Assembly: GCA_030737835.1 (NCBI GenBank)
Contig: CM060849.1
Location: forward strand, 27,834,311 to 27,898,310
DNA length: 64,000 nt
DNA from: Acorus gramineus
Lineage: Eukaryota > Streptophyta > Magnoliopsida > Acorales > Acoraceae
Direction of reading: 5' to 3'
In this document: piece by piece, positions 1 to 64,000 of the stretch
Position numbering within the stretch: the stretch's first letter is position 1
Layout of the letters: each line of letters opens with the position of its first letter
Notes under the pieces: model-generated
Databases searched by the model: none
What the model was told of the DNA's origin: nothing
What the model saw: the letters and a program-made list of their open reading frames with translations, nothing else
Made by a program: the position numbers and the translations under genes

Positions 1-2400
1 ATTCTTTAAAATCACTAGGGAAGTTTTTTGTGGACCTTTGAACATCAGGTGGGTCGAGGTGGGTCGAGTATAGATTGATAATGTGCATGGATCAAGGAGA
101 ACTTTATAACCAATTCATACCAATTGGCAATCAACAATGCAGGTTAATTTGGTAGTCACTGCAGACATAGACATACAAGACAGTGACATGAAACCTCTAA
201 AAGAATGACATCTTTTCATGGTCCCTATCAACCATAGCGTTACGCATCCACTACTTCACATGGCTCTCCCTGCTGGTGTTACAATTCCAGAGAAGCTCAT
301 TCCTATGTTGGGAAAATATCAAATTCATTTGCCCACTAGGACATTGAAAGCGTAGATAATCCGCAGTCGTGGCACTGCTTTCAGTCTGGAGTCCTGGATT
401 CCCAGTTCCACTCAACAGACACAAGGTTATGCAAACTGCAAATGCTAGGAAAATGACTGCTCGGATCTGATTGATACTGTAAGTTGTGGTGTATAAAGGG
501 GAAAAAATAACATATTAAAGGTGCTTATTGTTAAAATTCAAACAGGATAAACCAACCAGAAGAACTCTGAAACCATTATATCATGTCTTGGATTGGATGT
601 GATCTGATATTTGTGGCTCTTCAAGTCTGGGGAAGTCTGGGGAAAGGAACTTTCAACCAGAAGTATACGGTGAAGGCTCATTTAGGGAATGTGATGCCCC
701 ATGCTTATATGATTGAAAAATTGGTTTGTTTATCCACACGGGCTTCTTGTGTGTAGTATTCAACTCCCTTGTGTAGTGAATACCAGACATGCTCCAATAT
801 CAAATATAATGTTTCAGGCTTATTTACCAAATATATTGTCTGTTTTACTCATAAAATTCACGGCATTAAAATGCTCGTTGGTGTATAAGAGTCGTGTTTA
901 CATATATCCACATGATAAACCGAGTGAATTCTGACCTCATCCTCATCCCTACATGAGTTTTTTCAATGGGTTTAAGGATGTGGTTGAAAATATATGAGTC
1001 TCTTTGTAAAGAAATTTTAACTGGTGGGGTTGATTCATAAAATGACCCACGTTACCCATGTTTAAAACAAGAGATCCCTAGTTTTCCAATATGTTTTCTC
1101 CTAGACAAAGCCTTTTTTTTTCACGCATCTAGCAGGAATAAAGATAATTTATTATGTTTACATGTGATCATAATTTTTACACAGACTTTTTTTTTAAAAG
1201 AAAAATGTTAAAGAAAATGTTAGACTCGATCATTTTTACAGACTGGGAGCCCATTGTAGGACAAAACATAAAAATATCTTTATCGTGTAAGCTAAGCCTG
1301 CGGCAATGGCATCATAACATAATGTCAGCTCAATTGTGGAAAGACAGAAATTTTTCCCTCTTATTAATACTTGCCCTGCCCCTGATGTAACATGCAATCT
1401 TGCCTCTCTTTATTGCAAAACTAAGTCTATCTTCCATGTTCTTGGGCTATACTCCTTTTAACTTGAATGCAAAGAAGTAGCTAGCTTACTGGTTTTTATT
1501 TTTTTTAAAAAAAAAAAAAAAAAACAAGCAGTAAATCGTTTTCTCTGCCTCACATAAAAACAAGACAATGAGAACTGTCTGGCATTGTCTGTTATCTTTG
1601 TATTGGTCTGCACAAGAGGGCCCCCCTGTGGTTTATGAGTTTATTTATTATTTATTACATTATTTTTAACTGCATGTCAACAATGTCTAACTTCTATTAC
1701 AATAGTCATGGCCCAAATTCATTCATTACAGTACTGGACTTTTATTTGTATCCAGACAGGGCCATTTTGATACAAGTTTGTCTTCTAGCCCCTCCAAATC
1801 TTGTTATATAAATAACTGTATGATAAGATATATAATAGAGAGGAGAATGATCTTCAAAAAACCAAAAATAATAATAATAAAAGAGAGGAGAATGATGATA
1901 TGCATCTATTTTATATTATTTATATTAATACTTATATGTAAAAGCATTTACTTTATCGATATCAGTGGGCCAAAATATACAGTATAAATCCTAACACCTC
2001 TCACAGGTGGACTAATTAAATCACTGTTTGATATAGCATTCTAGTAACACATATTCCCAATAACAGAATACCATTTCAGTCCTGTACCATGATAACACCA
2101 ATGTATCACTCCCAAAGGAGGCCTTAGAGTTATAAGAAGAGAGTAACTAATAGTTTTGCACTATAAAACAGCATTGTTACTCCAATGAGCTGTACTGCAG
2201 CCAATGCATGTTGGTCACATTGGGCTCAAACCATAGCTGGACCATTAATGACATAGACCAGTCAATTTCAATAGTACCACATTAAGCAAGGCACATGTAA
2301 CAGCTTCCGAGATCTAGACCTTACACATAATACCCCAACCTACAAAGGCAACATCAATAACAATGAAGTATATATGACAATAAATTCAACTGTTTTTCAG
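1..2400. other. Left flank, no gene recognised
   Basis: AT-rich sequence with poly-A/T tracts and no ORF that resembles a known protein. Positions 240-480 read somewhat less AT-rich than the rest, but all frames are soon closed and no splice-joined product is recognisable. The last few hundred bases before 2512 probably hold the 3' untranslated region and downstream sequence of the minus-strand Nudix gene. Confidence 0.4.
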
Positions 2401-2511
2401 TACTGAATGTTTTTTTTTCCCATCATCATCTTCTTTTTCCTTTTTATTTCATCCACATAATCTATAATTCATAACAGTACAACAATGGACCCCAAAGTTA
2501 AATCCCTGTAA

Positions 2512-3885
2512 TCATGGTAGTAAGTTCTCACCAGTGATATTCCCAGGGATCTTGAAAATGGGGTTTTGCTCCAGAAAGGCAGGTGGCCGTTGGTACACCA
2601 CCGAGGCTGCCCGGATTAAGATCCCGGCAGTTAAACCCCATACAAGGAACTTCTTGTCCTCCGTCTCGTAATCAAAATAGTGCACCACATAGTGCATCCC
2701 CATCCATTCCCGCTCTTCCGACCTATGGTTTTCGTCCTGGAAATCCAATTCCATTAGAAACACACACATCTGGATCTTGTATGAATTGAATGCATGTATT
2801 TTTAAGTACGTTAGGTGACTGCAGCAAAAAGGACTGGGCATATCAGTGACCGAAGAACAGACCTTGAGGAACATCTCCAAGGGCGCGTCGAAGATCGCAT
2901 CCACTTCAGCTGCGTTAGCGACTGGTTGGAATGCTTGTTTATTGGGGAGAAGACCAATCACTGGAACTACTCTTAGTAAATGCTGCGAAGCAAAATGAGA
3001 TGTTAAGTACAGATAACACAACCTGAGAATTCTTCAACCGAGCAACTAAATTATAGTCACAGTAGTTGATGTAGTACTCAATTTCTGCTAATCAAAAGCC
3101 AGGGATACTGTGACACTTACATTTCCCTAACCAGCAAACTGTGAATCAAACAGAATTAACAGAGAAATGTAAATCATTCAAACAGGGAATTTCACATATT
3201 CAGATTCAATTGTTTATCAGTGTACGTGAATGTTTGTGATGGTTTGTTCAAAATGCTTCATTTTCACACCCAAACCAACAAACCACCAACAAACCTTGGA
3301 CAAGAACGGCTCAAGAACGGAAACAACATTGACGACCGACGGATCCAATCCGATCTCCTCCTTCGCCTCCCTCGTCGCCGTCGCAACGTCGTCCACGTCC
3401 CCCTCCTCCGCCTTCCCTCCCGGCAGCGACACCTCCCCTGTGCCCCCCAATCCAATACCGTCAACTTCAATTCAATCAAAAACCCTAACTTTCAAAGAAG
3501 ATCAGAGCAAACCAGAGTGCGTGGAGAGGTTCGATGAGCGCTTGGTGAGGATGACCCGGAACTCGCCGGACCCCCCCTCGTAGAGGCAGATGAGGACGGC
3601 GGCTCTCTTCGGCCTGAACCTGGTAACCTTCGATCTGGTTATCGGAGTCGCCGCCGACTCTGGGACGTCCATCCCGGGGATCGACCGATTCCCGCCGCAG
3701 GCGGCGACGGGGGAGACGCCGTCGGACTCGTCGTCGTCGGAGGAGGGAGGGGAAGGGGGAGGCTTGTAGAGGCGAAGCTGCTGTGCGAGGCGCCTGAGAC
3801 GGTCGCTGGAGTCGGCGGCGAAGAGGTTGTGCGGATCGGTCGCCGCCATTGGAATCGACGCCCTGCGACGGAACGCGGAGTTCAT
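2512..3885 (-). CDS. Nudix hydrolase, CoA diphosphatase type (NUDT15/NUDT22-like)
   Basis: Likely hydrolyses CoA and CoA derivatives to phosphopantetheine and 3',5'-ADP; family members act in mitochondria or peroxisomes. Read as four exons on the minus strand: 3885-3513, 3437-3295, 2982-2863 and 2736-2512, all with GT/AG borders, giving 286 residues, the family's usual size. Residues 112-130 form the CoA-family signature: ILTKRSSNLSTHSG, joined across intron 1 to EVSLPGG. The Nudix box follows at about 131-155, with catalytic REAKEEIGL at 147-155. Exon 3 carries VVPVIGLL and exon 4 the conserved EREW...HYFDYE and LVWGLTAGILIR stretches. The start at 3885 is the first Met; Met13 (MAATDPHN) is an alternative. 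The N-terminus is Arg-rich, which would suit a transit peptide. Exon 1 is GC-rich against AT-rich surroundings, as is common for plant first exons. Family assignment is firm; substrate is inferred from the family. Confidence 0.93.
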
Positions 3886-4486
3886 GTTGTTGGGAATAAT
3901 AATGTATAAGCCGCGCTTTTCGTTGCTGTCGCGCTTCTCTCTCGCGCACTACTTGGGATTTTTGTCGTCTTCACCGTTTGATTGGACGGTATTAACGGAG
4001 GTAGCATTGGTTATTATTACCGGCGGCTAATTTTTGGGATCGCTAGGAAGGGAATGAAAGTGAAACTTTGGTCGTTCGAACCAAATCCAAATATTAATAA
4101 ATTGATCTATTTTAAATTTCACCCTTATCATTTGACCTGTTTTTTTTTTTTCAAAAAAATGAAATAATAGGTTGGCTATTTCTTTGAATTATTTAAAAGG
4201 AGTACAAGCTCTGAGGTCCAAGCAAGAGAAGGAAAATGATATGTCTAGCCGCAATTCCCTCCTCAATTATGATCGATTTTTTTAAAAAATATACACTTCA
4301 TCCATTCAAATACATATTGAATAAAAAGTATACATTAAAATAGATTAATATATTTTAAAGAAAAATAAAAAATAATTTTGATATACTACAATGTTATAGA
4401 TATTGCATAGGCAATCGGAAAGCGCTTTAAAAATTCAAACAGGCTACAAAATGAAATGAATGTATCAACTTTCATATTATTTTGAA

Positions 4487-5443
4487 GGGTTAAAAACATC
4501 TAAGTCCTTACAAACATGAAAAAACCTATATAAGTCTATATTAAAATTAGGACGGACGTACGAGTCCCTGAAAACTCAGAAAAACCTAATTATCATCCCT
4601 GAGTGAAATTTCCATCCAAACTTAACGGAATATTCTCATAATATTTCATCACATATAATTGTGTTGACATTGAAGTCCTTATAAATAGTCATAAAGACAA
4701 ATTAGTCATTGCAAAAGATAAAATTGCCCCTGAAAGACTTTTACATTAAATTGTGTACACATTGCAGTCCCTATAAACAATCATAAAGACAAATTAGTCC
4801 TTATAAAAGATAAAATTGCCCTTGAAAAGATTTTTACATTTATTTAGATAGACATTACAGTCCTTATAAATAATCGTAAAGACAAATTGGTACATGTAAA
4901 AGACAAAAATGCCCCTGAAGAATTTTTACATTTAATTGTGTAGAAAATGTAGTCTTTTAGAGGGTATTTAATTTTTAAATTGCAATGTATGCATAATTAA
5001 ATATAAAAATCTTTCAAGGGTATTTTTGTCTTTTAGAGGGACCAATTTGTCTTTATGATTGTTTATAAGGACTGTAATGTCTATTCAATTACATGTAAAA
5101 GTCTTTCAAGGGCAATTTTATCTTTTGCGGAGACTAATTTGTCTTTATGATTATTTATAGGGACTATAATATATACACAATTTAATGTAAAAGTCTTTTA
5201 GGGCAATTTTATCTTTTGTAGGAACTAATTTGTCTTTATGACTGTTTATAAGGACTTCAATGTCTACACAATTATATGTGATGGAATATTCTAGGAATAT
5301 TCCGTTAAATTTGGATGGAAATTTAACTCAGGGATGATAATTGGGTTTTTTTGAGTTTTCAGGGACTCGTACGTCTGTCCCAATTTTAGTAGAGACTTAT
5401 ATGGGTTTTTCCATGTTTGTAGAGACTTAAATGTTTTTAACCC
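4487..5443. mobile_element. MULE-type foldback element, long inverted arms, copy 1
   Basis: A 957-bp element made almost entirely of two inverted arms of about 480 bp each. It begins GGGTTAAAAACATCTAAGTC and ends with the inverse ending TTTTTAACCC. Both sides carry the perfect 9-bp target duplication TATTTTGAA (4478-4486 and 5444-5452); nine bases is the Mutator-superfamily length. Each arm is built of about four diverged tandem units of roughly 88 bp containing phrases such as AAAGACAAATTAGTCC. No transposase is present, so it is non-autonomous. A second copy lies at 28787-29816. Confidence 0.88.
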
Positions 5444-5452
5444 TATTTTGAA

Positions 5453-6637
5453 ATGAACAATTTAAAGAATTTTTAGGCTAAAATGTTATAAATATTGTTT
5501 AAACACATGTGTCAATTTTTTGTTTGGATCTACGATGACATTATATGATATTTTACATTGCAGAATCTATCTCACCGTGGATCTAAAAAAAAGCTTTAAT
5601 GTGTAAAGTTATTATATTTTATAATTTTAGAGATGAGAAGATTTAAGTACTTGCATTGGAAATTTTTCTTGTGTTGAAACTTAAAAGCGTTCGGTTTGGA
5701 TCCAAACAAACCGGGTGCTCAAGGATTGTAAATGTTCAACCATCACATTAAATGATCTCCAAGACAAATATTTATAATCACGTGGGTTAATGTTATGTGT
5801 CATATGTGAAACAGTGCTAATACAATGATAACGTAGTATATATTGTATTATTATAGTGTATACTACACTATTATAATGTATACTGCAGTCCGTTTTTTTT
5901 ACTTTTTTACCATAATAAAATATACTGATATATCTCATTATATATTTCATTTCATATAATAGTATGCATTTTAAAATGTGAGTGTATAATTTTATAAAAA
6001 AAGAAAAATGAGATGGCCTGTAATTGGGGCTACAATGGAAGCTACGTGTATCTTTTACCTCTGTAGAATTAAACTCGGCTGTAGACTCGAAGCTTGGGAC
6101 CTTGGATAGGGCTTGAGCCTGGATTTTATGTCCAGGACGGGCCCATTTTGTGGGCCGGGCCAGCCCGGCACGGCCCATTGTCAATGCTCATGTGAAATGG
6201 GTTGTGGAGCTAAACTTGCCCTCTTGGGGTTACAAGAGGTGTAGTTAGAATTTTATGAAACCATGGATTTAATATAATTGAATGAATGTAACAAGATTAC
6301 TAATTAGACTGTTTTATTTGATATTACTTTATTTAATGCAAAATAATTGAGAATATGAAAATAAACATACATGGTTAAAAATATTATACAATGTCATTTA
6401 AAAAAAAAAAGTTTGGTTTCAAATTTTCTGGATGATGAAGAGAAAGTCTCATAAAAAATAAAAATATTTTTTATACAATAGTTTATTGCAATCATCCCTT
6501 AATGAAACAGTCATTTAAATTTGATCAGCTTGATCTTCCCCACCCAATTTATTATATCATTGGTTTATTGAGTAAAAAATTAAATACATTAGTCAATAAT
6601 TATAGTTATAATAAATAAGCGAAAGTCCGTCAAGACA
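5453..6637. other. Intergenic, AT-rich, no gene seen
   Basis: Nothing coding is recognised. A GC-richer patch at 6050-6190 opens a 167-codon frame on the minus strand, but most of that frame is low-complexity AT-rich translation and it matches no family I know. Confidence 0.4.
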
Positions 6638-6711
6638 GGTCCCGTAGCTCAGTTGGTTAGAGCGTTGGTCTTATGAGCCGAAGGTCGCGGGTTCGAGCCC
6701 CGCCGGGACCA
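6638..6711 (+). tRNA. tRNA, anticodon TAT (isoleucine, reads ATA)
   Basis: Complete cloverleaf. Acceptor arms GGTCCCG and CGGGACC pair at all seven positions, the D arm is GCTC/GAGC, the T arm GCGGG/CCCGC pairs perfectly around TTCGAGC, and the discriminator base is A at 6711. The anticodon stem TTGGT/GCCGA closes with two G-T pairs around loop CTTATGA, so the anticodon is TAT. Internal A and B boxes are intact and no intron is visible. Base 37 is G rather than the usual purine A of isoleucine tRNAs, which is odd. Isolated gene; a damaged copy of its 3' half lies 660 bp downstream. Confidence 0.9.
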
Positions 6712-8005
6712 TGGGACCTATTTAATTTTTGTTTTGGTTTTTTTATCCAGCATATATATATAAAAAGCATCAGAAAAATGTTAAATTTTTTAAAAGACTT
6801 CTTTGAATGTGCGTTGGAGAAGTCTGGAATATAAAAAATAAGAGGGATTTAAACACGTGTTTGAATAACATTCTTTAAAGAGTTTTTGAAATACAGATAA
6901 ATATAACTTAAAATAATGTTGATAAGCGGTAGGGATACAGAGGTAGAACCTTATTTAAATTATGTTGTTTTTTATTTTTCTTGATTTTAATTCATTCAGC
7001 AACCAACAATTCTATGAAGAATTTTCTTTTTTTGAAAAAAAATTCCATGGTTTTTAAACCCTAACCATATATCCCTAAACTATATAAACACGTATAAGTC
7101 AAATATTATGTTTTTTAAAAGACTTACTTGAATATGTGATGGAAAAGCCTGCCATAAAAAATCAAAGGGATATTTAAATATATGTTTGAAAAATATTCTT
7201 TTAGGAGTTTTTGAAATGCAGAAAAAATTAACATAAAACAATGTTGATATGACGCAAAACTACAACCTCATTTGAATCGGTTTTGGCGTTTCTATGATAT
7301 TTCCACCACTAAATCCACACAAATGTGAATCTATGAGCCGAAGGTCGCGGGTTCAAGCCCCGCCGGGACCATGGGACCAATTTAATTTTTGTTTTGTTTT
7401 GTTTTGTTTTTTTTCTCTAGCATATATATATAAAAAAAAAGCATCAATAAAATGTTATATTTTTTAAAAGACTTCTTTGAATGTGCTTTGGAGAAGCCTG
7501 GAATATAAAAAATAAGAGGGATTTAAACACGTGTTTGAATAACATTCTTTAAAGAGTTTTTGAAATATAGAGAAATATAACTTAAAATAATGTTGATAAG
7601 CGGTAGGGATACAGAGGTAGAACCTTATTTAAATTATGTTGTTTTTTATTTTTCTTGATTTTAATTCATTCAGCAACCAACAATTCTATGAAGAATTTTC
7701 TTTTTTTGAAAAAAAATTCCATGGTTTTTAAACCCTAACCATATATCCCTAAACTATATAAACACGTATAAGTCAAATATTATGTTTTTTAAAAGACTTA
7801 CTTGAATATGTGATGGAAAAGCCTGCCATAAAAAATCAAAGGGATATTTAAATATATGTTTGAAAAATATTCTTTTAGGAGTTTTTGAAATGCAGAAAAA
7901 ATTAACATAAAACAATGTTGATATGACGCAAAACTACAACCTCATTTGAATCGGTTTTGGCGTTTCTATGATATTTCCACCACTAAATCCACACAAATGT
8001 GAATC
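6672..8005. repeat. 660-bp tandem duplication starting inside the tRNA gene
   Basis: Unit 1 runs 6672-7331 and unit 2 7332-8005. They are nearly identical apart from homopolymer length changes and a few substitutions. The left breakpoint is in the tRNA anticodon loop and the right one in unique sequence ending GTGAATC, with only TA shared at the junction. Inside each unit there is an older, diverged internal duplication: segments starting near 6779 and 7105, and their counterparts near 7450 and 7775, share TTTTTTAAAAGACTT and the AGAGTTTTTGAAAT / GGAGTTTTTGAAAT phrases. Confidence 0.9.
7332..7371 (+). pseudogene. 3' half of the TAT tRNA, left by tandem duplication
   Basis: Forty bases equal to tRNA positions 6672-6711 (anticodon loop to discriminator base) with one change in the T loop, TTCAAGC for TTCGAGC. 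The acceptor 5' strand, D arm and 5' anticodon stem are absent, so it cannot fold as a tRNA. The B box survives. Confidence 0.9.
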
Positions 8006-8372
8006 TAAACGCGCTCTAACTCCTTTCATCCAAGCTATATATGAAATGTTTTTTAGGATAGGTTTCAATAGAGAATTATCGACCAAAATCATCTTGTGTG
8101 ATCAAAAGCCATGATAAATAGGTGAGCTAGTAGAAAGCAAAGGTGTAGTGGTTGAAACCTCTGAATCTCCTTGTGAACCAATCCGTTATACATGATAAAA
8201 AAAAATACTTTTAATAAAACTATAATTGTTTTGAGACATATTTATAGAAAAAATGATTTTGCATTGCATACGTGATGGTCTGTGATTGAAAAATGTTATA
8301 CTCCCTCACATTTTCAACCCCTAATGTTGTCAACCTTGTTTTCATTTTTTAACATCTTATATCTCACTTAAT

Positions 8373-8390
8373 ACACACACACACACACAC
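8373..8390. repeat. (AC)9 microsatellite
   Basis: Nine AC dinucleotides in AT-rich intergenic sequence between the duplicated block and the IQD gene. Confidence 0.9.
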
Positions 8391-9019
8391 GAAATGAAGT
8401 ACTATATACTAATGAATAAACTAGTATCATTTATTTTAATTATGAAAATTTTATAACTGACATATATTATTACAATGAGTAATGGATCAGGGTATGGGTA
8501 TTATTTGGGGCTATACAAAAAGGACAGAGCATAACAACTTTATAATTAAAATTTATGAGGTACTGCATTCTTCGGACTGTGCTTATGATCCTCCTCTGAC
8601 ATATGAAACTTAGAAGATATATCAATCTACAGATTGTTGATTGTTCTAATATCACCAAACACAAAAAGAGGAATGGACACTATCGCTCAATGATAATAAA
8701 ATAAAGTCACAGTTTGTTCTGCTGTCGCTGTAGTAGTTGCAGCTGAGAATCCGAACAAATCGGCATCCAGAGAGAGTTGTTTAGTCTTTTTAATGGGTCT
8801 GAAGAGGAGGATAAACTCGCCATTGCTGGGCCATTGCCATCTACCACCCTCCTCTCTCCCTCTATTAAAGAAACCTAATAAAAGAGAACAACTTGGAAAG
8901 AAAAAGTTAAAGATCTCTCCTTTTTCATCAAAATCTTGGATTTGACAGCCATACTCACAGAACCCACAACCTGCATTTGAAGGAAAGTGAGGTTTCTCCA
9001 TCTGGGTCTCCCATTCGAG

Positions 9020-9402
9020 GTATTGCATCCTTTCCTTTAGTTTGGGTAATATTTAATTTGGTTCTTCGTCAAATGTGGATTCACTTTTTCAATTGGTGCT
9101 TGTGTATATTCTTTGATTGATGTGTATTGTTTGCCTGATTGCGGACATGGGTTTTTATTTCTAAGATCTGGGTGTGTCTGATGATCCATGTAGCATGTGA
9201 TTTGGATCTAAATTTAGATTTTTGAATGTGGTATTAGATGTGTTTATATCAAATTTGGCTATCAATGAGCATTTGTATTGAAAACAGATATCATTAAAAA
9301 TTTCGCCTTCACATGTCGTATTTTATTGGTAATTGTCGATTTTATCATGTAATGTAGTGAAGATCATGTTTTTAATTTGGGACTGTTTTTTGTGCTTGCC
9401 AG
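9020..9402 (+). other. Probable 5' leader intron of the IQD gene
   Basis: A pyrimidine-rich leader at about 8800-9019 ends CATTCGAG before GTATTG, and TGTGCTTGCCAG at 9391-9402 provides a good acceptor 49 bases before the start codon. Introns in the leader are common in plant genes of this family. Inferred from splice signals only. Confidence 0.5.
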
Positions 9403-9451
9403 ATTTCTGTTAAATCTTGTATGCTCAAGCAGCTTGTCTGGATTTGAGAGA

Positions 9452-12400
9452 ATGGGTTCTGGAGATTGGTTTAAAACAATTCTTAGCCTGAAGAAATCAA
9501 AGGGAAACAAATCAAGGAATGTGAAGGTAATTTACTTTAAGATTTTTTTGAATGACGTGCCCTGAGGTTTTGTTTTGATTCAGGCGCTTTTTGTTTTTGG
9601 GATTCATCGATTTAACTGCTACGAGAAACTTTATAATAGTTGATGGCATAAGAAGAGATCGAAGGAACATTCTTTATGCACTGAGAATTTAGTGGAGATT
9701 TGAGTTCACATGCATAAATATGGATTGACATCCAACTAGAGAGGTGATTTGGTACAAAACCACCTCTTCTGCTCTTCATAGGTTGGTAGAGGTATCTCTT
9801 TTCACTAAAGAGTCCTGGGTTGGAGTTTTAATCCTGGTGATAGGATATGGTTTAACTAGCAAAAAAAAGAAAACATTTGCCTACCAAAAAAAAGTGGTTG
9901 ATTAGTAGTTTATTATATGCAATTTTTGCTAATATCTACCCATTTATTTGTGATTATCAACTGTACCTATATCTGCACAATGGCTAGAAGGTTAAATAAA
10001 AATATGATTTTAGTTTACTTCTTTGCCAATTTACCCTATGCCCGTCACATGTTCGTAACTAAAAATACATATGATTATATGTTCTATTTACGAAGTTATG
10101 TCTTGAAAATAACAAAGCTTTAAATGGCATTTGATTAGCTTTCTCAGATTTTGAGGTTTCAACTGCATTGTGTTTGTTTCTCATTGTTAAAATTAATCAT
10201 TCAAGACCTTCATGTTATTTTTTTTTCTGTAATACTCCTGTTCAACATCTGCGCCTTCACTTCATTGGAACAGGAACCTAATCAGCGTAAGCAGAATAAT
10301 TGTCAACGGAAAGGGTCACGTAAATTAAACAATGGTGCTCCTAGTGGGAACTCTGCAGTTCTTGATATGTCAATTGAGGATTTAGCAGCCATTCAGATTC
10401 AAACTGCATATCGGAGATTCATGGTATACTATGTTGATTTCTTCATCATGGATTCTAAAGCATGCCTCAACTTATCTCCAATATACCTTAAGACAGTTAT
10501 AGTCTGTGTTTGACTAACCAGATAAAGACAATCTTTTTTCAATAATTATATGAAAGCAAGATAATTTGTGCTTGCATCACAAAAAATCCACTATATTTCA
10601 TTTATTTGAAGAAAACTTTCCATCTCATTCAAGAAAAAATATAGGTTGATTAAAGCCTTTGGGAAAAACATGGTAATTGAATCTCTTTTGTTCATCTAAC
10701 TAAATAACTCAGATCTCTTTTTCATCAGAAACTCATTGAAAAATCTTGTTTGGTTAATAGAAAAAAAAAAGACACTTTATCAGCCTCAGTTGCAGGCTTT
10801 TCTACACATATAAAAGGATATCGAGAATCATGTGTCTTTTCATCTATTAACTATGCTTAGGTACAAAATTCTATAACTTCCTTTTAATCATGCTACAGTT
10901 CAATTATAGTATGCAATCCAGATATTCCCACTATACATCAGTATACATGTGACTACTTTCCATGCAAGTCGTTAGTAAGCAAGTAATTAGAAAATTTGAC
11001 AAGCTTTGAAGCAAGATCAAAACAATTGTTGGGGGGGGGGGGTGGGCGGGGCACTAGGATGTTTATACAAAAAAGATGAGTGACATATTCTGTCTTGCCT
11101 TTATCATCAATTGGATGAAGTTACAATGTTCGCATGCCCATCTGTAGTTACGCATTTCTGAAGCTATCAGATAAGGGGCCATGGGAAGTTTTCGTGGATG
11201 AAAATGGGAAATACTATTTAGAAAATTCTAGTTTCTACTATTGGGAATTGAGTGTTTAACATACTATAAGACATCTGTATTGGGATTTAATTATGGGGTT
11301 TGTTTTCAGCCATATGGATGTAGACATGTAGTAAATCAGAGTGTCACATTTAGGACTGCTCTGAAATAAGAGGAGCTGGTATAGCATTCTTATAGTGCAG
11401 ATTCTTTAATGCGATGGGGGATTTACTCCAGTTGATCATTCTTATGGAGGGACTTCGAAGAGATTGTATATGTAAAGTAAGTGGGTGTTTAATTTATCAA
11501 AAAGTAAGAAGCGGAAGGAATAAGAGATTATGGAAATCTAGCATATATTTTCCATTTAACTATTGGTTCTTGTGTTTTGGAGGAAGTTTATCCCAGATTC
11601 CATTATGCATTGTCCGATGTATGATGATTAGTTGACATGGTGGCATGCAATATAAAAAGTGTCTCCATAGTGATAAAGACATGAAAAAGTAGTTGTTTTC
11701 TTACCTTTTCAATTTTGTTTCCAGTTGCCTTTGTGAGTATGGATGCTTTGATTATTGCATCTTCATAAAGATTTCAATGCTTTGTTAATGGCCTTGATTG
11801 GCTATAAATTATATCCAAAACCATTGCTTAACATGTAATTCCTTCCGTACAGTTTTTTTTTTAGAAAAAAATTATTGTGAAAATAAGCGCAAAAAACAAT
11901 ACCAAGTATTGCAGTGAGCTCATAAAACGGTTTTTTTTTGTAAAAAAAAAAAAAAAATTGCCAAGGATTCTGATGTTATTATATCACACCCTGAGATATC
12001 ATATTAATGGATCACATTGAGTGGTCATCTTTCTTTACTGCAGGCAAGGAAAACTTTACGATCTTTGAAAGGAATTCAAAGACTACAAATCCATACTCAA
12101 AGGGATAATATAGCAAAGCAGGCAACAACCACACTAAGCCATATCCACTCATGGAACAACATACAATCACAAATCAGAGCTCGTCGGCTTAATATGGTAA
12201 TAGAAGGCCGTCTAAAGCAAAAGAAACAAGACAATCAGTTAAAACTTGAAGCCAAGCTTCATGAGCTAGAGGTCCGTATCATCATTGTTCCTGTATTTTG
12301 CTTTTCATAGGCTTATAAGGTAGCATCACCTATGGAGCTTGCATATGTTGTAATCAATTTTATGTAAATCTGCTGGAGCCAGAGCCACTCACTGGTTTCT

Positions 12401-13538
12401 TTGGTCTTCATTAATTTCTCATCCGTTGGCTTCTATTTTCCAATGGGCTTATATACATTCACAAGATATGATGGTGAATCACCGATTTAGAAAAAATCAT
12501 CCACTCTCCTCACTGGGTCTGTTCCATTCAATTTTTTCTGACTCTCCTAAAACCATTTTGTGTTGTAAATAATCCTGCATGGGAGTTCATAACTGACCAT
12601 TCTGATATATAGAGTGTTGCCTTCAGGTTTATTTGCTATCTTTCCTCAAAAGCATCTCTTTATGAAATCAATAGAGACTAAATTTATGCCAGTTCAGTTT
12701 TTTTTAACGATGTTATCTGATGTGAACCCTCCTATCTATTCTTCAAGACTTAATAAATACTTCACATACTTCACTAATATCACAGTTGAAGTAACAGTTT
12801 GATTGCCCGGCAGGTGGAGTGGAGTGGAGGTTCTGAAACAATGGAGGAAATCCTCACACGTTTACAACAGAGAGAAGAAGCTGCAGTCAAGCGTGAGCGT
12901 GCCATGGCCTATGCCTTTTCTCATCAAGTATGTTACTCACTCATTTGTCTTTGGCCCCATTTGGAACCATTCAAACTGATTCTACTTCTGCAAAATCAAT
13001 TTTCAAATAATCAGTTCCAAAAAAGTTTTTTCTTTTAATTTTGTTTTCAGTTTCTAGTTTTTACATGTTAAAAGTCAACAAAACATTCTTTTAAAGAAAA
13101 AGCTGATTGAAAGTAGTTTTTATGAAGTTGGTTGAGAGTAGCTTTTATAAAAAAAGCTGATCGAGAGCAGCTATTTTTGAAAATTTGTTACAAATGAGCC
13201 CATGGTAGTCTTATAGGGGACCTATGACATGATCTTAAGCCCGATTTTTTTTTTTTTTTTTGCAGTGGAGAGCCAATTCTGGTCAGAACCATGGTCAGTT
13301 TGTGTATGCAGCGGGGAACGGGGATTGGGGTTGGAGCTGGATGGAGCGTTGGATTGCGGCTCGCCCATGGGAAATGAGGCTATCTGCTCAAAGCATAAGC
13401 CCTCAAAAGATTCAGCCCAGGATAGCTATCAAGGTCGGGAAGAACACAATCCCTTTGCCCGCGAAACTACCCAGTTCAGCCAAACCTCTAAAATTGAATG
13501 ACAAAGGCTCGGCTCTTATGACTGATGTGCAAAGGTGA
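9452..13538 (+). CDS. IQ67-domain calmodulin-binding protein (IQD9/IQD10-like)
   Basis: Plant scaffold protein that binds calmodulin and, in the family, links calcium signals to microtubules or nucleus. Five exons, all phase 0: 9452-9526, 10274-10423, 12044-12271, 12814-12927, 13266-13538, giving 279 residues. The N-terminus MGSGDWFKTILSLKKSK is basic, typical of this subgroup. The first IQ motif (about 63-86, IQIQTAYRRFM then ARK) is split by intron 2 after Met75, the hallmark IQ67 intron position. The second IQ-like repeat follows within exon 3 (LKGIQRLQIHTQR... and IRARRLNM), then a coiled-coil-like REEAAVKRERAMAYAFSHQ in exon 4 and the conserved WGWSWMERWIAARPWE in exon 5. Intron 2 is about 1.6 kb; intron 4 contains a MITE. 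Divergent from the Nudix gene and convergent with the TCP gene, an order also seen for relatives in Arabidopsis. Confidence 0.95.
11031..11052. repeat. Poly-G tract in IQD intron 2
   Basis: Twelve G followed by TGGGCGGGGC. One of four long G or C homopolymers in the window (also 20146, 33365, 60027). Could form a G-quadruplex on the sense strand; length is also prone to sequencing error. Confidence 0.85.
12953..13201. mobile_element. MITE in IQD intron 4
   Basis: About 249 bp with imperfect inverted ends, GGCCCCATTTGGAAC on the left and GTTACAAATGAGCCC on the right, and internal stem-like repeats of AAAAAGCTGAT. No clear target duplication, so superfamily is left open. It fills most of intron 4 without touching the splice borders. 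Confidence 0.55.
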
Positions 13539-15818
13539 CAGATTCATCTTCGCCTGAAAAACATTCCTCATAACCAAAAAAGGCGAACATTTCTTTAGTC
13601 AAGTTAAAGCGACCATCACTCGATAAAAGAAAGACCGTTGCAGTACATGATTCGCATTTACCATTAATAATAAGGTTGTTTGAGGTGGCTTGGATGATAT
13701 GTTCAGCACCAGTGCGTGGAATAAATGATTTGATCTACCTTTCTTTGTGATGTAAAGTGAAGGTATTTATGCTTTCATGAAAAAAATATCTCCATCTGGT
13801 ACCATAGCTGTGTTGTTTTGAATAATTCTGGAATAACTATTCCAGATGGGTATTGTGTAGGAGCTCTGTTTCTCGTTTTACTTATCTGGAAAGTATATTT
13901 TTTTTTCTGTATAGATTGGTTACCCTTTTGGGATTCAATATCATTTCTCCTTCCAGAGCAGACAAATCTACATAGTATAATCTTTGTACACCCAATTGAT
14001 TACTTTTATTTTTGTGAAAAGGACATGTGTCATATGCTGGCAAGTGGGATTATTGGTTTGTTTAATTAGATTAATATTGGACCGTACAGTGCCGATAAAT
14101 AAGATACATTATCTTCCACCAAAGTCTCAAATGTTTAAGACCAAATCTCAAGAGGAGTCTCAAATGAAGAGCAGATAGTACTGTCTCTTGAGTCCTTAAA
14201 AACTCACATGGAGAGAATCAGTGACACCTCAAAAGCTACAAAAAAGAAAACGATTGCCAAAGCAAATTCCGGACCATAGTAATAAGTGTGAAAACATTAC
14301 GTTATACACTACCAAGCAGATCTACTGCATAGATGTCAGTAGTAGGGGTGGGTGTGATTTAGATTAGCTCGCACATCAAAAGAGTTGGATAAAGAGATTC
14401 ATATATAAATTAATTAGACCAAAAGCTTGGTCTGCTTACGTGTCGCATCACAACGGGTGAATGGGAAGGATAAGATAACACAATCATTCATGCAGTCTCT
14501 TTTGTAGCCCCTATTGGTGTATACATTCAAATTTTCAATTCATTAAATGTTGTTTATATATCTTTAAAAAAATTAAAACATGTTAGAGATAATTATTAAT
14601 GACATAACATCATTGACATCGTCGTCATCATCATCCTTGAACAAACACTCAGGTTGAACTGTCAATTATGGTGATGAAAACAGGGGTCAAGTTATCAGAA
14701 AGCACACAATTTCTTCATCAGGAAGTCCTAATCTTGATAGAGTACTGTATGGGTCTTCTTTGGACCCATAATTCAATTAACTCATCCACTCTTGAACACA
14801 TGCAGTCTATGGGTACTCATGTGAAGAACATAAAGAGTGCATTTTATTTGCCCTTTTAAGAATTGATTCAGTCCATGTGAATGTCAACTTTCCATATATA
14901 CATCAAAACCTAACTAATATCATATTCATTGTTAAGAAAACAATTGGGTGTTTGAAGATCAGCTTATTGACTGAGACACCATAAATAATACCTTTTTTTT
15001 TTAAGTGAGGATCCAATGGCAAAGAATCAAAGACATCACTTCCTATGTTTACAGAGCAACAACCACTCTTGCCACCAGCAGTGGCAACTACAGATGGAAT
15101 GATTTTATATATGGTCCCCCAGTAGTGTATATCTATATATAAATATGTTAAAGATCACCTGCATTTGAAAGGGGATTTTTTTTTTTTAAACAGAAGGGTT
15201 TACAACTGTTCATGGAAAAAGACTTGTCTAATGATCATTCTTTTCAAAATGGGATTCCCATTTTTGTTCTGATGAACTGAAGCCAGGGAACAGTTGCAAC
15301 AACTACTACTTTTCACCAAATTCCCTCCCCAAAAAAACTCATTCATTCATTCACAAAGGCCATTTTCAAAAAGACTGAAAAAAAAAAACAGCATTCGATT
15401 CAAATCAAGAGCTACAGTAGCTGATTTTGGGCACATATGGTGTTATTATTCAATTCCTAACCATAAAAAACCATACCCAGTTGAGGAAAAATAAAGGATG
15501 ACCACCCATCTTTTCCAAACCAAACATGCATGAATTGTTTTTTTTTTTTGGTCATCCCTTTTGGAAACAACATCCAAATGGTTCTCCAAATGGGTCACAC
15601 AAACAACAACAAAATCTAGAGAGGTCTCTCCATTTATGAACTTGGAGAGGCAAAACCACAGAAAAAGAGCTCACTGAGCTCACCAAAATGAAGGAAACAA
15701 AAGAACAGACTGATAACAAACTTAATTCTTGCAAACAAAACACTTTGTCACACAAAAAAGGAGCCAATTTTGAAGGACTTAATGAAGTGGGCATGCCTGA
15801 ATTTGCCAAAGCTTTCTT
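13539..15818. other. Intergenic between convergent IQD and TCP genes
   Basis: The first few hundred bases and the last few hundred bases are presumably the two 3' untranslated regions. The rest is AT-rich with poly-T tracts; no coding segment, RNA gene or transposon end was recognised. Confidence 0.4.
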
Positions 15819-16931
15819 TCAACGGCGAGACCACGGCTTGTTTGCTTCGGCGGAGGCGTCGTGCTCCTCCTCGCCTTGGATCCGCGCGGGCACGCGGAAA
15901 CCCGGAAACCTGCCGCCGGTGCCGCCAGAAGATGCGAACCCAATTGCCGACGGCGGCGATTGGAGCTGCTGGTGGTGGTGGTGGAGGTGGTGGTGATGCT
16001 CGGCGATCGACGCTGTCGGTTCCCACGATCGGATGGAGGTGGCGATGGCGGGTGAATTACTGGACTGAAGGGGTCCCCTCTGTTGGAAAAACGACGGGCT
16101 TTGCCCGAGCAGCGGCTGCAGCATCATCTGCGGCGGCGGTGGAGCATTGAATACGCCAGCGTCCGCCGGATTCCAAGCCACAAGTCTCTCGGTCCAGCCC
16201 GAAGAGGCCGCCTCAAAGAACAAGCCTTGCTCGGTGGACGACGACGGCGTCGACTGCTGCTGCTGATGCTGATGCTGATGAAGGAGAATTGGTTCCTGAA
16301 ACGACTGAAGCGACAGGCGGAGGTCCCCGACCGCCGCCGCAGACGGCGACGACGAGAAGCTCTGGAAGTTCGGGCTTTGCGACGACGACGCCATGGGGAA
16401 GAACGACTTGATCGTGTCGGCGATCGCGTCGGAGTCCAGCGAAGGCGGGAGGAAACTAGTACTACCACCACCGCCGTCGCCGCCGCCTCGGCCTGAATTG
16501 CCCAAAAAACCGGAACTTGAAAGGCCAGGCTCGCCCGAATCGGCCGGTCTCTTCCCCTGTTCGTCGTTCCGGTCGTCTGGGTCGGCGTTTTTGAGGTCGT
16601 TCGGGTGCCAGGGGGGGAGGACAGCGAGATCGTCGATGGCGGGCTTGGCTTTCTTGATGAGCCAATCGACGGCCTTGCTTGGGCGGTCGTATCCGAGGCG
16701 GTCCTGGACGTCGTAGAATTGGATGGCAGTGTGGGCCGAGAGACGGACCCGGCGGTCCCTCGGACCCTTGGCGGTGCAGACCTTGCTGTGTCGGTCCTTG
16801 CGTCCGGTAGACCGGACTATGTGACCCCCCTCCACCTCTACAATCTCTCCTCCTCCGCCGCCCCTCCTCGTCGGTCTCTGCTGCGGTTGCTGGTGGAGCT
16901 GTTGATGGTTGTGGTGGTCTCGCTCTCCCAT
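15819..16931 (-). CDS. CIN-class TCP transcription factor (TCP3/TCP4-like)
   Basis: Plant DNA-binding regulator that promotes the change from cell division to differentiation in leaf margins and petals. Single exon, 370 residues from Met at 16931, chosen because it leaves an N-terminus of family length before [20 protein letters not shown]. The TCP basic helix-loop-helix domain spans about 42-100 (basic part [20 protein letters not shown], then helices with [20 protein letters not shown]). No R domain is seen, as in the TCP4 group. The C-terminal half is Gln/His/Ser-rich, contains the miR319-site peptide QRGPLQSS and ends in a conserved [16 protein letters not shown] motif. The frame stays open upstream to 17261, adding 110 low-complexity residues that look like translated leader. 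GC-rich exon. Convergent with the IQD gene. Clade is sure; exact orthology within TCP3/4/10 is inferred. Confidence 0.95.
16060..16082 (-). promoter_or_regulatory. miR319 target site in TCP mRNA
   Basis: On the coding strand the site reads GAGGGGACCCCTTCAGTCC within CAG...AG. It pairs with miR319 continuously at miRNA positions 2-13, with mismatches at 14, 15 and 20, the pattern known for TCP4-group targets. Cleavage between positions 10 and 11 would keep transcript levels low where miR319 is made. Confidence 0.93.
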
Positions 16932-17261
16932 TGGGTCTGAGAATTGGGCATTATATTGGGGAGTAGTCGAGAAGGACCGCTTCTTGGGCGGGCGGTGGTT
17001 CGGGAGGTGGAGGTGGCTTTGGGTCTCTTCGGTTTGGGGTTCCAGGTTCCGATCGGTGGAGGTTGGGGCGGCTCGTCTCGCTATTGCTTGTTCTGGAGGC
17101 GGTGGAGGTGGTGGTGGAGGTAGGTCCTCTTGTTCTGCTGGTCGTGGTGGTGGTGATAGTAGTTGTGGTGGTGCTTCTCTTCTTCCTCCTCCCAAACGGG
17201 ATTGCCATCCAAAGCAGAGAATTCCATCACCAATCGCCACCGGTCCCTTCTCTTCCTTCAC

Positions 17262-18233
17262 CCCCTCTCACAAAGATTGCTTTTTTTTTTTTATAGAAAA
17301 ACCACCACCACTTCTTCAATAAAAAGTTGTATAGAATACAATACAGACAAGGAAGCAATGAAAGAGAGAGTAAGAGAGAGCGAGAGGGGTTTAGATAAAG
17401 GGGACGAAGGACATTAGAGAAGAAAACAGAGGAGGAGCTGTGAATGTACTGTTTCTCTCTCTACCAGAAGGGGTATTGGAAGGAGCGGAAACAAAGGCCT
17501 CCCCCTTCAAGAGAGAGAGTTTGATGGGTGAAAAAAAGTTTTCTTTTTTATTTCAAGAGAGAGAAGGGAGAGAGTTCTAGAGAGAGAGAAAAAAAAAGGA
17601 GGAAGCTTTGGGTGGGACTGTAGGAGCCGTTGATTGCAACTTGGAGGGTTGGCAGAGAAATGTCAGTGGTGGACTTTGAAAATATCTTTCATATTTCATG
17701 CAATAAATTTTTTTTTTTTTTTTTTTTGGACTGATTCATGTAAGAAAGTTAAATCTGAAAAGTATTCTTTTTGAAGCTGGTTATTCAAAAATTGATTTTG
17801 TAAAACATAACATTCATTTATAATTGGTTCTAAATGAAATTTAAATAGGCCACCAGTGTATAATTTTTATGTATTTTATAAGTTTCAACATGTAAAACAT
17901 AAAAATAAAATTGAAATTTTTTTGAAATTATTATAAAAAATAGACTTCAAAGACATAATTAGTTTGATAATTGGATGTAACTTTTTTGGGTTTTTATTTC
18001 TGGACACCCTTTCTATGTTACTTGAAAAAAAAAAAAAAAAGGACAAGCATTAGCCTTCCAAAGCCCCCTCACCCTACTGGCCCTTCCTTCCCCATTCTCT
18101 CACTCCACTTTATCCCTGTTTAGTCACTACCAAAGTTGAATTTCTTTTTTATATTGAATCTCAGTGAAAAAGATTGTGATGTGGCCTATTATGTGATTCA
18201 AAAAAATCTGAATAAGGGGATGTATCACGAGAA
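17262..18233. other. TCP leader and promoter region
   Basis: On the minus strand, 17340-17600 is a CT-rich stretch with repeated CTCTCT runs, typical of plant 5' leaders or core promoters. Upstream of it (17690-18230) the sequence becomes AT-rich with homopolymer runs and then meets the MULE at 18243. No coding segment seen. Confidence 0.5.
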
Positions 18234-18242
18234 TTGATAGAA

Positions 18243-19528
18243 GGGGACCGTTATTCCAACCCCTGTATCTATATAACCCACCCCGTTTGTGAACCCACTT
18301 TATTTGTTTTTTTACAAAAACTTAACCCACCTCATTATAAATATAATGGGATTACAGGCTGCAAACCCACCCCTAACAGTTTTCAAGTCATCTTTCTCAC
18401 TTTCTCTTCTTGCTCTCTTCTTCTCTCTGGTCCGAGCCCCTCCCCCCGATGGTCGTCGCCATCCCCCCCATCCCAGGTGACCATCGCCGTCTCCCTCTTG
18501 TTGTGTCTCCATTGTAGCTGCCTCCCCTGCTCCCCCACAAGAACAAGATCCCCACACATTCTTCCTTTTTGTGAAGGTGTATGTTTTGTTGCTTTTTTTT
18601 TTTTAATTATATTGTGTAGCTATGCAATGTATTTCATTTTTTTTAGTTGTGAAATGTGTTGGTCTTGTTAGAATGTATATGATCTCTCAAATTATTCATG
18701 TTCTTAGAAACCTTAGATTTTTATTTTTGTAAATTGGTAATGAAAATGAATCAAGAATGAAAACAAATGTATCATTGGTTCGTTGATGTAAATTTTCATG
18801 TGTTACTTTAACATTAGCAAAATGGTGTGCCATTTAGAAAATGTTTTCATCTCAAGGCAGTCAAGCTGTCAGTTAGTCACCCAAATTTGGTTACCTTTGA
18901 ATGTGTTACTAATTTTTTTGTATTGAATGGTTGGATGTCTTGGTTGATAGGGATGTATGAATGATTATGCAAGTGGATTTGAATTTGATACACAGATGGA
19001 TAAATTGCTTGATTCGACACTGCTAGTGTCGACATAGACATCTTCAGTTGACAGTCGTGCTATCGAATCTTGTAGGCTCCTTTGTTAAAGTTTCCTTTTC
19101 AACGAATGTATTGCCGACCGAATGCATACGAGTTGACACTATTTATGTTTAATCAAGCAACCATAAATGTCTCGTTTGTTAAGTCTATCGATAAGACTCA
19201 TGTTGTTATCTAGATGTGCTCTCAATAGTGTTGTCAATCATGTCTACATAATGTCCTAGATGCCAAACAACAGACACATTATCAACGGTTCTTCGAAACT
19301 CTCAACACCTAATGTGTCGAACCACGAGTTATGTGGGATTTGATTTTGGGGGTGGGATGTTTATTTGCCAAGTGTTATTGAGGTGTAGAATGATAGGGGT
19401 GCGTTCAGTTTGTATGGGGTGGGATGTGAAGGAGTGATATTGGTTTCTTAAAAAAACATAAAAAATAATATTTCATGTTTTATTAAGGGGTGGGGTGACT
19501 ATCCGATGGAGTGGTATTAACCACCCCC
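18243..19528. mobile_element. MULE-type element with GC-rich interior
   Basis: A 1286-bp insertion flanked by the perfect 9-bp duplication TTGATAGAA (18234-18242 and 19529-19537). The ends are imperfect inverted repeats, GGGGACCGTTATTCC on the left and GGTATTAACCACCCCC on the right, with further weak similarity inward including ACCCCACCCC-like runs. The interior holds a C- and CT-rich block at about 18390-18560, unlike the AT-rich flanks, and no transposase. This is the layout of a non-autonomous MULE, possibly one carrying a host fragment; I do not recognise the insert. Confidence 0.7.
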
Positions 19529-19537
19529 TTGATAGAA

Positions 19538-21709
19538 AGAAGGGTAAATATCAAAGAAGGAAAAAAAAAATTCTAACTCCTATTTAGGTAGTGAAATAGG
19601 TAGACAATAAAGTAGAATAACGGATTGTTTATAAAAAAAAATAAGTGGATATAACTATGTTAGAATAGTGAGAATAAGCTAATATTGGTATTCACCCATA
19701 GAATTGTATTATTTCCACTCAATCTATTACACTGGTATAAAGTGTTCAAACGTCAAATCATTTGTCATTCTTCTCATAAATCATGAATCTACATGTTAGA
19801 TCATTTTTTCACCTTTTATAATATTTTATCCACATTTTATTTATGTTTATTCACAACTTATCCATAATTATTCAAACGATAAAAAATTTATTGTTCTATT
19901 TTTCAATGAGAATAACCAGTAATATCACAATAGACAATGGCTCTACAATAGACAATGGCTATATATATATGATAAAATATATAACCATCGTCTATTGTGA
20001 TATTTTCATTTTAATTACATTTTCTCAAGGCATTGACTCTTGGATTTTTTTTTTAGAGTGAGACGACAATGTTTTTATTATTCATATCTCATTAGGGATT
20101 ATTCCACCTTAAACAATAATTTAATGAGTAATAATTCTACTAACACCCCCCCCCCCCCCCCCGAATTAATTTTCAAAACAATTTTTTCATAAAAGCTACC
20201 ATTGCCCAAATTTGAATTTATTTCAAATTTGGTCTAAAATCTAAAAAACATAGTTATTTATCAATATATCATTCCTAATTTTAACAACCGGCAAAATAAT
20301 AATGAAAATAATCACTTTTTATGTTGTGTATTCATAAAATTGGTCTAATAGGGAAGACCTAAAACTTCTGACTAGCCTTTCCATAGCATAGAATTCCATC
20401 ATTTTTTCATAAAAACAATTCTCAATTAAATTTTTTAAAAAGCTTTTTTTTATAACTTTAACGTATAAATTTATGGTAAAAAAAAACAAAGTTTTAAAAC
20501 TCTTTTAAATCTCTTGTGTAAAAAATCATTTTGAAGGAACAGTGTAAATTCACACATGGTATAAAAATTTTCCTTTAGATCTTCGGAAAAGGGTCATTTT
20601 GGTAATTCCACATTGTGCCCCACGAATCGATTAGCTATTGCCGCGAAAGCGACGCGACGCACAGGGAAACGGGAGGTCAGTGAAATTACCGAAATGTCCC
20701 TGCATGCGACAACACATTCCCCCAAACTTCTGTGTCCTTGCCAAAATCACATTTATGGTTTTTTTTTTTTTTTTTTTTTTAGGGTTTAAGATTTTAAAGA
20801 TTTGTATAAATATTTTAAAAAATAATGGATTTTCTAAATTTTTTTATATTTATATTAATTTTTTTATTAGAATATGTTAATTAGAATTTTGTAAGGGGAG
20901 ACGGGTTGGGGTGGGAGAGAGGTTTTTATGTAAGAGGGGTTTGTTTATTGTTTACATATTAATATATAAGAGACTTGTACATTAAATGATTAAAATGTGA
21001 AGGGCTTACTTATAAGAGGGGATCCCTTATAATTTAGAGAAACTCAAATAGAACCAACCAAATCACACACCATACTTGTTTTTTAAAAAAAAAACATTGA
21101 AAAAAAGTTGTAACAATAAATATGTAATTATATAGTATAATAATAATAATAATAATAATAATGCAAATATGTACCTATTTTTGTGGAGTGAAGTATGTAC
21201 CTTTTTTTTACATTATAAGTTAGTTGTTAAGCATTTTTTATAAATTAAAGCCAATTAGCCCCTTAGATATGAATAAATGATGCATAATACAATTGATAAA
21301 ATTGATAATTATGATGATATAAGAGTATGAACCAAGATAGCAATTTTAAAAACCTTTATTAAAGTTATATAGCATAACAAAATAATAGAAACTAATGATA
21401 GGGTTGAATGGTTGATGTTTGGATAGACAAGTAAAGTCGTTTTTTTTTTATATAATAACATGTACTTTAATAGAAGAGTATATGCTTTTTTTTTTTAAAG
21501 AAGAAAAATGTGAGGAACTGTAAATGAGATTACACAAGAGGCTACATATCATTTTCCAAATATTAACCCATGACTTGGGAAGGCCTGGCCCCAGTCTGCT
21601 CCTAGGGGTCGATCCTCGGATAGACAAGCAAAGCTGCTTCTTTGGGCCCACATGCATATGATTTTTTTAAAAGAAATGGTAAGCATTCGCCAGCACATGA
21701 GGTTCTTAA
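19538..21709. other. Intergenic with simple repeats
   Basis: AT-rich sequence without recognised genes. It contains a 17-base poly-C at 20146-20162, a (TAA)n/(AAT)n run at about 21139-21163, and at 19640-19930 a diverged relative of the GCCCCC-ended MITE family seen at 33358 and 59491 (shared CTGGTATAAAGTG and ATCCACATTTTATTTA-like phrases). Confidence 0.45.
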
Positions 21710-22118
21710 TAGGGCCGCAACTCGGGCGGATTGGGTTTAGGTTGACCCCAACTCGAACCCAGCCCGAATTCTAAACTACTCAACCCTAACCTGACCTAAC
21801 CCGATTTTCAACCAGGATTAGACTAACCCGAACCCAACCTGTAATTAAATAAATCAACCCGACCCAACCCGATTTTCTAACATGATGTGCAAATTAAATA
21901 AATCAACCCGATCTAATCCTCAAGATTAGTTAGGTTTACCTAAAATTTTGACTGCCCAGATTAGAAACTACATAATGAACGGCCATGATTTTTTTTAACT
22001 ACTAATTTACGGGTTCGGGTTGGGTCGGGTTGTGAGTGAGCCAACCCGAACCCAACCCGATTTGGCCAACCCAATTCATGTAAAAATCGGGTTTAACCCG
22101 ACCTAAGTTGCAGCCCTA
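21710..22118. mobile_element. hAT-type MITE, TAGGGCYGCAA ends, copy 1
   Basis: 409 bp, inverted ends TAGGGCCGCAAC and GTTGCAGCCCTA, with 8-bp flanks GTTCTTAA / GTACTTAA (one mismatch), the hAT length. The body consists of many short GGGTTGGGT / AACCCGACC phrases in both orientations, the subterminal repeats typical of plant hAT MITEs. Confidence 0.85.
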
Positions 22119-22689
22119 GTACTTAAGTCCTACAAAAGTTTTTGATTTCTTATTTTATTAAAAAATTAAATATGTGATGGGTTTTTAAATTTTCTCCATT
22201 ACTTTTTTGTCTCTTTTATTTTGTTTTTTATTTATATATTTTATTTCCTATTTATTGAAACTTTATTTATGTGTTTTTATCTACAATGTAGATTATCTTA
22301 GTAGCTTACATGGTATTTTTCATATTTTTTTTATATTTCCTTTTTTTCTAAATTGATGTATTATTTTTATTCTTTATAATTTTGTTTGTTATTTCTTTTT
22401 TTTTTCTTCCTATTTTACTTGGATTTAATTTTTGTATTTGTTTTTTGAAAAAATGTTAGCGCATGTATTCCAAATCCTAGGATTTAAACAAATAGTCTGA
22501 AACTAGTCTTCATCTATGCGATGTGTGTGTAAATAAAAAAAAAATTAAAAAAATTACACTAAACGAACACCCTCAATTTTTTGAATCCATTTATATGTGA
22601 TGTAATATATCATGTTATATATACATAAATAATATAATGAAATTTAAAAATTATTATGATGTTACAAATAAAAGAGAAATGTTACATTT

Positions 22690-22890
22690 AAAAATGAGTT
22701 TTTTGCGTATATACCCCTCAACTAACCCTGTATTGTCAAAATCCCTCATTTGAAACTTTAAAACCATCATGGATATTTAAATATTTTTTACGCATATTGT
22801 TGGAAATAACAAATCATCAAGGATATTTTGTCAAAATATCATTTTATTAGGAGTATATATGCAAAAAAAAACCATTAAAAAATATTGAGA
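22690..22890. mobile_element. Small foldback element
   Basis: Inverted ends TTTTTTGCGTATATACCCC and GAGTATATATGCAAAAAAAA about 195 bp apart. No clear target duplication. Weakly supported. Confidence 0.4.
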
Positions 22891-24239
22891 TTTGGTGGAT
22901 ATAGATATGATATTATCCAATATATATACATATACAGATAGATTTTTTCATTCTTACTTTTAATATAAAATCAAATATTACAAAAAATTACGAGTAAAAT
23001 TGAAAATAAAAATATTACACACTAAGGTGCTTTTAAAAACAAAGTTTGAAAATCAGCTTTTAGGTTTTAGTTGTTTTATGCACAGTTTTTAAGGATGTAA
23101 TCAGTTGCGGAGCCCAGATTTTTATAAAGGGGGGCCTAATGTGACTTAGGTAAATATATTTTAAAGTTATATCGTTATATATATATTTTTAATTTTAATA
23201 GCATAGATTAAAATATGAATATGTATGAAATGAAATAAAGACATTCACACAAAACATATCATTAAATAATTCTAAAAGATCATTATTATATTTTAAAACA
23301 ATATGTCAAATTTTACATTGGTGATTTACAAAAAAAATGACAATACATAAATAAAAATTATGTTTTTTTTAGAGAGGATTGATGATTCTCGATTGTGAGA
23401 CGGTTAATGGAACAAAAAATAAAAATTATGATTTTTTTAGAGATGGAGATTGATATTAAGAACAATTAGATACACTAAAAAAGAAACAAAAAGTAAAAAA
23501 TTTATGTTTTTCAAGATATCTAGATGAGATGCCAAGGAGTGGGATCTGCAACTGTGTGCCGAATGCCGACTATATCTGTGGTGTTTTTTTTTTTTTTTTT
23601 TTGAGGGGGGATGATTAATTGTAAAACAAAGGGTGATTGAAGAGGGATTAATACTGAAGGGCATACGTGGATTAATCAACGGGTATCATGGTCTCATAGT
23701 AGTTTCTTTTTTATTGTCTAATTTTGCATGGTGGGCTCAATCCTATCCATTGTTGATTATTGTTATTAGTCATGGGTTTTATGACCCCATAAAAAAATAA
23801 AAAAAAAACTAGGGGGGTCATCGGCCACTGGATGTAATGATGATAACTATTTTATGAAATACGAGACACAATCATTTGATAAAATCTAATAATGATGATG
23901 CATGTAAACTACCTTATTAGTAACAGCTTTTAACTTTTAGTTTTTTATCAAGATAAAAAAAAAAAAAAATAGTTGTCAAAAACAATTTAAGTAACAGACG
24001 TGAAAAGTCACACACTTCCCGTTAGGGTCATTAATAAACAGATGGATGGATTTAATTTTTGTTAGGGTCATTAATAAATCTACGTGGCACCCTGGGTTAA
24101 GCATACATTAATATTATCAACCCAAACAACCCCACCTGACTTTCTGACATTTATCCATTGAGAAAAAAAAAAATTTACATAACCCTAAAAAAAAGACCCA
24201 TGCATCTGACGGTTGAGAATGCATGTGGATGCGCAACTA
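22891..24239. other. Intergenic, AT-rich
   Basis: No gene recognised. At 23101 the phrase CAGTTGCGGAGCCCAG followed by a G-rich run resembles a transposon end often seen in plants; its partner could not be found nearby. A similar end in reverse, CATGGGTCCGTCACTA, sits near 36136-36151. Confidence 0.35.
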
Positions 24240-24960
24240 CAGTAACTTTCGGTGCACCAGAGAGAAAGAAAAAAAAGAACACACAAACACGCACTCACAT
24301 GGAAAGAAGACCTAGAGCAGCAGCAGCAACAACAGATGCTACAGAAGCTACAGCTACGAATTCAGAAGCAACAGAAGCAACAGCAACAGTTTCTGTTACA
24401 GTTTCTGTTGCTGCTGTCACTGCCAAAACTCCATTATTTTTGGTCTACTAGGGCCAGAGAGACTCTTTACAGTTGGTGGTGATCTGTGTTTTTTTTTTCT
24501 CCTCTCTCTCCACGTGGACTTCCAGCAGGGATGACACGTGGATGAACTAAAGGGGGGCTGCATGTGAAGCGGTGGAGGAGACAAGGCCAAGTTGGGAGGG
24601 CTTTGTACGGCCTTGGAGGCCAAGTTGTTGTTGTTGGTGGTGGTGGTGGTGGTGGTGGGTGTTTAGTGTTATGGGTCCCCCAACCAAATGATCAATTGAT
24701 GGAACAATGGAACATTTACATGTCAGTGCTGACCTGGTTGGGGGTCCCCCCACCCACCCCCTTCCAAGTCTTTCAGAGACTTGTGTTGTGTGTTTCCCTG
24801 TCTGTCTCTCTTTCAAGTGAGATTTGATTAGATATTTAGTGGGTCTCCAATGAAAACTCGCAGTTTGGGTGGATTTTGTGATAGAGGGGAGAGAGAGAGA
24901 GAGAGAGATAGAGAGAGGTAGGTTTGGCTTTTTTTTTTTTTTCTTTCAGTTCTGAGAATG
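24240..24960. promoter_or_regulatory. Orphan promoter-like block with G-boxes and GA tract
   Basis: This block stands out from its AT-rich flanks. It has CAG/CAA-rich sequence at 24315-24400, two G-box cores (CCACGTGG near 24512 and ACACGTGG near 24534), a GGT repeat near 24635-24655 and a GA repeat near 24888-24910. These resemble a plant promoter and leader, but no convincing coding exon follows before 26 kb. It may be the front of a lost or unrecognised gene, or a non-coding transcript. Confidence 0.3.
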
Positions 24961-25959
24961 GTTGAGATTGTCTGATGTAGTTATGTTTTGTTTGTTATGG
25001 TTGAAATATTGGATTAGATTTGCTGGTTTGAGATCTTTATTGCTATTTGCAAAACTGGGCAGTCAAACAAAGAATATGGTCTTTTGATGGTAACCTCTTC
25101 TATGAGAGTCAAATAATATAAAAAAAGCAGGGTGACGTTTGATCCGGAGTGCCTTCCGAATAAGTTCACTAAATAATTATATATATAAAAAAAGCAGTCA
25201 TACTTTTTATCTATGTCAATATTTTTAAATATATATTCTCATGAAATATATATATTTAAAACAAAGGATACATGTGTGTGTATTTTTATGCTTTTATATT
25301 AGAATATATGGTGATATAGTAGGGTATGTTATACATGTTAAGTGGTACGATGTCTTACCACAATAAGTGTTGGATTATAAAAATGAATATATTTATATAT
25401 ATTTAAATATATAATTTTTAAAAATCAAAACGATTGTGAATCACAGGCGTAATTGTAAAACATAGTTGTGTCTTAGCATTTTCCTTTTTAATTATTATTG
25501 TGTAGAGACCCTTATGGAGGGGAAAACATGTAAATCCCTTTTTTGCTTTTGAATATGAGAGATTGTTAAAATAAATTGTATATAAAGTTCACCACTTCCG
25601 AAAGGTGCTAACCATGTGCATGGGGGAGGTAGCCCCACCTATAGAACCTAAAAGAAGACCCTTCAAGGAAGGAGTTAACTTTGTCCTACAAGATATAAAA
25701 GGAAAAGCAACATTCCCCACACTTGGAACTTCTTGTCCATAAAAAATTGTAATTAGTTTGGTAAAACTATAATACTGATCATATGCTGCACTGCATTGTC
25801 ATGGAGGAGTTCTATAATTAGCATTACCACCTCAGCAACAACTTGAGTATTCCTTTCCCCTGGTGAACCTGCTTTTTAAGATCTTTTGTGGAAAAAGAAA
25901 TCTTGAAATACTTGCACACCCTTTTTTATGGATAAGATTGTCTATGGAGATATATAAGA

Positions 25960-26530
25960 AATATGATGCAGAACGGGTGACCGACGCGTTCTAAGAGCGA
26001 TGAACCAAATATTTACAGAAAAATCGGCTAGTAGAAATAAATGGTGCCCTAAACTCGAAATCGCCTGAAATTTTTACTAGAGGTAGATATTGAGGAGATC
26101 TTCAAAAGTTATAGCTACGTCACAATGCACACTTATTTTTCTGTTTTTTTCATTTTTTTGACCCTCAAAATGGTCTTTTTGCTATTTTTAGTAACTTTTT
26201 AAATTCTGCGTATCTCCTTCATAATAATTCGGATTTGACTGAAATCAAATACGAGTCAAATCCGAAGATCTTCTAAGATCATCTAGAGTTAGTTATAACA
26301 AATTTTTGTTTTTACTATTTTTAGTAGCTTTTTAATATAAAAGGGATATTTGTAATTTAGAGTTAGCAGTTTTTATCAATAATATTTTGAATTTTCTGTA
26401 TTTTAAGGCTTTCTTCATTGTGGATTCAAGAAGCTCATGAGATTGTAATGCTGGTTGGATCTTTTTATTTGTTTTTTGCTGCGTAAAAATATGACTAAAA
26501 ATAAAACTTATCCTAATAATTCTCTTGAAG
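25960..26530. mobile_element. Possible LTR-retrotransposon remnant
   Basis: The stretch has the texture of plant LTR or near-LTR sequence (AACGGGTGACCGACGCG, a CTTCATAATAATTCGGATT phrase, TTTTAATATAAAAGGGATAT). No paired LTR, primer site or coding domain is seen, so it would be a fossil fragment. Family not assigned. Confidence 0.3.
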
Positions 26531-26539
26531 TTTGACAAA

Positions 26540-28786
26540 CAAAACCATCTAAGACTTCAGTACCAAGCAAGCTATGCATCCAAATCCAACAAGGCAACAA
26601 CCATCAAGTGGTAGAACAGTCTCCAATGCCCAAAAATCAATGCCCACAATATCAGTTTGCAAGGAGTACTGTTTTCATCTTTGGTCCTCTTGTCAAAAAT
26701 TGTAGTCTCAAAAAATTAATGACACCCAACATGTGAAATTCATCGAAGGATAGATATCTTGCAATGTTGACAACAACATGCATGTTATGAGATAATGATT
26801 TTTTTCAAGCAATGACCAAGTTAGTTTGATCTTATCATACAGAGACTTTGACATTGGTCACATGAAGGGAAAAAAAAAGAAGAAGCTTTAATCAAGCAAA
26901 CACATTTGGGTCCCTTGGAAAGAGCGGCACATTATTGTTCCTGGATCAATAAATGAATTAAGTTGCATCCAGCCAAATGAGGGACTTATTTAGCTGCTGC
27001 TGCTTTTGTTTTTAGTACAGCAAGTCATATTAGGTGGACAAATGCTAATGCGAAATAGAATATAAACACAGAGAATTCTTACATGAATAAGAGAAAATAA
27101 AACATATGACTAAAAAGATAATTTTTGATGAAAACATCTTCAAAGAGACTAGACTATTTGGGTCTAAGCGACACATTTTCATTAGCCTACACAGAGATTC
27201 TCAAGGTTATCAACTCATAAGTCATCAATTGCTAAAGATCATGTATTTGCATGAGATTTAAATTGGTGGTGGTGGTGTTGTTCCTCTTATCAATATGTAT
27301 GACGAATCACCATGTGCACCAAATATGAAGTGTGTGTAGTGCATGAGAAAACCCCACTGGGTGGTCATTGAAGGAGAGGGAGTACAAGACATTGCATGTG
27401 CTCACTCAGAAGATAAGGCTTTTTGTAAACTAGGACGAATGCGACGTTTCTTTGTGGTTTTTAAAATATCTCTCATGTGAAGTACATGTAATTAGACTGT
27501 TTTGACATGCATGCATTCTAGCTGATCACCTGCTCATTACAGCAGTTCTGACACCTGAAATGCATGATTGTTTATACAGGGATATCTTCTCTGATCTCTT
27601 CTTTTTTAATTCATTAATTATTGATGAAAACCCAGTGGAGATCAGATAATCAAATATCAGTTGGAGAACTCATTCAATGTCTTAGGTCTAGACAAGTTCT
27701 CCTGAAGAATCTGTTGCTTGGCATGCCCTTTACTTGTGAAAATCCTTTGACACATTTCCATAGCTCCATCTGCAATCCATACAGATTTTAAATTTTAAAA
27801 TTAATTTATATCATTTTTATATAATAAGAAGTATTTACTCAACAAATTATATAATGTTATTATAAAAAAATAACAAAGTACGTCTTGCTAGATGGCGATT
27901 GAGCTATAAGTAAGATTGTGTATACCAATGTTTAAAATTTAATGAGCACGCGCAGTTATGGAAACATCTTGGAATTAAAATAATTGAACATGTAATGTGA
28001 TATTATTATTTTTTTACAAGCCGGCCTAAATAGCTTTCTCAACAAAGAATCGTACCCATTGTTTTGTAACCAAAGATTGGCCACCAAAAAAACATCACTG
28101 TAGATGTACCAATCACACAATGCTTTAATATAATATATATATATAATAATAGTTCGACAAAATCTAACACAAACAAGTTGTAAGTGAAGGATTGAGAAAC
28201 AGCCGCACGTTTCCCTCGGGCAGACAATGAAAGACAGCACAAAAACTTAAAAATCTTGGATTCGTACGTGGCCAAGCCTTCAACCACATAAACCACAACC
28301 ACGCGTGATTGAAAAATGTCTCATTTTGGGGTGGTTAAAAGTCTCTAAAATCCTCTCTTTAGTCCTTCCTTTTCAGATTGATCTTTCTTTGAAACTTGAT
28401 GATACGCACAGAAAATTGTTGACGTTCCATAAGATCGAACGGAACATTTTATATTTTTTATTAGATTTTAAGGTTTTTTACTTTCGCGTGACCATTGTAA
28501 AATTTCTTGTTGATAATGGATTGAAATCTGGTATGCTTCGTGAATATAGGTAAGATTTGTCGAACCATGTAATTCTCTGTATATTTTTTTCAATCTGTTT
28601 ATTTATTTTTTAGAATGATTGCATCCTAAGATTCAGAATTCGTAACATTCATGGGCGTAGAGTATTGCAAGATTTTTTTAACCACGTAAATTATATGTCT
28701 TGTTTTTTTATTTGATTGATTATTCTATGGATCTATTGGTTTTCAAGATTCTCAAATCCCCTTAAGTCAATTTGTAATAAAAAAAA
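26540..28786. other. Intergenic, no gene recognised
   Basis: AT-rich with scattered short ORFs on both strands, none resembling a known protein. Two overlapping minus-strand frames at 27956-28302 are cysteine- and tyrosine-rich low-complexity readings and are not supported as genes. Confidence 0.4.
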
Positions 28787-29816
28787 GGGTTAAAGACATC
28801 TAAGTCCTTACAAACATGGGAAAACCCATATAAGTCCCTACTAAAATTGGGATAGATGTACGAGTCCCTGAAAACTTTAAAAAACCCAATTATCATCCCT
28901 GAATTAAATTTTCATCCAAACTTAACGGAATATTCTCAGAATATTCTATCACAATAATTGTGTAGACATTGAATTCCTTATAAATAGTCAAAAAGATAAA
29001 TTAGTCCCTGCAAAAGATAAAATTGCCCCTGAAAGACTTTTACATTAAATTATGTACACATTGCAATCCCTATAAACAATCATAAAGACAAATTAATCTC
29101 TGCAAAAGACTAAATTACCCCTGAAATATTTTTACATTTAATTAGATAAATATTACAGTCTTTATAAATAATTGTAAAGATAAAATGGTCCCTGTAAAAG
29201 ACCAAAATGTCCCTGAAGAATGCATTCTACCGGTTAAAATATTGTTTTTATATCCAAATTGTGATCTTCAGATGGGGAGTGATTGATAGGATAGAAGATG
29301 AAAAAATAAATAAATAAATTATATTATTTGTCTTTATGATTGTTTATAAGGACTGCAATGTCTACACATTTAAATGTAAAAATCCTTCAGGGGTATTTTT
29401 GTCTTTTACATGGACCAATTTGTCTTTAAGATTGTTTATAAATATCGTAATGTCTATTCAATTAAATGTAAAAATCTTTCAGGGACAATTTTATCTTTTG
29501 CGGGGATTAATTTTCTTTATGATTATTTATAGGGACAACAATGTGTACATAATTTAATGTAAAAATCTTATAGGGACAATTTTATCTTTTGCAGGGATTA
29601 ATTTATCTTTATGACTGTTTATAAAGACTTTAATGTCAACATAATTATATGTGATGGAATATTCTAAAAATATTTCGTTAAGTTTGGATGGAAATTTAAC
29701 TCAGGGATAATAATTGGGGTTTTCTGAGTTTTCAGGGACTCGTACGTCTGTCCCAATTTTAATAGGGACTTATATGGGTTTTCTCATATTTGTAGGGACT
29801 TAGATGTCTTTAACCA
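28787..29816. mobile_element. MULE-type foldback element, copy 2
   Basis: Second copy of the 4487-5443 element: begins GGGTTAAAGACATCTAAGTC, ends GATGTCTTTAACC plus one changed base, and is flanked by 9-bp TAAAAAAAA (28778-28786 and 29817-29825). About 1030 bp. Unlike copy 1 it has about 110 bp of unrelated sequence between the arms (about 29222-29332). Arms again consist of diverged tandem units of about 88 bp. Confidence 0.85.
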
Positions 29817-29829
29817 TAAAAAAAAATAA

Positions 29830-30366
29830 GGGAAAAATCCATACAACCCCCTAGAATCTGATTGAAATCCATATAATCCCCTGACTTTTTTTAAAATCCA
29901 TATAACCCCCTGAAAACACCTAGTAAATTCAAATAACCCCCTGAATAAATTTTTTTTTAATAGATGATGAATATTTTGTGCATATTTTGTTTAGTTAATC
30001 CTGACTGAAAACACGATATGCTAAAAAAAACCACTACAATTGATTAAAAATGTGAAAAATCCTATGAAAATTAAGATTTTACTCTCTTTTGATAAATTAT
30101 AAAATTCTATTTGGAAGGATAAAATCATCATTTATAGAAGATTTTTCACATTTTTAACACATTTTAGGTTTTTTTTAGTATATTGTATTTTCTACCAGAG
30201 TTAACTAAACATAATATTTACAAAATATTAATCATCTGTAAATGTAAATTTTTTTCACGGGGTTATTTGGATTTACTATGTGTTTTCAGAGGGTTTTATA
30301 GATTTTAAGAAAAGTTAGGGGGTTATATGAATTTCAGTCGGTTTATAGGTTATATGAATTTTTCCC
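29830..30366. mobile_element. MULE-type foldback element, GGGAAAAATCC ends
   Basis: 537 bp, inverted arms (GGGAAAAATCCATACAACCC on the left; TATATGAATTTTTCCC on the right) flanked by AAAAAATAA / AAAGAATAA, a 9-bp duplication with one mismatch. Its left target duplication overlaps the right one of the preceding MULE, so one element inserted at the very edge of the other. Related by arm phrases (CATATAACCCCCTG) to the element at 42703. Confidence 0.78.
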
Positions 30367-30375
30367 AAAGAATAA

Positions 30376-32245
30376 TTGATCTCTCGCCGTTTATGCATTG
30401 TGATAATTCAATATATATTGTGCTATTATAATATATATTGCAATATCACATTATCTGAAAAAGAAAAATGTTTTAATTTAAAAAAAAAATACAATTACAT
30501 CTCATTATATACTTTACTATTTACATATATAATAATACATACTTCAGTGGATAAGTATATATAATTTTTAAACAAATGATGAAAAAAATGACAAATATAA
30601 ATTTTCTTTTTTAAAAGTGTTTTCTCAATAATAAAATATATATTTAGCACCCAAATAATAAAACATTATGATTACATGAATAGTAATTATAAAAAAGACC
30701 GGAACAGATACTAATATTATAATTTAATAAAAATACCAGTCGAGCATCATGTGCCATGAAAGAAGGGATACTTTTTTTTGGTAAAAAAAATGATGTTAAA
30801 AATGGGACTGACTAAAATTTTATTGAAGAAAAAAAAGGTAAAGAAGAGCCTAGAAAAGCCAAGCCAGCCGTGTTGACAAAACGAATAAACCTAACTTGTC
30901 CAATGGTGACATTTTATTTTTATTCCATCTAGGTTGGGAGAGATGTGGCTTGTGTGATGTGAGGGTGACAGAAACCCTGATTGGTAGAGCAGTAGCTGCT
31001 TGTTGCCATGCACATATGACAGAGCCTCTCCATTCATTCAACATCTCTCAAACCTCTCCTCCTCTTTCAATGTGGTGGATGTGAAAACTCTGAATTTGAC
31101 CTTAATGAAGTTGGAGGGGATCCATAGATTTGTGATGGGGTTGTTCTTGTTGGATCAAATAAGGACACACAATTGGCCTTTCATCATTGCTTTCACCAGT
31201 TTCACCTCCTCCACTTGTGAATGGAAAAAAAATGATAGATTTGATACATCATGTCTGTCTTATTAGGGAATCCGTTTTTTTTAGGACAATTTACAATACT
31301 GACCCCACTATTTTAAATATTAACAAAATGCATCAGTTTCATGATGCTTGTTCCTTCAACACTGATTAGATTTTTTTTTAATTTCTATAAAAGTTATTTT
31401 TTACAAATATTTTGATGGACGCGATCAATTTGCTAATATTCAAAACAGTGGAGTTTTATAGTTTTGTAAATTGCCCTTTGTTACTTAAAAAAAAAAAAAA
31501 GAAGTTTTGTAAAACAAATTAAAGGGAAATTTACAAGACTTTTTGTTTGATGATAGTTGAAATGTGAAGGTCTAGTATTACACTTAATTTGATGTTTGGT
31601 TAAAATTTTATAATAACCAATGTTTCTGAATTTGATTAGTTTTATAATTTAATAATAATAAAAAAACACTTCATCGTACTATTACTTATAGGAGAGAGTG
31701 TCACCACTGGCTAGGATCACTAAATTAGTCATAGTTGCATCTATTAATTTTTTTTTTCCTTTCTTTTAAATAGATGGCAAGCCTTGGATGGGCATTGACT
31801 AATAAATTCGAACCCAATCTTAGCTGTGCAAAACAAATCAGACATTAACCTTGGAATAAAATAATATCACACGACTCAAAACCGTGCAATAATAAATAAA
31901 TAAATAAATATATTTATATTATATATGTTGTCATGCCACGCCATCCAACTTTTCTTCTCCTCATGATCACGAGTGGTCCAAAAACCCACTGAAAAAACAA
32001 AGATTGGAAATTTTAATAAAAGAGAAGGCGAGAGAGAGAGAGACCATGGAGACAAATGATTTCGAAATGCATGCCATGACAACAAAAACAAAAAAACAGA
32101 AAGAAATGCATGCCAGAGCCCAACTTGGATCGAGCGCGACGTATCATGGAGGGCAAGTCATTTGGCTTGACTCTGGGTCTATTGCACGCCTACACAACTC
32201 CATCTTCAAACACTACTATTTTCGTTCCGTATAATTATTATCTCT
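30376..32245. other. Intergenic, no gene recognised
   Basis: Mostly AT-rich. A less AT-rich part at 30880-31260 gives several short overlapping frames on both strands but no recognisable protein; it may be a decayed or regulatory sequence. A foldback MITE sits at 31284-31476. Confidence 0.4.
31284..31476. mobile_element. Small foldback MITE
   Basis: 193 bp with inverted ends GGACAATTTACAATACTG and AGTTTTGTAAATTGCCC and arms that continue pairing inward (CCCACTATTTTAAATATTA against CTAATATTCAAAACAGTGG). No convincing target duplication. Confidence 0.6.
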
Positions 32246-32646
32246 ATGCTCCCATTTGTTTCAAAAATGAGTTTCAGAATAAGTGTGAATTAGTCTAAAT
32301 AGTTTTCAAAATAAGTGTTTAGAAGATGGGAATGAATGAAAATTTGTATATTAGAATTAACTGGTATAAAGTGGTATACAGATTCCAGATAATCTCTAGA
32401 ATTAAGTTATTCCAAGTTATTCAATTCGAAAGAATATGTGGGTCCACTGTCAGATCAACCGTTATCATTTTTTCACTTTTTATAAATCAATTTATTAACA
32501 TTTTATCAAAACAACAAAAACTTTATTATTACGTTTCATGACGAGAATAATTCAAAACTTAACTAAATAAAAACTTACTTTATCCTTATTTATACTAGAA
32601 TAGTCATAAACCTTAGAATAACTTAATTATCTATCCAAACGGGGGA
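32246..32646. mobile_element. MITE of the GCCCCC-ended family, diverged copy
   Basis: Begins near GCTCCCATTTGTTTC and ends near CTATCCAAACGGGGG. Shares AACTGGTATAAAGTGGTATA, AATATGTGGGTCCACT and long AT-rich phrases with the copies at 33358 and 59491. Target duplication not clear in this copy. Confidence 0.6.
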
Positions 32647-33357
32647 CATGTGTTTTTGCCGGGGATGACAATGAAATATTTGTTTAGAGAATTGTGATGA
32701 GGATATGAGATGAAAAATAAAAAAGAATAAATGAAATAGATCATTCCCAATATGGCTTATCATGCGTATCTGATGATATGGTTTGAAAAATAAAAGAATA
32801 AATGTCTAAACTATTCTTAAGCAAAAGTAGGAAAAAAATACTAAAAGTTTTATTGATTCACTCTCCCAAAAATTAAAGGAGGTGTTTATGCATGACATGT
32901 CTAATTTAAATTGTAATGGTGAGGGAATTCACAATTAGATGCTGACATGATAAGTACTTCTAGCTCCTGTCCTCCATCAACCGTAACGGCTGCTACAAGA
33001 TGTTATTTTGATTATATGATTAAACAACATGTAGAGCATCATTATTTAATATTTCGTACAATGAACTATTATTCAACCACGTATAGCTTATAAAATTAAT
33101 GCCTATTTTTTCCTAGATATTTTCACAACACTGAAATTTAATTTCTTAAATGAAAACGTACAACTGATCTAGAACTTTTAAATGTAGTTCACAATTGGGA
33201 AGTCTAGCTAGGTTATACACATTAATTGGTTAAACTGATACTTGGCACACAAAAGTAATGGTTGACAAATGAAAAAAGTAGCTGCATGCATGAAAGAGAT
33301 ACCCAAGTGACCATCAGTTGTTTTCTTATGTAAGGTATATTAAGTTAAATGCATTTA

Positions 33358-33802
33358 ACCCATTGGGGGGGGGGGGGGGGTTAGTAATAAATTGAGTGTT
33401 TAGAAGGTTAGAATAAATAAAAATTTGTACGTCAGAATTAATTAACTGGTATAAAATAATATAATTATTCATGCTATCATCTAAAATTAAGTTATTTCAT
33501 GTTATTCAACCCGTTTGAATATGTAGGCCTCATTATAAAAATCATTGTCATCACCTCTTATAAATGAAGGGGTTCACATGTCAAATTGTTTTTTTATATA
33601 TATTTTATAAATTCTTATCCACACCTTATTAACATTTTATTCATAATTTATCCATTGTCAATCAAATAACAAAAACTATATTATTACATTTTTCAACTAG
33701 AATAATTAAAAATATAATCAAATAAAAAAATTATTTATTCTTTATCTATACTAAGATAATCATAAATCTTATAATAATTTAATTCCCTATCTACACGGGG
33801 GC
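33358..33802. mobile_element. PIF/Harbinger-like MITE, GCCCCC-ended family
   Basis: 445 bp ending CTATCTACACGGGGGC, flanked by TTA on both sides (33355-33357 and 33803-33805). Same family as 32246 and 59491. The left end contains a 16-base poly-G (33365-33380). TTA or TAA duplications are typical of Tourist-like elements; with only three bases this is suggestive, not proof. Confidence 0.6.
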
Positions 33803-34297
33803 TTAGAGTGAGTGATACTGACATAACTCTAAAATCGAGGAGCTAATTAATTAGTACATTTGCGTGTCCACATTTTCTTTTGGTAGGCTCTGTAGGAGGA
33901 ATACAACCCATGATGCTCATTTTAAGTGTAAAATTGACTGATGCTTATGTTTCTTAATTAAGGGCGTGTTTGATAAAAATATTGAATATTAGCTTTTCAT
34001 TTGAAAGTTAAAGCATACTAAAAAAACAGTTTCCATTTTCAGGAAAAACGCTTTTGCTTAGATTCCTAAAAAATTGAATTTTATAAATAAAAGTTTTTTT
34101 TTTCTTTTATCAAAAGCCCAAATCATTGAGAGTTACTGAAAATTAGGTATAGATTAATTACAATTTCTGTAAAATAAAATCTATAAAAGCTATTTAAACT
34201 CAGTTTCAAATATTATATAGTCAAGAGAGCTACATATTTTGAAACCTCTAATAACAAAATGGATTGGGACATTCCAACTGTATTTTATGCCGTCGTT

Positions 34298-34720
34298 TAA
34301 GGCTCGTAAACAAACCAAGCCACTCGGGCTCGCTCGGTTTGAGCTCGAAGAATTTTTAAATTAGATAAATAAGCGAGTTTGAACAATTTTTAAAGCTCGA
34401 TTAGGCTCGGGATCTGGATCGAACTTCATTTTGTGTTCAAACTCGACTCGTTTGTGTTATAAAAAACTTACTTGAAACTTAGCTCAACTCCTTTGTAAAA
34501 TCAAAACATTAAACCAATACAAATTAAGTTATGCTCATGAACTTAATTCATTTAGACTAAAATTTTATTTTTAACCCCTAAAAACCCTAAAATAAAGAAG
34601 AACACTAGGCTCGTTGAGGCTTATGAGCTCGGCTCGACTCGACTCGACTCAACTTGTTTATAAATAAGCTGAGCTTGAACATGTCAAAGCTCGACTTATT
34701 CGGCTCGTTTATCACCCTTA
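34298..34720. mobile_element. hAT-type MITE, GCTCGTTTA family
   Basis: Ends TAAGGCTCGTAAACAAACC and GGCTCGTTTATCACCCTTA, flanked by 8-bp CCGTCGTT / CCATCGTC (two mismatches). The body is full of GGCTCG and GAGCTCG phrases in both orientations. This is a widespread plant MITE pattern. The imperfect flanks and decayed left end suggest an old insertion. Confidence 0.7.
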
Positions 34721-34930
34721 CCATCGTCCGATGAATATTATGGGACCCCATCAGGTCCTCGTATCATTATTTATTTTTTAAATTTGTGGAGGACCGCTCT
34801 GAGATTGGTTTTTTTTTTAGGGGTAGAGATTAAATATTCTTGAGGTTCTTTGTGCCCGTGGATGTAGGGGACCGAGCGTCTATTGATCGAATGGCTGAGA
34901 ATAAAGTGTTTTTGTTTTTTTTTTGTGTGG

Positions 34931-34985
34931 ATAACACAAGATACTAGGCCCAGTATATAATAATGGGCCTAGTATCTTGTGTTAT
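34931..34985. repeat. Perfect 22-bp inverted repeat with 11-base loop
   Basis: Arms 34931-34952 and 34964-34985 are exact inverse complements around the loop GTATATAATAA. The arms are GC-containing in AT-rich sequence. Followed directly by a 121-bp direct repeat. Not recognised as a terminator or microRNA precursor (the loop is very short). Confidence 0.95.
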
Positions 34986-35227
34986 GTCACCAAGGAAATT
35001 GACACAATCACTTTTACTCAGTCTGTTTTATCAATTAAAATTCAGATTAAACATATTTTTATTTATTTTTAAATAATAAACATCATCTAATGAAGTATGT
35101 GCTTTGATCACCAAGAAAATTGACACAATCACTTTTACTCAGTTTGTTTTACCAATTAAAATTCAGATTGAACATATTTTTATTTTTTTAAAAATAGTAA
35201 ACATCATCTAATTAAGTATGTGCTTTG
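34986..35227. repeat. 121-bp direct tandem repeat, two copies
   Basis: Units 34986-35106 and 35107-35227 share GACACAATCACTTTTACTCA, AATTAAAATTCAGATT and AACATCATCTAAT with few differences. Related phrases appear near 55040-55250 and, in reverse, near 62690-62880, so the unit belongs to a dispersed AT-rich repeat family. Confidence 0.88.
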
Positions 35228-36387
35228 GTAAAAAGTGTATATCTCTCCCTTTCGAATTGAATGAATTCATTTTTAATAAGTGTGAAAAATATTTAATGAG
35301 GTATATACAACATCTAACGAGGACCATGCTTAACTGGATTTTTAACACTCTTTACTCTTTAGCCTTGAATTTGAAGTATACTGTGTACACTTGTGAAACG
35401 CATCTCATATCTTTCACAAGAGATGAAAGACATGCCCAAATACACCTCATATTTATACATATATTTGATTTGATGACAAACAATAAAAGAACAGTGAGAA
35501 TATGAGCCGCAAAATGGATATATATATTGAACTATAACAAACAAATCTTGGGAAAATAAATTGAAGTAGTTTTTGAACTCTTTAATTTTTAAGTCCCTCG
35601 AAGTTTTTAGTTTGTTATATTTTTCTGGATTTTTCCATCTCATTTTCTATTGCTTATCCCGTGATATATATATTCTTTGTCTCTTTGCATCTGATTACAG
35701 AAAATGTCAATATTTTTAACCATCTACACTATTAACATTTCCAAGATATAACTGCTAATGCATAGGTAGTTTTAGTGTGGGAAAAAAGTTGAGGGAACTT
35801 GGAATTAATTTTCAGAAAAATCATTATTGTACTCTACTAAGGTAACCTAGTAATTAATGATTACTTAACTAAACATATTTTTTGTGTTTGTAATTGACAA
35901 AAATACTATAATTTTAACAAAAGAGAATCTTGCATTTTCCTAAATATGAGCAATACAAAATGAAAATGGCATACCAAAGTTAATATTTTCAAAAAAATAC
36001 TTTTTATTAAATGGTACAATAGATTCTTATAAATGTTTTTGTTTAAATTTAATTCTATGTAACAGATACAATAAATATATTTATAGATTTTTTTGTACTT
36101 CTTGTAACTATCCTTAAACCCCCGCTCAGAAAAAATCATGGGTCCGTCACTAGAGATGTGCAATTCTTACCTGCTAATTAGGTGTAGTCTCATTTTACAA
36201 ATGAAACACACATTTTATTGGATGATAAGTCATATTCTTCTTTTATTTCTTAATAAAAGTAAACATATACAATTCAATATCTTATATATTCCAGTTTTTA
36301 TGATGGTAATGTTTGTGTTACCTTATATGTACTTAAAACAATCAAAGCTTGTGAAAATTGTCAAGGAAAAACATGAAAGATTATTCA
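35228..36387. other. Intergenic, no gene recognised
   Basis: Continuation of the dispersed AT-rich repeat at the start, then AT-rich sequence with short closed frames. Near 36114-36151 there is a transposon-end-like phrase, CCCCCGCTCAG and GGGTCCGTCACTA. Confidence 0.4.
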
Positions 36388-36848
36388 TAGGGCTGCAATT
36401 TGGGTTGGGTTGAACCTGAAACCGACGGGTTGAATCCAATTTTTACATAGGTTAGATTGGTCAAATCGGGTTCGGGTTGGCCATTTCGGATTGACTCATA
36501 AATCGGGTTTTGTTCGGGTTGGCCTCACTCACAACCCGACCCAACCTGAACCGGTAAACTAATAGTTAAAAAAAAAATCATGGCCGTTCATTCTGTAGCT
36601 TCTAATCTAGGCAATCCAAATTTTAGGCAAACCTAACTAATCTTACGGGTTGGGTCGAGTTGGTTTATTTAATTTGCACATCATGTTAGAAAATCGGATT
36701 GGGTCGGATTGGTTTATTTAATTACAGGTTGGGTTCAGGTTAGTTCAATCCGGGTTGAAAATCGGGTTGTTGGGTCAGGTTAGGGTTGAATAATTTAGAA
36801 TTCTGGTTGTGGTCAACCCTAATCCAACCAGCCCAAGTTGCAGCCCTA
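36388..36848. mobile_element. hAT-type MITE, TAGGGCYGCAA ends, copy 2
   Basis: 461 bp, inverted ends TAGGGCTGCAA and TTGCAGCCCTA, flanked by ATTATTCA / ATTATTCC (7 of 8). Same family as 21710-22118, in the opposite orientation as judged by shared internal sequence (ATCATGGCCGTTCATTCTGT here against its inverse there). Confidence 0.86.
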
Positions 36849-37125
36849 ATTATTCCCAACATGCTATCTCTTTTTTTAGTGTTGTGTTACACAGAGTCTC
36901 AATTATAACCTTATTTATAGTCCCATAAACCTCAATAATTGTCTAACGAGGTATATACTGCATTTAAAGAGTTATATACCTCGTTACGAGTTTTTATATT
37001 TTTTTTTATAAATGGTCTATACAATTATTTGGAACAACCATATTTTATTTTTTTATAAAATTATATAATGTATATTATTTGGAGAAATTAATTAGAGATC
37101 CCTGGGACACCTCTGTAATAATAAT

Positions 37126-37604
37126 TAAGCCTGTCAATCGGACGGATACGGATCGGATATGCCAATATCCATATCCTAACTTTCGAATTCAGATACGGAT
37201 ATTAATTTTTGGATTCGGATCCCTTCGAATACGGATCGGATACTGATTTTTTTGGGATAATTGACATGTTTGAATATTTATCATTAATTTGGATAATTAA
37301 GTGATATTTTAGAGAGACATCAAAATTAAAATTAAGATTTTAAGGCTTATTATCTCTTTCAGATATCATACATTGAAAATTTAATAGTATTATAATATAT
37401 TATCTCAGTGATTAATCATACAAGATAACAATATGGGCAATATATAATACAAATATATATATTTTTATAATATATGTTGGATACGGATATTTTTCGGATC
37501 GGATAGACTGATATCCATATCCGTACTCCGGATCTTCGAATATCGGATATTTCTATTTTTTTGGATACAGATTCGATTTTTTTTTCAAATAATTGACAGG
37601 CTTA
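37126..37604. mobile_element. hAT-type MITE, TAAGCCTGTCAAT ends, nested
   Basis: 479 bp with ends TAAGCCTGTCAAT and ATTGACAGGCTTA and the perfect 8-bp duplication ATAATAAT (37118-37125 and 37605-37612). The body is filled with GGATACGGAT and ATATCCGTA-type subterminal repeats. It sits in the left arm of the MULE at 37080-38704, so it is younger than that element. Same family as 50085-50641. Confidence 0.9.
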
Positions 37605-38015
37605 ATAATAATAGGTTCCTTGAATTTTTTTTATTTTCTTTAGGTCTCTAAATTAGTGGTGATATTTTTTTTAGGTCCTTCCATCCAACTTTCATCTATA
37701 TTATTTTTTTTTCTTCCTTTTTTACCTCTAAGTGAACATGATTTGCCTCTATATTTTTTTTTTTTTTTTTTGATATCGGAGGGACCTCCTATGACTAACC
37801 TTACGATCGAGCTGGGAAGGCTACCTCCGCCTGTTTGCCCCTTTTGCCTCTCTATCTCTCTCAACCTCTCTCTTTCTCCCCCAAACAACACAACAAGATG
37901 TGAGACCACCTCAACCAGCCCTCCATTGCGCCGATCTTGACTCCAACACCAATCGCACCCTCTGACCTTTCTCGACCGTGTCCCGCGTCCCGTTCGCGAG
38001 CCGTCTCCCGATTCT

Positions 38016-38270
38016 GTATTATGCTATGTACACTGTTATTCCTAATATGTACACTATCATACCTGTTATAGATTGTGTGTGTTATACTTCGTACACTGTT
38101 ACGCACATTGTGTACACTGTTATACCTCTTATAGATATCAATTTTGTGTTATATTATGTACATTGTTATTCCGAATGTGTACATTGTTATACATGTTACA
38201 AGTTCTATGTGTTACACTCTATACACTATTACGCTCATTTTGTACACTGTTACACATGTAACAGATTAGG
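38016..38270. repeat. Minisatellite of about 65 bp, four units
   Basis: Inside the MULE interior; units share TATGTACACTGTTAT, GTTATA and ATACCTGTTATAG-like phrases. One frame reads a repeated Cys-Tyr-rich peptide, but it has no start context or family match. A near-identical copy lies at 40704-40957 because of the segmental duplication. Confidence 0.8.
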
Positions 38271-39997
38271 CTCACGGAGGGGGTCGCGAGAGGATGGGGT
38301 CGCGAGATGGGGTAGGGCTCGCAGGCAGGTTGCGAGAGGGGGTTAAGCTCGCGGACGGGGTCGTGAGAAGGAGGTTAGACTTGTGGATGGGACGCAGGAG
38401 ATGGTCGGGATAGGTCAGGAGGCGTGATTGGCGTTGGGGTCGAGATGGGTGCAATGGAGGGCTGGTGGAGATAGTCTCACAACTTGTTAAGTTGTTTAGG
38501 GGAAAAAGAGAGGTTGGGGGAGATAGAGAGGCAAATGATGCTTACTTAAAGGTAAAAGAGAGAAAAAAATAGAATGGATAAAAGTTAGATGGAAGGACTT
38601 AAACAAAATACCATCACTAATTTAGGGATCTAAGAAAACAAGAAAAAATCAAGGGACCTATTATTATTATAGAAGTGTCCCCATGGACCTCTAATTAATT
38701 GCCCTATATTATTGTGAAAAAATAAAATCACGTGTGAAGTGCGAGGCTATAAATGGGATTGTCAATCTTTTCTTTCTTTCTTTTTTCTTCTTTTCTAGAC
38801 TTTCTGCCATAGTGCTGTTTAGGGCCCACCCATATAGACCCAGCCCCTTCGAGTTCGACATCCCATGGCCCATGGGTGTAAACAGTTTGGGGAAAGGAAA
38901 ATATTACACTCGATCATTTTTGCAATAAAAAATCCTAACCATATATGTTTTATTTTTTAAGATAATAAATATTATCTAAAGATATATATATTCTGATGAA
39001 AAATATATATCGTTTCATTTTGACTTAAATGAATCTATTTTTAGTAAATATAAAAAAATCTAACAAGGTATGACGATGTATATGAAACTGTAAAAATGAC
39101 TCAGTGTAAGTGTGTAACAGTGTTGAGAGAAAATTTAAAGTTCGGCCCGAGTTGGATGACCTCGAAGCCCCGAGGTAACCCGGCCTGGATAAAACACAAC
39201 CCATCTATGTAAACTGGGATATGTTTTTTTCCACATTTTTAGTGTATTCAACTCAACTACTGATGATTGAATAAAGTTTACAATAATCAGGTGAACTAAC
39301 AAGATACGTGATCCATCAATAGTGGATTATATTGTCTTTAATAATCCACAACAGTGACTAAGACAACATTTTGGAAATGAGAATAAGTAGCTTTCTTAAA
39401 AAAAATCTTTTGCAGGAATCATATTTGTTTCAAACTCGTTTTAAAACCCTCCTACCAGTTTCAACTTTAAATCAAATGTGAAGAAAACATTTTTTAATAT
39501 CTAAAATCTTATTAATTATAAACATTGGTTTTCAAATTATTGTTTGCCATATACCCTAGCATTTCAAACCATTAGTGATGAATTGATGATAATTTTTGAA
39601 TAATATGGAAAGAATTGCAATGTTCATGTGTGTTTCAAACATACTCAATGAATCCTAGAAGATAGAAACATAAAAAGAGGGTAAAAAATTGTTCATTTGT
39701 ATTTTATTCTCATTCTCATTACATGAATTAAAAAATTATATTTAAAATTTTTCATTCCTGTAATATCTCAAATTAAAATTTTCTTTTTATAAAATCTACA
39801 TAATTGAATTACAGAAAAACATCAATTCTCGCTGACCTTTACATACACAGACTTTTGTTTACATACACAGATACTTTTCATATCAAACGTCAATGCCCGT
39901 AAGGACCATGCAATTCTTGAGACGACTTTTGTTCATGAATTTTTATTTAAAATTTTTTACCTGTCACGATCACTGGCCTACGTTTTACTTTTCTAAA

Positions 39998-40450
39998 GAG
40001 AAAATTTCATATAACCCCCTGTAAACTGATTTAAATCTATATAACTCCCTGACTTTTCATAAAATTCATATATAACCCCTGAAAACACCTAATAAGTCTG
40101 AATAAACCCATGAATAAAATTTACGTTTACATATGATAAATATTTTATGAATATTATGTTTGGTTAACCCTGATAGAAAATACAGTATACTAAAAAAAAC
40201 CCTACAATGTATTAAAAATTTGAAAAATCTTATATAGATCATAATTTTATCATCCCAAATAATGTTTTATAATATGTCTAAAGAGAGTAAAGTCATCAAT
40301 TTCATAGGATTTTTTACATTTTTAACACATTGTAGTAGTTTTTTAATATATTGTTTCTTCAGTCCGGATTAATCAAATGAAATATTCGTAAAATATTCAT
40401 TATTTATTAATAAAAAATTTATTCACATAGTTATTTAAATTTATTAAATA
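39998..40450. mobile_element. MULE-type foldback element, truncated by the duplication joint
   Basis: Begins GAGAAAATTTCATATAACCC after the 9-bp flank TTTTCTAAA (39989-39997) and stops at the duplication joint without its right end. The complete version is at 42703-43221. Confidence 0.85.
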
Positions 40451-42702
40451 TTTTTTTTTGATATCGGAGGGACCTCCTATGACTGACCTTACGATCGAGC
40501 TAGGAAGGCTACTCCGCCTGTTTGCCCCTTTTGCCTCTCTATCTCTCCTAACCTCTCTCTTTCTCCCCCAAACAACACAACAAGATGTGAGACCACCTCC
40601 ACCAGCCCTCCATTGCGCCGATCTTGACTCCAACGCCGATCGCACCCTCTGACCTTTCTCGACCGTGTCCCGCGTCCCGTTCGCGAGCCGTCTCCCGATT
40701 CTGTATTATGCTATGTACACTGTTATTCCTAATATGTACACTATCATACCTGTTATAGATTGTGTGTGTTATACTTCGTACACTGTTACGCACATTGTGT
40801 ACACTGTTATACCTCTTATAGATATCAATTTTGTGTTATATTATGTACATTGTTATTCCGAATGTGTACATTGTTATACATGTTACAAGTTCTATGTGTT
40901 ACACTCTATACACTATTACGCTCATTTTGTACACTGTTACACATGTAACAGATTAGGCTCACGGAGGGGGTCGCGAGAGGGGTAGGGCTCGCAGGCAGGT
41001 TGCGAGAGGGGGTTAAGCTCGTAGACGAGGATCGCAAGAGGGGGTTAAGCTCGCGGACGGGGTCGTGAGAAGGAGGTTAGACTTGTGGATGGGACGCAGG
41101 AGATGGTCGGGATAGGTCAGGAGGCGTGATTGGCGTTGGGGTCGAGATGGGTGCAATGGAGGGCTGGTGGAGATAGTCTCACAACTTGTTAAGTTGTTTA
41201 GGGGAAAAAGAGAGGTTGGGGGAGATAGAGAGGCAAATGATGCTTACTTAAAGGTAAAAGAGAGAAAAAAATAGAATGGATAAAAGTTAGATGGAAGGAC
41301 TTAAACAAAATACCATCACTAATTTAGGGATCTAAGAAAACAAGAAAAAATCAAGGGACCTATTATTATTATAGAAGTGTCCCCATGGACCTCTAATTAA
41401 TTGCCCTATATTATTGTGAAAAAATAAAATCACGTGTGAAGTGCGAGGCTATAAATGGGATTGTCAATCTTTTCTTTCTTTCTTTTTTCTTCTTTTCTAG
41501 ACTTTCTGCCATAGTGCTGTTTAGGGCCCACCCATATAGACCCAGCCCCTTCGAGTTCGACATCCCATGGCCCATGCTAAAGGAAAATAGTCTGGGGAAA
41601 GGAAAATATTACACTCGATCATTTTTGCAATAAAAAATCCTAACCATATATGTTTTATTTTTTAAGATAATAAATATTATCTAAAGATATATATATTCTG
41701 ATGAAAAATATATATCGTTTCATTTTGACTTAAATGAATCTATTTTTAGTAAATATAAAAAAATCTAACAAGGTATGACGATGTATATGAAACTGTAAAA
41801 ATGACTCAGTGTAAGTGTGTAACAGTGTTGAGAGAAAATTTAAAGTTCGGCCCGAGTTGGATGACCTCGAAGCCCCGAGGTAACCCGGCCTGGATAAAAC
41901 ACAACCCATCTATGTAAACTGGGATATGTTTTTTTCCACATTTTTAGTGTATTCAACTCAACTACTGATGATTGAATAAAGTTTACAATAATCAGGTGAA
42001 CTAACAAGATACGTGATCCATCAATAGTGGATTATATTGTCTTTAATAATTCACAACAGTGACTAAGACAACATTTTGGAAATGAGAATAAGTAGCTTTC
42101 TTAAAAAAAATCTTTTGCAGGAATCATATTTGTTTCAAACTCGTTTTAAAACCCTCCTACCAGTTTCAACTTTAAATCAAATGTGAAGAAAACATTTTTT
42201 AATATCTAAAATCTTATTAATTATAAACATTGGTTTTCAAATTATTGTTTGCCATATACCCTAGCATTTCAAACCATTAGTGATGAATTGATGATAATTT
42301 TTGAATAATATGGAAAGAATTGCAATGTTCATGTGTGTTTCAAACATACTCAATGAATCCTAGAAGATAGAAACATAAAAAGAGGGTAAAAAATTGTTCA
42401 TTTGTATTTTATTCTCATTCTCATTACATGAATTAAAAAATTATATTTAAAATTTTTCATTCCTGTAATATCTCAAATTAAAATTTTCTTTTTATAAAAT
42501 CTACATAATTGAATTACAGAAAAACATCAATTCTCGCTGACCTTTACATACACAGACTTTTGTTTACATACACAGATACTTTTCATATCAAACGTCAATG
42601 CCCGTAAGGACCATGCAATTCTTGAGACGACTTTTGTTCATGAATTTTTATTTAAAATTTTTTACCTGTCACGATCACTGGCCTACGTTTTACTTTTCTA
42701 AA

Positions 42703-43221
42703 GAGAAAATTTCATATAACCCCCTGTAAACTGATTTAAATCTATATAACTCCCTGACTTTTCATAAAATCCATAGATAACCCCTGAATAAACCCATGAA
42801 TAAAATTTACGTTTACATATGATAAATATTTTATAAATATTATGTTTGGTTAACCCTGATAGAAAATACATTATACTAAAAACAAACCCTACAATGTATT
42901 AAAAATTTGAAAAATCTTATATAGATCATAATTTTATCATCCCAAATAATGCTTTATAATATGTCTAAAGAGGGTAAAGTCATCAATTTCATAGGATTTT
43001 TTTATATTTTTAACACATTGTAGTTGTTTTTTAATATATTGTATTTTCAGTCCGGATTAATCAAATAAAATATTCATAAAATATTTATTATTTATTAATA
43101 AAAAATTTATTCACATAGTTATTTAAATTTATTAAATATTTTCAGATGATTATACAATTTTTAAGAAAAATCAAGGTCCATGGATTTCAGTCATATTTCA
43201 TTGGGTCGTATGATATTTTCC
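42703..43221. mobile_element. MULE-type foldback element, complete copy
   Basis: 519 bp, flanked by perfect 9-bp TTTTCTAAA (42694-42702 and 43222-43230). Ends GAGAAAATTTCATATAACCC and GGGTCGTATGATATTTTCC are inverted; the arms pair over much of the length (AAACCCTACAATGTATT against AACACATTGTAGT). Related by phrases to 29830-30366. Confidence 0.85.
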
Positions 43222-43230
43222 TTTTCTAAA

Positions 43231-44057
43231 ACGTCCCCTTTACGTTAACGCGTACAAAGAGCCCGCACAAACAACCTAACCCTACACGCTACATCACAGG
43301 CCCACACGATATATGCCACGTCACATGTTTTCCCACGCCGAAACCAGACACATTTTAACCCAAAATAACAATCAATACCTTATCACCAAAAGCACCGGCT
43401 TCAGTCAGTCTCGTTATTATCGACCCGCAGAACCCACTAATTTTTTATTAAATACTAATGATATTTAGGGTGTATTTATGCACAAATTTTAAAAAAAGAA
43501 AAGAGAAAATTTGGATTAAAGAAAAAATAGTAGAAAATAAAATTTTTAATTTTTTTTTCTGATCAACTTTTATAGTGTTTATACGTATTGTGAAAACAAT
43601 TTTATCATTTTCTCTTACATTCTCACGTATTTGAAAGGAAAAATTTTCCTCACCTTTTCTAATAAGATAAAATAGGAAAGGAAAAGCGATGGAAATTCTT
43701 TTTCTTTTCATTGTTTGACATAAACACTAGGTTTTTGGATGGTCAAAAAAAAAAATTTCATTTTCCATCACTTTTCATTTGACAAAAAAACACCCTAAAG
43801 AAATCATGTTTTATCCAATAACTGAGTGGATCAAATAAGAGAGTGGAATTTATATCTAACAATGGTTGTATAGTTCGATTAATAAGTTGTGTAGATCTAT
43901 ATTGATAGTACTGATTGATGCCAATCCTGACAGGATCGGGACCAGAGGACCCCACCAACTCGTAAATAAACATAGTAGTCAAGGGTTTATTAGTCATTAA
44001 TCACAAAACCTTCAAACCTAATAAATCCAAACCCACCAACACAAACCTCTTGTGTGT

Positions 44058-44101
<44 letters not shown>

Positions 44102-44112
44102 CAAGAGCAACC
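43231..44112 (+). promoter_or_regulatory. Upstream region of the RING-H2 gene
   Basis: AT-rich, with a GC-richer patch at 43231-43330. Just before the start codon lies a compound microsatellite, about (GT)9 then (GA)12, at 44057-44101, probably in the 5' leader. TAAATAAAC near 43962 could serve as a TATA-like element; this is weak. Confidence 0.4.
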
Positions 44113-44823
44113 ATGTCGGCTCCGGCGATGAGCACACTCTATCCGATGTACAGCGACTGCCGAAACTGTCAAAACCAAGACAGCTTCAACAACCGGATCA
44201 TGATCACCGCTGTCCTCAGCCTCGCCTTCGTCGTCGTCTTCGTCTTCGTCCTCCACCTCTACGCGCGCCGCATCGCCGCCCGCCGGTCGACCTCCACCAC
44301 CGGACGAAGACCCTCTCCGGGCCTCCGCTCGACGAGCCTCCAAGCCTGGATCATGCAATCCCAAGACCAACAACAGCAATCCCAAGTCGGGCTCGATCCG
44401 TCTGTGATCGGGTCACTGCCGGTCTTCACGTACAAACACGTCGGGGACGAGTCGGGTTCGATCGATTGCCCCGTGTGTTTGAGTTCGTTCGAGGAGGGGG
44501 AGCTCGCGAGGGTGTTGACGAACTGCGGGCACGTGTTTCACGTAGAGTGCATCGACATGTGGTTGCACACGCACTCGACGTGCCCGGTCTGTCGGACTGA
44601 GGCTCGGCCCGTGGAGCAGAGTCGGGCTGATGATGAGGTGGGAACGTCGGGTGCTGGTGGTGGTGGTGGTGGGCAGGGTTTGAAGACGGCGGCGGTGGCG
44701 GGCGGGACGTTTTCGAGGCTGAGCTCGCTGCGGAGGATGCTTAGTAGGGGGAGGTCGGGGAGGGTCAGATCACTGGATGATGGGGTGGCGCCGGCGGCGG
44801 AGGAGGATTTGGAGAGGCAGTGA
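44113..44823 (+). CDS. ATL-type RING-H2 E3 ubiquitin ligase
   Basis: Membrane-anchored ubiquitin ligase of the plant ATL family, 236 residues, no intron, as is usual for ATLs. One hydrophobic segment at about 29-50 (IMITAVLSLAFVVVFVFVLH) is followed by basic residues ARR. The GLD motif (93-95, in GLDPSVIGSLPVF) precedes the RING-H2 domain at 119-160: CPVC, CGHVFHVEC, then WLHTHSTCPVC, with all eight metal ligands in place and the Pro before the last cysteine pair. The tail has a Gly run and a basic Ser/Arg-rich stretch (RLSSLRRMLSRGRSGRVRSL). The start at 44113 was chosen over 44050 because the intervening residues are only translated microsatellite. ATLs often respond to elicitors or carbon/nitrogen status, but nothing here shows that. 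Substrate unknown. Confidence 0.95.
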   Translation: MSAPAMSTLYPMYSDCRNCQNQDSFNNRIMITAVLSLAFVVVFVFVLHLYARRIAARRSTSTTGRRPSPGLRSTSLQAWIMQSQDQQQQSQVGLDPSVIGSLPVFTYKHVGDESGSIDCPVCLSSFEEGELARVLTNCGHVFHVECIDMWLHTHSTCPVCRTEARPVEQSRADDEVGTSGAGGGGGGQGLKTAAVAGGTFSRLSSLRRMLSRGRSGRVRSLDDGVAPAAEEDLERQ

Positions 44824-45872
44824 ATTTTTTGAATTGGAAGTAGATATTTGTTATTCGATTTTATTACTGAAAATCTCGAATTACAAAATAAAAGAAAAAG
44901 AAGAGAAAAAAAAAATCAGAAAAAAAAAAGATGAGAACACCCCTGACGAAGCCCCTTTAGAAGAGCCATCTAGCCTGCCTGACGAGTAACAGTGAATTAT
45001 ATATGTGAATTATAATTACATTGTTTTGTTGTGTTTTTCTTTTCTTTCATGGTATATATATTTTGATACATTGATAAACATAGTTTGAGAGTATAAGATG
45101 AAAGGTTTAAGAACAATAATTTAAATTTTTTTTCTTCTCTTCATTGTGATTGACCTTTGAATATAAATGTTATAGTGTGAGAATTCAACAAAAAGATTTG
45201 GTAGAAGATGATGTTTCAATCCTTTCTCGTGGGTTTGGTGAAGTCCATAACAACTTGTTTGACTAATGGGGGGGTGGTTGTACCATATGCGAAGACTTTT
45301 TGTGTTTGTTTTTTTCTCTCTTTTTTGTATTTTTTTTTCTGGATAGCGTATAATAATGTAAGTGGAAGCCTCACAGGCATGTATGTGTTGAACCGAGGTT
45401 GAAATTGTTAGATTTGAACCCAATCTAATCTGATTTTCAATGCAATAAACTTAACTGATCCAATCCCAGCCAAAAACAGCTAGTCTATCTGAATCTAACC
45501 CAAGGAATCTGAATTAAAACAAAGCACTATTACACATAGTTTTTTCAACCCTAATTTTTCTTTTTTTCTTTTTTCTTTATAAATGAATTCACACAATTTG
45601 TTGAAGCCTATGTTTAAAATTTTACGTAAACATATACTTTATTAAATGTGATATATAATTTTTAAAACATCAAAATTATGTATAAACTTAAAATAAAGAT
45701 TAATAGAAGACTATACTTAATGATTTTCCTTCAAATATAAAGTCGTTGATGCAACGGATCTCACCGCAGAAAAGCCCCACCGAGAATTCCAATCATTCAC
45801 ACTCGCTCACTCCAGACAAAGTGCAGCATGTTAAAAAAGTCATTAATGTATTATTATATTCAAAGAAACATA
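44824..45872. other. Downstream of the RING gene, no further gene
   Basis: Presumed 3' untranslated region, then AT-rich sequence. At 45400-45530 a stretch of AACCCAATCTAATCTG-type phrases looks like a decayed hAT MITE body without recognisable ends. Confidence 0.35.
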
Positions 45873-46602
45873 TAAGAGCATCTCCAAAAGACTTTCTACA
45901 CCACATTTTTCTCCGTATATGGAGTCAAACTTTAAATCCACCTTCAAAAACCTCCCCACACCCCTCCTTACCATATTTTTTTCCAAGCCTTGTAGGGAAA
46001 ACTACAATGTAAGATGACCACATTGCCCTTTCAACAATGTATGGAGTCTTGTAGAAAAAACTACAATGCAAGATGACCACATTGCCCCCCTCAACAAAAC
46101 CCTTTTCTTTTTCAACCAACTCTTTCTCTTCTCATTTTTTTTCAACCTCCCCCAAATGTATCCCATCTTCCTTTTTGTCCTGCAAACCCTACAAAAATAA
46201 AAAATCAAAGCCTTTGATTTCATCTGCGGTCCGTCCGCTGTCCGTCCAGCCCATCATCGGTCCGTCCATCGTCCGCCATCCGTCCCACCCGCCGTCCTTC
46301 CACCGTTACCCCACACCCTTGCATCACCTTCAGCTTCGACAAGTGATAGGCGGCGACCAGAGTGAGCACGCGAAGCGGATAGGAGCCGTGACCATTCACG
46401 CCTTCGCCATCGGCGACCGAATCATGAGAGGAAGACGAGATCGTCTGATCCCGACAGCTGTGCAGAGGGAGACGTGAATGTTGCGAATGGCCGAGGTTGA
46501 CGACAGCAGGGACCGACGATTCACCATCGTCAACGATTCACCTCCGTCAAGATCTGCGTCAACGATTCAGCACCATCGGCAAGTTCTTTTCCTTGAAGGG
46601 TT

Positions 46603-48514
46603 TGTTGGGATTATGTCTCGATCCGGTGTATCAACATCGGATGGCTATGATGAAACCATATTAGGGTGGGCACCTAATTGGTAATTAGTTAAGATTTGAT
46701 CTTAATTAAGATATAAAGTGAATCTCCTAAAATCAGGGAAACAGATTTGTTTGTTAGGAGATTACTTGGAGAGGAAGTTATTTATTCATATAAATATCAT
46801 CTAGTTTTTTAGGGTAAAACTTGGCATGGTTAGCATAGAAAAAAATGTAGAGATGCATATGAGAGAGGTTGAGAGGGTTCAAGAGAATGTAACTCCATTA
46901 AAGAGAGTTTGTAAGGTTTTTTTGTATCTCAACTATTATAGTGGATTCTCAGTTTTTGCCCCGTAGATGTAGGCCTAGGCCGAACCATGTATTTTTGTGT
47001 TCTTCGTGTGATGATGTTCCGTTCTTATATTCGATCTCGTGTTTTATTGTGGACTTCCGCGTATTTGTTCTCCAACAACTGGTATCAGAGCTTCAGATTC
47101 TGACCTAGAAGGATGAGATCTAAAGAACGATGAAAGGACACGTGTTGACGGTGGTGTGGACATCGACGGAGAAAGCCCACAGGGTGGTGTCCGGTTCCAT
47201 GTGGAGAACAAAAATACACGAGGAGCTGTGTATTGAAAAAAAAAAAGTGGGACATTAGTCCCTGTTTGACATGCATAAAAAAAGGGGACATTAATGCATG
47301 GTTGATGTCATCGTGTTGGTTTCTTTGGAAGCCATGATTGATTCATGAGATCTTTGATCAGTCGAGATGTGTGCGTGGCGCATGTGCACACAGAAGGCCA
47401 CGACATACACGGTGACGAGACAATGCGCGAGGTGAAGGCCGAGAGCACAGGCACAGGTGTCGAGGCACGTGCGAAAACGCCAGATGCGAGATGGCGTGCG
47501 ACGACGAGCACGAAGTGGCCTCCGTGAGACACGTGATGTGTATGCTCAGTTTGTGCAGAGGAAGAAGATGGAACAATGCAACACAAAAATAACAATCTGA
47601 ACCGGGTGGCGTCCTAGGTGGTTTAGGTAAAAGCGAGTCCAGGTTCGGAGCTCGCGAGCGCGTGGTGAAGCTTGTTCAAGGTGGAGTCCAAATCCTTCTT
47701 CAGAGACGCAACATAGAGGAGGTGTTCTGAACCCAGGTGGCGTCCTAGGTGGTTCAAGTAAAATGCGAGTCCAGACATTTGGAACTCACTAGCGCATGGT
47801 GTAGCTTGTTCAAGGTGGAGTCTAGACGATCCTTCTTTAAAAACGCACATGGAGCATGCGACAGATTTACATGATTACCAAGTCAAGATGCTGACTTGGA
47901 GATGCAGCAGTGCAGACTTCCGAAAGAAGAAAAGTTCTTCAGCCAGGTGGAGTTTGCAGAGCGAGGTGGAGACATCAACAGAAATCTTCAAGGGGTTCGT
48001 GAAAGTCAAAGTTTACCGAATTCGAGCCAAGGTGGAGATTGTTGGGATTATGTCTCGATCCGGTGTATCAACATCGGATGGCCATGATGAAACCATATTA
48101 GGGTGGGCACCTAATTGGTAATTAGTTAAGATTTGATCTTAATTAAGATATAAAGTGAATCTCCTAAAATCAGGGAAACAGATTTGTTTGTTAGGAGATT
48201 ACTTAGAGAGGAAGTTATTTATTCATATAAATATCCTCTAGTTTTTTAGGGTAAAACTTGGCATGGTTAGCATAGAAAAAAATGTAGAGATCCATATGAG
48301 AGAGGTTGAGAGGGTTCAAGAGAGGGTAACTCAATGAAAGAGAGTTTGGAAGGCTTTTTTGTATCTCAACTATTATAGTGGATTCTCAGTTTTTGCCCCG
48401 TGGATGTAGACCTAGGCAGAACCATGTATTTTTGTGTTCTTTGTGTGATAGTGTTCCGTTCTTATATTCGATCTCGTGTTTTATTGTAGACTTCCGCGTA
48501 TTTGTTCCCCAACA
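46603..48514 (+). mobile_element. Short non-autonomous LTR element, Copia-like priming
   Basis: Fossil LTR element of 1912 bp. LTRs of 475 bp each at 46603-47077 and 48040-48514 begin TGTTGGG and end CCAACA. A primer site TGGTATCAGAGC at 47080-47091 matches the initiator Met tRNA end used by most plant Copia elements, and a purine-rich AAGGTGGAGAT stretch precedes the 3' LTR. Flanks GGGTT / AGGTT fit a 5-bp duplication. The 0.96-kb interior carries no recognisable gag or pol, so it depended on other elements. By eye about 18 of 475 LTR positions differ (near 4%), suggesting an insertion on the order of one to two million years ago at commonly used plant rates. Confidence 0.88.
47600..47855. 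repeat. Two-copy internal repeat of the LTR element
   Basis: Segments at about 47600-47720 and 47728-47855 share GGTGGCGTCCTAGGTGGTT, GCGAGTCCAG and AGCTTGTTCAAGGTGGAGTC. The repeat lies in the non-coding interior of the LTR element. Confidence 0.8.
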
Positions 48515-49011
48515 AGGTTAGGTTTTTTAGCATCTATTTTGTAGAAGATTAGATCAAGTTTTTATTTCTTTTCTGAATCTTTTATTGTTTGTTGTTTGTT
48601 TTGATTCTTTAGGAGGTGATTTGTTTTAGGTGTATCTTGGTGGCTGATGATTTATTTTTAGGCTGCGATGATTTGTGAGTGCTGCTGTTTATTACGTGAA
48701 TTCAAGTGCTGCTGTTGGGTTGTGATTTTGTGATTTCTTTTATCTCTAGAGATGTTGCTGTTGGGTTGGGTTTGATTGGGTTGAAAGTAGTGATTCATTC
48801 ATGTGTTCATGTAAAAGTGGTGTTTGGGTTGGTTTTTTATTTTTTTTAATATAAAGATATGAATTGGGATAAAAATATCATTTGAAATGAATATAGGATA
48901 AGAATGAGGAGGTTTTTGAAGTGATAAAAAAAAAGTTTTCCTACATGTCATAGAGAATTTTTTTCTCCATAATGTAAGAAAATATTGGAAAGTCTTTTGA
49001 AGATGCTCTAA

Positions 49012-50076
49012 CTCACATTAAATTCATATGACCCTCTGACTTTTACGAAAGTCCATGTAACCCTCTCCAAACATAATTTAAATTCAAAATAGTCTCCTAA
49101 GTTGATTAATCACTGACAGAATTAAAATATTTCTAATATTTCGTTATACTAACCCAAATAAAATGAAATAATCCAAATAAGTTCATGTAAACACATAACC
49201 CCTCGCGAATTATATTTGTTCGCGTGTCATGTGTTATAATCTTTCTTCTTTTTCTTCTTCTTCCTTCAATCAATTACAAACCGGCCGTGGACACCCGCCC
49301 ATTGGAGTCCGACCGTTGTAATTTGACAATTGACACCTTTCTTCAATCCCCTCCTCCCTTAAACCTTGATAACTTGCCCTCACCTTCCATTTCACGCAGT
49401 AGTTATACAAGTGTGTATAAATACTCACCCACCACACCCAATTGGTTATTCATTTTTTTTTTTTTTTTTTTTTGATCCATCTTCCGTAATAACTCCCGAT
49501 CTATTTTGAACCCATTGATTACCATATCCGAGTCAATGTTTGCAATTGTGAGGTATTTCGTTTCATTCATATGATATGTTTGATAAACTAACCATTTATT
49601 TGAAAAAGGCCGGTAAGGCAAGACTTGATTGTAACTCAATCAAAACATATTCCAGAAGGCATGTAACTATGGTAAGAGCATCCTACATGCTTGATTTCCA
49701 TCGTCATTAATATATGTGCATATGATCTCCATGAAGGTATACACATCAATCAACGAAAACTACAGATGTCAAACGCACACTTGTTACCAATGAGAGCAAG
49801 ATGGATGTCCGATCACCCCATCCCACTTGTTGCCAATGAGAGCAACAATGTCCACAACAGGCAAGATGATTTTCTTCTCTGTGCATAATAAACGGAATAA
49901 CACAAGGAAAAAAAACTCAAACAATGAGCATTAGAAAAAGCATATCAGAGGAAGGGGGGAAAGGGCGAGAGGGTGGACTGGAAACTTCAAAGGCTGGGGC
50001 AGGAAATCTGTGTAAAGATAGACAATAAGGGATTAATGTTTTTATAGAGGGTAAAAAGGACATTTTACATATGGGG
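49012..50076. other. Intergenic with one arm of a foldback element
   Basis: The beginning (49015-49215) reads AAATTCATATGACCCTCTG and similar phrases, the arm type seen in the 29830 and 42703 foldbacks. A matching arm in reverse lies at 51217-51332, so the sequence between may be a foldback later filled by the hAT element and a MULE. A GC-richer piece at 49270-49440 is not recognised. Confidence 0.4.
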
Positions 50077-50084
50077 GTTAAGAG

Positions 50085-50641
50085 TAAGCCTGTCAATTAT
50101 CCGAAAAAATATCTGTATCCGATCCGAATCCGAAAATGTAAAAAATATCCGATATCCAAAAATCAGTATCCGTATCCAAACCAAATAATCCTTATCTAAA
50201 AATTTTCGGATCGGATCCGATATAGCCTATATCCGATCCAAACAATAAACGTATCCGAACTGTTATTTTATTTATATATGTTAGAAGTAGTTTCAACCCT
50301 TAGATGAAAATCCAATGGCTCATGATTTAGGGAAAAACAAAAATCTATTTAACCATGTTGGATACTTATTTAACTATATTAGGATTTGTATTTTTATATC
50401 TTTGGTGGATACCTATTTAACCATGTTAGAATTTAAGATTTTATAAATTTTTTATATTTTAATCTGGTTCGGATATTTCGGATATTATCCGAATCCGTAT
50501 CCAGATTTTTGGATCGGATACGGATATGGGTTTTGGAATATCCGTCGGATATCGGATACGGATATTTTTTTGGATATCCAATTCGGATACGGATACAGAT
50601 ATGGGCCTATCCGATCTGTATCCGTTCGATTGACAGGCCTA
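50085..50641. mobile_element. hAT-type MITE, TAAGCCTGTCAAT ends, copy 2
   Basis: 557 bp, ends TAAGCCTGTCAAT and ATTGACAGGCCTA, flanked by GTTAAGAG / GTTAAAAG (7 of 8). The body has many GGATACGGATA and TATCCGAATCCG phrases. Same family as the nested element at 37126-37604. Confidence 0.87.
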
Positions 50642-50674
50642 GTTAAAAGTTATCCACCCAATAGTTAGATTGAA

Positions 50675-51207
50675 GGGGTTTATTAGTTTCCACCCCCTGT
50701 AAAAACTAGTGAATTATTGAAAACCCCTTGTAAAAATGAATTTATTATTAACCCCTTACAAAATAATTGTATCTTATTAAAAAAAATCAATGTTTAGTTT
50801 CTACACCTTCTAAATAAATAAATTATTTAAAAAACCCTCCTAATATACATTATTATTTTAGGACCCTTCAAATACAAATTGTCTTCATAAGAATCACATA
50901 TGTTTAATCTATTGCAGAAACTGTTCATACTAATTTCGTATCAATTATTTTTTAATGGTTTCTATAACTAGAGATATAACTAAACTTGTCGTAAAGATAG
51001 CTACATGGTCTTAATATTATAATGGATTTTTGAAGGGGATTTTTAATAATTTACATGTGTAGGAGGGGTTAAAAATAAATAACCCGAAATGGTTGGGTTT
51101 TTTTAATAAGATATAATAACTTTACAAGGGGTTAATAATTAACTAAATTTTTGAAGGGAATTTTTTATAATATGCTTGTTTTCTAGGGCGTGAAAACTAA
51201 ATAACCC
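50675..51207. mobile_element. MULE-type foldback element, GGGGTTTATTAG end
   Basis: 533 bp, flanked by the perfect 9-bp duplication TAGATTGAA (50666-50674 and 51208-51216). The ends GGGGTTTATTAGTTTCCACC and GCGTGAAAACTAAATAACCC are inverted, and the arms continue with AACCCCTTACAAAATAATTG against AACTTTACAAGGGGTTAATA. No coding capacity. Confidence 0.87.
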
Positions 51208-51216
51208 TAGATTGAA

Positions 51217-51332
51217 TGATGGAAGAGTCTATTTGGATTTACATATGGTTTTTAGGGGGTTATATTAAATTAAGGAAAAGCCAGAGGGTTATGTGGATAC
51301 TGGACAATTTGTAGGGGGTTATTTGAATTTTT
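51217..51332. mobile_element. Right arm of a foldback element
   Basis: Reads TATATTAAATTAAGGAAAAG, GGGGGTTATTTGAATTTTTT and related phrases, the inverse of the arm at 49015-49215. No target duplication could be assigned. Confidence 0.4.
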
Positions 51333-51419
51333 TCCTATATTTAAATATGGTCATAATTCCTTTAATATAATAAAGAAGTTTTACCATTGTTTTAATATGG
51401 TATTAGAGTACCTGGAGGG

Positions 51420-52125
51420 ACAAAAAATGATGTACCGGGTTCGGGTCATCAGAATCCGTTCGCTCCTATGTCCTCCGATGGGTACCGTTTAGTTGCCGGT
51501 GATCCGCCTCCTTGAATGGACCAGATTCGAGAGCGGTCCGGGTCTGGTTTGATTTGGATTGAACCTGATGTGACTTCTCAGGCTGCCTACGTACCCTTGT
51601 AAAAGGATCAAGTCACACATAGTTCATCTTTTTTGGTGTAAGGATCTAGTCGAAAAAATCTCCTCAATAGGGAGAATTGGTTCCCTATTTATAGTGTACT
51701 TAGGATGACCCTAGAATCTTCAAAGGCTCATCAGACGAATGAGAAGGAATCCCAGATTTTAGGGGATAAATTTTATAGATTTGCATAATCCTAGTCATTA
51801 TCCTCTTGTTAATGCCTAGGATTTGTTGAGATTCAAGGATTAACTGAAGATTAATCTCATATCTACGAGATATCACTTCAATCCTAGATGATCAGATTCA
51901 TGATGTCCTTAGATTTGGTAGATTTGTATCAATCCAGGAAATCAGCAATCGATAATCTTTGACTAGATTGAAGAGTTTTTGACTTGAGACTGTGTTCGGT
52001 CGTTAGGTCTTGATGGGCTGGCAGGCCGGATCCGCCCATGGTAGATGATTCGGGTCGTGAGCCCTCACCAATCGAGTCATGGGCAGCCAGTACGTGGAGC
52101 ATAGTTAGTAGGCCTCATTTTTTAA
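51420..52125 (-). mobile_element. Probable solo LTR or LTR fragment, Gypsy-like
   Basis: Fossil. Read on the minus strand it has LTR texture: CACTATAAATAGGGAACC as a TATA region, a leader ending near GGTACGTAGGCAGCCTGAG, a phrase frequent near the R/U5 part of plant Gypsy LTRs, and then GC-richer sequence. No partner LTR or coding domain nearby. Exact ends not determined; broken. Confidence 0.45.
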
Positions 52126-53400
52126 CCTTAAAGTACCCAACACACAAATAACCCTAAATCCATAAAATCCTCTCTTCCCTTCAATGGGAAGCCGAGATGA
52201 CTATTGATACCCACATTTTCTCTTCCCAAAGAGTATTTGGGTAATAAATCACCTGAAAAAATTATTTCACAATATTTATCGATCACAACTAGAATGGGAT
52301 TATAAGTTGATTTGAGATTTATGTTTCCAAAACAAAATTTGAAATGCAAATTCATTTAGGAAATATGAGATTTTTATTCTCACATCCAATTGAGCCTTCA
52401 TATTTTTATTGGAGTTTGACAATGAATCAAATTTGAGCATTGATACACTCAATCTATTTTGCAATCCCCATTGCAGTCTAAAGACGGTATTCCAGTCTAA
52501 GGATGCAACTCGAACAGATTGGATTGGGTTAAAATTTTATCCAAACCCAATTCACAAAGTATAATGTCTAATCGGAACCCGACCTAACCCGAATGGTTCA
52601 ACCCGACCCTCAACCCGCAGGTGCGGGTCTGGTTTGGGTCAGGTTGGGTCATGCCAGGTCGGGTCAAGTTCAGCTTTTCGTCTTAAGAACTATTTCAAAA
52701 AATAAAATTAAATGTATATTTTATATATTTTTAAATAAAAGATATGTTTAAAGGTGCTAAGTCTCTGTATTTTACGTTAGTTGAAGGTTTGGCGATTGGT
52801 AATCTCATTTGTTAAGATGGAATGAAAGAGGCAGCATCTCCTCTGTCTTTGATTAAGCTTGTCTCTTTGGTCAAGAAGTGGAAGCACTTTCGCTAGGCTT
52901 CAATTAACAGTTACAAGAAGGAAAGTGGGAAGTTCGGTTTAAAAATAAGTTATTTTTTGTCCCAACCGGCATTGGCCGTGTGGATAAAGGACACTGCCGC
53001 TTTTGTGGCTTGCTCAAGGTTGGAATCTGATGTTGTTAATAGCCCTGTTGGGCTGGAGGATTGTTATGGGCCTTGACCCACAAGCTTGTTATGGGCCTTT
53101 AGGTCCTCTCTTTCACCCCCTTAGAAGGACTAGTATTGTTGTTGGGAGCATGAGTCGCCCTATCCGAACGAAACTTTGTATGTGTGTGTGTGCGCGCGCG
53201 CGTGCATGTATAAAAGAGTTTCTTGCTAGGTTGAATGAAAGAGAAATGATATACTCCATTGAACGAACTGCTCTGCAATTTGCCATAGGGTGCGGTTACA
53301 GCCACCCCATAAGTTTTCTTATCTACCTCTTTTATTTTCCCACCCAGACAAATTCTTGTAGTTTATATGCTCCCGTTTCATATATACTTCACTCTAATCA
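52126..53400. other. Intergenic, no gene recognised
   Basis: At 52500-52680 lies a decayed GGGTTGGGTC / AACCCGACC-rich stretch like the body of the TAGGGC hAT MITEs. A 167-codon plus-strand frame at 53003-53506 is interrupted by translated (TG)n(CG)n repeat (53178-53205) and resembles no known protein. Confidence 0.35.
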
Positions 53401-53432
53401 CTGCAACCCCACCTCCATTCATTCCATCGCAC

Positions 53433-53690
53433 GACATGCTTCATGTCGAACCAAATCAAAGAGAAAAGACATCAGACATGTCGAACGGGATGCAAAATGG
53501 GACTAAAGTTTCTGGTTCTTAAAAGACATGCTCCATGTCGAACTGAATTAAACACAGAAGATATCGGGCATGTCGAACAGGATGCAGAATGAGACTAAGG
53601 TTTTTTATTCTAGAAAGACATGCTCTATGTCAAATCAAATCAAACACAAAAGAAATTGGACATGTCAAACTGTGTAGCCCAGATCGACAG
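53433..53690. repeat. 92-bp minisatellite, nearly three units
   Basis: Units start at 53433, 53525 and 53617 with GACATGCTYYATGTC, itself partly palindromic, and share GACATGTCGAAC and GGATGCARAATG. The third unit is incomplete. Not linked to a recognised gene. Confidence 0.85.
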
Positions 53691-55546
53691 TGTTAGAACT
53701 GACCTAGGGCCAAAAGAAGCAGTACACCAAACTTTGCAATATCTATAACAAAATGCCATATGAATATTAGAAACATCTTCATTTCAATATTATTAACTAC
53801 AATTACCGAGATTACATCAAACTTCTCAACACATTGGCTTACAAGTGAGATTTCATTGACTTACTATTATCAGTGAGATATACAAAACATTTACATTTTA
53901 GCCCATATCTAAACTAAGCATACTTATGTACATAACAACCCACATATCTTTTCTATACAAGATGTACAAAATGGAACTTTTATACTTTCAAATATGGAGT
54001 CCAATTAGACCTAGGGCCTTATTCTATGCGTGTTCCCAACTTGGTAGTGGGAGGAGAAGATAATGGTCATGTTGGATGGAATCGACGTCAGAGGAGAGGC
54101 CATCGGAGAAGGTGGCAGCGACTGGGGAAGCTGGGGAAGACACCAACTCCAGGGGGGAGAGAGAGATAGCGTGAGATTTATTAATTTTGATTGTAGGGTG
54201 GGTAATAAATTTAGGGGGATGTGCGGGGTGAGTAATGTTTGGGGTTGGTAGGATGTACCAATGGGGTGGGCAGTGTTGGGGTTGGTTAGGTATGAGAAAA
54301 AATGTAACATATCAATTTTTTTTATTGAAATAAAAGGGGTGGATAGAAAAACTTATGGAGTGACTATAATCGCACTCTTTGCCATAACCAAAAATAAAAA
54401 AGCAACCTTAATTATATCTTTTAAGTTCTCTTTGGGTTCTGGTTGAGCCCACCTAACCCAATCCCCCAATCTGATCCCAACTCGAATTACTCGAATTAAG
54501 TTTGGGTTATCTCAGCTTTGGATCATATTGAACATGACTGTTAAAACCCTCAACCCAAACTCACCCACAAATCGGGTTTAGTCGATCCCATGTTACACCC
54601 CTAATCCAGCCGCCTAGTGGAATATATAGTCCTAATGTAATCAATATATACTATACTATACTAATATAATATATGAGAAATCATTTTTTAAAAAAATATG
54701 TACTTGTTTATCTAGATGTATACTTTACTTTTTATAATAATATATACTTTATTACATAATTATATATTTCAGAAAAGCAAAACTATTAGTGTATGGGACT
54801 AAAATTTATTCTTATAAAAATACATTAACATATTTTAATATATATTTCAATACACGAGGATATTTAAAAAAAAAAATCAGTGTGGCATGCGAATTGAGCT
54901 ATAAAGAGGATCGAATGTATGATTTTCCTGTGATTAAATGCAGACCTCCATTCAAGAGGAAAGGCTTTGTGAGAGCACTTGTTAATGCTTTGATGACCCA
55001 AGTTGCTCACGTGGGGCATGTTAGGAGTATTCTTGAAAAGGAAAATGATACACTCAATCACATTCATTAACTAAAATTCAGACCTTACATATTTTTATTT
55101 TTTTTAAAATAGTAAACATCATCTAATGAGATATATATTTTAATAAAAAGTGCATATCGCTCCATTTCAAGTTTAATGAATCCATTTTTAATAAATGTAA
55201 AAAAAAAATTAATAAAATATATACATCATCTAAAGAAGTATATACTTCACTGAATCTGTAATGAGTATATAGATTTGTGTTTTGAATTGAAAAAAAAACT
55301 GAGTGTAGCAGCACTCCCTTGAAAAAGGTGTGGTTTTATGGTTTTTAATCTGACACTTTTGTGCCCCCCAACCCACCGAAAGAAATAAAAACCAAAAAGG
55401 CCTACAATTATTTCTAATTTCTTTAATCACCGACTACAAAATCCCTGCAAAATAAAACACACCCCTCTCTAAAAAATAACAATTATCAAACGAATTAAGT
55501 ATATACACTTCAACATTTGATCAGAATACAAAAACACTTAATCCAC

Positions 55547-55574
<28 letters not shown>
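53691..55574. other. Intergenic, no gene recognised
   Basis: AT-rich. 54440-54605 ends in CATGTTACACCCCTA, like the right end of a hAT MITE whose left end is not clear. 55040-55260 belongs to the dispersed AT-rich repeat also seen at 34986-35300. A trinucleotide run (ATC)n at about 55550-55579 reaches the stop codon of the X8 gene. Confidence 0.4.
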
Positions 55575-55579
<5 letters not shown>

Positions 55580-56788
55580 TATAAACACACACACTCACAA
55601 GCAACAGAAAGACGGCCACCAATACGGGCCAACAACACTCCCTCTTCGTGACGTGCGCAACGTTCTCGTCCATGGGCCCGCCCAGCCCAGTGGGCCCGAC
55701 CATGCTCCCGTTCTTCATCGAACCACTGCCCATCCGCAGTCACTCAGTTACTACACGACCGTTCATACATTTAGTTTTTTTTTTACCGTATTTTTTTGCA
55801 GCCCTACATTGTCATAGTAAAAATATATACCGTACTGTTGTAATATATGAGATTTTTTAATAGCGCGTAGCGTAAAAAAAATTATTTTATCATAAAAAAA
55901 ATATTGGTGTATTACAATATACACACCATTTTATATAACATATAACATGCGCATATGGTTTAAGAAAATGATATGAATGGAGTCTAAATCCAATCAAGTC
56001 TAATTTCAATCAGTCTATCAATATCAAACTACATAGTCTATGAATCAAACTATACATTATTCGACACAAGTGTGTGCTCTATTATTGAAGGCTCGCTTGA
56101 ATCCAATAAGATAATAACAACACTTATATCAAACAATTGATTTTATGATTTAATTCATATATTATACTGTTTGATTCATATATTGTAATCTAAAAATGAG
56201 ACGACACGGGTGCAGGACATAGGACATATCATTTTCCTCACTACAATGGCATTTGAGTAATATCAATCATGTAAAAGCGGGCAAAAAGACAAACCTCGAT
56301 GGGAAAACGCAACTCCCGAAACCTGAATCGAAATAATAAAAAAATAGTTCCCGATCAGAGATCTGAAATTACGAAAATGCCCATAAACCCTAAGCGAGAG
56401 AGAGTGAGAAAGACTGACTGGGGTTGAGCGAAGTGAGGGCGGCGGCGCCGCCGAAGTCACAGGACTGCGAGGAAGGCCCGTTCTTGAGGAAGTAGTCGTT
56501 GAAGGCGAAGGAGGCGTGGGCCTGGAGGTTGTTGGGCTCATAGCAGGGCCCACCCGACTGAATGGGCCGGCAATCGGCCCCTCCCTGACCGCAGGCCCAG
56601 TCCATCGCGGACTGGAGAACGGCGTCGTCCGCGTTGTTCTTCGCCACGCACCAGAGCTCCGACGGGACGAACTAACCTACGCCTCCGTCAGATGGGGGCG
56701 GGATCGACGGCTGGGAATCGACAATCTTGGAATGGATGGTGATTGTTGTGGTGACGGAGATGAAGAGGAGGCGGAGAAGGGAAGACAT
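55575..56788 (-). CDS. X8/CBM43 GPI-anchored protein gene with in-frame stop
   Basis: Relative of plasmodesmal callose-binding and X8 proteins, which bind beta-1,3-glucan at the cell wall. Three minus-strand exons: 56788-56419, 56322-56295 (only 28 bases) and 55725-55575, 549 bases in one frame. A signal-peptide-like start MSSLLRLLFISVTTTITIHS is followed by a short Pro/Ser linker, then at codon 39 (56674-56672) a TAG, and then a complete X8 domain: ELWCVAKNNADDAVLQSAMD, WACGQGG, CRPIQSGGPCYEPNN, ASFAFNDYF, SCDFGGAAALTSLNPS, and across intron 1 FGSCVFPS. Exon 3 ends in a hydrophobic tail after GPMDENVAHVTKRE, fitting a GPI signal. All six X8 cysteines are kept. Either a recent nonsense allele, a sequence error, or removal of a 69-base GTAGGT...CTCCAG segment that would also delete the conserved WC. 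Gene identity is firm; functionality is open. Confidence 0.8.
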
Positions 56789-57374
56789 TGTTGGGTTTTT
56801 GTGATTTGGGGGGGTTTTGGAAGGAAAAAAATTGGGGATTTTGGGGAAGATTTGAATTTATAGACAGATCGGGGGGAGGTGAAAGTTACCGTTGTGGATG
56901 TGGCGGTGACCGTTGCGAGTCACTGTCTCTTGTAGAGACTGGAAGCGGTTTTTTTATTTTGTCTTGTTCTGGTTACTCGCGGAGTACCGTAGTTCGGATG
57001 ATAGTTGATACGAAGAGTCGGTCTCAATTACAGTCTACATCGATTTTTTTTTTTAATCATACACTTTTTAAATAAAATGTATGCAGTTATATGAAATAAA
57101 ATATATAATGAGATCTATTAGTATATTTCTTTTCAAGTAAAAAAAATGATTAAAAATTTTACGTCATATATTATAATAAAACTCTAATACACTATGATAA
57201 CATAGTATATAATACGTTATCATAGCGTACGAGACTGTAAAATTGACTATATGTATCAGCGCTCATTAAGGAATCTCTTCCAACAGAGAATTAGGCAAAA
57301 TGTTATTGAGGCACTGCCTGGATACATGTTTAGGTTTGTAAATCCAAAATGGATGAGTGCAATATTTTTAATAA

Positions 57375-57646
57375 GGGATTTTTAGTTTTAAGTCCCCACA
57401 AACCATCATATTTAGTGATCGATCCCTTTCTTCGTATTTAGGTTTTAGTCCCCAGATTTAAATAATAGTTCCTTTTTAGTCCCTAAGAGGGACCTATCCA
57501 TAAATTATTTAATTTACTTTTTAGTCCCTGTGAGGGACCTATCCATGAATTATCCTTTAAATCGGGGGACTAAAACCTCAATACGAAGAAGGGAGGGATC
57601 GATCACTAAATATGATGGTTTGTGGGGACTTAAAACTAAAAATCCC
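57375..57646. mobile_element. Mini foldback MULE, AAGTCCCC arms
   Basis: 272 bp, almost pure inverted repeat: GGGATTTTTAGTTTTAAGTC on the left and its inverse on the right, flanked by the perfect 9-bp duplication TTTTAATAA (57366-57374 and 57647-57655). The arms stay highly similar past CACAAACCATCATATTTAG and GATCGATCCC, suggesting a young copy. The centre holds two direct TTTTTAGTCCCT...GAGGGACC units. Confidence 0.88.
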
Positions 57647-57854
57647 TTTTAATAAAAATGTAAGTGTTTGTAAAATTGAAGAAAGTGAGTTGTTCAAAAG
57701 CTGAATTTGAAACACAATTTTAAGTCTTAACTTTATCTACTAAAAAACAATCATGGGTTAATCCCCATCATTATCTATAAAAAAATTCAATTTATGAACT
57801 CTTTTGAGGAAAGAGAGATAATAATCCTACAAGCAAATCTCATGGTTGTTTTCT

Positions 57855-58078
57855 TAGGCTCCGTTTGGATCGGTGTTCCTGCAGCGTTTGCGTTCTCGTG
57901 GACACCAACCGACGCAAACTCCCAACCAAACAAAAATCATGGCGTTCTCGTTTGACGTATACGTTCGCGGTGAATGTCTTTTTTGCCGAAATCAACGATA
58001 CACTGAAACATTGCTTTTGCATTGCGGGGTAGTTTTGGCTATCGCGGTGGTGCGAAACGCACACGCAATCGGAGCCTA
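57855..58078. mobile_element. CG-rich MITE, TAGGCTCCG ends
   Basis: 224 bp with ends TAGGCTCCGTTTGGATCG and CGCAATCGGAGCCTA. It is strikingly richer in G, C and CpG than its AT-rich surroundings (TTGCGTTCTCGTGG, TATCGCGGTGGTGCG). No clear target duplication. The short open frames on both strands are by-products of this composition. Confidence 0.6.
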
Positions 58079-59138
58079 TAAATAATATGCATTAATAATA
58101 TATTATTGTGGAAAGGTGAACTAAATCAATGATCATTATCACACTATATCATCTTTGTAGGGTTTTTCAAAAAAAAAAAAAATGACGTCATGATCATCTG
58201 CATTTCATACATGCTCTTTTGCTTATGAGATTTTATTTCTTAATGTAGTATTAATAAAGCTGTCATGTGTCTTTCTTTTCCTCACTTCTTCCTGGATATG
58301 AAACCATTGTACATTTGTACATTAGAGAAACACAAGACTTGCAACTTGTAAGAGGGTTGATTTATAAAAAATCAATATCCAATGGATTTGGTGATTTTTC
58401 AAAGAGAAAAGATATTGTTGCAACTAGTATATAGAAATGCGGTATACGGTGTGGTTAGAGTATCGCATAGAATATATGCGTTATTATATTTTTATTAATA
58501 AAAAGATATACGATGATTTTCAAACAATAGATAATAAAATAAATACATATATCTAGTAATAATTTATTGAACCGTCTGACCTTATGCCGTTTGATCTTTA
58601 GATAAATATGAAACCGTATATGCAACCGCATATACTATCGCACCGAAAAGATCGAATAGCATATGCGGCCGCATATACTACCGCACATACAACATATGTG
58701 AATAGTAGTTGCAACCATATTAACTAAGTACATTTAACATAAATATTCTGCATTGGGTGCGTACACATTTGAAAATCATTCAGTATGAATATGATACTGA
58801 GATAATTAAAACTGTTATTTAGTTATATGATTTTTAATATTAAAATTAAAGGCCAAAGACTTCAATGTTAGTACGCACACTTTTTTGTTTTTGGCAGGGT
58901 CTCAACTGGAAGTCAGGCACTAAAGCTGCAGTCCTCATTCTATTATTAGTTTTTTTTTTTCCTGCAAAAGGAAACGGTGGCAAACAAGTGGCCATATCCA
59001 GCCAGGCCTTTTGTTTTGGCAAGTAATGGGAATGCATGTGTTTGGTTATGGAATACCACATCCTTTCAGGATCTGCTCTTCAGTTATTTTGGATCTCAAC
59101 CAAGATAGAGAGCCTCATGACCACAATAGGTCTATATA
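58079..59138. other. Intergenic, no gene recognised
   Basis: AT-rich. Near 58440-58700 there are several short CGCATATACT / GCGGTATACG phrases in both orientations, perhaps a decayed MITE. Nothing coding seen. Confidence 0.35.
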
Positions 59139-59490
59139 TTTTAGGTGGCGTGTTTGGGTAATGGAATTGGTGTGTGTGTAAAAGGAATGGTTGAATATAC
59201 AGTGGAATAAACTGATATTTGTATTTTAGATGCCCACTGGATTTGTGATTTCACTAACTTGTATGTCAAATCAACTGTTATCACATTTGAAATTATTATT
59301 TTATTTTTAATAAATTCTTATTTACATCTTATTTACATTTTATCGATAATTTATACATAATCAATCAAACAACAAAAATTTTAATATTATATTTTTAATG
59401 AGAATAATCTAACAGAAAAACACTTATTCTATTGGTACAATTATTTATTCCTAAAATAGTCATAAACTCAATAATATCTTATACCTCTAA
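59139..59490. mobile_element. Diverged copy of the GCCCCC-ended MITE family, abutting the next
   Basis: Starts near GGCGTGTTTGGGTAATGGAA and shares TCAAATCAACTGTTATCAC and TTTACATTTTATCGATAATT-like phrases with the next element. Its right end is not visible; the next copy begins directly after it. Confidence 0.5.
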
Positions 59491-59950
59491 GCCCCCATGT
59501 GTTTTGAGAATAAGCCCCCGGATAATCTGGAATAACCTCAGATAAATGATAAATGGAGTTTGGAAACCCCGAAAACTCTTGATAAAGTATGTCAGAATAA
59601 ACTGGTATAAAATAGTATATGGATTCCAACCAACCCCTGGAATTAAAGTTATCCTAAGTTATTCCACTGAAAGAATATGTGGGCCCACTATCAAATCAAC
59701 TGTTATCACCTCTTATAAATTACATGTCAAATCAACTATCATTATTTTTTCACCTTTTATAAATCTTTATCCATACTTTATTCACATTTTACCCAAACAA
59801 CCAAGCATTTATTCTTACTTTTACCAACGAGAATAATTAAAAACACAATCAAACACAAAATCATTTTATTATTATTTATACTCACTTATATTTAGATAAA
59901 TATATACTGTATACCTAAAAATAAATCATATTCCCATTCTAAACGGGGGC
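59491..59950. mobile_element. PIF/Harbinger-like MITE, GCCCCC-ended family
   Basis: 460 bp with ends GCCCCCATGTGTTTTGAGAA and CCATTCTAAACGGGGGC, flanked by TAA (59488-59490 and 59951-59953). Best-kept member of the family represented at 32246 and 33358. Confidence 0.68.
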
Positions 59951-60026
59951 TAAAAAAAGGGACCAATGTTTATCTCATGGAAATCTTGGGGGTGAAATTA
60001 GATTAAATACCAATTTCAACAAACCA

Positions 60027-60045
60027 CCCCCCCCCCCCCCCCCCC
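60027..60045. repeat. Poly-C tract, 19 bases
   Basis: Longest of four G/C homopolymers in the window, about 550 bases upstream of the SPEAR/TIE start codon. Confidence 0.85.
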
Positions 60046-60593
60046 AACGAAAAAAAAAGAAAAAAACAAATAAATTAAATTTAAAAAAAAAGAGACTGAA
60101 AAATCAAATCTTTCGATATCTTTCAAGAAAATCAGAATCTACAAATCAACAAAAGCGAAAAATCATTATCTTCCCCAATTCTTTCCCATGAATCCGAAGA
60201 CCCAAAAAAAAAAAAAAAAATTGAATGCAGACCAACAAAAATCCATTAATAAAAAAACGATCTTCGGCAAATGTAGGGACATACATCCCCACTTTGCACG
60301 ACTAGAAAAATCAAATATTGATATAAAAATTGACATTTGTTTTGTTTAATTTTTGTTCAAATTTTGAACTGAATCACATCTGGATCTGCGCGTGAGCTTT
60401 CTTCGGAGGTGGAGTCGGTCGAACTCCAACCGATGTTTATGGCGTCCGCTTCTGACTCACAAAAAAAACCAAAGATTTTCTGATAGAAACAGATCTATGA
60501 ATGAATCCCAAACTTAAAAAAACAAGTTTGAACTAAGAAACCCAAATGGGTCTTCATTAGTTTCTTCTCCTGATCTTCATTGATATCAAAAGA

Positions 60594-62252
60594 ATGAACG
60601 ATGATGAAGACCCAAGTAGTAGCAATGGTGGTCGGGCTTCAAAGAAACAGAAGACAATGAGGATCCCCCGAAGAGGACTTGGGGTTGCTCAGCTTGAGAA
60701 ATTGAGGCTGGAGGAGGTGGAGAAACAACAGAACAATCAAATCCAAGGCTCTGTTACTACTAATACTGTCACTGCTTCACTGTATTCTCTGCCACCACCA
60801 ACAAGGCTGCATAATCAAAAGAGTTTCTTGTTTTCAGATCTGAACAATGTGAATGGCATGAAAGACTATTTGAGTTCATCTTCTTCGTCGGCGCGACGAC
60901 CTTCGCTGCCTGTTCCGTTACCTGCTTTCAGTAATCTCCATATGGAGCCCCCTTCAAACCAAAGTTCTAGTGGCAACAAACTGATAGAAGAAGAGAAGGT
61001 ATATGTCTGCTTTCATGTCTTTTAAGGCCTTTGTAAACGAGTTTGAGAAATGGTTTTTCATTTAAAACAGTTTTTGAAAACAGCTTTTTGTTTAAGCATT
61101 TTTTTATCACATTCTTAAAAAATTGTTTTTTTTATAACTAAAAATTATCTGGGGGCAATTACTTAAACCCCATCCCATTAAAAAATTCTTTTTTTTTTTT
61201 TCTGGGATCATCCCCTCCCTTCTTCCATAATTTTTTTTTTCTTCACGGTGGGTGACTGAAGAATGGTGGGGCCAAACACCTCCAAAATTAAATTTTCTTC
61301 TTCTAAAAAGTTTGATTCTTGTAAAAGCACAGTATTCAAAAACGGATTAAACTCATTCTCAAATAGTACCTCAGTCATCCCTAATTGTTTAGGTCCTAAA
61401 TGGAGTATATGATTTCTCTAATTCAATATATATTAGGTTATGAGTATATACTCCGAATATGAAAGCATAAGAAAGAATGCATTCAATTCATTCAAATATA
61501 TATTTCATTTTCTGTGAAGTTATCTACTTTCATAGACATGGTTTGCAAGGCTGCAAAGATGATTCTCTAACTCAAGTTTGTCTAATAAAATGGTGTTCTT
61601 TAACAATAAAACAAGAGCATTGTCATGGTCTTTCCAGGTAGAAAATTCCACAATTCAATGGAAATTCCTTCCCTTTGGAGGCGTGTTTTCGAGGGGTCTA
61701 CCACCTTCACCATATCTGTCACACAGTCCAGATGTTCACATACCATGTATTCCAAGCTTCAGACCAAGGATTCCAGGTTTCAGGTTCACAAAAAAGACTC
61801 CTGCTCATCATTTGATCATGTAATTAATTACCATTAGCAAATGTTAATTGTGCGCACTATGTGAAACCAGAGAAACTGATCATTCGACATCAAATGGAGG
61901 GTCCATCAATCTCACTATGATTCCTGGAAATCCATCCTCAAAACCTCATGATTCAGACTTCCCTACATATCAAGTAAAGACTCTCTTTAAGGAAAACATT
62001 TTTGGCATGTATCAGTGACTCTAAAGTTTCTGCTAACACTCAGATTCAAAATTCTTGGTTCTATTGGAACAGGAAAATGTGAATGAACCATTCCCAGTTC
62101 CATTCTACAGATTCTTGCCAATGAGTAACGGCACGGATGAGGCTGCCTTGGATCACCAAACACGCGCCAGTGGCTCTGTTGGGGCCGCCTCAGATCAACA
62201 AATGGACGAGGCTCCCGTAACAGAGAAGATCGATCTTACCCTGAGGCTCTGA
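60594..62252 (+). CDS. SPEAR/TIE-type EAR-motif transcriptional co-repressor
   Basis: Member of the SPOROCYTELESS-like family. TIE proteins bridge CIN-TCP factors to TOPLESS co-repressors in the nucleus. Four exons: 60594-60998, 61638-61819, 61871-61973, 62073-62252, with GT/AG borders and consistent phase, giving 289 residues. The N-terminus is acidic then basic (GGRASKKQKTMRIPRRGLG), and the family motif RRGLGVAQLEKLRLEE sits at about 26-41. The middle is Ser/Pro-rich, with SPDVHIPCIPSFRPRIPGFR in exon 2. The protein ends in an EAR motif, KIDLTLRL. Exon 1 and exon 4 are secure; the small exon 3 and the exon 2 donor are inferred from splice sites and an open frame. The exact subgroup is not certain. 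It is about 43 kb from the TCP gene whose family it represses, and convergent with the exchanger gene. Confidence 0.88.
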
Positions 62253-62455
62253 TGGTAGTCTGTAATTCATGTGAACATAGGATCTAAAGCTCTTGTTAGC
62301 CTTTATTAGTTTCTTTTTTTCTTTTTTTTTTTTATGGGTGTGAAAATGAAATGAGGGATCTGAATTCTGAGCACACTTGATAGTGAGGGAAAGGAAGGAG
62401 AGTTTGATTGAAATTTTTAGTCCTTTTGTGATGTTGAATTCTTTATGTTACAGAT

Positions 62456-62481
62456 TCTCTCTCTCTCTCTCTCTCTCTCTT
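62456..62481. repeat. (TC)13 microsatellite
   Basis: Pure TC dinucleotide run about 200 bases after the SPEAR/TIE stop codon, probably in its 3' untranslated region. Confidence 0.9.
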
Positions 62482-63558
62482 CTTGTTGTGGGGTCCAACA
62501 TCTGATGTTTTGATCAAATATACCCAAATATTTTGATGTTATGGAATAAAGAGCCCGTTTTACTGTTTTGGTTAAGACAAAAGCTTGTGATTCAAATGTG
62601 AGTAATTGGCTAGCATTTCGAAGCACTCTATGATTAATTTTTGCGTGCCCCAATTTCAACCTTATATGTGTCGATAGTTTCTATCAATGTATATGATCAC
62701 ATTAACAAAGCATATTTTTCAAAATAAATTTTTTACATTTTGTTATAAATGCATCAATGCAATTCATTAGAGTATATACTTCATTTTTTTTTATAAAAAC
62801 ATATACCTCATTAGATGATGTATACTATTTTTAAAAAATTCAAAACACATGTAGACTGAAAATAGAGCCGGATGTAACATTATCCTTAATTTTTATATAT
62901 ATAATATCAAATTTTGCAGTTTTAAGGTCTCCAAACGCTCCTTTAAAAGCAATATTTTATAAGAACAATTGTATTTCTTATTTATAAGAACAATTTGTTG
63001 TCACATTTTAATCACATTCAAGGCTGGCAAGTAAATAAAATATATCAATTTTGCACCAGAGTATCAATAACAAATCCACCCACATAAGACATTGCCGAAC
63101 ATTCCATAATCTACCTCTATATGATAATGAAGATTTTGAGCTATCAGTCAAATATATCCAGCCAATATGGAATTCCCTGTAAATTTAAAATGCACATACA
63201 TGAATTTGAATATATTAGTTTGATACTGGCATGAAAGGCTCAAAATAGGTGCATAGTTTAACTATAACATCTAACAAAAAATAAATTTAGAGCCACAAAA
63301 GCATCAAACCTAGGGAGTTTCAGGACCAGATTGAATAAATAGTACAGGATTCCTACATACATACTCTCAACTTACAGGGACCACATATTTCCCAAAATAT
63401 AATTTCTACATTCACTCTCAAAAAAAAAAAAAAAAAAAACCACATATTTCCCTGGCTTGTATGCAAGGCAATAACAGGAATATTATAGCAAACAACGATA
63501 CCGGAAAATGTTTGTCATCATCACCTCAGCTGATTATATTCAATTTAGAGGAAGAAGT
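62482..63558. other. Between convergent SPEAR/TIE and exchanger genes
   Basis: AT-rich, holding the reversed dispersed repeat (about 62690-62880) and an 18-base poly-A at 63422. The part nearest 63558 is presumably the 3' untranslated region of the exchanger gene. No coding segment. Confidence 0.4.
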
Positions 63559-63807
63559 TTATGACCACCCAGCAAGGTAGTCAAGAACGTAGACGAGTAC
63601 CAGGGACAGCGGATAAAACAGGAACGCGATGAAACACATCCAGAGAGAGAACGTGATACGGAAGCTAGCAAACAGGCCCATCACCACGGAAACAATGAGA
63701 ATCACGAGCACCTCGGCCGAGAAGTCCCAAACCAGGTGTCGCACATAAACAAGAGCCAAAAAGACAGCCAAACAAAGAATGTTGTTCATGGTCACAGCCC
63801 CGTATAT
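63559..63807 (-). CDS. Last exon of an NCL-type Na+/Ca2+ exchanger (partial)
   Basis: 82 codons and a stop, entered in phase 0 after acceptor TTGTGCTACAG. The peptide is nearly all membrane: NNILCLAVFLALVYVRHLVW, then SAEVLVILIVSVVMGLFASF, then LWMCFIAFLFYPLSLVLVYV, ending LDYLAGWS. This matches the C-terminal end of the plant EF-hand NCL exchangers of the tonoplast or plasma membrane, which take part in Na+/Ca2+ homeostasis and salt response. The rest of the gene, including the EF hands and first exchanger repeat, lies beyond the right edge; 63808-64000 is intron. Identification rests on one exon. Confidence 0.82.
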   Translation of the reverse strand: MYGAVTMNNILCLAVFLALVYVRHLVWDFSAEVLVILIVSVVMGLFASFRITFSLWMCFIAFLFYPLSLVLVYVLDYLAGWS

Positions 63808-64000
63808 CTGTAGCACAAAAAAGAAAAATGTATCCACCATTAGCTTACGTGCTGTATTATTTTGTTGTATGTAGCACACAAATCATCATTCAGTATATTA
63901 ACATTTCTGAAATGAACAGATTATCCTTCAAGAACACAAATATGATGCAATGAGCACTGTAATTGACATAAATATTGATCAGTTTTGCAAAAATATGGAT

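Follow-up and report, generated by a model that had tools for sequence, protein, structure and literature searches.

Genes and features of the locus

The window, by which we mean the whole 64,000-nucleotide stretch of Acorus gramineus DNA analysed here, carries a CIN/JAW-type TCP gene and a SPEAR/TIE-family gene that lie 43.7 kb apart by their gene models, in agreement with the spacing of about 43 kb given in an earlier, sequence-only reading. These genes, their neighbours and the elements within them are as follows.

6638..6711, plus strand: tRNA-Ile(TAT), collinear in the second copy of the block (C6, see below)
9353..13535, plus strand: IQD-like gene adjoining the TCP gene, collinear in C6 (named by eye; Pfam IQ match of 0.007, under the cut-off)
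15819..16931, minus strand: CIN/JAW-type TCP gene (TCP3/4/10-like), an open reading frame in a single coding exon, 370 aa
16060..16080, minus strand: miR319 target-type site GAGGGGACCCCTTCAGTCCAG in the TCP coding sequence, two mismatches to the pattern
16617..16805, minus strand: TCP DNA-binding domain, residues 43-105 (Pfam)
16951..17208, minus strand: upstream open reading frame in the TCP leader, 85 aa (C6 counterpart, 91 aa)
17081..17227, minus strand: upstream open reading frame in the TCP leader, 48 aa (C6 counterpart, 44 aa, beginning MDFCGLDGKPIWEEEE)
17579..17696, no strand assigned: conserved stretch 5' of the TCP gene, 78% against C6, collinear
44113..44823, plus strand: RING-H2 gene between the TCP and SPEAR genes, with a collinear counterpart at C6:21421.8 kb (ATL-like as judged by eye)
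58883..59142, no strand assigned: conserved stretch about 1.5 kb 5' of the SPEAR gene, 73%, collinear with C6:21446304-21446580
60594..60998, plus strand: SPEAR exon 1, holding SKKQK, the SPEAR motif and the miR159-type site
60669..60716, plus strand: SPEAR motif RRGLGVAQLEKLRLEE, residues 26-41 (from the translation)
60943..60963, plus strand: miR159 target-type site TGGAGCCCCCTTCAAACCAAA in SPEAR exon 1, coding within MEPPSNQ
61638..61783, plus strand: SPEAR exon 2 (splice model)
61871..61973, plus strand: SPEAR exon 3 (splice model)
62073..62252, plus strand: SPEAR exon 4 including the stop codon (splice model)
62232..62249, plus strand: C-terminal EAR-type motif DLTLRL (the C6 copy ends in DLNLRL)
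63559..63847, minus strand: final exon of a sodium/calcium-exchanger gene (NCL/EF-CAX) adjoining the SPEAR gene; the gene runs past the window end

The TCP open reading frame matched the Pfam TCP family (3e-30), and the protein matched AtTCP10 (PDB chain 7vp2, 2.5e-40). For the TCP domain, AtTCP10 was the nearest PDB relative as well (1.1e-32), and the class I protein TCP15 reached just 1e-05; the Pfam and AtTCP10 matches place the domain in class II. A C-terminal motif of the RIQGEEEEHD type, which we take to be that of TCP4, is present in both the window and C6 proteins, although the window protein has diverged at its very end. Pairwise identities, domain matches and motifs are the basis of the CIN-TCP assignment. 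Together with the site at 16060-16080 on the minus strand, they bear out the TCP3/TCP4-type gene with a miR319 site that had been described from the letters.

The four SPEAR exons splice to 834 nt encoding 277 aa, which end in KIDLTLRL; the introns of this model, built from genomic DNA, are GT-AG in all three cases. The protein contains a SPEAR motif of the form RRGLGVAQLE(K/R)LR, presumably the family signature, and a C-terminal EAR-type LxLxL (DLTLRL). Both hallmarks by which the gene had originally been recognised as a SPEAR/TIE gene are thus in the spliced product, and its previously given end, 62252, is exact to the base. The joined exons of the exchanger gene matched Na_Ca_ex (1.7e-20) and EF-hand_7 (6.2e-11) in Pfam. 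We did not take up the RING gene as a candidate for TEAR1, described in published work as the E3 ligase of TIE1, because a hydrophobic stretch at the N-terminus and the RING-H2 type give it, by eye, an ATL-like look.

A collinear copy in the same genome

The same gene order was found at a second place in the genome, C6. The blocks around the window (C3) and in C6 are collinear over tRNA-Ile, IQD, TCP, RING, SPEAR and NCL; in a blastn comparison, the best forward chain comprised 33 of 120 matches and 9346 bases, whereas the best reverse-strand chain, drawn from 79 matches, reached 2430 bases. The C6 TCP gene (C6:21391537, minus strand) and SPEAR gene (C6:21448280, plus strand) are 57 kb apart, with order and orientation identical to those of the window pair. 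This SPEAR gene is the sole other TIE-type one found in the genome, and it is linked to the sole other TCP gene found of the same subtype. Repeats fill part of the 44-57 kb between the TCP and SPEAR genes. The TCP domains of the two copies are 97% identical and the SPEAR duplicates 40% identical in their residues; the C6 SPEAR model encodes 295 aa and has one GC-AG intron, the others being GT-AG.

The Ks values between the duplicates were 0.43 for TCP, 0.56 for IQD, 0.41 for NCL and 0.67 for RING. For SPEAR, the 60 well-aligned codons out of 243 gave 0.65 (0.34-1.22), a value that leans low since the filter favours similar codons. With poorly aligned codons kept, it rose to 1.30-1.77 (1.77 on the 81 codons aligned by tblastn, 1.30-1.38 on all aligned codons). 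An origin of the SPEAR duplicates before that of the block, which the high unfiltered values would suggest, is no more than a possibility given the 0.65 after filtering.

Two further SPEAR-like places were found. The contig of the first (C1) carries no TCP gene, and no TCP gene lies within 7 Mb of the second (C11), where the SPEAR-like motif is divergent and repeated. Two weak candidates, C2 and C107, contained no SPEAR motif on either strand. A genome search by EF-hand proved too unspecific to use.

miRNA target-type sites and the putative circuit

The miR319-type site in the TCP coding sequence, as in CIN (JAW) TCP genes, makes this gene a predicted target. Its pattern matched none of 100 shuffled versions of the window, a generous control since the pattern was chosen after sight of the stretch. 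The miR159 pattern likewise matched in 0 of 100 shuffles; the corresponding site in the SPEAR gene had gone unmentioned in the sequence-only reading, and such a site is present in all four SPEAR-like places found. By target score, miR159 (3.5, 3.5, 4.0 and 3.0) was a better fit at these four than miR319 (6.0-8.0); in each test the best score among 60 shuffles was 6.0 or more. For the TCPs scored (two of the four TCP genes with a miR319-type site), miR319 (3.5-5.5) was better than miR159 (7.0). The idea of one miRNA for both genes is not supported, the better fit being in each case to a different miRNA. The miR319 scores of the SPEAR genes are near or just below those of the best shuffles, so that some weak cross-targeting by miR319 may occur.

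In the TCP duplicates, the longest identical DNA run (44 nt; the next is 41) covers the miR319-type site, and in the SPEAR duplicates the longest run (23 nt; the next is 12) lies over the miR159-type site. The genome holds both mature miRNA sequences, with the miR159 core at two places and the miR319 core at six. In a hairpin test 19-20 of 21 bases paired, which is a weak test, as pairing with shuffled upstream DNA still goes up to 16-19.

From known systems we infer how the two genes may act together. The TCP protein, taken to control leaf growth, would bind DNA and drive differentiation genes, and miR319 would cut its mRNA. The N-terminal half of the SPEAR protein would bind CIN-TCPs and its terminal DLTLRL would recruit TOPLESS, turning TCP targets off, while miR159 would lower this TCP repressor through the site in its mRNA. 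The sister miRNAs would then have opposite effects on one and the same output, miR319 by lowering the TCP and miR159 by lowering its repressor. For the present pair, binding of the proteins, cutting of the mRNAs by the miRNAs and shared expression are proposed. Among relatives, published work has TIE1 and SPL/NZZ binding both CIN-TCPs and TOPLESS. The rice SPEAR counterpart (Os01g11430) is a listed target of osa-miR159a.1, rice OsPCF5 is lowered by miR319, and for Arabidopsis TIE4 (MRG1) there are miR159 entries from 5'-RACE and from degradome data. A given TIE need not bind every TCP, however: TIE3 did not bind BRC1, a TCP of the CYC/TB1 type.

The likeness to the Arabidopsis TIE1-TCP-TOPLESS module (TIE1-4) lies in the SPEAR motif near the N-terminus, where we take that of the Arabidopsis proteins to be as well, the EAR-type C-terminus and the presumed CIN-TCP partner. 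The Arabidopsis TIE genes, by their locus codes, are apart from CIN-TCP genes, whereas both TIE-type genes found here adjoin one. The SPL/NZZ-TCP-TOPLESS module in ovules (rice Os01g11430; tomato HYDRA) involves the same protein family, and the rice gene has the same neighbourhood by locus numbers and is a listed miR159 target; unlike that module, the genome studied here adds the separate SPL/NZZ-like C1 gene and the divergent C11 place, neither near a TCP gene. From miR319 regulation of JAW TCPs we found no difference: the site is in the coding sequence and the miR319 match is better than that of miR159. The Arabidopsis pairs miR159-MRG1 (TIE4) and miR159-SPL also involve SPEAR-family genes with a miR159 site, but here the site occurs in four of four SPEAR-like places found, two of them near a TCP gene with a miR319-type site. 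A transcription factor and its repressor with target-type sites for two sister miRNAs would make a natural case of a testable circuit.

Descent of the neighbourhood and identity of the SPEAR gene

The sequence-only reading had left it between chance and a preserved neighbourhood. The latter is favoured, because the linkage is duplicated in the genome and because published locus numbers and names suggest the same trio in rice: the exchanger with EF hand OsNCL1 (Os01g11414), the SPEAR gene filed as an SPL/NZZ homologue (Os01g11430) and OsPCF5 (Os01g11550), which is lowered by miR319. Absence of the linkage from all related genomes, which would have spoken against that reading, was not what we saw. 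A functional meaning of the linkage is not indicated, since IQD, RING and NCL travel along, two further SPEAR-like genes stand apart from any TCP and the Arabidopsis block looks split. We consider it highly probable that an old neighbourhood (IQD - CIN-TCP - RING - SPEAR - NCL) has come down by descent, with one duplication in this lineage, and joins an activator with a miR319-type site to a likely repressor with a miR159-type site. That the two genes are still linked probably reflects the usual slow loss of synteny and not selection.

In Arabidopsis, AtNCL (At1g53210) is close to TCP3 (At1g53230), and TIE4 (At2g34010) to a putative EF-CAX gene (At2g34020), by their locus codes, which suggest that the block broke into the pairs AtNCL-TCP3 and TIE4-EF-CAX. 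TCP and TIE genes are not side by side there by the same codes, and the linkage is therefore dispensable. By locus numbers, the rice 'SPL' gene occupies the place of the Arabidopsis TIE and EF-CAX genes. The genes and families are already known; what the neighbourhood adds is help in sorting SPEAR orthologues, which is done poorly by sequence alone.

The motif form and the synteny with Arabidopsis TIE4/EF-CAX make the TIE label of the window gene likely, though not proven. It is rather unlikely that this is instead a sporogenesis gene of the SPL/NZZ type, working mainly in anthers and ovules, and not a TIE-type leaf gene. That reading draws on the filing of rice Os01g11430 as an SPL/NZZ homologue and on its description as pollen mother cell-specific. 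Against it, the genome has a separate SPL/NZZ-like gene in C1 that passes the Pfam NOZZLE cut-off (PF08744; 28.8 against 21.3 bits), while the window protein gives no match and the C6 protein reaches 19.1; moreover, the C3 and C6 proteins read EKLRLEE where C1 has ERLRIQE. NOZZLE is, to our knowledge, no defining feature of TIE proteins, so the missing match weighs more against SPL/NZZ than against SPEAR. The gene is not clearly outside the TIE group, which would have counted against the sequence-only reading, but its rice counterpart is filed under SPL/NZZ and the window protein gives no NOZZLE match.

A far-reaching version, which we regard as quite unlikely, has CIN-TCP and SPEAR repressor sharing a single regulatory neighbourhood that dates from an early ancestor of the angiosperms, with miR319 and miR159 opposed, so that one superfamily of miRNAs governs the activator-to-repressor ratio at this locus; the linkage would be selected and the Arabidopsis break-up derived. 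Selection for the linkage as such, with activator and repressor inherited, dosed or chromatin-opened jointly and the miRNA sites belonging to one locus-level circuit, is very unlikely. In its favour, both duplicated blocks retain the pair, as does rice by locus numbers; conserved stretches lie near both genes, and the partners have sites for sister miRNAs. IQD, RING and NCL are, however, kept in both copies too, so the retention of TCP and SPEAR is not special, and selection on that pair alone is not supported; in addition, the block looks split in Arabidopsis, the SPEAR-like genes of C1 and C11 lack a TCP neighbour, and 44 to 57 kb with repeats separates the partners. If the linkage were selected, this locus would be unusual among plants in keeping a transcription factor next to its own corepressor adaptor.

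That two unrelated genes came to lie 44 kb apart by chance is extremely unlikely and was dismissed on the collinear C6 duplicate, alike in order and orientation, and the rice locus numbers, even though plants have many interacting protein pairs, of which some should be neighbours, and this pair was picked post hoc. If genes were placed uniformly, the genome should hold 0.0023 to 0.021 SPEAR-TCP pairs no more than 57 kb apart, depending on the TCPs and SPEARs counted; with clustering assumed to be threefold, the range becomes 0.007 to 0.062 (0.002-0.062 overall). These small figures are a post hoc estimate, and both pairs seen go back to one ancestral event, so the figures are not decisive alone.

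As leads, SPL/NZZ and CIN-TCP genes share a chromosome, far apart by locus number, in grape (VIT_219s0014g01680, chr19:1.80 Mb, and VIT_219s0014g03940) and in tomato (Solyc07g062680 and Solyc07g063670). A similar lead comes from Arabidopsis, where TCP24 and TCP10 (which we take to be At1g30210 and At2g31070) are presumably on the chromosomes of TIE3 and TIE4, again far apart.

The TCP and SPEAR genes and their relatives

The sequence-only reading had placed a CIN-TCP gene with a miR319 site and a SPEAR/TIE gene with a terminal DLTLRL on one segment of the window, linked by chance or as a preserved neighbourhood. Both genes are real. Measured between their matches, 44 kb separates them in the window, which spans 27834311-27898310 of contig C3 in the Acorus gramineus assembly (C1, C2, C6, C11 and C107 are further contigs of it):

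15819-16931 (-), TCP open reading frame, 370 aa, Pfam TCP 3e-30
16060-16080, within the minus-strand TCP gene, miR319-type site (pattern match)
60594-62252 (+), SPEAR gene, four exons, 277 aa (gene model)
60943-60963, within the plus-strand SPEAR gene, miR159-type site TGGAGCCCCCTTCAAACCAAA (sequence match)

Comparison of the window TCP's domain gave a match of 1.1e-32 to AtTCP10 and one of 2.2e-22 to rice PCF6; class I TCP15 matched at only 1e-05. The SPEAR protein carries the motif RRGLGVAQLEKLRLEE besides its DLTLRL end, and all three introns of the model, predicted from the genomic sequence alone, are GT-AG.

The TCP model found 18 places in the 398.6 Mb genome. The closest relative of the window TCP is on C6 (97% domain identity; next best 76%). 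A miR319-type site with at most 2 mismatches occurred at 12 places, and the reversed control pattern at 3; four of the 12 are in TCP genes (window, C6 and two on C2), and the other eight are away from the TCP-model places. The C2 genes (C2:3527185, which looks TCP2/24-like, and C2:3549438) are ~22 kb apart in opposite orientation and both have the site.

The SPEAR protein search gave six places: C3 itself, C6 (5.6e-10) and four matches at E 0.46-0.87 on C1, C11, C2 and C107. The C1 protein has the motif QRGLGVAQLERLRIQEQ, passed Pfam NOZZLE and ends with PILDLSLKLSF at a stop, and the divergent C11 place has a repeated motif (PQRGMGIAALERLRLQ and others); at the C2 and C107 matches the motif was not found. 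The genome therefore holds at least four SPEAR-like places (C3, C6, C1 and C11), two of which, the C3 and C6 genes, are likely of TIE type. The C11 place (C11:1179908-1183006, minus strand) may be a gene or a pseudogene; it contains several degenerate motif repeats, and an EAR-like end was not seen in the 3.1 kb examined. No TCP was present on the contig of the C1 gene or within 7 Mb of the C11 place.

A duplicated block and its probable counterparts

On C6, the SPEAR gene (C6:21448280, +) and the TCP gene of the window's subtype (C6:21391537, -) are 57 kb apart. Comparison of the window plus 20 kb on either side with C6:21350001-21480000 revealed a single collinear series in one orientation, surrounded by many off-diagonal repeat matches: tRNA-Ile(TAT), an IQD-like gene, TCP, RING-H2, SPEAR and an NCL-type exchanger (sodium/calcium exchanger with EF hand, EF-CAX). 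The best forward DNA chain joined 33 of 120 hits (9346 bases), against 2430 bases from 79 hits for the best chain on the reverse strand, used as a control. Repeats may account for some chain hits at 24-34 kb, and no hit in the chain falls in the window's first 6.6 kb. The Ks values of the duplicates, 0.43 (0.33-0.56) for TCP, 0.56 for IQD and 0.41 for NCL (the latter two from pieces that take in some intron) and 0.67 for RING, fit one duplication. For SPEAR, the 60 well-aligned codons of 243 gave a Ks of 0.65 (0.34-1.22) and all codons together one of 1.30 (0.89-2.10); protein identity was 40% versus 81% for TCP.

MSU rice locus numbers start at 01010 and rise by 10 per gene. According to the papers cited, rice Os01g11414 (6134202-6139819) encodes an EF-hand exchanger (PMC4488139) named OsNCL1 (PMC5124604), Os01g11430 is taken as the SPL/NZZ homologue (PMC7466056), and Os01g11550 is OsPCF5, which is lowered by miR319 (PMC10960409). 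From the numbering, we estimate ~70 kb between the rice SPEAR gene and PCF5. If these locus numbers are right, the TCP-SPEAR linkage dates back at least to the divergence of A. gramineus and rice.

In Arabidopsis, we take At1g29020/29025 to be the EF-CAX adjoining TIE3, and IQD10 (At3g15050) presumably adjoins TCP4. In published work, At1g53210 is AtNCL (PMC7081724; PMC4488139), At1g53230 is TCP3 (PMC5714883), At2g34010 is TIE4 (PMC5884558; PMC6827420), and the code that follows, At2g34020, denotes a putative EF-CAX exchanger (PMC7081724). Such locus-code pairs (AtNCL/TCP3, TIE4/EF-CAX) suggest that pieces of the block survive there as pairs, with TCP and TIE seemingly not side by side.

The collinear C6 block and the rice locus numbers thus support a preserved neighbourhood, that is, linkage by descent. 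Since genes with other functions accompany the pair and Arabidopsis appears to manage without the linkage, no special force is needed to explain its keeping.

Between the duplicates, 58883-59142 upstream of SPEAR (73% conserved) and 17579-17696 upstream of TCP (78%) are possible control elements. The TCP leader (16951-17227, -) contains two overlapping upstream ORFs of 48 and 85 aa; their C6 counterparts (44 and 91 aa) have similar starts, and the longer one ends with SPI in both copies. The C-terminus of the window TCP (15819-15850, -) has diverged (KPWSRR versus KPSSSSATRH in the C6 copy).

miR159- and miR319-type sites

Beyond the sequence-only reading, the analysis found that the SPEAR gene has a miR159-type site, close to a TCP gene carrying a miR319-type site. 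In the standard plant miRNA target score scheme, lower scores mean a better fit. Against miR159, the SPEAR-like places scored 3.5 (C3), 3.5 (C6), 4.0 (C1) and 3.0 (C11), whereas no shuffle, of 60 per test, scored below 6.0; against miR319, the same four scored 6.0-8.0. Two of the TCPs with a miR319-type site were scored as well: they gave 3.5-5.5 against miR319 forms, three of which were set to begin one base before the core, and 7.0 against miR159. The longest identical run between the SPEAR duplicates, 23 nt (next 12), is over the miR159 site, and that between the TCP duplicates, 44 nt (next 41), includes the miR319 site. The C1 and C11 sites are read in the same register as that of the window SPEAR (E-L-S-S-S-Q versus E-P-P-S-N-Q). 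The C11 site, the best of the four, is at 1440-1460 of its locus; that of the SPL/NZZ-like C1 gene, at 1919-1939 of its own locus, has the register of TIE-type genes, a hint that the site is older than the split of the two types.

An Arabidopsis miR159 target table lists AT1G29010, AT4G27330 and AT2G34010, the last of these with 5'-RACE and degradome entries (PMC6724108); that miR159 targets SPEAR genes is therefore already known. An osa-miR159a.1 target list includes Os01g11430, with a pollen-mother-cell-specific expression pattern (PMC10506311). Linkage of SPEAR to a miR319-regulated TCP was not found in the literature searched, which covered few subscription journals.

Arabidopsis TIE1 and SPL/NZZ have an N-terminal part that binds CIN-TCPs and an EAR motif that binds TOPLESS (PMC7349945); because of this precedent, the window SPEAR would be expected to repress CIN-TCP output. 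BRC1 was bound by TIE1, TIE2 and TIE4 but not by TIE3 (PMC5884558). By analogy, miR319 would lower TCP and miR159 would lower its repressor, SPEAR.

The 19-nt miR159 core is present at 2 places in the genome and the miR319 core at 6. All 8 cores fold, pairing 19-20 of 21 bases with upstream sequence, but up to 16-19 bases still pair in shuffled upstream DNA (10 tries each); folding therefore adds little, and the evidence lies in the exact core sequences. On C6, a miR319 core (C6:1425156) and a miR159 core (C6:1839235) are 414 kb apart. Two further miR319 cores, C3:26322657 and C6:20174972, lie on opposite strands 1.5 and 1.2 Mb from the respective TCP-SPEAR pairs, and may belong to the same duplicated segments.
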